From: a virus
Direction: 5' to 3' (one strand)
Length of the DNA: 25,469 nt
IMG/VR virus record: IMGVR_UViG_3300027963_003007
Span: 1 to 25,469 of that record
How positions within the stretch are numbered: position 1 is the first letter of the stretch; each line of letters opens with the position of its first letter. Under the pieces are notes generated by a model, which was not told where the DNA came from, did not search any database, and was given only the letters and a program-made list of their open reading frames with translations. A program made the position numbers and the translations under genes. Of the stretch, positions 1 to 25,469 are shown in pieces.

Positions 1-297
1 GAAATGTTTGAAGCAAGTGTTGATGGTCAAAGCTACGACACAGAACGTTGGGGTCAGTATTTCCGCCCAGCCGGTGTCAATGCTCCAGCAGGCAGTGCTA
101 CACCAGCACCAGCAACAGCCGTTGTTGATGGACACGGTGATGTTCATGAAGTTGAAGCCAAGTCAGCACCCGCAACAGCGGCATCAAGTGATTTTGATGA
201 TGAGCCAGCAGTGGCCAGTGCTCCGGTAGTGGCCAAACCATCTTCAGACAAAGCTCAAGACATCTTGGCTATGATTAGGGCCCGTCAAAAAGCGTAA
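1..297 (+). CDS. C-terminal part of a probable ssDNA-binding protein (gp32-like), 5' end outside window
   Basis: The reading frame is open from base 1, so this is the tail of a gene that begins upstream; an ATG at position 4 is internal. What can be seen is a short ordered stretch, then a long Ala/Pro/Thr/Val-rich linker, an acidic patch (residues DFDDE) and a terminal helix-like segment ending AQDILAMIRARQ. A low-complexity, acidic C-terminal arm following an OB-fold core is typical of phage ssDNA-binding proteins such as T4 gp32, and the location just ahead of uvsX and other recombination genes fits. The core domain is not in the window, so the identification rests on tail composition and context only. 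A structural or unrelated Ala-rich protein is possible. Confidence 0.4.
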   Translation, partial: EMFEASVDGQSYDTERWGQYFRPAGVNAPAGSATPAPATAVVDGHGDVHEVEAKSAPATAASSDFDDEPAVASAPVVAKPSSDKAQDILAMIRARQKA

Positions 298-300
298 CAA

Positions 301-960
301 ATGCTATCGCATTTAGATCGCGTTTTGTTTCCAGACCGCTGTGAGGTAATTGAAGTCGTACGCTCACAGCGGTATGTCTATTCTATTTTTAAAAATGGTT
401 CTTCTAGTTTACGTATTGCAGCAAGAAAGAACAATTGGCGAATTAAAATAAATGAACAAATTGCACAGCTCAATGAAATTGATGTGGTTATTAGACGTCC
501 ACTAGAAAGATTTGTTTCTGGAATCAATTCTTACGTTCAAATGACCAAGCGAGATAATCCTACGCTCGATACTGCAACAATATTATGGTTTGCAAAAAAT
601 TATTTGTTTTTAAATAGACATTATTGTCCTCAGTTGCATTGGTTATTGCATCTGTCTACATATACAAACAGTGATGCTCGATTAAATTTCATAGGAATGG
701 ATAGCATTGAATCTATTACCAGTTTACATGTACCACCAAACGGTGTGGATCCAGTGACACTGGAGATTCGAGAACAACTATTAAATTTAAAAAATAATGA
801 AATGTATTTGAGAATAGACGAGATTATATTCAATTGTATCGGAAAATCATTGACATTTGAACAATTAATTCAGCATATTAAAACAGTTGATTTTGATGCA
901 TACAATTATATAATTGGTCATTCTCAAAAAATTTTAAATCCAACTTATGTATTGTCCTAG
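301..960 (+). CDS. Sulfotransferase-family protein
   Basis: A 219-residue protein with the two PAPS-binding signatures of sulfotransferases. Residues 31-36 (KNGSSS), after a beta-strand, match the 5'-phosphosulfate loop. Residues 61-73 (DVVIRRPLERFVS) match the 3'-phosphate motif, with R65, R70 and S73 as the expected phosphate contacts. It would transfer a sulfuryl group from PAPS to a hydroxyl or amine, usually on a carbohydrate; the acceptor is unknown. It starts three bases after the preceding stop codon and its last 14 bases overlap the next gene, so it is probably translated as part of one operon with the radical SAM and SDR genes. The C-terminal half is divergent. There is no signal peptide or membrane segment, so it is probably cytoplasmic. 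The gene is AT-rich: 18 of 60 bases are G or C in the sample 601-660. Confidence 0.7.
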   Translation: MLSHLDRVLFPDRCEVIEVVRSQRYVYSIFKNGSSSLRIAARKNNWRIKINEQIAQLNEIDVVIRRPLERFVSGINSYVQMTKRDNPTLDTATILWFAKNYLFLNRHYCPQLHWLLHLSTYTNSDARLNFIGMDSIESITSLHVPPNGVDPVTLEIREQLLNLKNNEMYLRIDEIIFNCIGKSLTFEQLIQHIKTVDFDAYNYIIGHSQKILNPTYVLS

Positions 961-1822
961 ATTAGATCATTTTGTTCGATTTAATTCTAATGGCACCGTT
1001 AGTCGATGCGGACACATGGTCAACGCACCACAGTTTGCCACGCTTGAGGCAATGGAATCCAGTGAGTGGTTGATCAATGCTCGACACCTAATGACCAGCG
1101 GCCAGTGGCCTGATGAATGTGTGAGATGCCAAGAAACTGAACCCAACAGTATAAGACAGTATGCTATTGAGTTAGACAAACAAACCGTACAGACAGATTG
1201 GCTGCAAGTGGGCGGTGTATTAGATAATTTATGCAATGCCGCTTGTCAGACCTGTAACCAAAACCTAAGCACCAGAATAGGCAGTTTGACAGGTCCCGGA
1301 TTTCCTATTATCAATAACATTGAACAATTTTATAACCTGCCACAAGAGCGTATTGTTCACTTGGATATCAATGGTGGCGAACCCAGTTACAGTAAAAATT
1401 ATAAACGACTATTAAAAAATTTGCCGCCTAATCTCAAAACTTTACGACTCAATACAAATTGTAGCACAGTATTGACTGAACTGGTTGATATTGCCGCAAA
1501 AGGTATTGAAGTTACTGTTACTGCAAGTTGTGATGGCGTTGGATCTGTTTTTGAATTTGTTCGTTGGCCAATACTGTGGCCGGATTTTTACCGCAATCTA
1601 ATGCAGTATAAAACAATGCCAGTCAAATTAAATTTATGGACCACAGTCAGCATATTAAATGTAGACGACCTACTCAACATTCAAAAGTTTGCCCAAGAAC
1701 ACAGTATTGAACACAGTTACGCTTATTTAACTACACCTATTGAGTTGAGTGTTGATAATACCGATGCTGTGGCAAGAGAAGCATATATAGCAAAACAAAA
1801 ACAAATTAGAGGCATGCAATGA
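947..1822 (+). CDS. Radical SAM protein with N-terminal twitch-like cysteine region (rSAM 1 of 6), short form
   Basis: A 291-residue radical SAM enzyme. The 4Fe-4S/AdoMet motif CX3CX2C is at C96, C100 and C103, and the GGEP motif that contacts AdoMet is at 143-146. Before the radical SAM core lie four cysteines (C3, C21, C58, C61) in the same order as in the five paralogues; in such N-terminal twitch proteins they are expected to hold an auxiliary iron-sulfur cluster. A later segment with the CDG...FEFVRWP...W pattern is shared with the family. The start at 947 keeps C3 and overlaps the sulfotransferase gene; its stop overlaps the next start in ATGA. It ends about 70-130 residues earlier than the other copies and lacks the C-terminal D-x-x-R segment that most of them have. 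The reaction and substrate are unknown. Confidence 0.85.
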   Translation: MYCPRLDHFVRFNSNGTVSRCGHMVNAPQFATLEAMESSEWLINARHLMTSGQWPDECVRCQETEPNSIRQYAIELDKQTVQTDWLQVGGVLDNLCNAACQTCNQNLSTRIGSLTGPGFPIINNIEQFYNLPQERIVHLDINGGEPSYSKNYKRLLKNLPPNLKTLRLNTNCSTVLTELVDIAAKGIEVTVTASCDGVGSVFEFVRWPILWPDFYRNLMQYKTMPVKLNLWTTVSILNVDDLLNIQKFAQEHSIEHSYAYLTTPIELSVDNTDAVAREAYIAKQKQIRGMQ

Positions 1823-2364
1823 AAATAGCAATCACAGGACATACCGCCGGCATAGGACAAGCTCTTGCCAAGGAATACGTTCTTGATGGTCATGAAATTG
1901 TAGGGCTAAGTCAACGCGAAGGCAACAACATTCGCAACACACCTAAAATTTGTGATCAGATCGAACCGTGCGATGTATTTGTTAACAATGCTCAAGGCAG
2001 CTACTCTCAGACTGAATTGTTGTTTGAAATGGCCAAACGTTGGTCCGGCACCGGCAAACATATCATTGTTGTCAGCACTATGATGACACAAGAACCTGTA
2101 TCGTCTTTGTCTGGACTTGACATGGACCATTATCGTTTGCAAAAAGTTACACTAGAAGAAGCAGTGCGCCAAATACGACATCGCCGACTCAAAGTAAAAA
2201 TTACCATAGTTCGCCCTGGCAACATTGCCACAAGCCCAGATAAAACTGTTCCTCCTGCGGCTGATGTTGACAACTGGGCAAGAACATTGTTAGATCTACT
2301 AAACATGGCTACAAATAATAATTTAACAATTCCAGATATATCATTAGGGCCACTGAACCGATGA
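1819..2364 (+). CDS. Short-chain dehydrogenase/reductase (SDR), compact
   Basis: A 181-residue Rossmann-fold protein. The N-terminal TGHTAGIG (residues 6-13) is the classical SDR dinucleotide-binding TGxxxGxG motif. NNAQ at 56-59 matches the NNAG motif, S86 is the likely catalytic serine, Y105-x3-K109 is the YxxxK catalytic pair, and VRPGNIATS near 131-139 matches the PG motif after strand 6. It is shorter than the usual 230-260 residues because the C-terminal substrate-binding part is reduced. It would catalyse an NAD(P)-dependent oxidation, reduction or epimerisation. Both ends overlap neighbouring radical SAM genes through ATGA junctions, implying translational coupling and probably a shared pathway. 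The same gene order recurs at 19309-22105. Confidence 0.88.
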   Translation: MKIAITGHTAGIGQALAKEYVLDGHEIVGLSQREGNNIRNTPKICDQIEPCDVFVNNAQGSYSQTELLFEMAKRWSGTGKHIIVVSTMMTQEPVSSLSGLDMDHYRLQKVTLEEAVRQIRHRRLKVKITIVRPGNIATSPDKTVPPAADVDNWARTLLDLLNMATNNNLTIPDISLGPLNR

Positions 2365-3515
2365 ATCCAAAAGATGTATTGACAAACAAACATTTTTGTC
2401 CTATGCCCTGGACAGGATTGATGTATAACTTTGATGGCAAAGTTAAAAACTGTATTCGCAGTGATGGTAAAACTGGCCTCTTGGGTGATATTAAAAATTT
2501 ACCTATAGAAGAAATACTGTTAGGACCTATTAATGTAACTAAACAAACAAATATAATAGCCAATGCTCCAGCCGCCGGCTGTCATACTTGTTATGAGCTA
2601 GAACATGGTAAAGAAGGGTTTGATATTATTAGTGATAGAATTTTCTACATACGAGAATTTAAAAAAACTCCTCTTGATACCTATCGAGTCAATAATTTTG
2701 ATTTACAAACTATCGATGTACGCTGGACAAATTTGTGTAATTTTGCTTGTGTGTATTGTAGTCCTGAATTTAGCAGCAAATGGGCCAACGAATTAAATGC
2801 TGATATATCCACACCATTGGATGAACAACAAGCAAAATTTAAAGAATACATATTTAAACATGCCAAGCAATTGAAGCACGTTTATCTTGCCGGCGGCGAA
2901 CCATTACTAATGAAAGAAAATTTAGAACTGCTGCAAGAATTAAATCCCGACGTTAATTTAAGGATAAACACTAACCTTAGCAAGGTGGATACTGGTGTGT
3001 TTGATGCAGTATGTCAATTCAAAAATGTCCATTGGACAGTGAGCGTTGAAACTATTGAACAAGAATTTGAATACATTAGATTTGGTGGCCGTTGGTCTGA
3101 TTTTTTAGATAATCTAAATCGAATCAGACAACTGGATCATAAAATAAGTTTTAACATGTTATGGTTTTTGCTAAATTATGACACAGTATTTGAATGTGTT
3201 GATTACCTTAAAGTATTAGGATTCCACAACAACAGTTTTATTATTGGAGCACTACTAACTCCGGATTACCTAAATATTAGACATTTACCGGAAAATGTGT
3301 TACACTTGTTAGAGTTAAAACTACAATCAAAGATCGACGAGAATCCAGGATATCTGCTTGAAGATAGTTATCGGAACATGTTACACTATATAACGCAACC
3401 GATTGAAAAGAATTTGACAAATTCATTCAACCAACTGGCAGTAATGGATCAACGGCGTGGAGTAGACAGCAGTAAGATTTTTACAGAATTATACAAACTT
3501 AAAGAAGGAAAATAA
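2361..3515 (+). CDS. Radical SAM protein with N-terminal twitch-like cysteine region (rSAM 2 of 6)
   Basis: A 384-residue member of the same family. The N-terminal cysteines are C13 (in FCPMPW), C31, C74 and C77 (GCHTC). The radical SAM motif is C126, C130, C133, and AGGEP falls at 177-181. The conserved later segment is present, but the usual S-x-D-G is replaced by SVET before EFEYIRFGGRW. The C-terminus has the D-x-R-R segment (MDQRRGVDSSKIF) seen in rSAM 3, 5 and 6. The start overlaps the SDR stop codon in ATGA, and the stop lies two bases before the uvsX start. It is the last gene of the sulfotransferase-rSAM-SDR-rSAM cassette. No transmembrane or secretion signal is visible. Confidence 0.88.
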   Translation: MNPKDVLTNKHFCPMPWTGLMYNFDGKVKNCIRSDGKTGLLGDIKNLPIEEILLGPINVTKQTNIIANAPAAGCHTCYELEHGKEGFDIISDRIFYIREFKKTPLDTYRVNNFDLQTIDVRWTNLCNFACVYCSPEFSSKWANELNADISTPLDEQQAKFKEYIFKHAKQLKHVYLAGGEPLLMKENLELLQELNPDVNLRINTNLSKVDTGVFDAVCQFKNVHWTVSVETIEQEFEYIRFGGRWSDFLDNLNRIRQLDHKISFNMLWFLLNYDTVFECVDYLKVLGFHNNSFIIGALLTPDYLNIRHLPENVLHLLELKLQSKIDENPGYLLEDSYRNMLHYITQPIEKNLTNSFNQLAVMDQRRGVDSSKIFTELYKLKEGK

Positions 3516-3517
3516 TC

Positions 3518-4585
3518 ATGGCAAAACCATTTGACATCAGCAAGTTCCGCAAGGACATCACTAAAAGCATTGAAGGTTTGAGCATTGGATTTAATGATCC
3601 AACTGATTGGATCTCAACAGGCAACTTTGCCTTGAATTACCTTATATCAGGAGACTTTAACAAAGGTATTCCACTTGGTAAAGTAACTGTGTTTGCCGGA
3701 GAGTCGGGTGCAGGTAAAAGCTACATTTGTTCTGGTAACATTGTTCGACATGCACAAGAGCAAGGTATTTTTCCTATTCTAGTCGATACAGAAAACGCAC
3801 TTGATGAAAAGTGGTTACATGCACTTGGCGTAGACACCAGCCCAGAAAAGTTGCTCAAGCTCAACATGGCCATGATTGATGACGTTGCTAAAACAATTTC
3901 AACATTTATGATCGACTATAAGGCATTACCAGACGGTGACCGTATGAAAGTGTTATTTGTTATTGACTCGTTGGGTATGTTGTTGACTCCAACCGACATG
4001 AATCAATTTGAAGCGGGTGATTTAAAAGGTGACATGGGTCGTAAGCCCAAAGCACTTACTGCACTTGTTCGTAACTGTGTAAACATGTTTGGTAGTTATA
4101 ACGTAGGTATGGTATGTACCAATCACACTTATGCGTCACAAGATATGTTTGATCCAGATGATAAAATCTCAGGTGGTCAAGGCTTTATCTATGCATCAAG
4201 TATTGTGGTTGCTATGAAAAAAATGAAGCTGAAAGAAGATGAAGATGGTAATAAAGTGTCTGAAGTAAATGGTATTCGTGCCGGTTGTAAGATTATGAAA
4301 ACACGATATGCTAAACCGTTTGAAGGTGTACAGGTTAAGATTCCTTATGCTACAGGTATGAGTCCATATTCGGGTATGGTTGATTTAGCAGAGAAAAAGG
4401 GCCTGCTTAAGAAAGAGGGCAACAGTTTGGTTTACACCACACTGGATGGAGAGATTATCAAACAGTTCCGTAAGAAGTGGGAAGCCAATGATGATGGATG
4501 CCTGGACAAAATTATTTCAGAGTTTGGTAAACAAGCTGTTGAAGCCGCTGAGCTAAGTATTGATGAAGACACTGCGGAGGAATAA
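3518..4585 (+). CDS. uvsX: UvsX, RecA-like recombinase
   Basis: A 355-residue RecA/Rad51-family strand-exchange protein (T4 UvsX is about 390 residues). The Walker A GESGAGKS is at 61-68, followed by a Walker B-like VLFVIDSLG and an SGGQGF segment in the L2/DNA-binding part. The N-terminal FDISKFRKDITKSI and the TGNFALNYLISGDFNKGIP segment resemble T4-type UvsX. It forms a filament on single-stranded DNA and drives recombination-dependent replication with UvsY and gp32. A Shine-Dalgarno AAGGA at 3505-3509 supports the ATG at 3518. The acidic C-terminus is typical of phage recombinases. Its final codons carry the GGAGG that serves the next gene. Confidence 0.97.
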   Translation: MAKPFDISKFRKDITKSIEGLSIGFNDPTDWISTGNFALNYLISGDFNKGIPLGKVTVFAGESGAGKSYICSGNIVRHAQEQGIFPILVDTENALDEKWLHALGVDTSPEKLLKLNMAMIDDVAKTISTFMIDYKALPDGDRMKVLFVIDSLGMLLTPTDMNQFEAGDLKGDMGRKPKALTALVRNCVNMFGSYNVGMVCTNHTYASQDMFDPDDKISGGQGFIYASSIVVAMKKMKLKEDEDGNKVSEVNGIRAGCKIMKTRYAKPFEGVQVKIPYATGMSPYSGMVDLAEKKGLLKKEGNSLVYTTLDGEIIKQFRKKWEANDDGCLDKIISEFGKQAVEAAELSIDEDTAEE

Positions 4586-4587
4586 GC

Positions 4588-4836
4588 ATGAGTATAGAAT
4601 TAAGCAAAGAAATTTGGGATGAACTCAAACGTTATGTAAATGTAGTGGATCGAGACGAAGCTGCAGAAACACTGATATCAGTATTAATTGACAATGACGT
4701 AAGTGCCGACGAAATCAAATCCACATTTAAAAGCGATAGTGACATCAAAAAAGCCTTGGCTAGTTATGTTGAAGATCATGACGACGTAGTCGACGAAGAC
4801 GACGAAGACGACTTTGAAGAAGACGACGACTATTAA
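4588..4836 (+). CDS. Small acidic protein following uvsX
   Basis: An 82-residue protein with a predicted helical domain (roughly 1-60, beginning SIELSKEIWDELKRYVNVVD) followed by an almost purely Asp/Glu tail of about 20 residues. I recognise this as a type of small conserved protein found next to uvsX in T4-like aquatic phages, but I know of no assigned function. A strong Shine-Dalgarno GGAGG at 4576-4580, inside the end of uvsX, fixes the start. The stop overlaps the next start as TAATG. The acidic tail could mimic DNA or contact a DNA-binding partner such as the recombinase; that is inference. Repeated GAC/GAA codons at 4776-4833 form a low-complexity DNA stretch. Confidence 0.8.
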   Translation: MSIELSKEIWDELKRYVNVVDRDEAAETLISVLIDNDVSADEIKSTFKSDSDIKKALASYVEDHDDVVDEDDEDDFEEDDDY

Positions 4837-6092
4837 TGTCTGACAAATATTTTCCAATTAAAAAAGGAGTTGCTTGTCAGCTTAAATGGACGTGGAATAC
4901 CATTAAGTTACAGGAAGGGACGTCACAATCTTGCCATCGTGTTGACCCATTATTTTTAACTCCTGAAAATTTTAACAATTTCCATAACGACGAAAAGTGG
5001 CTGGAACAACGAAAACTGCAACTGGCTGGAAAATTTCCGCAGGGTGGTTGTCAGTATTGCGAAACTATTGAAAAAGCAGGTGGTGTCAGCGATAGAATGA
5101 CCCATTTAAAAATACCAAATCTATATCCACTAGAGTTAGATACAGATCCAGAAGCTATACACGTTACTCCTCGAATTTTAGAAGTATTCCTTGACAATGT
5201 ATGCAATCTAAGATGCATCTATTGTGATGAATCGAACAGTTCTCGTATAGAAGCAGAAAATAAAAAATTTGGCTACATAAAAGAATTTAAAAATCTAATG
5301 CCCGTACCTCGTCACAGCAATTTTGACGCATTGGTTGAAAAATTTTTTGCATATTTAGAAAATAACTATTCTGGATTGAGAAGGTTACAAATATTAGGTG
5401 GCGAGCCTTTTTATCAAAAAAGTTTTGATCGTTTGATTGCCTTTGTAAAACAAAACACCAACCCAGACCTTGAATTAAATATTGTTACCAGTTTGGCTAT
5501 ATCAAAACCAAGACTTGAGGAATTTGTTGAATCAATGAAACAATTATTGATACAACGAAAAATAGGACGTTTGGATATCATGGTCAGTTTAGATTGTTTT
5601 GGGGCCGAACAAGAATATGTTCGTTACGGGTTAGATTTAAAACAACTAAAAGAAAATTTTGAATTTTTAGTCGATCAAAAATGGATCATGCTCAATGTCA
5701 ACAGCACAATTACGTCGTTGACTATTAAAACCATGCCAGCAATGATTGAATATCTTAATAATTTTAGAAAGCAAAGAAAAATACATCATAGTTTTGGCCA
5801 TGTTGATAATAGACCGTGGCTACATTGTAGTGCGTTTGGTGCTGGATTTTTTGATTCAGAGTTCAATGAAGTGTTGGCTTGCCTGCCAGAAAAAACTGAC
5901 TGGGATCAGAATATTAAAGATTATATGCATGGCTTACACAAGTCATTGTCTTTGTCTGAAATTGACTATGCAAAAATAAGCCAACTCAAAAGATTCCTTG
6001 CTGAAATCGATCGACGAAGAAATCTAGACTATACAAAAGTTTTTCCTTGGTTAGATCAATACTTTATAGAAAATCAAGAATATGTGGTATAG
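4836..6092 (+). CDS. Radical SAM protein with N-terminal twitch-like cysteine region (rSAM 3 of 6), longest form
   Basis: A 418-residue protein, the longest of the six. The N-terminal cysteines are C14, C33, C72 and C75 (GGCQYC), followed by E-T-I-E-K and S-D-R as in the paralogues. The radical SAM motif is C123, C127, C130 and GGEP is at 178-181. The later segment reads SLDCFGAEQEYVRYG, and the C-terminus has IDRRRNLDYTKVFPWL. It sits between the uvsX pair and uvsY, overlapping upstream as TAATG and downstream by 11 bases with uvsY. Such placement makes it co-transcribed with recombination genes although nothing in the protein suggests a DNA function. It is the only copy not paired with an SDR and not behind its own promoter. 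Confidence 0.87.
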   Translation: MSDKYFPIKKGVACQLKWTWNTIKLQEGTSQSCHRVDPLFLTPENFNNFHNDEKWLEQRKLQLAGKFPQGGCQYCETIEKAGGVSDRMTHLKIPNLYPLELDTDPEAIHVTPRILEVFLDNVCNLRCIYCDESNSSRIEAENKKFGYIKEFKNLMPVPRHSNFDALVEKFFAYLENNYSGLRRLQILGGEPFYQKSFDRLIAFVKQNTNPDLELNIVTSLAISKPRLEEFVESMKQLLIQRKIGRLDIMVSLDCFGAEQEYVRYGLDLKQLKENFEFLVDQKWIMLNVNSTITSLTIKTMPAMIEYLNNFRKQRKIHHSFGHVDNRPWLHCSAFGAGFFDSEFNEVLACLPEKTDWDQNIKDYMHGLHKSLSLSEIDYAKISQLKRFLAEIDRRRNLDYTKVFPWLDQYFIENQEYVV

Positions 6093-6534
6093 TAAAGTTG
6101 TAGCTGATCTAGGCAATATTCCAGATTTTATCACGCATTACGAACACGAACTCAACGAGGCCAAACGCGACTGTCGAGTTGGTGGACTTGTTGAAAAAAA
6201 TATTACAGCTTTGCCCGGCATCACAGAACATAGATTTAATCAACTGCAAGAAATTGAAGCAGTATTAAATTATCTCAATATACAACTACGCAAAATACGC
6301 CGCAAGCATTTTCAAAAATATCTCGAAGGTTATGCTCGTGCGCTGACTAGTAGAGATGCTGAAAAGTATGTGGATGGTGAGGACGAGGTCATTGAATTTG
6401 AAACCTTAATCAACGAAGTTGCATTGCTACGTAATCGATATTTAGGTATTCTTAAAGGAATGGAAAGTAAAAACTTCATGCTCGGGCACATTGTAAGATT
6501 ACGAGCAGCTGGTATGGAGGATGTTCAAGTATAA
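6082..6534 (+). CDS. uvsY: UvsY-like recombination mediator
   Basis: A 150-residue, charged, largely helical protein (T4 UvsY is 137 residues). The C-terminal part, YLGILKGMESKNFMLGHIV followed by RLRAAG, matches the T4 UvsY C-terminus, where YWGIL and a KSRGFAIKHIQDMR segment follow a helical central region. UvsY loads UvsX onto gp32-coated single-stranded DNA as a hexamer. The start overlaps the end of rSAM 3 by 11 bases, and its stop overlaps the methyltransferase start as TAATG. Location near uvsX supports the call. Sequence divergence from T4 is high, so a profile search would be the proper confirmation. Confidence 0.75.
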   Translation: MWYSKVVADLGNIPDFITHYEHELNEAKRDCRVGGLVEKNITALPGITEHRFNQLQEIEAVLNYLNIQLRKIRRKHFQKYLEGYARALTSRDAEKYVDGEDEVIEFETLINEVALLRNRYLGILKGMESKNFMLGHIVRLRAAGMEDVQV

Positions 6535-7283
6535 TGTTTGCACACCCGGGCGACAGCCATCAACACAGTCTTGAAACTCTAAATCAATTATACGAGTATG
6601 ATGACTTCATGCTGAGTCTCCGCACCGTGGTTGATCTTGGATGTGGCTCTGGGGACGATTTGGTCTGGTGGGCCACACGAACAACTCGTGATGACAATCC
6701 TCAGCCGTTGAATATCAAATGTTACGGCATTGACCTAGGCGGAAATCCGTCGGTTGCTAAAGAACATGAAAATATTTCATATCAGCAATATAATTTTGAA
6801 GACACAATCGTTGTACCAGATGGTGGGTTTGATGTGCTATGGTGTCACGATGCGTTTCAATATGCCTTAAATCCAATACAAACTCTTAGTAATTGGTGGC
6901 ATATTGCCAGTCCTGGTGGCATGCTATCACTGACTGTGCCAGTGACTCAACAAATACATCGTCGACAACTTGCTTATACGTTGCCCAATGGACACTATTA
7001 TCATCACACCATGGTTAGTCTCATGTATATGTTGGCCACAGCTGGATGGGATTGTGGCGCTGGATTTTTTAAACAAATGCCTTCGGAGCCGTGGATACAT
7101 GCGGTGGTTTACAAAAGCATCCAGCCTCCTCAAAATCCACACAACACCAACTGGCACACACTGGTAGAGCAGAATCTTTTGCCCCAGTCTGCTGTGAAAA
7201 GCATTTATGCTCACAGTGCTCTAAGACAACAGGATTTAGTTGTTCCTTGGATCGACGGCAGTTTATTGAGCATGGCCGTTTAA
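6534..7283 (+). CDS. Class I SAM-dependent methyltransferase
   Basis: A 249-residue protein with a Rossmann methyltransferase fold. Motif I is VVDLGCGSGDD (residues 32-42), the acidic motif II is YGIDLGG, and FDVLWCHDAFQYALNP resembles motif IV/post-I of small-molecule type methyltransferases, followed by SPGGMLSLTVP. It lacks the DPPY or PC-type motifs of DNA methylases, so DNA modification is less likely than methylation of a metabolite, sugar or lipid. The start overlaps the uvsY stop (TAATG). It is the last gene before the late-type promoter at 7289. The C-terminal 90 residues are unassigned. Confidence 0.8.
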   Translation: MFAHPGDSHQHSLETLNQLYEYDDFMLSLRTVVDLGCGSGDDLVWWATRTTRDDNPQPLNIKCYGIDLGGNPSVAKEHENISYQQYNFEDTIVVPDGGFDVLWCHDAFQYALNPIQTLSNWWHIASPGGMLSLTVPVTQQIHRRQLAYTLPNGHYYHHTMVSLMYMLATAGWDCGAGFFKQMPSEPWIHAVVYKSIQPPQNPHNTNWHTLVEQNLLPQSAVKSIYAHSALRQQDLVVPWIDGSLLSMAV

Positions 7284-7288
7284 TGGGC

Positions 7289-7296
7289 TATAAATA
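7289..7296 (+). promoter_or_regulatory. T4-type late promoter (TATAAATA)
   Basis: An exact TATAAATA, the T4 late promoter -10 element read by a gp55-type sigma factor. It lies in the 18-base gap before the gene at 7302. Only five bases separate it from the ATG and there is no Shine-Dalgarno site, so the transcript would begin at or very near the start codon. Confidence 0.7.
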
Positions 7297-7301
7297 TTTA
7301 C

Positions 7302-8063
7302 ATGAAAAAAATAGTAATAGTAAGCGGCGGATTTGATCCGGTCCATTCGGGACACATTAAACTGATAAAGGAAGCCCGTTTATTGGGCGATATGTTGATT
7401 GTAGGAATCAACAGCGATGAGTGGCTGACTCGCAAAAAAGGTCGTGCCTTTATGCCGTGGAACGAAAGATTATGTGTATTAAACAACTTATCTTCAGTAG
7501 ACGAAGTATATACTTTTGACGATGAAGACGGAACTGCTTGCCATTTGCTACGTCAAGTTCGAGCACATTATCCTAATGATAAAATTATTTTTGCAAACGG
7601 TGGTGATCGCACACACTCAAATATTCCAGAAATGGATGTCAAAGACGACAACTTACAATTTGCATTTGGTGTCGGTGGATTTGACAAAGCAAATAGTAGT
7701 AGTTGGATTTTGGAAGAATGGAAAGCCCCCAAGGCACTACGCCCTTGGGGCTATTACCGAGTATTGCATGATGTACCAGGCACCAAAGTTAAAGAACTTA
7801 CTGTTATGCCCGGACAACGACTTAGTATGCAACGACACCGAGACCGTGCCGAGCATTGGCATGTTGCCGAAGGTACTGCCACAGTTTACGGTATAAATAG
7901 AAAAAGCGATCAAGAGCTTGTAGGCACATTTGGTCCGCACACGCATATACATATCAATTGTGAAGAATGGCATCAGTTGTGTAACGAAACTGACGCTCCG
8001 TTAAAAATTGTAGAAATACAATACGGTGACAATTGCGTTGAAGAAGATATTGAACGCCGATAA
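7302..8063 (+). CDS. Cytidylyltransferase-like domain fused to a mannose-6-phosphate isomerase type II cupin
   Basis: A 253-residue two-domain protein. Residues 1-135 are a nucleotidyltransferase of the HxGH class: GGFDPVHSGH at 9-18 is the nucleotide-binding signature, and FANGGDR and SSSW near 97-103 and 132-135 sit where later motifs of the family lie. Such enzymes make CDP-glycerol or ADP/CDP-sugars. From RPWG (147-150) onward it matches the cupin domain at the end of type II phosphomannose isomerases, with metal-ligand candidates H179, H185, H187 and E190. The fusion suggests synthesis of an activated sugar or polyol phosphate. It follows the methyltransferase but has its own late promoter. 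A strong DNA hairpin (7724-7752) lies at the domain junction. The exact substrate cannot be deduced. Confidence 0.85.
   Translation: MKKIVIVSGGFDPVHSGHIKLIKEARLLGDMLIVGINSDEWLTRKKGRAFMPWNERLCVLNNLSSVDEVYTFDDEDGTACHLLRQVRAHYPNDKIIFANGGDRTHSNIPEMDVKDDNLQFAFGVGGFDKANSSSWILEEWKAPKALRPWGYYRVLHDVPGTKVKELTVMPGQRLSMQRHRDRAEHWHVAEGTATVYGINRKSDQELVGTFGPHTHIHINCEEWHQLCNETDAPLKIVEIQYGDNCVEEDIERR
7724..7752 (+). repeat. GC-rich inverted repeat inside the cytidylyltransferase/cupin gene
   Basis: AGCCCC (7724-7729) pairs with GGGGCT (7747-7752) and AAGG (7731-7734) pairs with CCTT (7743-7746), with one bulged C and an 8-base loop. No T-run follows, so it is not a standard terminator. It encodes the linker just before the RPWG motif. 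Confidence 0.6.
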
Positions 8064-8069
8064 CAAGTT

Positions 8070-8077
8070 GGTAAATA
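8070..8077 (+). promoter_or_regulatory. Variant late promoter (GGTAAATA)
   Basis: GGTAAATA keeps the TAAATA core of the late promoter and is identical to the element upstream of the minus-strand gene at 15715. It is in the 37-base gap before the gene at 8101, which also has a Shine-Dalgarno AGGAG at 8087-8091. Confidence 0.5.
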
Positions 8078-8100
8078 TAGAAAATTAGGAGAATAACAAT

Positions 8101-8586
8101 ATGACAAACAGAACAATACACATGTCGGGCTGGGGATCCGGTACAGCTGAAATAACCGCAGTATTAGACGGAACCACAGTGTTCGATGGTGAGGTTACAT
8201 TAGAAGAAAAAACCGACGATAACGAAAGCGAGCAAACATCACCCACTGTATTTACATTTGAACTCCCAATGGATTTTCTTGGAACCAAACACATGATAAT
8301 TTCTGTAAAAGGTAATCCAGTAGAATTTGGCCAGATTGTAGCAAATTATACTGAAGTAGATATTGGGTCGGTAATTACATACAGCACCGGGCCTGACGAA
8401 TATACAGATGTTGCAGTCGACGACGAGCACGGCGTCAGAGATCCTCGTACTAATGTTATTATTGACGGAGTCAAGCAAGAAGCCAACAGATTATTAGGAA
8501 AAGGCACATGGCATTATACAGTAAATCCAGGGTCAACACTTGAGCACGACCTTACTATATCTGTTCCTGGACTATATGAAGACTAA
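8101..8586 (+). CDS. Unknown beta-rich protein, probably late-expressed
   Basis: A 161-residue acidic protein that I cannot assign. The first 80 residues alternate in a beta-sandwich manner (TIHMSGWGSGTAEITAVLDG, then FTFELPMDFLGTKHMIISVKG), reminiscent of carbohydrate-binding or fibre-associated modules, but no diagnostic motif is visible. There is no cysteine, signal peptide or membrane segment. Late-type promoter 8070-8077 and a good Shine-Dalgarno site precede it, and an intrinsic terminator follows at 8611-8637, so it closes the transcription unit that begins with the cytidylyltransferase. A virion or adhesion role is plausible from its promoter class only. Confidence 0.75.
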   Translation: MTNRTIHMSGWGSGTAEITAVLDGTTVFDGEVTLEEKTDDNESEQTSPTVFTFELPMDFLGTKHMIISVKGNPVEFGQIVANYTEVDIGSVITYSTGPDEYTDVAVDDEHGVRDPRTNVIIDGVKQEANRLLGKGTWHYTVNPGSTLEHDLTISVPGLYED

Positions 8587-8587
8587 A

Positions 8588-8603
8588 GTTAGTATATACT
8601 AAC
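8588..8603. repeat. Perfect 16-base palindrome
   Basis: GTTAGTATATACTAAC is its own reverse complement and begins two bases after the preceding stop codon (TAA, 8584-8586), eight bases upstream of the terminator stem. It could add a second hairpin to the transcript end or be a protein-binding site on DNA. Confidence 0.6.
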
Positions 8604-8610
8604 CTGCTAA

Positions 8611-8637
8611 AAACCCTTCATTTTGGAGGGTTTTTTT
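8611..8637 (+). terminator. Intrinsic terminator
   Basis: AAACCCT (8611-8617) pairs with AGGGTTT (8627-8633) around a 9-base loop, and the T-run continues to 8637. It separates the late unit 7302-8586 from the sigma70 promoter at 8642. Confidence 0.85.
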
Positions 8638-8641
8638 GTGG

Positions 8642-8670
8642 TTGACCAAAAAAGTCCATTTTGCTACAAT
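8642..8670 (+). promoter_or_regulatory. Sigma70-type promoter, first of three near-identical copies
   Basis: TTGACC (8642-8647), 17-base spacer, TACAAT (8665-8670). The spacer contains GTCCATTT, also present in the copy at 8820. The small gene at 8680 starts nine bases after the -10 box and has no Shine-Dalgarno site. Confidence 0.8.
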
Positions 8671-8679
8671 TATGATATT

Positions 8680-8823
8680 ATGAAAGTCAAGCAAACGTCC
8701 CGCAAAACTCGCGCTCACATGGTGTTGTTTTCCTGCAACACCCCGTTTAAGCCCAAAAGAGTTGAGCTTAAAACCCGTTATCAGCGCCAGCCCAAGCATA
8801 AAAAGATTGCTGATTTCGGTTGA
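8680..8823 (+). CDS. Small basic protein of 47 residues
   Basis: ATG at 8680, stop at 8821-8823. The frame remains open upstream to 8623, but those codons lie over the promoter and the terminator T-run, so the start at 8680 is chosen. The product is strongly basic (MKVKQTSRKTRAHMVLF, then many Lys and Arg), with a single cysteine and no recognisable domain. Small basic early proteins of phages often bind nucleic acid or a host protein; there is no specific evidence here. It is a monocistronic gene between two copies of the same promoter, and the next promoter's TTGACC overlaps its stop codon. Confidence 0.6.
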   Translation: MKVKQTSRKTRAHMVLFSCNTPFKPKRVELKTRYQRQPKHKKIADFG

Positions 8824-8848
8824 CCCAAAATGGTCCATTTGCTATAAT
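8820..8848 (+). promoter_or_regulatory. Sigma70-type promoter, second near-identical copy
   Basis: TTGACC (8820-8825), 17-base spacer, consensus TATAAT (8843-8848). The spacer contains GGTCCATTT; GACC and GGTC form an imperfect inverted repeat spanning the -35 region, a possible operator. It drives the gene at 8880. Confidence 0.88.
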
Positions 8849-8879
8849 ACTTGTATAGAAACTAAAAAGGAGCCCAAAC

Positions 8880-9131
8880 ATGCGACACGTATCAGGTTTT
8901 AGTAATAGCACAAAGATTCGTTTTATTATCGATGGTTTTGGCATGTATGCTACCATAAACGATATCTATACAAAAACAGCCACAGTATCGCATGGTGCCG
9001 CCCTGCGCCTTGCAATTCAAAAATTGGCTTACGATCGCCGTCATAGCAGTTTTGCTGGCGAGGGCCGCCCAGTGGGTGTTGGTATCACCCACGAAGGGCA
9101 CGATGTGCAGATTACACTGATGGCCAACTAA
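8880..9131 (+). CDS. Unknown 83-residue protein
   Basis: A small protein with its own strong promoter and a Shine-Dalgarno AAAGGAG at 8866-8872, seven bases before the ATG. The sequence has an N-terminal beta-type segment (TKIRFIIDGFGMYATI) and a central helix (ALRLAIQKLAYDRRH), ending in ITHEGHDVQITLMAN. I do not recognise the family. There are no cysteines, signal sequence or membrane segments. It is monocistronic and followed immediately by the third copy of the promoter, which suggests an early gene. Confidence 0.7.
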   Translation: MRHVSGFSNSTKIRFIIDGFGMYATINDIYTKTATVSHGAALRLAIQKLAYDRRHSSFAGEGRPVGVGITHEGHDVQITLMAN

Positions 9132-9133
9132 GG

Positions 9134-9162
9134 TTGACCATTAAATCCATTTAGTTTATAAT
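9134..9162 (+). promoter_or_regulatory. Sigma70-type promoter, third near-identical copy
   Basis: TTGACC (9134-9139), 17-base spacer with ATCCATTT, consensus TATAAT (9157-9162). It drives the AAA ATPase, which has a Shine-Dalgarno AAGGAG at 9186-9191. Confidence 0.88.
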
Positions 9163-9197
9163 ATACACATATTAACAACATAGTTAAGGAGCTAAAA

Positions 9198-10223
9198 ATG
9201 TCTACAATTCTTGTAAAAAATGGTAGTTATCGCAATCAACCCGTAAACAATGTAACCTTCGCCCTGGTCAAAGGTTATCAAACTGGAGCTAAAGGAGGCT
9301 ATGTGACAGTAAATGCCGAAGGCTACTTTGGTGAAGAAACGCCAGATGTAGTTCGTATCCGTGTCAATTCAATTGAAGATATAGAGTTTACCGCAGGTGG
9401 CTCTGTTGAGTCACCTGTTGCAACTGCTCCGGCTAAAGCACCAGTGGAAACTGACGAAGAAGTTATGACTCGTATTGGCGAGCGTTTTGATATCCTAGAC
9501 CAAATGACCAAGGCTACAATTGCCGGTGATGTCCGTGCTATGATTGTAGTTGGCCCTCCGGGTGTAGGCAAGAGTTATGGCGTTGAAAAACAGTTGGAGC
9601 ATTCGGGCTTGTTTGATCAGTTGAGTGGTCGCAAGATCAAGTATGAGGTTATTAAAGGTGCAATGACTCCAATTGGTCTCTACTGCACTTTGTATAAACA
9701 TTCAGACAAGAACAATGTGTTGGTGTTTGATGACTGTGATTCAGTGTTCCAGGACGACTTGAGCTTGAACATTCTCAAGGCCGCCCTGGACTCTGGCAAG
9801 AAGCGTCGTATCTATTGGAACAGTGATAGTGCCATGCTACGTCGTGAAGGTGTTCCAGACATGTTTGACTTCAAAGGTGCCTGTATCTTCATCACTAACT
9901 TGCAGTTCCAAAATCTGAAAAGCAAGAAGTTGCAAGACCATTTGGAGGCATTGCAGAGTCGTTGCCACTTTTTGGACCTTACACTCAACACTATGCGTGA
10001 TCGCTTCTTGCGTATCAAGCAAATTTATCTCAAAGGCGAGTTGTTCGCAGACTACGATTTTAACTCGGAACAAGGTGATGAGATCATTGGGTTTATGGAA
10101 GCAAACCAAACTCGTTTACGTGAAATGAGCCTGCGTATGGCTCTTAAGATTGCAGACTTGACCAAAGTGTCCGAGACAAATTGGAAGTCCTTGGCCGCTA
10201 GTACCTGTATGAAGAACAGTTAA
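9198..10223 (+). CDS. AAA-type ATPase
   Basis: A 341-residue protein with an N-terminal region of about 75 residues of beta character (MSTILVKNGSYRNQPVNNVT and onward), an Ala/Pro linker (about 70-85) and a P-loop ATPase domain. Walker A is GPPGVGKS at 119-126 and Walker B is VLVFDDCDS at 164-172; FITN in the following strand resembles sensor 1. It is not a clamp loader of the gp44 type, since it lacks the zinc site and SRC motif, although RCHFLDL may play the arginine-finger part. Similar single-copy ATPases occur in T4-like aquatic phages without known function. It is expressed from its own sigma70 promoter and ends at two hairpins. Confidence 0.85.
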   Translation: MSTILVKNGSYRNQPVNNVTFALVKGYQTGAKGGYVTVNAEGYFGEETPDVVRIRVNSIEDIEFTAGGSVESPVATAPAKAPVETDEEVMTRIGERFDILDQMTKATIAGDVRAMIVVGPPGVGKSYGVEKQLEHSGLFDQLSGRKIKYEVIKGAMTPIGLYCTLYKHSDKNNVLVFDDCDSVFQDDLSLNILKAALDSGKKRRIYWNSDSAMLRREGVPDMFDFKGACIFITNLQFQNLKSKKLQDHLEALQSRCHFLDLTLNTMRDRFLRIKQIYLKGELFADYDFNSEQGDEIIGFMEANQTRLREMSLRMALKIADLTKVSETNWKSLAASTCMKNS

Positions 10224-10235
10224 TTAGTTAGCTCC

Positions 10236-10255
10236 TGGGTAGTGCAAACTACCCA
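10236..10255 (+). repeat. Eight-base-pair hairpin with GCAA tetraloop
   Basis: TGGGTAGT (10236-10243) pairs perfectly with ACTACCCA (10248-10255) around GCAA, a stable GNRA loop. It lacks a T-run and precedes the real terminator, so it may stabilise the mRNA 3' end. Confidence 0.65.
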
Positions 10256-10261
10256 TTTACA

Positions 10262-10293
10262 ACAGGTATCTGTAAAAAGATACCTGTTTTTTT
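10262..10293 (+). terminator. Intrinsic terminator after the AAA ATPase
   Basis: ACAGGTATC (10262-10270) pairs with GATACCTGT (10279-10287), an 8-base loop between, followed by T residues to 10293. It insulates the sigma70-driven unit from the late promoter at 10299. Confidence 0.9.
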
Positions 10294-10298
10294 ATTAT

Positions 10299-10306
10299 TA
10301 TAAATA
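10299..10306 (+). promoter_or_regulatory. T4-type late promoter (TATAAATA)
   Basis: Exact TATAAATA directly after a terminator and ten bases before the start of rSAM 4. There is no Shine-Dalgarno site between, so a very short leader is predicted. Confidence 0.78.
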
Positions 10307-10316
10307 GTAATATACC

Positions 10317-11465
10317 ATGAAAAAATATTGTGTATTACCATTTATAACTGTCAGGATTGAAGACAATAAAAATTTAAATTCAATGGGATTTAGGCCGTGT
10401 TGTTTTTATAAAGACACAACCCTGCCAGCTTTTACAAATGTTAATGACTATTTACATTCTGATTTTTTAAAAAATCTTCAACAACACCTACTTACTCAAG
10501 ACGAATTGCCTCCTGGATGCAATAGTTGTTCTACTATTGAATCAAAAAATCAACTTAGTGTAAGACAACTTAAAAATAAATTTTTCCAAAACCTAGTGTT
10601 GCAACAGACAGCTATACAAGAATTAGATATTTTTCCATCAAACACTTGTAATTTAGCTTGTATAATGTGCGGCCCAAAACATAGTAGTTCGGTCGCTGCA
10701 GAACAAAAAAAATTAGGATGGATTACTGAGATCTATAATTTTGATGAGACAGATTTAATTCTAGACTCCTTAAAACAACTATCAAACTTACAATACATTC
10801 ATATTGCCGGCGGTGAATTTTTTTACTCCAAACATTGTTTAAAAATATTGGAAGCAATTCAGACGGCAAAAATACCCAATGTTGAGTTTATAACCAATGG
10901 AACTATTTGTAATGACAAACACATTTCTATTTTAAAAACGTTTGAAAATTTAAGTCTTCGTTTTAGTATAGATGGCATTAATGATTATTATGACTTTATT
11001 AGATATCCTGCAAAGTGGAATGAGGTTAAAACAAATATTTTAAATTATAAAAATCAATTACCTAATGCACACTTGGAATTGGTCATGGTGGTGCAACCAT
11101 TGAATATTTTTGGTATACTAGAATGGATTCAGTGGGCGAACGATAATAATATAGAAACACACTGGCAATTGATAGGTGGAGATATGGGATGGGGAGCAAT
11201 TACAGCCGAAGAAAAACAATCAGCAGCTGATTTTATTTTTTCTAATTATAAAAAATTTAAGTTAAACCAAAAACAACTGGTCACAATGCTTAATTACGCA
11301 AAAAATACCATACCTAATCTTCCGTTTACAGTCCAAGAAAGAGAACAATTTATATTTAAATTGGTTCAACTTTGTAAACACAGAAAGATACTAACCGAAA
11401 CGGTAATCAAATTACTTGGACCGTGGAAAGAACTTCAAGAAATAATTGCAATGGAACTGTCATAA
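10317..11465 (+). CDS. Radical SAM protein with N-terminal twitch-like cysteine region (rSAM 4 of 6), late-expressed
   Basis: A 382-residue member of the family. The N-terminal cysteines are C5, C28-C29 (PCCFYK, shared with rSAM 6), C68 and C71 (GCNSC). The radical SAM motif is C111, C115, C118. The AdoMet-binding GGE motif at 165-168 ends in F instead of the usual P. The later segment reads SIDGINDYYDFIRYPAKW. The C-terminus differs from rSAM 2, 3, 5 and 6 and has no clear D-x-x-R segment. The gene stands alone between a terminator with late promoter on one side and the uvsW promoter on the other. It is strikingly AT-rich (14 of 60 G or C at 10921-10980, against 30 of 60 at 12241-12300 in uvsW), which suggests separate acquisition. 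Confidence 0.87.
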   Translation: MKKYCVLPFITVRIEDNKNLNSMGFRPCCFYKDTTLPAFTNVNDYLHSDFLKNLQQHLLTQDELPPGCNSCSTIESKNQLSVRQLKNKFFQNLVLQQTAIQELDIFPSNTCNLACIMCGPKHSSSVAAEQKKLGWITEIYNFDETDLILDSLKQLSNLQYIHIAGGEFFYSKHCLKILEAIQTAKIPNVEFITNGTICNDKHISILKTFENLSLRFSIDGINDYYDFIRYPAKWNEVKTNILNYKNQLPNAHLELVMVVQPLNIFGILEWIQWANDNNIETHWQLIGGDMGWGAITAEEKQSAADFIFSNYKKFKLNQKQLVTMLNYAKNTIPNLPFTVQEREQFIFKLVQLCKHRKILTETVIKLLGPWKELQEIIAMELS

Positions 11466-11468
11466 TAT

Positions 11469-11498
11469 TTGACTTCGCAGAAATAAGTATGTTATACT
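11469..11498 (+). promoter_or_regulatory. Sigma70-type promoter of uvsW
   Basis: TTGACT (11469-11474), 18-base spacer, TATACT (11493-11498). The ATG of uvsW follows six bases after the -10 box with no Shine-Dalgarno site, so a leaderless mRNA is predicted. Confidence 0.75.
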
Positions 11499-11504
11499 GT
11501 TACA

Positions 11505-12965
11505 ATGCGAACAGCTAAAATTATAATCCGTGATGAAGTCAATATCAAAATAGAAGGACTTGAACTTGATGCTCGTCGTGCATTGGTTACAGCTTTCAAG
11601 TATGATGTGCCAGGTGCCCGTTACTTGCCAGCAGTTAGACTAGGACGATGGGATGGCAAGGTCAGTTACTTCCAACTAGGTGGCAGCACTTATGTGAACC
11701 TGTTGCCAGAGATCATTCCTATACTTGAAAAGTTTAACTATGACATTGAACTGGATGACCAGCGTGACTACTCAACCACATTCAAATTTGAAAGTGTAAC
11801 TGAGCAATCATTTGGTCATATTGCTTGGGGCAAAGGTCATCCGCTAGAAGGCGAACCAATGGTGTTGCGTGACTATCAAGTGGAGATCATCAACAACTTT
11901 TTGGCTGATCCACAATGCATCCAGGAGATTGCCACAGGTGCTGGCAAAACAGTTATCACAGCCGCACTCAGCAATGCAGTAGCGCCATATGGCCGCACAG
12001 TGGTAATTGTTCCTAACAAAAGTCTAGTAACACAAACAGAAAAAGACTATATCAACATGCAACAGGATGTGGGTGTGTATTTTGGCGACCGTAAGGAATG
12101 GGGACGACAGCACACCATCTGCACTTGGCAAAGTTTGAATATTTTGCTGAAGAATACAAAGAACTCAGTGGGTGATGTAACCATACAAGAGTTCTTGGAA
12201 GATGTAGTGTGTGTTATTGTTGACGAAGTGCATATGGCCAAGGCAGATGCATTAAAGAGTTTGCTGACTGGGGTAATGAGTCGTGTGCCCATACGTTGGG
12301 GACTCACAGGAACCATACCTAAAGAACCATTTGAGTCGCAAGCACTCAAGTGTAGTCTTGGCCCGGTTATTGGCAAACTCACTGCCAGTGAACTACAAAG
12401 CCAAGGCGTGTTGGCTCAGTGCCATGTGAACATTGTGCAGTTGGTTGACCACGCAGAGTTTACCAATTACCAAAGTGAATTGAAGTTCTTATTGGAAGAA
12501 CCCGATAGACTTAAAACAATAGCTCAACTGATTGCACAGGTCAATGCCACAGGCAATACATTGGTGTTAGTAGATAGAGTAGCCGGGGGACATGCCTTGG
12601 TAGAACTATTAGGTGACCTGGCAGTGTTTGTCAGTGGAGCAACCAAAGCAAAGGATAGACAAGATGAGTATGATGAAGTTGCCACCAGCACTGGCAAGAT
12701 TATTGTGGCGACTTACGGTGTGGCCGCTGTGGGTATTAATTTGCCTAGGATTTTTAATTTGGTTCTTGTGGAGCCCGGAAAGAGCTTTGTCCGCGTTATA
12801 CAATCAATTGGAAGAGGCATTAGAAAAGCGGAAGACAAGGACCACGTCCAGATCTGGGACGTGACCAGCACTTGTAAATTTGCCAAGCGCCATTTGACCA
12901 AGCGCAAACAGTTTTATAAAGAAGCCAACTATCCATTTACACAAGAGAAACTGGAATGGAAATAA
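11505..12965 (+). CDS. uvsW: UvsW, superfamily 2 RNA/DNA helicase
   Basis: A 486-residue helicase (T4 UvsW is about 500). The N-terminal 110 residues form the small DNA-binding domain typical of UvsW, with LGRWDGK near 46-52. Motif Q/Ia precedes Walker A ATGAGKT at 143-149, motif II is DEVH at 240-243, motif III region is GLTGT, and motif VI is QSIGRGIRKA near the C-terminus. UvsW unwinds branched DNA and R-loops, switching T4 from origin to recombination-driven replication. It has its own sigma70 promoter here, whereas T4 uvsW is a late gene. The start is set by the six-base distance to the -10 box. Confidence 0.95.
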   Translation: MRTAKIIIRDEVNIKIEGLELDARRALVTAFKYDVPGARYLPAVRLGRWDGKVSYFQLGGSTYVNLLPEIIPILEKFNYDIELDDQRDYSTTFKFESVTEQSFGHIAWGKGHPLEGEPMVLRDYQVEIINNFLADPQCIQEIATGAGKTVITAALSNAVAPYGRTVVIVPNKSLVTQTEKDYINMQQDVGVYFGDRKEWGRQHTICTWQSLNILLKNTKNSVGDVTIQEFLEDVVCVIVDEVHMAKADALKSLLTGVMSRVPIRWGLTGTIPKEPFESQALKCSLGPVIGKLTASELQSQGVLAQCHVNIVQLVDHAEFTNYQSELKFLLEEPDRLKTIAQLIAQVNATGNTLVLVDRVAGGHALVELLGDLAVFVSGATKAKDRQDEYDEVATSTGKIIVATYGVAAVGINLPRIFNLVLVEPGKSFVRVIQSIGRGIRKAEDKDHVQIWDVTSTCKFAKRHLTKRKQFYKEANYPFTQEKLEWK

Positions 12966-12968
12966 AGG

Positions 12969-12996
12969 TTGCACTTATAGTAAAATATGTTATAAT
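12969..12996 (+). promoter_or_regulatory. Sigma70-type promoter
   Basis: TTGCAC (12969-12974), 16-base spacer, consensus TATAAT (12991-12996), six bases before the ATG at 13003. No Shine-Dalgarno site is present, so a leaderless transcript is predicted for the head of the 13003-15367 operon. Confidence 0.78.
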
Positions 12997-13002
12997 ACAT
13001 GT

Positions 13003-13503
13003 ATGAGAATACTAACACTTGACAATGAACCATTTGATCTAGATCACCTTCCGGAAGAAGTAGATGACATGCGCTTTGCTATTTTTGACAACAGCGACCC
13101 CAAGGACCCAGACTATCACTATATTCCCTTAATCTTCTTGGAAAGTTTTACAGCGCCAGCTCTGGTGCTACGAATAGGTTCGCACAGAATCCGTATGCCT
13201 GTGGACTGGCAGATTCTAATCGGCGAACCCGACATTGGTGATCTTGAAGTATTGCCATTGACATCCATAAACGATCGTGGGTTTAAAGCATTTCAATTCA
13301 ATCCACTCAGCAGTTTCAGACCCAGCTTTCCGGACATTGAAATCATTGACATATATCAAGAAGTGTCGTGGTATGCGCCTAAACTAAAGAATGGTCAAAT
13401 GTTGTGTGTGCCAATCAGCGAAGGCGATGAACCTGAGTGTGTGTATTTTGTCAAAGACATCAGTCGTAACTGTGAAGTGGTAAACTATAACTTGGCGTGG
13501 TAA
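13003..13503 (+). CDS. Conserved unknown protein of T4-like aquatic phages
   Basis: A 166-residue acidic protein that starts MRILTLDNEPFDLDHLPEEV. The central part (IPLIFLESFTAPALVLRIG, then RIRMPVDWQILIGEP) and the end (LKNGQMLCVPIS, then CVYFVKDIS) look like a conserved single-domain beta-rich protein that I recall from T4-like aquatic phages, with no assigned role. There are no membrane segments or metal-binding motifs. It heads a run of overlapping genes that includes probable gp62, so it probably has a replication- or transcription-linked role, but this is from context only. The start is fixed by the promoter six bases upstream. Confidence 0.8.
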   Translation: MRILTLDNEPFDLDHLPEEVDDMRFAIFDNSDPKDPDYHYIPLIFLESFTAPALVLRIGSHRIRMPVDWQILIGEPDIGDLEVLPLTSINDRGFKAFQFNPLSSFRPSFPDIEIIDIYQEVSWYAPKLKNGQMLCVPISEGDEPECVYFVKDISRNCEVVNYNLAW

Positions 13504-13679
13504 TGGCAATCAATTATGTAGATCCAAGGACAAGTGATGGTAGACCTTTACATGATCACATTATGGAAGATCAAATGTGGGGAGAAATCCGCAGAATGGC
13601 CAAAACCAATTCCACTTTACAAGAAGCCCTGGAACGTGTTATAATGATATATCAATTGATCAAAACCAATGAGCGATAA
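13503..13679 (+). CDS. Small conserved unknown protein (58 residues)
   Basis: The ATG at 13503 overlaps the preceding stop as TAATG, the junction type used repeatedly in this window; a GTG at 13497 in the same frame would add two residues. The protein is helical and charged, with MEDQMWGEIRRMAKTNSTLQ and ERVIMIYQLIKT as two probable helices. No family is recognised. It overlaps the next gene by 11 bases. Confidence 0.7.
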   Translation: MAINYVDPRTSDGRPLHDHIMEDQMWGEIRRMAKTNSTLQEALERVIMIYQLIKTNER

Positions 13680-14118
13680 ACTTAGTATCAACAATGAAAT
13701 GGCTGTATTTGATCGTAAGGATCGAGAGTTTTACAGTGAGTTAACTGTGGAAGAACGTAAAAAGTTCAGCAACTTCTTAATGATTCGATATGGCTCAAGT
13801 GTGCAAGGCAGTCGAGACCTGCAAGAGTTTTACTTGATCTCAACTAACGAACGACTCAACAAACATTTTTTCAATATCAATCGGCATCCAAAACTACAAT
13901 GGCTGTGTGCTACCACAGTGAGTCCGGGGTTAGGTACACAGCGTCATCAGTGGATTGCTCCTAAGAAAAAAGAACCCGGTGCTGGTAGTATTCGTAAACA
14001 ATTAGCAGAACTATATCCACATCTCAAAGACGATGAACTAGAGTTGATGGCCCAGATCAATACCAAAAAAGACATTGATGAATATTTACGAGCCTCAGGA
14101 CAAGACACAAAGAAATGA
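13669..14118 (+). CDS. Probable clamp-loader small subunit (gp62-like)
   Basis: A 149-residue protein whose layout resembles gp62 of T4-like aquatic phages. An N-terminal helical region leads into F-L-M-I-R-Y-G-S-S, then a segment with YLISTNERLNKHFF that corresponds to the usual N-x-x-N region, LQWLCATT, and a basic RHQWIAPKKK that parallels the YGKWAK of T4 gp62. A final helical domain (IRKQLAELYPHLKDDELELM) follows. gp62 joins four gp44 subunits to load the sliding clamp gp45 at primer ends. Neither gp44 nor gp45 is in the window, so the call is based on sequence layout and on the replication context. It overlaps the next gene in ATGA. Confidence 0.5.
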   Translation: MSDKLSINNEMAVFDRKDREFYSELTVEERKKFSNFLMIRYGSSVQGSRDLQEFYLISTNERLNKHFFNINRHPKLQWLCATTVSPGLGTQRHQWIAPKKKEPGAGSIRKQLAELYPHLKDDELELMAQINTKKDIDEYLRASGQDTKK

Positions 14119-14789
14119 CCTATACCTGTCAGTATTGTCGTAAAGACTTTATGAAAGAGTCTAGTCTTGCGGTGCATTCATGCGAACCGCGACGTCGTCG
14201 TATGGAACGAGATGAAGCAGGGGTGCGTTTAGGATTCAATGCTTATTTAAAGTTCTATGAACTGACACAGGGTAGTGCCAAGCTAAAAACATTTGATGAC
14301 TTTTGTGAAAGTGCTTACTATCGTGCATTTGTGAAGTTTGGTCGCTATTGTGTAGACATTCGTGCAGTAAATCCAGCACGTTTTGTAGAATGGGTGTTGA
14401 AACAAAACAAAAAGATTGACCATTGGTGCAAAGATACAGTATATACTGAATACCTAACCGATTACTTGCGTGTGGAAAATATAAACGATGCATTGGCCCG
14501 TGCTGTGGAGTTTGGTATTGACTGGGCAGAGCAGTCGGGTCACCCAGCAGAAGATTGCTTACGTTATGGCAACACCAATGCTATGGTGTATGCTGTGACT
14601 GCAGGTCGCATTAGCCCTTGGATCATTTACAACAGTGAATCTGGACAAAAGTTTCTAAGCGAATTAGATGCCACACAAGTGGCCATGGTATGGCCCTACA
14701 TCGATGCAGACTTTTGGATGAAGAAATTTCAAGACTATCCAGCAGACCAAGAGTATGCTAGAGATATATTAACTAAGGCAGGATGGTAA
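14115..14789 (+). CDS. Zinc-finger (C2HC) protein of unknown function
   Basis: A 224-residue protein. The N-terminus has a single zinc finger with C5, C8, H21 and C23 (CX2CX12HXC), followed directly by a basic RRRRM stretch, a common arrangement for nucleic acid binding. The remaining 190 residues are mostly helical with many aromatics (FNAYLKFYEL, FVEWVLKQNKKIDHW) and no known catalytic motif. I recall similar proteins in the replication clusters of T4-like phages but know of no function. Overlaps on both sides (ATGA upstream, TAATG downstream) place it in the operon with probable gp62 and the DnaE-like gene. Confidence 0.8.
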   Translation: MTYTCQYCRKDFMKESSLAVHSCEPRRRRMERDEAGVRLGFNAYLKFYELTQGSAKLKTFDDFCESAYYRAFVKFGRYCVDIRAVNPARFVEWVLKQNKKIDHWCKDTVYTEYLTDYLRVENINDALARAVEFGIDWAEQSGHPAEDCLRYGNTNAMVYAVTAGRISPWIIYNSESGQKFLSELDATQVAMVWPYIDADFWMKKFQDYPADQEYARDILTKAGW

Positions 14790-15367
14790 TGAGCGCAGAT
14801 ATTGACATTGACTTGGCAGACAGAGAGCAACTGTTGAAATTGATTCGTGCTACGCCTGCACGTCAACTGCATCAAGGACAAGTGCGTCGACACAATTCGG
14901 GTGTATATGTTACAGATATTCCGTATGATCCTGTTAATGCCTGTGCTGCTATAGATTACGAATCGGCTGAGCAGTTGGGGTATTTTAAAATTGATTTACT
15001 AAACATGTCCGTATATCAATTAATTACTGGTCCAGACCACTATCAAGAGTTGTTGGCTAAAGAACCACAGTGGTCGCGTTTATGGACTGATTCAGAGTGG
15101 ACCCGACAACTAGTTCATGTGGGCAACTATACTGAGTTGTTGAAGACAATGCAACCCGATTCAATTCCGAGGATGGCAGCTTTTATCAGTATTATTCGCC
15201 CTGGCAAAGCTCATTTACAAACTAGGCCCTGGGCTGAAGTATTTGAATCAGTATGGGATGGGGATGATAGCCGTGGATTTGTGTTCAAACATGCACATGC
15301 CATTGGCTATGCAGCTCTAGTGGCACTACATATGAATTTACTCAACACGCCTAACGAGAGTAATTGA
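14789..15367 (+). CDS. Miniature DnaE-like (DNA polymerase III alpha) protein
   Basis: A 192-residue protein from the ATG at 14789 (TAATG junction); an in-frame ATG at 14783 would add two residues. Four segments match bacterial DnaE in order. ADIDIDLADREQ (3-14) resembles PDIDIDF, with D4/D6/D8 as candidates for the first two catalytic aspartates. YFKIDLLNMSVY (65-76) resembles KFDFLGLRTL, with D69 as candidate for the third. MAAFISIIRPGKA (129-141) resembles the ALxRPGP motif. FVFKHAHAIGYAALVAL (164-180) resembles FNKSHSxAY. Full DnaE is about 1,100 residues, so the PHP domain, most of palm, fingers and thumb, the OB fold and the clamp-binding tail are missing. It may be an accessory protein rather than an active polymerase. 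Its end overlaps a convergent gene by 30 bases. Confidence 0.7.
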   Translation: MSADIDIDLADREQLLKLIRATPARQLHQGQVRRHNSGVYVTDIPYDPVNACAAIDYESAEQLGYFKIDLLNMSVYQLITGPDHYQELLAKEPQWSRLWTDSEWTRQLVHVGNYTELLKTMQPDSIPRMAAFISIIRPGKAHLQTRPWAEVFESVWDGDDSRGFVFKHAHAIGYAALVALHMNLLNTPNESN

Positions 15368-15715
15368 TTTACGCTTGGATTTTTTACGACTCATTTCTGC
15401 CAAACTACAAATAGGTCCGTGTAATACTTCTAGATCTTTATTGGTAAAAGTTTTAAGATACGGTCTGAATATGTCCCAGTCACCTTTAAGGAATATGTTG
15501 ATAGGAATGCTGCGATTACTTTCCCACCACCAAACATTGGCCAATTCTAAAAAATGACGCTTTAGATCTGCATTTGATATGGCACCAAAATCATAAATTG
15601 TAGTTATTGCATCATCTTGATTTTGTATAATACCTACATATTCCGTTGATGCGTAAACGCACAGGGTAATAAATGGGTATTTTTCAGCTAATTTTTCAAA
15701 GAAATCGTTTGTCAT
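15338..15715 (-). CDS. Conserved unknown protein, only minus-strand gene
   Basis: A 125-residue protein starting MTNDFFEKLAEKYPFITLCV. Segments YVGIIQNQDDAITTIYDF and WWWESNRSIPINIFL followed by RPYLKTF recall a family I associate with T4-like aquatic phages, which is why I take it as real although it is convergent with, and overlaps, the DnaE-like gene. It has no known function. The C-terminus is basic (RKKSKRKSITLVRR). A GGTAAATA late-type element on the minus strand lies nine bases upstream of its ATG, so it is probably expressed late, when its transcript would be antisense to the 3' end of the DnaE-like operon. Confidence 0.8.
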   Translation of the reverse strand: MTNDFFEKLAEKYPFITLCVYASTEYVGIIQNQDDAITTIYDFGAISNADLKRHFLELANVWWWESNRSIPINIFLKGDWDIFRPYLKTFTNKDLEVLHGPICSLAEMSRKKSKRKSITLVRRVE

Positions 15716-15724
15716 GTCTACGGA

Positions 15725-15732
15725 TATTTACC
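15725..15732 (-). promoter_or_regulatory. Variant late promoter (GGTAAATA) on minus strand
   Basis: The reverse complement reads GGTAAATA, identical to the element at 8070-8077. It lies nine bases before the ATG of the minus-strand gene and diverges from the element at 15762. Confidence 0.55.
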
Positions 15733-15761
15733 AGACCAATTTCGCCAGGTCTAGCAAAGGC

Positions 15762-15769
15762 GCTAAATA
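15762..15769 (+). promoter_or_regulatory. Variant late promoter (GCTAAATA)
   Basis: GCTAAATA has the TAAATA core and lies six bases before the ATG at 15776. With the minus-strand element it forms a divergent late promoter pair in a 60-base gap. Confidence 0.55.
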
Positions 15770-15775
15770 TATTGT

Positions 15776-16921
15776 ATGTATTCAACCCAAGCCTATATCT
15801 ATCAGCAAATTACTCGAGTGTTACTCATGGACACAGGTGCAGGCGAAACTTTTATCTATAGGTACGATCCCGTGTATGCAAAACAACTAACCATAAACAA
15901 AGGCGTTGACAATGTGCTGTTGTTTGAGTTTATCAACCAGCAGGAAAAACCTGTCAACATTACAGGAAGTGATTTCCTGTTCCGTGCTATTAGCACTGCT
16001 GGCTCTGAGATCTTGGTTGAAAAACCAATGGTTATACTCAATGCTGCCACAGGTCGTGCAAAGGTTACGTTGACCACGGCAGATCTATTAGAGGTATTGG
16101 CACAGCCTGCTAGCTACAGCATTCAACGTACCAGTGGCAATTTAACAGAAGCAGTGTTTACCAATGCACAAGCAGGCGCTCGTGCTCCTGCAAACATTGT
16201 AGATAGTATACTGCCGCAACATGTGCCCAGTGCTCCGTTGACAATACCTACTATTAAATTAAGTGCTCAGGCCAGTTTAGATGGCACTGCCTGGGGCAGT
16301 TATAGTCCTGGCACTTATTGGTCAGGCAACCCCAATGGCGGCAACTACTGGAATAGTTTTGCCAACACAGAATTCTACAGCAGTTTCATCGAACCCACCA
16401 ATGCCATTACAACTATACAAATGACTCTAGTGGGATATACTGGAACGATCAAAGCTCAGGCTGCGCCAAACTACGAAAGTATTTGGTACAATGTTTCTGA
16501 GTCAACTACTTACTACAATGAAACTCGTACCATTTATATGAACATTGTAGGATGGCATCCTTTGCTTAGATTAGCTTTTAACAACAGCATATTTGCTGTT
16601 CCGACACAACCCGGAACACCAGCAATAGCCTATGCAACCACAGAAGATGGTGTAGTAACCAGTGTTACTATTACCAACGGCGGCAGTGGATATTTGGCAC
16701 CTCCACAGATCAACTTTATCGGTGATGGTGCAGGGGCTACAGCAGTGGCCACAATCAATCAAGGTGTAGTAACCGGAATCGAAGTAACCAATGGTGGTTC
16801 GGGCTATTGGTATTTGCCCAATGCAGGTATGGGTGCAGGTGTGTATCCAAATAATCCGAACCAAACAGGTGCTGCGGTCATAATCAGCACAGGTTATGTG
16901 GTTGATCTTCTTTATAGATAA
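15776..16921 (+). CDS. Phage structural protein (tail fibre/baseplate-like, GGSGY repeats)
   Basis: A 381-residue beta-rich protein. An N-terminal domain (about 30-145) with LTINKGVDNVLLFEFINQ and DFLFRAI resembles the N-terminal domain of phage baseplate upper or fibre-attachment proteins. A middle domain (about 165-270) is rich in Tyr, Trp, Asn and Gly. Near the C-terminus are two copies of a repeat of about 40 residues carrying VTITNGGSGY and VTNGGSGY, a motif frequent in phage fibres. It lacks a signal peptide. Its late-type promoter fits a virion protein. It is out of place among replication genes, lying between the DnaE-like operon and the primase. The receptor or partner is unknown. 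Confidence 0.75.
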   Translation: MYSTQAYIYQQITRVLLMDTGAGETFIYRYDPVYAKQLTINKGVDNVLLFEFINQQEKPVNITGSDFLFRAISTAGSEILVEKPMVILNAATGRAKVTLTTADLLEVLAQPASYSIQRTSGNLTEAVFTNAQAGARAPANIVDSILPQHVPSAPLTIPTIKLSAQASLDGTAWGSYSPGTYWSGNPNGGNYWNSFANTEFYSSFIEPTNAITTIQMTLVGYTGTIKAQAAPNYESIWYNVSESTTYYNETRTIYMNIVGWHPLLRLAFNNSIFAVPTQPGTPAIAYATTEDGVVTSVTITNGGSGYLAPPQINFIGDGAGATAVATINQGVVTGIEVTNGGSGYWYLPNAGMGAGVYPNNPNQTGAAVIISTGYVVDLLYR

Positions 16922-16933
16922 CACCAAACTCAC

Positions 16934-16962
16934 TTGCAGTCAGTAGATAAATCTGCTATAAT
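16934..16962 (+). promoter_or_regulatory. Sigma70-type promoter of the primase-helicase operon
   Basis: TTGCAG (16934-16939), 17-base spacer, consensus TATAAT (16957-16962). The ATG of the primase lies six bases after the -10 box with no Shine-Dalgarno site, so a leaderless mRNA is predicted. Confidence 0.82.
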
Positions 16963-16968
16963 CGTAGC

Positions 16969-17931
16969 ATGATTGATGTGATTTCTTTTCTTCCGAATAA
17001 AAGAAAACAAACAGCTAGTGGTTGGATAAGTTTCAACGCACCCTGTTGTGTTCATCGCGGAGATACGCAAGACAAACGACAGCGCGGCGGCATTAAGCCC
17101 AACACAGATGGTGCATGGAGTTACCACTGTTTCAATTGTGGCTATACTGCAAGTTTTGTATTGGGTCGTAACCTAACATTTAAAGCTCGTCGATTACTTG
17201 AATGGCTAAATGTGCCACAAGAAGAAATTGAGCGCATTAATCTTGAAAGTCTAAAGCATCGATCAATTGAAGGCTTGTTGGGTGAACGTCAAGCGATCAT
17301 GCAACAACTGCAAAGTATTGCATTCGAAGATCAAGATCTGCCAGCTGACACACAGCCACTCAATGACGCTGCACGAGAATATTTACAGAATAGGCGCATA
17401 TCTTTAGACTACCCATTCTTGTATAAAACAATGCCTAGACCTGGTGTTGTAATCCCGTTTACCTATGATAATCAAGTGGTAGGACACACCACACGGTTCT
17501 TAGACAATCGCACACCTAGATATATCCAAGACATACAATCTGGCTATGTGTTTGGAACAGATTTGTTGCACGATAACTGGACCAATGTTATTGTGCTGGA
17601 AGGAGTGTTTGATGCGCTCAGTATCAATGGCCTAGCTGTGTTACATGCAGAGATCAATGATGCCCAGGTCAGATTGATACGTAGCCTAGGACGTGAGGTT
17701 ATTGTAGTGCCAGATCAAGACGAAGCTGGTATGCGGTTAGTAGACCGTGCAGTAGAACTAGGCTGGTCAGTGAGTATGCCCAACTGGCCTGCTGACGTCA
17801 AAGATGTAAACGATGCTGTGATTCGTTGGGGCCGACTGGCAACTTTGGTAACTATAATGCAAGCCCGAGAAACTAGTAAAATTAAAATAGAACTAAGGAA
17901 GAAACAACTTGTTAAAAGATTACGGACTTGA
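16969..17931 (+). CDS. 61: gp61-like DNA primase
   Basis: A 320-residue primase (T4 gp61 is 342). A zinc-binding domain at the N-terminus has C26, C27, H29 and the CFNC pair C54, C57. The TOPRIM catalytic core follows with E211 in VIVLEGVFDAL and D249/D251 in VVPDQDEAG. The region 163-200 (PFTYDNQVVGHTTRFLD) corresponds to the start of the TOPRIM-associated fold. It makes RNA primers for lagging-strand synthesis together with the gp41 helicase, which is the next gene and overlaps by 23 bases. The final 30 residues are basic. The start is defined by the promoter six bases upstream. Confidence 0.93.
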   Translation: MIDVISFLPNKRKQTASGWISFNAPCCVHRGDTQDKRQRGGIKPNTDGAWSYHCFNCGYTASFVLGRNLTFKARRLLEWLNVPQEEIERINLESLKHRSIEGLLGERQAIMQQLQSIAFEDQDLPADTQPLNDAAREYLQNRRISLDYPFLYKTMPRPGVVIPFTYDNQVVGHTTRFLDNRTPRYIQDIQSGYVFGTDLLHDNWTNVIVLEGVFDALSINGLAVLHAEINDAQVRLIRSLGREVIVVPDQDEAGMRLVDRAVELGWSVSMPNWPADVKDVNDAVIRWGRLATLVTIMQARETSKIKIELRKKQLVKRLRT

Positions 17932-19312
17932 TGTCCAACGACTGTTCTTAGAAATGATGTTGCAGGACGCAGAAAGTTATGTGCGTGTTCAAAACATTTA
18001 TAATCCAGAAAACTTTGATCGCAGTCTACGTCCTGCGGCTGAGTTTATTGCTCGACACAGCGACCAGCATAAAACACTGCCCACAGTAGAACAGATCAGC
18101 GCCAGCACAGGTGTTCGACTCAACAACATTCCAGACTTAAACGAAGGGCACTTTGAATGGTTCATGGATGAGTTTGAAGGCTTTACTCGTAGACAAGAAC
18201 TAGAGCGTGCAATTTTAAAATCAGCAGACTTGCTAGAAAAAGGCGAGTATGACCCTGTAGAGAAATTAATCAAAGATGCGGTACAAATATCACTTACTAA
18301 AGACATGGGCACGGATTACTTTAGTGATCCTAGTGCTCGCATTAACAAATACTTCAACTCAGGTGGACAAGTAAGCACCGGCTGGCCACAGATGGACAAG
18401 ATCTTGTATGGTGGATTTAGTCGAGGTGAACTGAATATTTTTGCTGGTGGATCCGGATCGGGTAAAAGTTTGGTTATGATGAACATAGCATTGAGTTGGT
18501 TACAAGCAGGACTAAGTGGCGTGTATATCAGTTTAGAACTCAGTGAAGAACTGTGTGCATTGCGAACCGATGCCATGTTGGCAGGAATGAGCACTAAAGA
18601 GATTCGCAAAGACATTGATCAAGCAACACTTAAAGTTAGATTGGTGTCAAAGAAAACTGGACAATATCGTATCAAGGCATTGCCAGCACAAAGCAATATT
18701 AATGATATTCGTAGTTACATCAAAGAAGTGCAAGTGCAGACCGGCATCAAAATTGACTTTGTCATGTGTGATTACTTGGACTTGTTGATGCCGGTCAGTG
18801 CTAAAGTCAGTCCAAATGACTTGTTTGTTAAAGATAAGTATGTGAGTGAAGAACTACGTAACTTGGCCAAAGAACTTAATGTGCTGTTTGTGACAGCAAG
18901 TCAATTGAATCGTAGTGCTGTAGAAGAGATTGAATTTGATCATAGTCATATTTCAGGTGGTATCAGTAAGATTAATACTGCTGACAATGTTTTTGGTATT
19001 TTTACAAGCCGTGCTATGCGTGAGCGTGGAAAGTATCAGATACAGTGCATGAAGAGTCGTAGTAGCACGGGTGTAGGCATGAAAATTGATTTGGACTACA
19101 ATATCGAAACCATGCGTATTACAGATACAGGTGAAGATGCAGGTCCGGTTAATTCGTTTGCTAAAGGTAATCTATTAGATAGTATTAAAGCAAAAAGCAC
19201 AATGGTCAGTAAAGAAACTGTAGATGCTGACACTGGGGAAATTAGCAAAGTCACTGCCGATGTGCAAAGTGCCAAATTGAAACAGTTACTAGGACAAATT
19301 AAACAGTCATGA
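17909..19312 (+). CDS. 41: gp41-like replicative DNA helicase (DnaB family)
   Basis: A 467-residue hexameric helicase (T4 gp41 is 475). The N-terminal domain (about 1-130) is helical. The RecA-like domain has Walker A GGSGSGKS at 180-187, VYISLELSEELCALR (motif H1a), Walker B-like DFVMCDYLDLL and a following FVTASQLNRSA (H3), as in DnaB/gp41. It unwinds the fork 5' to 3' and recruits the primase. The start is TTG at 17909 with a Shine-Dalgarno AAGGAAG at 17895-17901, inside the end of the primase gene. The stop overlaps rSAM 5 in ATGA, tying the following radical SAM cassette to helicase translation. Confidence 0.95.
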   Translation: MLKDYGLDVQRLFLEMMLQDAESYVRVQNIYNPENFDRSLRPAAEFIARHSDQHKTLPTVEQISASTGVRLNNIPDLNEGHFEWFMDEFEGFTRRQELERAILKSADLLEKGEYDPVEKLIKDAVQISLTKDMGTDYFSDPSARINKYFNSGGQVSTGWPQMDKILYGGFSRGELNIFAGGSGSGKSLVMMNIALSWLQAGLSGVYISLELSEELCALRTDAMLAGMSTKEIRKDIDQATLKVRLVSKKTGQYRIKALPAQSNINDIRSYIKEVQVQTGIKIDFVMCDYLDLLMPVSAKVSPNDLFVKDKYVSEELRNLAKELNVLFVTASQLNRSAVEEIEFDHSHISGGISKINTADNVFGIFTSRAMRERGKYQIQCMKSRSSTGVGMKIDLDYNIETMRITDTGEDAGPVNSFAKGNLLDSIKAKSTMVSKETVDADTGEISKVTADVQSAKLKQLLGQIKQS

Positions 19313-20445
19313 AAGATCGAAAATATTTCTGTTATGAAATATATAAAAATCTTGCTATATGGTCACATAACGGTCATTTGGCATACAACCCCTGTAGTTT
19401 TTTCAGCGGGTTTATCAAAGAATCAGACTCGTTTGATTTAGATAGCATTTGGAATGGGCCCGAACGAGCAGAATTAAAACGTTGTGTAGAAACAGATACT
19501 CCGATTCCTGGGTGTAGGTCCTGTTACCACGCTGAAGAACATGGTCTAATGAGCAGACGCAAAAGTAGCCAACTACTATACGAAAACTATCATCATGACA
19601 CCAATATTGATTTAGATGCTCCGCAAGGTTTAGATTACAGCGTAGGAAATCTCTGTAATTTAAAATGTGTCGTATGTGGGCCCCACAATAGCACAGCCTG
19701 GGTATCCGATTATCAGACGCTTTACCCTCTTCATCCAATTGATCAATTTAAGTATGAAAAATTTAATCAACTTGAAACATTTGACCCAGGGTTACTTAAA
19801 AATATAAAAAGTTTACACATCCACGGCGGCGGTGAACCATTGATGAGTAATAATCATATTAATTTACTTAAAGAAATTAAAAAAGTTAAAGGATTAAGTG
19901 ATATTCGAGTATTTTACAATACCAACGCTACACAACGAGCGTCCCAAGAATTGTTAGAATTATGGAAGGAATGTCAATTAATTGAACTATATTTCAGCAT
20001 CGACGACATAGGCAACAGATTTAATTATCAACGTACCGGTGCTGATTGGAATGCTGTAACAGATAATATAAAGTGGTATATAGAAAACATGCCACATAAC
20101 CATATGTTTAACATAAATTGCACCTGGAGTTATTTAAATTTGTATTATCTGCCAGACCTGGTTGATTGGTATCGAGTTAATTTGTCAACCAATCGTTACG
20201 GCGATCCTGTAAATTTGATTTTTCAGCGTGTTATTGGAAACTTTAATATTTTGCATTTAAATGATACTGTTAAAAACATTTTAATTGAAAGATTTTTGAA
20301 TTACCCACAGTTGACAGAACTAGTAAACAGTATCAAAACTAGCGATAAAAATCATCAACTCTTCTGGGACGAAATTGAAAAAATCGATCAGGTAAGACAA
20401 ACTAGTTATAAAAACTTATGTCCTGAATGGAGTCAATTATTATGA
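19309..20445 (+). CDS. Radical SAM protein with N-terminal twitch-like cysteine region (rSAM 5 of 6)
   Basis: A 378-residue member of the family. The N-terminal cysteines are C8, C29, C69 and C72 (GCRSC); the region SIWNGPERAELKRCV matches the usual helix before the GCxxC pair. The radical SAM motif is C116, C120, C123 and GGGEP is at 173-177. The later segment is SIDDIGNRFNYQRTGADW, and the C-terminus has IDQVRQTSYKNLCPEW. The start overlaps the gp41 stop (ATGA) and the stop overlaps the SDR start (ATGA). The first gene of the second rSAM-SDR-rSAM cassette. Base composition is more AT-rich than that of gp41, suggesting an insertion downstream of the helicase. Confidence 0.88.
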   Translation: MKDRKYFCYEIYKNLAIWSHNGHLAYNPCSFFSGFIKESDSFDLDSIWNGPERAELKRCVETDTPIPGCRSCYHAEEHGLMSRRKSSQLLYENYHHDTNIDLDAPQGLDYSVGNLCNLKCVVCGPHNSTAWVSDYQTLYPLHPIDQFKYEKFNQLETFDPGLLKNIKSLHIHGGGEPLMSNNHINLLKEIKKVKGLSDIRVFYNTNATQRASQELLELWKECQLIELYFSIDDIGNRFNYQRTGADWNAVTDNIKWYIENMPHNHMFNINCTWSYLNLYYLPDLVDWYRVNLSTNRYGDPVNLIFQRVIGNFNILHLNDTVKNILIERFLNYPQLTELVNSIKTSDKNHQLFWDEIEKIDQVRQTSYKNLCPEWSQLL

Positions 20446-21005
20446 ACATGCTATGTTCCGGAAACCCAAATCATATTACTGTAGCCAGTGCGGTAAAAAA
20501 TTATTTTCCAACAGCCAAGTTCGCCAGTCGTGCCACTGGATATGATTTAAGATTCTGGGATGCTGGCAGCGAAACTTATTTTAGAGAACAAATTATTAAC
20601 TATGATGTATTTGTTAATAGTTCATTTATTTGTGGTGGTGGCCAACTAGCTCTATTAGAAGCAACACACGAGGAATGGGCAAAAGCTGGAATTCGTGGGC
20701 ATATTATTAATATAGGTAGCACTTCTGAATATCTAGGTGTAAATGATGCTCAAGCCAGAGATCAAGTTTATGCCAAATACTCAATACAAAAGAGAGCCCT
20801 CAAGGACCGTAGCTTACAGTTAAATGGTTTAAATAATATCAAAACTACACACATTATTGCTGGCGGATTAAATGATGGAATACCCGGGCACGAAAACTGG
20901 TTAGAGTTAACGCATATTGCTGACACTGTTGCCTGGGCCATTGAGCATCCGTGCTTGATACCATTGATAGAGATCAGGGCAAACTGTTTAACGCCAATTG
21001 AATAA
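20442..21005 (+). CDS. SDR-like protein with degenerate cofactor-binding loop
   Basis: A 187-residue protein with the overall pattern of a short SDR. IINIGSTSEY (88-97) holds the catalytic-serine position S93, and YSIQK (113-117) is the YxxxK pair; HIIAGGLNDG matches the segment after strand 6. In contrast with the SDR at 1819, the glycine-rich TGxxxGxG is replaced by CSGNPNHITVA, so cofactor binding may be altered or lost. The ATG at 20442 overlaps the rSAM 5 stop as ATGA and is preferred over an in-frame ATG at 20427. It lies 20 bases before rSAM 6, in a duplicate of the layout at 947-3515. Confidence 0.75.
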   Translation: MNMLCSGNPNHITVASAVKNYFPTAKFASRATGYDLRFWDAGSETYFREQIINYDVFVNSSFICGGGQLALLEATHEEWAKAGIRGHIINIGSTSEYLGVNDAQARDQVYAKYSIQKRALKDRSLQLNGLNNIKTTHIIAGGLNDGIPGHENWLELTHIADTVAWAIEHPCLIPLIEIRANCLTPIE

Positions 21006-21029
21006 TAAAAAGGCCCTGACCTAAAATGC
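21001..21029 (+). repeat. Leader repeat, copy 1 (before rSAM 6)
   Basis: Matches 22131-22159 at 25 of 29 positions, with the ATG at the same place (base 26). It begins AATAATAAAAAGG. The two copies flank rSAM 6. The AAAAAGG part may act as ribosome-binding site. Confidence 0.75.
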
Positions 21030-22105
21030 CAAATCAATTTTGTAGATACCTATCCAATGGGTATTCGTTTAATGTAATCAAAAACAATTCTGTCACAGTA
21101 GGGCCTTGTTGTTTCTATAAGAAAATTCCGTTTGATTCTCAAATATTACAAAATCGTAAATTGCAATTTGAAACAATCAACAGTTGGACCGACGGATGTT
21201 CTGCCTGTCAAACATTAGAAAATGCAGGACAACAAAGTTTGCGGCAGTCTGGACCAGACTGGATTGATGATTTTGAAACGTCTCAAGACCCAGTGACAAT
21301 TGATATTAATTTAGACAAAAATTGCAATGCGGCCTGCGTAATTTGTGATAAAGGCAGCAGTTCGTTATGGGAAAAAGAAGAGTCAAAATTAACCAATGGA
21401 ATAATAAATATCAGACCTGAAAATTCCATTGACCGATTAATTGATCAAATTGTCAATACAGTATCGTTGACAAAATTAAAATATGTTAGATTTTTTGGTG
21501 GCGAGCCGTTATTTACAGACACACATTTAAAATTTATAAAACATATACCACATCCAGAACAAGTAACACTGCACTATACAACCAATGGTTCTATCTATCC
21601 CAACGATGCAGTTCTCGCCGAATGGAGAAAATTTAAAACAATAATTTTTGCCGCAAGTTTAGACGGCATTGACGAACAATTTGATTATGTGCGCTGGCCG
21701 TTGCCTTGGAGTAAAGTTAGTAAAAATTTAATTCGTTTGAGAGAAAACAAAGACATATGGAATTTGATGTTTCGAGTAGAATTTACAGCTAATTTTCTTA
21801 ATACATATTACTTTGATCGATTAGAAACTTGGATAAAAGATAACTTAAACACCAATTTATTTGGAGACCCAACAGAAATTAACATTCATCAGTGTTGGGG
21901 CACATGGGCCTTAACAAAAATGCCCCCAACAATTCGAGAGTTAGTGCAAGCAAAATATCCAGCAGAGCATATAATACATAAAATAGTAGCAAACTTGTTA
22001 GATTCTGAGTCGCTAAACGATTGGCAACAATTTGTTAAAACTTGGGACGCCCGTAGAAACAACAGTTGGCAAACAGCATTTCCAGATTTGGTTCAGTGTA
22101 TTTGA
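21026..22105 (+). CDS. Radical SAM protein with N-terminal twitch-like cysteine region (rSAM 6 of 6)
   Basis: A 359-residue member of the family. The N-terminal cysteines are C6, C28-C29 (PCCFYK, as in rSAM 4), C58 and C61 (GCSAC). The radical SAM motif is C100, C104, C107 and GGEP is at 158-161. The later segment SLDGIDEQFDYVRWPLPW is close to that of rSAM 1 and 4, and the C-terminus has WDARRNNSWQTAFPDL. The gene is bounded by two copies of a 29-base leader repeat (21001 and 22131), so it looks like a discrete cassette. It follows the degenerate SDR gene by 20 bases. Substrate unknown. Confidence 0.88.
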   Translation: MPNQFCRYLSNGYSFNVIKNNSVTVGPCCFYKKIPFDSQILQNRKLQFETINSWTDGCSACQTLENAGQQSLRQSGPDWIDDFETSQDPVTIDINLDKNCNAACVICDKGSSSLWEKEESKLTNGIINIRPENSIDRLIDQIVNTVSLTKLKYVRFFGGEPLFTDTHLKFIKHIPHPEQVTLHYTTNGSIYPNDAVLAEWRKFKTIIFAASLDGIDEQFDYVRWPLPWSKVSKNLIRLRENKDIWNLMFRVEFTANFLNTYYFDRLETWIKDNLNTNLFGDPTEINIHQCWGTWALTKMPPTIRELVQAKYPAEHIIHKIVANLLDSESLNDWQQFVKTWDARRNNSWQTAFPDLVQCI

Positions 22106-22126
22106 ATCAAGTAACTTGACAAAACC

Positions 22127-22134
22127 AATAAATA
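22127..22134 (+). promoter_or_regulatory. Probable late promoter (AATAAATA)
   Basis: AATAAATA differs from the T4 late consensus in the first base only. It lies 21 bases before the ATG at 22156, in the gap after rSAM 6, and overlaps the second leader repeat. A TTGACA at 22116-22121 has no -10 box at a suitable distance. Confidence 0.55.
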
Positions 22135-22159
22135 ATAAAAAGGTTCTGGCCCAAAATGC
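22131..22159 (+). repeat. Leader repeat, copy 2 (before the gene at 22156)
   Basis: Second copy of the 29-base element at 21001-21029; differences are at four positions near the middle. The start codon of the next gene is at the same offset. Confidence 0.75.
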
Positions 22160-22404
22160 AAAAGAAAACTCGCAGTTTATTAGAAGAATTAGACTCAATG
22201 TATATTGAGCGCGATCAGCGCCACATCATTGAAAATCGTGCATCTAATGTGATAGCCAGTGCTATACGCTTGTTGGAGCAGATTGACTCTACTTACAGTA
22301 GCGACGATGCTCAAAATCTACAGCGTAAATTGATCAATGCCATTAGCCAGCGTGATCCAGGTAAATTTACCCGCACTGTGAGACGCACCGATGCAAATTC
22401 ATGA
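22156..22404 (+). CDS. Small conserved unknown protein (82 residues)
   Basis: A helical protein beginning MQKKTRSLLEELDSMYIERD, with NVIASAIRLLEQIDSTYSSD as a second helix and a basic end (GKFTRTVRRTD). I recall similar small proteins in T4-like aquatic phages near structural genes, without an assigned function. The start is supported by the leader repeat, which puts the ATG at the same offset as in rSAM 6. It overlaps the next gene by 14 bases, so the two and the large fusion protein at 23341 probably form one late operon. Confidence 0.75.
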   Translation: MQKKTRSLLEELDSMYIERDQRHIIENRASNVIASAIRLLEQIDSTYSSDDAQNLQRKLINAISQRDPGKFTRTVRRTDANS

Positions 22405-23344
22405 AATAACACTGGTTCAAGAAGGCCTGGGCGATATAGCTAGAACAATAGGGTCGGATATTAAAAATGCTGTCAAGGCTCCGTTTGACAAGGCCAAAGT
22501 CGCTATGAACACGCCCAACTCATTTACCAGCGCAAGAGGCTACGGCGATGCCCAAAACAAGTATTATCAAGGACTAGTGGGCCAACAACAACAGGCTGAC
22601 TTGACAGCATGGGCAAAGAACTTGTCCACGGAATGGCTTAAACAACCCAGACCATCAATACAAACACCCATGGCACAGACACAACCTGTTGCACCTGCAC
22701 CCAAGACCGCGGTGGCACCGGCTGCGCCGGCCACTAATACAGCACCAATCTCTACAATTACCAAATCAAATTCTGGCTTACCCAACGCTGCTGAGTATGA
22801 AAAACTGCAACAACGAATTGCTGCGGCTGCTGCCAAACAACCTGGCCCGACCAACGAAGCATTTTCAGACTTGCCCGGAGCCAAACCTGCTGCAGGTGGA
22901 ACAGTGGCCCCTACAGTGACAGCTCGACCTGCAGGCATCAAAGCACCGCCTCCGTTGCAAAGCAGATATGCCCAGAAATTCAAAACCTGGGTAGCATCAA
23001 AAGTAGAAGATAAATCTTCTGGAATTGGTCTAGCCGACGTAGAAATAGCCATGCCGAGCATGAGTCGTGGGTTGAATCAGGCCCTGGCCAAGGTTGTTGC
23101 TACTCAGCAAGATCCTCAAGCCAATCAAGCCGCAGTAGAACAGTATTTGTTGATGGTTGGACAGGCCATGCAACAATTATCCGCTGCTCAGCGAGCATCA
23201 CAACGAGAAAAAAATCCCAGCCAAGTCTCTTCGCTTACTCCGTTGTCAAAGGTATTGAACTCTAAACAAATTGAAGATCTTAAAACCATAGCCAAAGATC
23301 CTTATGCGGCACGGGAAATTAAAACAGCATTGGGATTAAGATGA
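22391..23344 (+). CDS. Ala/Pro/Gln-rich protein of unknown function
   Basis: A 317-residue protein in three parts: an N-terminal segment (1-80) starting MQIHEITLVQEGLGDIARTI, a long Ala/Pro/Thr/Gln linker (about 85-190), and a helical C-terminal domain (195-317; KFKTWVASKVEDKSSGIGLA, later SQVSSLTPLSKVLN). The MxIHEI start is shared by several virion-associated or scaffolding-type proteins in aquatic phages, but I cannot assign a role. No enzymatic motif is seen. It overlaps the next gene by four bases (ATGA). A long antisense frame over the linker is a composition artefact. Confidence 0.75.
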   Translation: MQIHEITLVQEGLGDIARTIGSDIKNAVKAPFDKAKVAMNTPNSFTSARGYGDAQNKYYQGLVGQQQQADLTAWAKNLSTEWLKQPRPSIQTPMAQTQPVAPAPKTAVAPAAPATNTAPISTITKSNSGLPNAAEYEKLQQRIAAAAAKQPGPTNEAFSDLPGAKPAAGGTVAPTVTARPAGIKAPPPLQSRYAQKFKTWVASKVEDKSSGIGLADVEIAMPSMSRGLNQALAKVVATQQDPQANQAAVEQYLLMVGQAMQQLSAAQRASQREKNPSQVSSLTPLSKVLNSKQIEDLKTIAKDPYAAREIKTALGLR

Positions 23345-25272
23345 TGCAATCTCTACAAGAAGGCGGCAACGTATTTAAAAACAGCAAAGGGCAGGCTGTA
23401 ACACAACGCATCAATCAAACAGATGTCAAGCCTACTCTTGCTTGGCTTGAAGAATTGTTACCCGGATTAGATCTACAAAGCAATACACTGGGATCTACCG
23501 GCATCAAAGATACTTCGGGTGACTTGGACATTGCTGTAGATGCCAACACAGTTACCAAGGAACAGTTAGAAGCAAGACTCCGACAGTGGGCCGCTAGTCA
23601 TGGGTTTAAGCCCGAAGATTATGTTAAAAAATCCGGAACAGCGGTACATTTTCTTACACCCATCATTGGAAATCCTGCCAACGGCTATGTGCAAACAGAT
23701 TTTATGTTGTTAAAGAATGTGCCCTGGTCAAAATTTGTGTTAGGGGCAATGCCAGCTGATTCAAAGTATAAAGGGCGTGAACGTAATGTGTTAATGAACA
23801 GCTTGGCTAAAAGCATGGGTTATAAGCTAAACCAAATTGGCGGTATTGCTGATCGTAATACAAACGAAATCATTTCAGACGATCCAGATCAAGTGGCCAA
23901 GATGTTGTTGAACAAAACAGCCACAAGACAAGACCTAGCTTCGGTAGAAAACATATTACAAGCACTCAGCACAGATCCCAAGCGTGAAGCCAAGCTGGCT
24001 GACTTTAAACAGCACATGGAACGAGAAGGCTTGCCATTTATGGAAAGCACAGATCTACCACCAGTTACTGGATACACAGAAGTAAACTTTTTGGCTCGAT
24101 TGCGTGACCGTATTGTTAATCAAGGCATGCAGGTCATTGTAGAAGCTGAAGTGCAAGGCGGTCGTGCCAAGGGCATTGAACATCTTGAAGATTATGTGTT
24201 CCGTAACGGCAGTGCGGGCATTAAAAAAGCTATGGACATTGTTCGACACACTGCCGCTGACACAGGTAAAACCACTACTGTCAAATGGGACGGCAAACCA
24301 GCACTGATATTTGGTCGTGACGCCAATGGAACATTTATACTGACTGATGTGTCAGGATTTGGCGCCAAAGGCTACAACGGCTTGTTTACAAGTCCCCGAC
24401 AAGTTACACAGCATTTAGCCGCAAGAGATGCGGATGCAGCTGCACTAGGCAAACCTGCCACTCGGGTTAGAGATCTTGCGCCGATATATGATCGACTCTG
24501 GGGCATGTTAGATGCAGCAGTTCCTAAAAACTATAGAGGTTTTGTTCAAGGCGATTTGCTGTATATGGATACTCCTCCGTTGGAAACTGGCAACTATGTG
24601 TTTACACCCAACACTATAGAATACAAAATTCCAGCTAACAGTGATGTGGGCAAGCGCATCGGCGCTAGTGAAGTTGGCATTGCCATGCACACCCGATATG
24701 CCGACCCTGGTGCTCCAAAAGAACCCATTGGCACAGTTCCTTTCAAATCAGTTCCTGGATTGCTATTGTTAGAGCCAGTGTATGCCAAAGAAAATGTTCG
24801 ACCAAATAAAGAATTAATGCAACAACTCAAAACAGTTTATAGCAGTCAAGGTGCCGCCATTGATCAACTGTTTAACCCGGCTGAACTTCGTGCCCTACAG
24901 ATTACTGACTTGCCCAAGTTGTGCATAGATTATATCAACAGCAGAGTGGGTGTTGGATTTGACAATCTGTTGGCTGATTTTGGCCCCTGGTTACAACAAC
25001 GTGTCACGCCCAAGAAGTTTAAAAACATTGTAGAATATCTACAAAGTCCACGCAGTAATTTGTCCGGCATGGCCGCGGCATTTACTGCTTGGGGATTGTT
25101 ACATGACATCAAGATGGATGTGTTACAACAGTTGGATCTACAGCATCCTGGACAAGAAGGTTGGGTAATGGCAACGTCGGCTGGCATGGCCAAGGCTGTG
25201 AATCGTCTTGCTGGTGGATTTACCGCGGCAAATCGTCAAATAAACAACCCAGAATCAGTGCCTAACTCCTAA
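23341..25272 (+). CDS. Nucleotidyltransferase fused to a ligase-like (KxDG) domain
   Basis: A 643-residue protein with two apparent nucleotidyl-transfer domains. Residues 1-175 have the pol beta-type signature: GS at 51-52, DLD at 61-63 and a third aspartate D120 in VQTDFMLL. Residues about 245-560 contain KWDGKPALIFG (K315 to G318 as KxDG), FVQGDLLYMD (401-410) like ligase motif III, and NTIEYKI (424-430) like motif IV, the order seen in ATP-dependent DNA/RNA ligases and capping enzymes. The end is helical with no known domain. Function could be RNA or DNA end repair or nucleotide addition; neither activity is proven. It overlaps the previous gene in ATGATG; a second ATG at 23344 is possible. 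An exact late promoter follows. Confidence 0.7.
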   Translation: MMQSLQEGGNVFKNSKGQAVTQRINQTDVKPTLAWLEELLPGLDLQSNTLGSTGIKDTSGDLDIAVDANTVTKEQLEARLRQWAASHGFKPEDYVKKSGTAVHFLTPIIGNPANGYVQTDFMLLKNVPWSKFVLGAMPADSKYKGRERNVLMNSLAKSMGYKLNQIGGIADRNTNEIISDDPDQVAKMLLNKTATRQDLASVENILQALSTDPKREAKLADFKQHMEREGLPFMESTDLPPVTGYTEVNFLARLRDRIVNQGMQVIVEAEVQGGRAKGIEHLEDYVFRNGSAGIKKAMDIVRHTAADTGKTTTVKWDGKPALIFGRDANGTFILTDVSGFGAKGYNGLFTSPRQVTQHLAARDADAAALGKPATRVRDLAPIYDRLWGMLDAAVPKNYRGFVQGDLLYMDTPPLETGNYVFTPNTIEYKIPANSDVGKRIGASEVGIAMHTRYADPGAPKEPIGTVPFKSVPGLLLLEPVYAKENVRPNKELMQQLKTVYSSQGAAIDQLFNPAELRALQITDLPKLCIDYINSRVGVGFDNLLADFGPWLQQRVTPKKFKNIVEYLQSPRSNLSGMAAAFTAWGLLHDIKMDVLQQLDLQHPGQEGWVMATSAGMAKAVNRLAGGFTAANRQINNPESVPNS

Positions 25273-25286
25273 TTTTTGCCAAAAGG

Positions 25287-25294
25287 TATAAATA
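25287..25294 (+). promoter_or_regulatory. T4-type late promoter (TATAAATA)
   Basis: Exact TATAAATA 41 bases before the ATG at 25336. Between them are a small GGAC/GTCC stem (25301-25314) and a Shine-Dalgarno TAAGGAG (25321-25327). Confidence 0.8.
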
Positions 25295-25335
25295 AAAGTA
25301 GGACCTCTGTGTCCATATACTAAGGAGATTTAAAA

Positions 25336-25469
25336 ATGGCTTATATTACTATTGTTTCGGGCGATGCCCAACCAGTATTTGCAACAGACGTATTGAATGG
25401 CCCAGTTAGCCCATCAGCATCTACAGCAGGACAACCTGTTAACTTTGCTGGTCCAAAATTGGACTTTTT
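25336..25469 (+). CDS. N-terminal part of an unknown late protein, runs off the window
   Basis: The ATG at 25336 is preceded by AAGGAG (25322-25327) and an exact late promoter. The 44 complete codons begin MAYITIVSGDAQPVFATDVL and continue with a Ser/Pro/Gly-rich stretch. No motif identifies it. Promoter class suggests a virion component. The 3' end lies beyond the window. Confidence 0.65.
   Translation, partial: MAYITIVSGDAQPVFATDVLNGPVSPSASTAGQPVNFAGPKLDF

Follow-up and report, generated by a model that had tools for sequence, protein, structure and literature searches.

What would six radical SAM (rSAM) genes do among the replication genes of a T4-type phage? The question is raised by a stretch of 25,469 nucleotides of environmental viral DNA (hereafter the window; positions 1 to 25,469 of IMG/VR virus record IMGVR_UViG_3300027963_003007). 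Our answer, which we hold tentatively and with somewhat less than even confidence, is that the encoded enzymes are oxidoreductases whose auxiliary [4Fe-4S] domain, of BtrN type, is permuted to the N-terminus, and that they belong to an exchangeable sugar-tailoring set in a T4-like phage, in which a sulfotransferase-like protein (ST), two of the rSAMs (R1 and R0) and a short-chain dehydrogenase/reductase (SDRa) would act as one unit, ST-R1-SDRa-R0.

Six radical SAM genes in a T4-type replication region

All six are NF033640-type ORFs on the plus strand, and they start exactly where the preliminary description had placed them (947, 2361, 4836, 10317, 19309 and 21026). The T4-type replication setting that it had recognized was likewise recovered, since by sequence match the window encodes a gp32-type single-strand DNA-binding protein (SSB; phrog_1192/224, scored on a relative, the window's own gene being partial), UvsX, a DNA helicase, a primase and a DnaB-like, gp41-type helicase (phrog_97, 47, and 19 among the matches), together with a UvsY-like gene (phrog_231; sub-threshold in Pfam).

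The rSAM genes fall into groups R1 (947..1822, a short N-terminal-twitch form of 291 aa, 126 bits against NF033640), R0 (2361..3515, N-terminal-twitch, 384 aa, 239 bits), R3 (4836..6092, 418 aa, 193 bits), R15 (10317..11465, 382 aa, 192 bits), R5 (19309..20445, 378 aa, 223 bits), and R2 (21026..22105, 359 aa, 174 bits). The NCBIfam model NF033640 (N_Twi_rSAM) matched all of them far beyond chance (E 1.8e-36 to 1.2e-70); five (2361, 4836, 10317, 19309, and 21026) exceed its curated cut-off of 170 bits, whereas gene 947 is by score a relative and not a member. Gene 947 also lacks the longer C-terminal part of the other five, which are 20-25% identical to it, and gave no PF04055 (radical SAM) match in the Pfam search, PF04055 being above cut-off in the remaining five. 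This short form is a conserved subfamily and not decay, because its group (R1, n = 100) has a median dN/dS of 0.103.

The claim that the six share an identical plan held for the four N-terminal Cys, CX3CX2C and GGE, which are kept in all six (in gene 947 numbering, C3, C58/C61 with E65, C96/C100/C103, and G143-G144-E145 are invariant, and the second N-terminal Cys stands 18-24 residues past the first), but not for the last segment, S-x-D-G...Y-x-R...W, which reads S-V-E for S-x-D in 2361 and F-x-R for Y-x-R in 947 and 10317, and is without the W in 4836. Every protein thus has an intact rSAM site preceded by a four-Cys domain (C, C, CxxC) that is predicted to hold an auxiliary cluster, as had been proposed. 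The alignment of the six contains no common C-terminal Cys set of the seven-Cys SPASM type (PF13186), and PF13186 itself gave a sub-threshold match in 2361 only, at the N-terminus (18.4 versus 21.5 bits).

No loss of Fe-S ligands was found when 331 family proteins with a minimum length of 240 aa were compared (taken from the loci and the window, contig-end fragments included); the CX3CX2C columns held Cys in 330, 331, and 331 proteins, the single gap being a fragment. The four N-terminal Cys and CX3CX2C are invariant across 56 aligned proteins, and the four-Cys domain is missing from groups 18-21 (8 of the 331, none in the window). The ortholog groups of the six are under purifying selection, with median dN/dS values of about 0.09-0.18: besides R1, 0.093 for R0 (n = 111), 0.088 for R3 (15 members, 5 usable pairs, maximum 0.446), 0.119 for R5 (10 members, 10 usable pairs) and 0.182 for R2 (19 members, 67 usable pairs), and 0.128 for the one pair of the two-member R15. 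In the family tree the window's six fall in six separate places, each lineage mixed with bacterial ones. Because of these positions and the purifying selection, the copies are not recent duplicates; they are old and well kept. The earlier argument for selection and against decay is therefore upheld, with dN/dS not near 1 and ligands retained, whereas the idea of a phage-specific burst of paralogs has to be given up.

Six distinct lineages also look unlike the boosting of a single pathway, which bears on the explanation that the enzymes support host central metabolism in Fe-S or SAM-linked form (SAM cycle, PQQ, Fe-S homeostasis). SAM-cycle and PQQ roles have been proposed for aquatic relatives of the phage (PMC7678222), 12 rSAM genes have been grouped with an A-type carrier, cas4, grx, and paaD (PMC5332604), and the A-type carrier (PF01521) was present in three of six large related records. 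The carrier may, however, just supply clusters to the rSAMs; MetK (PF02773) was in none of those six, possibly incomplete, records, and the top NCBIfam match was NF033640 and not PqqE. We regard this explanation as unlikely.

An exchangeable slot between gp32 and uvsX

Genes 947 and 2361 are part of a tightly packed block in which ST, the short rSAM, SDRa, and the second rSAM follow one another between gp32 and uvsX; the preliminary description missed both the partners and the exchangeable slot. The slot's left border is the C-terminal end of the gp32-type SSB (1..297, plus strand; cluster C4, 93 members), which clusters with full-length relatives (representative L086:4944 matched the phrog_1192 SSB at E 2.3e-68), and its right border is the UvsX recombinase (3518..4585, plus strand; phrog_97, E 2e-69). 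Because 15 of 61 gp32-uvsX sites were empty, nine held exactly ST-R1-SDRa-R0, and 37 had other content, the block is accessory and the slot exchangeable. ST immediately precedes R1 in 98 of 101 cases and SDRa immediately precedes R0 in 101 of 110; R1 is followed by SDRa in 73 of 101, and by c15 in 20 more. No gap exceeded 90 nt at the 98 ST-R1, 73 R1-SDRa, and 101 SDRa-R0 junctions, and the median overlaps were 14, 4, and 4 nt, respectively, so that the cassette has no space for a precursor gene.

Many close relatives that carry the same uvsX lack the cassette, an absence that argues against hypermodification of phage DNA bases or nucleotides as a protection from restriction. Radical SAM enzymes take part in thymidine hypermodification in some phages, and the rSAM genes do sit inside the replication region; yet PF00303, the thymidylate-synthase family, which includes phage hydroxymethylases, was in none of six records (the window plus five of 65-340 kb, possibly incomplete), and we consider such a role very improbable.

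The cassette's first gene (301..960, plus strand) encodes ST, a protein of 219 aa without a match in Pfam, NCBIfam, or PHROG, whose profile gave chance-level matches only among PDB sequences. Among the residues of its candidate PAPS-binding motifs, K31, R65, and R70 are invariant in 52 sequences and S73 is conserved. For its structure model (pLDDT 90.7), rows 1-30 of the VIA fold ranking were all sulfotransferases (best Z 5.7, 3-OST-5; first non-sulfotransferase row, Z 4.3), and Foldseek returned nothing significant (best E 0.12, none at E ≤ 0.001). On these motifs and weak fold scores we call the protein sulfotransferase-like. SDRa (1819..2364, plus strand, 181 aa) matched PF01370 at 25.1 bits (cut-off 20.9) and fell just short of PF00106 (26.1 versus 26.6 bits); in its group a TGxxxGIG-type motif and YxxxK are each found in 102 of 103 proteins.

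A second cargo slot has as its left border the DnaB-like (gp41-type) helicase (17909..19312, plus strand; phrog_19, E 2.9e-72), which immediately precedes R5 in 10 of 11 copies and R2 in 15 of 18. In the window R5 is followed by SDRb (20427..21005, plus strand, 192 aa), an SDR-like protein without a Pfam or PHROG match that is homologous to SDR-like genes adjoining family rSAMs in two Bdellovibrionota MAGs (L242, 8e-18; L226, 6e-17, the latter gene with a sub-threshold PF13561 match at 2.8e-5, 24.3 versus 27 bits). Its group has YxxxK in 7 of 8 members and is without the classical TGxxxGIG. SDRb is downstream of R5 in 8 of 11 copies and upstream of R2 in only 3 of 18, and the window's R3 and R15 have no adjoining SDR.

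Other genes add a sugar context. The gp32-uvsX slot of related phages holds, once, a relative of the nucleotide-sugar enzyme GDP-4-amino-4,6-dideoxymannose N-formyltransferase (E 4.9e-31), so that slot exchange involves at least one sugar-tailoring gene, and also an amidinotransferase relative (E 1.2e-8). Besides a SAM-dependent methyltransferase (6534..7283, plus strand; PF08241 at E 4e-8, with four further methyltransferase families above cut-offs), the window itself encodes an HldE-like adenylyltransferase domain fused to a ManC-type mannose-6-phosphate isomerase cupin (7302..8063, plus strand; PF01467 5.6e-14 and PF01050 8.9e-23, both above cut-offs; phrog_7878 7.8e-28; TIGR02199 and TIGR01479 of NCBIfam below theirs). 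Some bacterial relatives are fused to ABC_tran/Wzt_C, an O-antigen-type exporter ATPase, another fusion joins a sulfotransferase and a methyltransferase to a family rSAM, and one Synechocystis salina ORF combines a sulfotransferase, an rSAM, and a class III aminotransferase. In Vibrio phage K566 four family rSAMs stand among glycosyltransferases (two GT8 and one weak GT4-like), in the neighbourhood of PagP and LpxC; GT8, the one such family searched for systematically in the window record, was not found there and is present in only two of six records. Speaking against a sugar role, of 20 random bacterial neighbours only three were clearly glycan genes (two GT2 sharing one locus, and an ABC2 permease), three more were of tailoring type (two methyltransferases, one SDR), eight had no Pfam match, and six were unrelated. 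Tandem arrays of family rSAMs also occur in bacteria, with 9 matches in one Bdellovibrionota locus and 11 in a Rickettsiales one.

The auxiliary domain and a proposed radical chemistry

In two of six profile searches the N-terminal domain resembled the C-terminal twitch domain of BtrN. The diverse N-terminal profile A11 (3 phage and 23 bacterial rows, and so mostly bacterial) matched only the two BtrN entries at E ≤ 1 among 177,635 PDB sequences (E 0.0011 and 0.0013), in an alignment that runs through the C-terminal domain of BtrN and pairs all four Cys, and the full-length phage profile A6 matched BtrN best via residues 8-82 (whole-sequence E 1.8e-7). BtrN was not returned by the N-terminal profiles A8, A9, and A10 or by the six-sequence full-length A1 (limit 0.01), so the apparent likeness depends on the profile.

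The structure model of gene 2361 (pLDDT 94.2) had BlsE (Z 12.0), MoaA (11.7), and SkfB (11.3) as its closest solved folds. The substrates are a nucleoside-sugar for BlsE, a dTDP-sugar for DesII, GTP for MoaA, and a peptide for SkfB. Although BlsE is top by Z and DesII is present, MoaA and the peptide-acting SkfB, anSME, and SuiB score alike, and the modelled fold does not choose among sugar, GTP, and peptide substrates.

Peptides are the substrates of many functionally characterized SPASM/twitch enzymes, and with SkfB, anSME, and SuiB near the top of the ranking the rSAMs might instead be maturases that modify residues of virion or host proteins or a RiPP-like peptide. Several peptide-acting SPASM/twitch enzymes are named in PMC6231123, and the rSAM run of G001 lies past a gene with tail-fibre/virion PHROG matches. 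Against this stand the cassette junctions, which leave no space for a precursor gene within the cassette, and the sugar-type partners (SDR, sulfotransferase-like protein, and once in the slot a formyltransferase), though a larger protein might still be the substrate; we judge this alternative rather unlikely. Viperin and MoaA are distant sequence and fold neighbours, which would allow viperin-type nucleotide chemistry, antiviral or counter-defensive, directed at competing phages; however, none of the six exceeded 36 bits with the viperin model NF038283, whose cut-off is 180, and to our knowledge neither an N-terminal cluster domain nor SDR and ST partners are features of viperin, making this the most far-fetched of the readings.

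Glycan modification is the best-supported candidate, on sequence and gene content, among the roles first suggested (glycan, small molecule, or peptide), and the most probable effect of the cassette would be a change to the sugars of cell or virion surfaces. BtrN carries out the two-electron oxidation of an aminocyclitol and has an auxiliary cluster with four Cys ligands (PMC9012708, PMC6231123). In the proposed scheme the rSAM would generate a 5'-deoxyadenosyl radical at the CX3CX2C cluster, and the radical would abstract an H atom from a hydroxyl-bearing carbon of a sugar that is linked to a nucleotide or a lipid or is part of a glycan. The second electron would pass to the four-Cys auxiliary cluster and a ketone would result, as it does in BtrN; the SDR would then reduce this ketone with net epimerisation, and the sulfotransferase-like protein would sulfate the product. 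The remaining rSAMs may act on other positions or sugars, and the target would be host surface polysaccharide during infection, with phage receptors changed, or virion glycans.

A bolder and somewhat less probable extension is a modular phage system of radical sugar editing, in which rSAM oxidases with a permuted BtrN-like domain are swapped as units, together with ketone-consuming partners (candidates being the SDR in phages and the aminotransferase fusion in a cyanobacterium), in fixed T4-like slots, giving each phage its own set of epimerised and sulfated sugars with which to remodel host or virion glycans. If true, this would explain the presence of a dozen such genes in some genomes. If the proposed function is right, phages alter surface sugars by radical chemistry, and the bacterial enzymes of the family gain a first hypothesis. 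As an experimental object the cassette is small and well defined (two rSAMs, an SDR, a sulfotransferase-like protein, and a predicted reaction type), and for it empty-site relatives are natural controls.

Comparison with known systems

The locus had been put forward as the best candidate for an undescribed system; taken whole, it is not one. T4-like phages with multiple rSAM genes are already in print: the marine genome TARA_ERS488813_N000010 (183 kb) has 12 rSAM genes (PMC5332604), pelagimyophages carry rSAM gene cassettes in the host-recognition region, often with glycosyltransferases, their freshwater counterparts being said to lack rSAM genes (PMC7029224), and Lake Baikal methylotroph phages encode rSAM proteins (PMC7678222). 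What may be new is the ST-R1-SDRa-R0 cassette, of which literature searches found no description; the two marine cases come without an analysis of rSAM family or partner genes in the available text of those reports, and many aquatic T4-like phage rSAM genes are noted there without a defined reaction (PMC5332604, PMC7029224).

The four-Cys auxiliary domain of the phage enzymes matched the twitch domain of BtrN (2-deoxy-scyllo-inosamine dehydrogenase, PDB 4M7S/4M7T) in two of six profile searches, and the substrate of BtrN is a sugar-like cyclitol (PMC9012708). The match is at domain level: the twitch domain is C-terminal to the radical SAM core in BtrN and N-terminal in the phage rSAMs, five of which have a longer C-terminal part. 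BlsE, DesII, MoaA, and SkfB share with the gene 2361 model the common radical SAM core (Z 10.8-12.0, identity at most 15%). NF033640, whose model description names no reaction, has the same Cys pattern; the window differs from it in the short, divergent form of gene 947 and in the placing of R1 and R0 in a cassette with ST and an SDR. Known O-antigen seroconversion genes of phages are glycosyltransferases and acetyltransferases, and we know of no rSAM or SDR example among phage O-antigen-modifying genes; what the cassette would share with them is the proposed role, the alteration of host surface sugars during infection.

Six radical SAM lineages in a replication region

The window, a 25,469-base IMG/VR virus record that is probably a fragment, carries six ORFs (starting at 947, 2361, 4836, 10317, 19309, and 21026; genes were called as simple ORFs and not by a gene finder) at the positions where six N-terminal-twitch radical SAM (rSAM) genes had been read from the sequence. 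All six matched the NCBIfam family NF033640, whose cut-off is 170 bits, at 239, 223, 193, 192, 174, and 126 bits; identity as viperin was rejected, the NF038283 score being at most 36 bits against a cut-off of 180. Every row of the six-gene alignment keeps an N-terminal Cys, the CxxC pair with E after it, CX3CX2C, and GGE, with the second N-terminal Cys 18–24 residues past the first. The shared plan put forward in the preliminary description thus holds for the Cys motifs and GGE, its last segment being looser than stated there. The T4-type replication setting was borne out as well, with genes for gp32-type SSB, UvsX, a UvsY-like protein, DNA helicase, primase, and DnaB-like helicase surrounding the six.

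With an iterated profile, 331 different proteins no shorter than 240 aa, contig-end fragments included, were collected from phage loci and the window; at 40% identity these formed 35 groups, and the six window genes fell into six different ones. Eight of the 331 (groups 18–21, e.g., L204:6456, L210:8605, and L206:15238), from the same phages, keep CX3CX2C with the N-terminal Cys set absent, and possibly represent another rSAM subfamily. A tree of 103 proteins was built from the six window genes, 31 phage-group representatives above 120 bits, four proteins of the Vibrio phage K566, and 62 bacterial relatives (from 77 thinned rows, themselves from 125 over 185 bits). The six genes occupy six separate places in it, each grouped with phage orthologs of its own, and all six placement changes are forced by starred branches; support is of the "quick" kind only, and two rows are contig-end fragments of other rows.

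Median dN/dS (NG86, restricted to pairs with dS of 0.05–1.5, the majority of pairs lying outside that range) was 0.103 for the 947 group (426 pairs), 0.093 for 2361 (1341 pairs), 0.088 for 4836 (5 pairs), 0.119 for 19309 (10 pairs), and 0.182 for 21026 (67 pairs), with a single pair giving 0.128 for 10317; the highest group median, 0.426 (7 pairs), belonged to group 4, which is absent from the window. Recent duplication with relaxed selection was rejected from the tree positions and dN/dS, and decay of the short gene 947 from its own conserved group and low median. The conserved Fe-S ligands, the six tree positions, and the low medians therefore leave the proposal of selection for several related reactions intact against both objections anticipated for it, namely ligand loss and recent duplicates under relaxed selection, although weakly so for 4836 and 10317. 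In scans with individual proteins, 4836 matched only a 100% identical contig, and 10317 had three relatives, two of them partial.

A four-gene cassette and exchangeable slots

Gene adjacency was counted for relatives of window genes, from the best 80 loci per search, in 138 non-redundant loci (47 of 185 having been dropped as sub-stretches). Directly upstream of the 947 group lies a sulfotransferase-like gene (gene 301 in the window) in 98 of 101 cases; directly downstream lies a relative of the SDR gene 1819 in 73, and in 20 a 181-aa gene (L072:2642-3187 and relatives) which resembles 2-oxoglutarate/Fe oxygenases as judged by eye and had no match in a PHROG search. The 2361 group is directly preceded by the SDR gene in 101 of 110 cases and directly followed by uvsX in 94. 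SDR motifs are retained in 102 of 103 members of the gene 1819 family. The protein of gene 301 had no family match in Pfam, NCBIfam, or PHROG, and Foldseek and a profile search of the PDB gave no significant match; sulfotransferase motif residues are conserved among its relatives, and sulfotransferases filled rows 1–30 of a structure comparison, with modest Z (5.7 at best).

Successive genes of the cassette overlap by medians of 14, 4, and 4 nt, so the cassette looks translationally coupled, with no space for a precursor peptide, and a RiPP precursor within it was ruled out. The strongest rival to glycan remodelling is that the rSAMs modify proteins or peptides, because many enzymes with this rSAM and auxiliary-cluster architecture act on peptides; we consider it unlikely.

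A UvsX scan, independent of the rSAM genes, was used to survey the slot between gp32 and uvsX, both of which were present in that order in 61 of the best 80 loci. The slot was empty in 15 of the 61, held exactly the four-gene cassette in 9, the cassette plus one extra gene in 1, the sulfotransferase-like and 947-type genes alone in 1, and other ORFs in 35 (just short ones, <105 aa, in 8 of these); the slot is exchangeable. Of the 61 uvsX loci that extended 1500 nt or more upstream, 17 had a BLAST match resembling 2361 or 947 (all four genes in 11) and 44 had none, and the cassette was accordingly rejected as a core feature of the phage clade. One cargo protein had GDP-4-amino-4,6-dideoxymannose N-formyltransferase as its best solved match (E 4.9e-31), and another matched amidinotransferases including inosamine-phosphate amidinotransferase (best E 1.2e-8). 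A cargo protein of locus L297 with the appearance of an Asp/Asn hydroxylase gave weak matches only, and that label was dropped. In a second slot, after a gp41-type helicase, lie 10 of 11 copies of the 19309 group and 15 of 18 of the 21026 group; in 8 of 11 the former comes with an SDR-like partner of its own. Elsewhere in the window, 7302-8063 encodes an HldE-like adenylyltransferase fused to a ManC-type cupin, an unusual domain pairing; its protein cluster has 39 phage members.

Relatives in other phages and in bacteria

T4-like phages with many rSAM genes are already in print (PMC5332604 and PMC7029224), and phages from Lake Baikal have likewise been described with rSAM genes (PMC7678222). 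NF033640 matches numbered 14 in the larger related virus record G001 (182 kb; 11 over cut-off), 13 in G002 (340 kb; 10), and 15 in G026 (145 kb; 12); all 14 control genomes also match, none over cut-off, so the 20–30-bit matches in these totals are probably other rSAM proteins. The three records have groups 13, 12, 7, 10, and 14 in common, in one order and as a near-tandem run; in G001 this stretch additionally contains an O-carbamoyltransferase (Pfam), and a gene matching tail-fibre/virion PHROGs lies upstream of it. Labels such as GT8-like, SGNH, or 2OG oxygenase, given to genes of G001 and to cargo of the slot, were assigned by eye except where a search result is given.

Earlier papers propose Fe-S/SAM auxiliary metabolism, for which an A-type carrier (PF01521) in 3 of 6 records speaks and the lack of MetK (PF02773; 0 of 6) speaks against; we regard this reading as improbable. 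G002 (340,172 bases) has two A-type carrier genes, and may be a concatemer or chimera because it is large for a T4-like phage. DNA hypermodification seems more improbable still, the PF00303 enzyme not having been found in the six records. These absences of PF00303, PF02773, and PF01521 weigh little since the records may be incomplete.

Only three family members served as tblastn queries against INPHARED (50,697 phage records): genes 2361 and 19309 matched 2 records each and a gene of G001 matched 3, with Vibrio phages K566 and K567 among the matches for all three queries. K566 (OZ196521) has four NF033640-like rSAM genes (11965-18707 and 21984-23250), of which three carry a radical SAM annotation. 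Two GT8 glycosyltransferases and a weak GT4-like one are interleaved with them, and PagP (annotated) and LpxC (PF03331, 1.3e-40) follow, so that this sequenced vibriophage has a region of lipid A/LPS type.

A species-genome scan found 64 bacterial loci, as labelled largely Bdellovibrionota and often tandem arrays, with profile matches, some weak or cut, numbering 7, 9, 6, 11, and 4 in L222, L224, L246, L249, and L253, respectively; the 11 in L249, from a Rickettsiales MAG, lie within about 12 kb. Eight long bacterial ORFs, chosen by length and not at random, were surveyed for fusions. One (L253:6714-9275, Zetaproteobacterial) joins an exporter ATPase (ABC_tran and Wzt_C) to an N-terminal-twitch rSAM, with an ABC2 permease close by; others join the rSAM to a sulfotransferase and class III aminotransferase (Synechocystis salina), to a sulfotransferase and methyltransferase, or to a methyltransferase alone. 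One was a double rSAM, another combined a different rSAM with a Gfo/Idh domain, and in two no partner domain was found. Twenty neighbours drawn at random from 170 eligible comprised two GT2 (one locus), one ABC2 permease, two methyltransferases, one SDR-like protein, 6 unrelated, and 8 unmatched. Relatives of the window's SDR-like gene 20427 adjoin rSAMs of the same family in two Bdellovibrionota MAGs. Additionally, orthologs of 19309 and 21026 flank such a relative on a 3-kb contig assigned to a bacterial MAG (L257); this contig is probably a piece of phage DNA placed in a bacterial bin.

Comparison with BtrN

The structure model of gene 2361 (pLDDT 94.2) has a core nearest BlsE, MoaA, SkfB, PFL-AE, and anSME, which Z does not separate. 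The full-length phage profile A6 reached its best BtrN match through residues 8–82, aligned to BtrN 164–242 (whole-sequence E 1.8e-7), and for the N-terminal profile A11 (3 phage and 23 bacterial rows) BtrN was the sole PDB match (E 0.0011), the alignment including all four Cys. Against the PDB, profiles A8 and A9 had no match, A10 gave chance-level matches such as prion protein, with PqqE and ChlB at E 0.4–0.7 and BtrN not shown, and A1 likewise did not show BtrN. In BtrN, an auxiliary [4Fe-4S] cluster with four Cys takes part in the two-electron oxidation that turns an aminocyclitol into an inosose (PMC9012708, PMC6231123). A literature search, with preprints and most subscription journals outside its scope and sources available in part, returned no published description of the cassette, the slot, or the permuted-twitch relation.

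In butirosin synthesis the ketone product of BtrN is next aminated. In phages the rSAM is paired with an SDR and in Synechocystis with an aminotransferase; both may follow a common logic, in which the rSAM would form a ketone and its partner would consume it. We tentatively suggest, as one possibility, that the phages carry a modular form of sugar editing, in which rSAM oxidases with a permuted BtrN-like domain and ketone-consuming partners, swapped as units in T4-like slots, may rewrite host or virion glycans.

What the first reader, a model, noticed from the sequence alone, without database searches (positions are those of the whole stretch)
14789..15367. 192-residue DnaE-like protein keeping polymerase III alpha signatures
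Four segments in the DnaE order are visible, including candidates for all three catalytic aspartates (D4/D6/D8 cluster and D69), RPG and F-K-x-x-H-A-x-x-Y. Most of the polymerase is missing. A T4-like phage should use its own family B polymerase, so a pared-down family C relative in the same operon as probable gp62 is unexpected. It may regulate host DnaE, act as a small nucleotidyltransferase, or be a structural remnant turned accessory factor. The similarity is read by eye.
Basis: partly seen in the sequence, partly recalled or inferred. Interest (0 to 1): 0.72.

Follow-up and report, generated by a model that had tools for sequence, protein, structure and literature searches.

The report
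Half of a split phage polymerase
This small phage gene encodes one half of a stripped-down bacterial-type DNA polymerase whose other half is a separate gene elsewhere in the phage genome; the split enzyme was predicted in 2021, I found no report that anyone has tested it, and this window adds a clear new member.

Summary
The ORF at 14789-15367 (192 aa) is a real, strongly conserved gene whose only detectable relatives by sequence profile and predicted fold are bacterial Pol III alpha subunits.

It is not a lone remnant. It is the C-terminal half of a minimal Pol III alpha that is split over two genes in T4-related "group 2.2" jumbo phages, reported by Iyer et al. 2021 (PMC7824862). The other half (about 170 aa) carries the GRGS nucleotide-binding motif. 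It ends where DnaE reads "...FL", and this half starts about six residues further on, just before "DxDxD". All 22 long related records searched have the N-half and 19 have both, usually beside a family B polymerase. PHP and HhH domains were not found.

Most likely the two chains assemble into one DnaE-type active site and act as a second, thumbless, distributive DNA polymerase. That it is half of a split Pol III alpha is near certain. That it polymerises DNA is well supported but untested. Which step it serves is open. Verdict: new member of a known, predicted-only kind.

The parts
14789..15367 (+). C-terminal half of the split minimal Pol III alpha (192 aa)
   Evidence: PHROG 11778 E 6e-52; profile and fold match to Pol III alpha
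14798..14812 (+). D4-x-D6-x-D8, matching DnaE D401/D403/D405
   Evidence: invariant in 173/173; aligned to the DnaE DxDxD motif
14891..14905 (+). H35-N-S-G38-V, matching the palm HAxGV strand of DnaE
   Evidence: H35 and G38 invariant in 173/173; alignment
14987..14995 (+). K67-x-D69, matching DnaE K-F-D555
   Evidence: invariant in 173/173; alignment
15197..15208 (+). R137-P-G-K140, matching the RPG motif at the start of the DnaE fingers
   Evidence: R, P and K in 172/173 with one gap
15284..15310 (+). F166-K-x-x-H170-A-x-x-Y174; H170 aligns with E. coli H760, the proposed sugar steric gate
   Evidence: alignment to 2hnh; H760 role from PMC8485763
14115..14789 (+). conserved upstream neighbour, zinc-finger-like N-terminus, phrog_11058; possible partner
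   Evidence: found in 158 of 160 loci; E 5e-52 to phrog_11058
15338..15715 (-). conserved convergent neighbour, phrog_11637; possible partner
   Evidence: found in 158 of 160 loci, stops overlap in 111

Best explanation
The gene encodes the C-terminal half of a two-chain, minimal DnaE-type DNA polymerase. This half supplies the metal-binding aspartates (D4, D6, D69), K67 and a short fingers piece with the predicted sugar-gate histidine (H170). The N-terminal half, about 170 aa, is encoded elsewhere in the phage genome near the gp44-type clamp loader and supplies the GRGS nucleotide-binding motif. The two chains meet at the place where DnaE has its FLNPxRVSMP linker and so rebuild one nucleotidyltransferase active site.

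Without thumb, PHP, HhH and clamp-binding parts the enzyme should bind DNA weakly and act distributively. It probably relies on partners (clamp loader and clamp, the co-conserved neighbour proteins, or the family B polymerase) for primer extension, gap filling or repair beside the phage's main family B replicase.

Shown by sequence and models: identity, split point, co-occurrence, invariant catalytic residues, purifying selection. Inferred: physical assembly, catalysis, step served. Odds: half of a split Pol III alpha 0.95; active template-directed polymerase 0.65; any one named step at most 0.35.
For: Profile and fold both single out Pol III alpha for this half and for the N-half. The two halves tile full-length DnaE without overlap: in a Clostridia DnaE the N-half profile ends at residue 402 and the C-half blocks begin at 409, 504 and 748. 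The N-half is present in 22/22 and the C-half in 19/22 long related records, and 57 of 60 listed phage records hold both. The N-half keeps WGxGRGS in 90/90 sequences and ends right after the E-F motif. Catalytic residues are invariant in the C-half. dN/dS about 0.07. Both halves sit among replication genes. Iyer et al. 2021 reached the same identification.
Against: No complex was modelled and no experiment was found in the papers searched. PDB hit scores are modest (sequence E 5.6e-4; Foldseek E 1.5e-3, TM-score about 0.4-0.5 of the query), as expected for a fragment of a much larger protein. The N-half model is weaker (pLDDT 81.5, pTM 0.61; best PDB fold E 0.07). The window is a 25 kb fragment and does not itself contain the N-half. 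Three long contigs with the N-half show no C-half, possibly because they are fragments. No fused N+C minimal form was found.
Confidence: 0.68

Rival explanations
1. The two halves form a nucleotidyltransferase that is not a template-directed DNA polymerase: it adds nucleotides to a DNA end, an RNA or a protein, using the DnaE-type active site.
For: The Pol III alpha palm belongs to the wider nucleotidyltransferase fold, whose members do many such things (PMC11646218). Thumb and most of the fingers, which hold primer-template, are absent.
Against: The fingers residues that contact the incoming deoxynucleotide in DnaE (RPG, and the H760 sugar gate) are kept in 172 of 173, and both genes sit among replication genes.
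Confidence: 0.14
2. It is a regulator or decoy: the half-polymerase binds host Pol III parts or the phage replisome and modulates or blocks host DnaE, without catalysis of its own.
For: It is small, DnaE-like, lacks domains needed for a processive enzyme, and the phages have their own family B replicase.
Against: A decoy need not keep every metal ligand and the sugar gate at dN/dS 0.07, nor need a second gene carrying exactly the missing half of the active site. It lacks the alpha-subunit domains known to bind epsilon (PHP), the clamp and tau.
Confidence: 0.1
3. It is a structural remnant of a once complete polymerase, kept only as a scaffold in the replisome.
For: Most of DnaE is absent from this chain.
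Against: All catalytic residues invariant, strong purifying selection, and the complementary half retained in all 22 long records.
Confidence: 0.06

Closest known systems
Split minimal DNA polymerase III alpha of group 2.2 jumbo phages (Iyer et al. 2021, Viruses 13:63, PMC7824862); PHROG 11778 (C-half) and PHROG 11127 (N-half)
   Same: [quoted passage not shown] family B polymerase in the same genomes; other Pol III alpha domains absent.
   Different: None of principle. This is an uncultivated lineage, 28-40% identical to the isolated phages' proteins. Split point, residue invariance, dN/dS and locus conservation are measured here.
Bacterial DnaE (DnaE1-3) replicative polymerase alpha subunit
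   Same: Metal ligands D401/D403/D555, the lysine before D555, the DnaE-specific D405, HxxGV, RPG, and KSHxxxY with the H760 sugar gate, all in the same order.
   Different: No PHP, thumb, most of fingers, HhH, OB or C-terminal domain; palm divided between two polypeptides.
PolC
   Same: Same catalytic aspartates and nucleotidyltransferase-type palm.
   Different: PolC has Asn where DnaE has D405 (PMC3919608); this family has Asp (D8) in 173/173, so the signature is DnaE-like.
Single-chain phage DnaE-type polymerases (phrog_405, phrog_11165)
   Same: C-family core found in other phages.
   Different: One continuous chain with the thumb region and full fingers, not split.
T4 gp43-type family B polymerase
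   Same: Co-encoded in the same phage genomes.
   Different: Unrelated fold and motifs; it is the presumed main replicase, not this protein.

Membership tests
Split minimal Pol III alpha of group 2.2 jumbo phages | stand-alone protein covering only the Mg/template-binding half of the catalytic core | tested here: met
   192 aa ORF; profile blocks match DnaE 409-427, 504-645 and 748-763 only
Split minimal Pol III alpha of group 2.2 jumbo phages | separate N-terminal NTP-binding protein encoded far away in the same genome | tested here: met
   Met in relatives: N-half in 22/22 long records, C-half in 19/22; about 97 kb apart in the closest long relative G001. Not in the 25 kb window fragment itself
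Split minimal Pol III alpha of group 2.2 jumbo phages | family B DNA polymerase co-encoded | tested here: met
   7 of 10 and 10 of 11 related records; not seen in the 25 kb window fragment
Split minimal Pol III alpha of group 2.2 jumbo phages | no other Pol III alpha domains in the genome | tested here: met
   PHP and HHH_6 in 0 of 15 related records, controls positive. Exception: relative G005 has in addition a separate 568-aa PHP-less DnaE-like protein
Split minimal Pol III alpha of group 2.2 jumbo phages | the two proteins reconstitute a working enzyme | not testable with these tools
   predicted by Iyer et al. 2021; no experiment found
Canonical DnaE | three catalytic aspartates D401/D403/D555 | tested here: met
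   D4, D6, D69 in 173/173
Canonical DnaE | D405, which separates DnaE from PolC | tested here: met
   D8 in 173/173; criterion from PMC3919608
Canonical DnaE | N-terminal PHP domain | tested here: not met
   absent from the protein and from 15 related genomes
Canonical DnaE | thumb and complete fingers, HhH and C-terminal domains in one chain | tested here: not met
   length 192 aa; no alignment to DnaE 428-503 or 646-747; HHH_6 absent
PolC | Asn at the position of E. coli D405 | tested here: not met
   Asp in all 173
Family B DNA polymerase (gp43) | DNA_pol_B match | tested here: not met
   no PF00136 match for the protein; leading fold matches are C-family only

The most novel reading that the evidence does not exclude
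A DNA polymerase whose active site is divided between two separately encoded small chains, with no thumb and little of the fingers, works as a second replicase in T4-related jumbo phages, each half encoded within a replication gene cluster. It would be an exceptionally small C-family polymerase and possibly a living picture of a pre-DnaE enzyme.
Probability: 0.4. Interest if true: 0.75.

Novelty: new member of a known kind. Interest (0 to 1): 0.42.

Why it matters
If active, this would be a polymerase active site built from two small subunits, far smaller than the usual C-family enzymes. It would show that some T4-like phages run bacterial-type and archaeo-eukaryotic-type polymerases side by side. 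The large, conserved environmental family found here gives a concrete pair of proteins and a precise split point for a bench test. The split form itself was already predicted in 2021.

Tried and rejected
Pfam on the single window protein gave nothing significant (finger domain E 0.14, below cut-off), and phmmer of the single sequence against PDB gave only chance hits. The signal appears with profiles, with the finger-domain model across family members (23 of 39, best E 0.0026), and in folds.

A search for a fused N+C minimal form in IMG/VR by a DNA pattern found none; the pattern was strict, so this is weak evidence of absence. A third query built on XacN1 and CM1 was too divergent for the pattern scan.

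A stand-alone DnaQ-like exonuclease as a general third subunit was considered: an RNase_T match was found in only 4 of 15 genomes, so it is not a constant partner. I recalled cyanophage homologues of the two neighbour genes, but the phage searches listed none, so that was dropped.

A genome-collection scan gave phage-like contigs in metagenome-assembled genomes with the same split C-half, plus six complete bacterial DnaE genes, which served as the unsplit reference. No paper testing the enzyme was found; the library holds open-licence papers only.

Full report
WHAT IS THERE. The ORF at 14789-15367 (+), 192 aa, starts at an ATG that overlaps the upstream stop (TAATG) behind an AGGA sequence. 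PHROGs files it in family 11778 'DNA polymerase' (E 6.1e-52), with a weak second match to the large C-family polymerase phrog_405. Alone it is invisible to Pfam at significance and to PDB sequence search, which may explain why annotations differ ('hypothetical', 'putative membrane protein', 'DNA polymerase', 'DnaE-like DNA polymerase III alpha').

IS THE DnaE RESEMBLANCE REAL? With a profile of 39 homologues, the first seven PDB hits are all Pol III alpha (best E 5.6e-4), with the segments in DnaE order: DIDID, K-x-D, RP(G), F-x-KSHxxxY (a 10-sequence profile gives much the same list). AlphaFold models it well from a shallow alignment (pLDDT 91.2, pTM 0.81). The first 13 PDB fold matches are all C-family polymerases, with Foldseek probability 1.00 for the best eight, against 0.02 for the next unrelated chain. 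In the viral library every hit with a name among the first 16 is a DNA polymerase or Pol III alpha. Foldseek E-values are modest (1.5e-3 in PDB, 2.9e-5 in the viral set), as expected when a 192-aa fragment is compared with 900-1200-aa proteins that have large inserts.

CATALYTIC RESIDUES. In 173 homologues D4, D6, D8, H35, G38, K67, D69 and L71 are identical in every one; R137, P138, K140, H170 and Y174 in 172 with one gap. The recovery patterns and a DxDxD filter favour such sequences (one truncated frame was dropped), so the cleaner evidence is the set of 12 isolated phages found by plain tblastn at 28-40% identity, which keep the same residues. By alignment D4/D6/D69 are E. coli D401/D403/D555, the metal ligands absolutely conserved in the C family. 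D8 is D405, which DnaE groups keep and PolC replaces by Asn (PMC3919608). H170 aligns with H760, the proposed sugar steric gate. Median dN/dS among close relatives is 0.07. This is not a decaying gene.

THE MISSING HALF. Searching ten related genomes and contigs with the Pfam Pol III alpha family found, in eight, a different small protein of about 170-180 aa matching only profile positions near 19-96. Its sequences end in WGVGRGSSVASYVL...Y-x-L-x-x-x-EFL(R/K) and stop: they hold the GRGS motif of the DnaE palm and end where DnaE has its FLNPxRVSMP linker. The present protein begins at the DxDxD that follows. In a complete Clostridia DnaE the N-half profile ends at residue 402 and the C-half profile resumes at 409, then 504-645 and 748-763. 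The two proteins therefore tile the DnaE core. What is absent is the block between 428 and 503 (the thumb region, by established DnaE structure) and most of the fingers (646-747). The N-half profile finds Pol III alpha as its first nine PDB hits, and its 13 best PDB folds are Pol III alpha, though its model is weaker (pLDDT 81.5, pTM 0.61; best E 0.07).

CO-OCCURRENCE. Of 22 long records, 22 have the N-half and 19 the C-half. Of 60 listed phage records with the C-half, 57 are also in the listed N-half hits; the other three were not excluded, because 86 N-half hits were not listed. A family B polymerase was found in 7 of 10 and 10 of 11 records. PHP and HhH domains were found in none of 15. The window fragment lacks the N-half; in its closest long relative (G001, C-half 92% identical to the window's) the two genes lie about 97 kb apart.

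SURROUNDINGS. The C-half lies in a conserved block: UvsW helicase, small unknown genes, a zinc-finger-like protein (phrog_11058), the C-half, a convergent 125-aa gene (phrog_11637) whose stop often overlaps that of the C-half, then primase and helicase. The zinc-finger-like and convergent genes were each found in 158 of 160 loci and recur in nearly the same phage set (61 and 58 records against 63). The N-half lies near a gp44-type clamp loader and a GroES-like gene (for L191; also visible in L092 and L094). The 'probable gp62' at 13669-14118 could not be confirmed, and the AAA-type protein at 9198-10223 is phrog_1250 of unknown function, not gp44.

WHAT IS KNOWN. [quoted passage not shown] Earlier genome papers had noticed a truncated alpha subunit (PMC5259590, 172 aa; PMC6102473). 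No experimental test was found.

MECHANISM. The most economical reading is one nucleotidyltransferase active site built from two chains: GRGS from the N-half, metals and incoming-nucleotide contacts from the C-half. Retention of the sugar gate and RPxK argues for deoxynucleotide polymerisation rather than another transferase activity. Lack of thumb, clamp-binding and HhH parts predicts a distributive enzyme that needs partners. Its role beside the family B enzyme (primer extension, gap filling, lagging strand or repair) is inference only. I put identity as half of a split Pol III alpha at 0.95, activity as a polymerase at about 0.65, and any single named step at no more than 0.35.

VERDICT. 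The reading as a remnant, regulator or lone enzyme is superseded by the split-polymerase explanation, which is already in the literature.

Noticed in passing
L095 (IMG/VR contig G005, 337 kb, minus strand, frame of 568 aa): One relative carries, besides the split pair, a single-chain DnaE-like protein without a PHP domain (phrog_405 E 9e-60 starting at profile position 359). Two C-family forms plus a family B polymerase on one phage contig is unusual.
   Followed up: partly
15338-15715 (-): Conserved convergent gene (phrog_11637, unknown function) lies tail to tail with the C-half; found in 158 of 160 loci, stops overlapping in 111. It may belong to the same system.
   Followed up: partly
14115-14789 (+): Zinc-finger-like protein (phrog_11058) found on the same strand near the C-half in 158 of 160 loci; candidate DNA-binding partner for a thumbless polymerase.
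   Followed up: partly
947-1822, 2361-3515, 4836-6092, 10317-11465, 19309-20445, 21026-22105 (+): At least six radical-SAM-like proteins interleaved with replication and recombination genes. Only 19309-20445 was tested (PF04055 E 1e-9); the others are judged by cysteine motifs in the translations.
   Followed up: no
9198-10223 (+): AAA-type ATPase in phrog_1250 (unknown function, E 3e-85); not the gp44 clamp loader, which in the relative L191 lies near the N-half.
   Followed up: partly
fold search of the C-half, viral library: A0A249Y020, a 374-aa unnamed viral protein, matches with probability 1.00; it may be another small C-family form.
   Followed up: no
ON950054.1 Tenacibaculum phage Larrie 64806-65327: A small N-half-like protein (97% of the query, 28% identity, E 2e-5) in a 77 kb phage record; a C-half partner was not looked for.
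   Followed up: no
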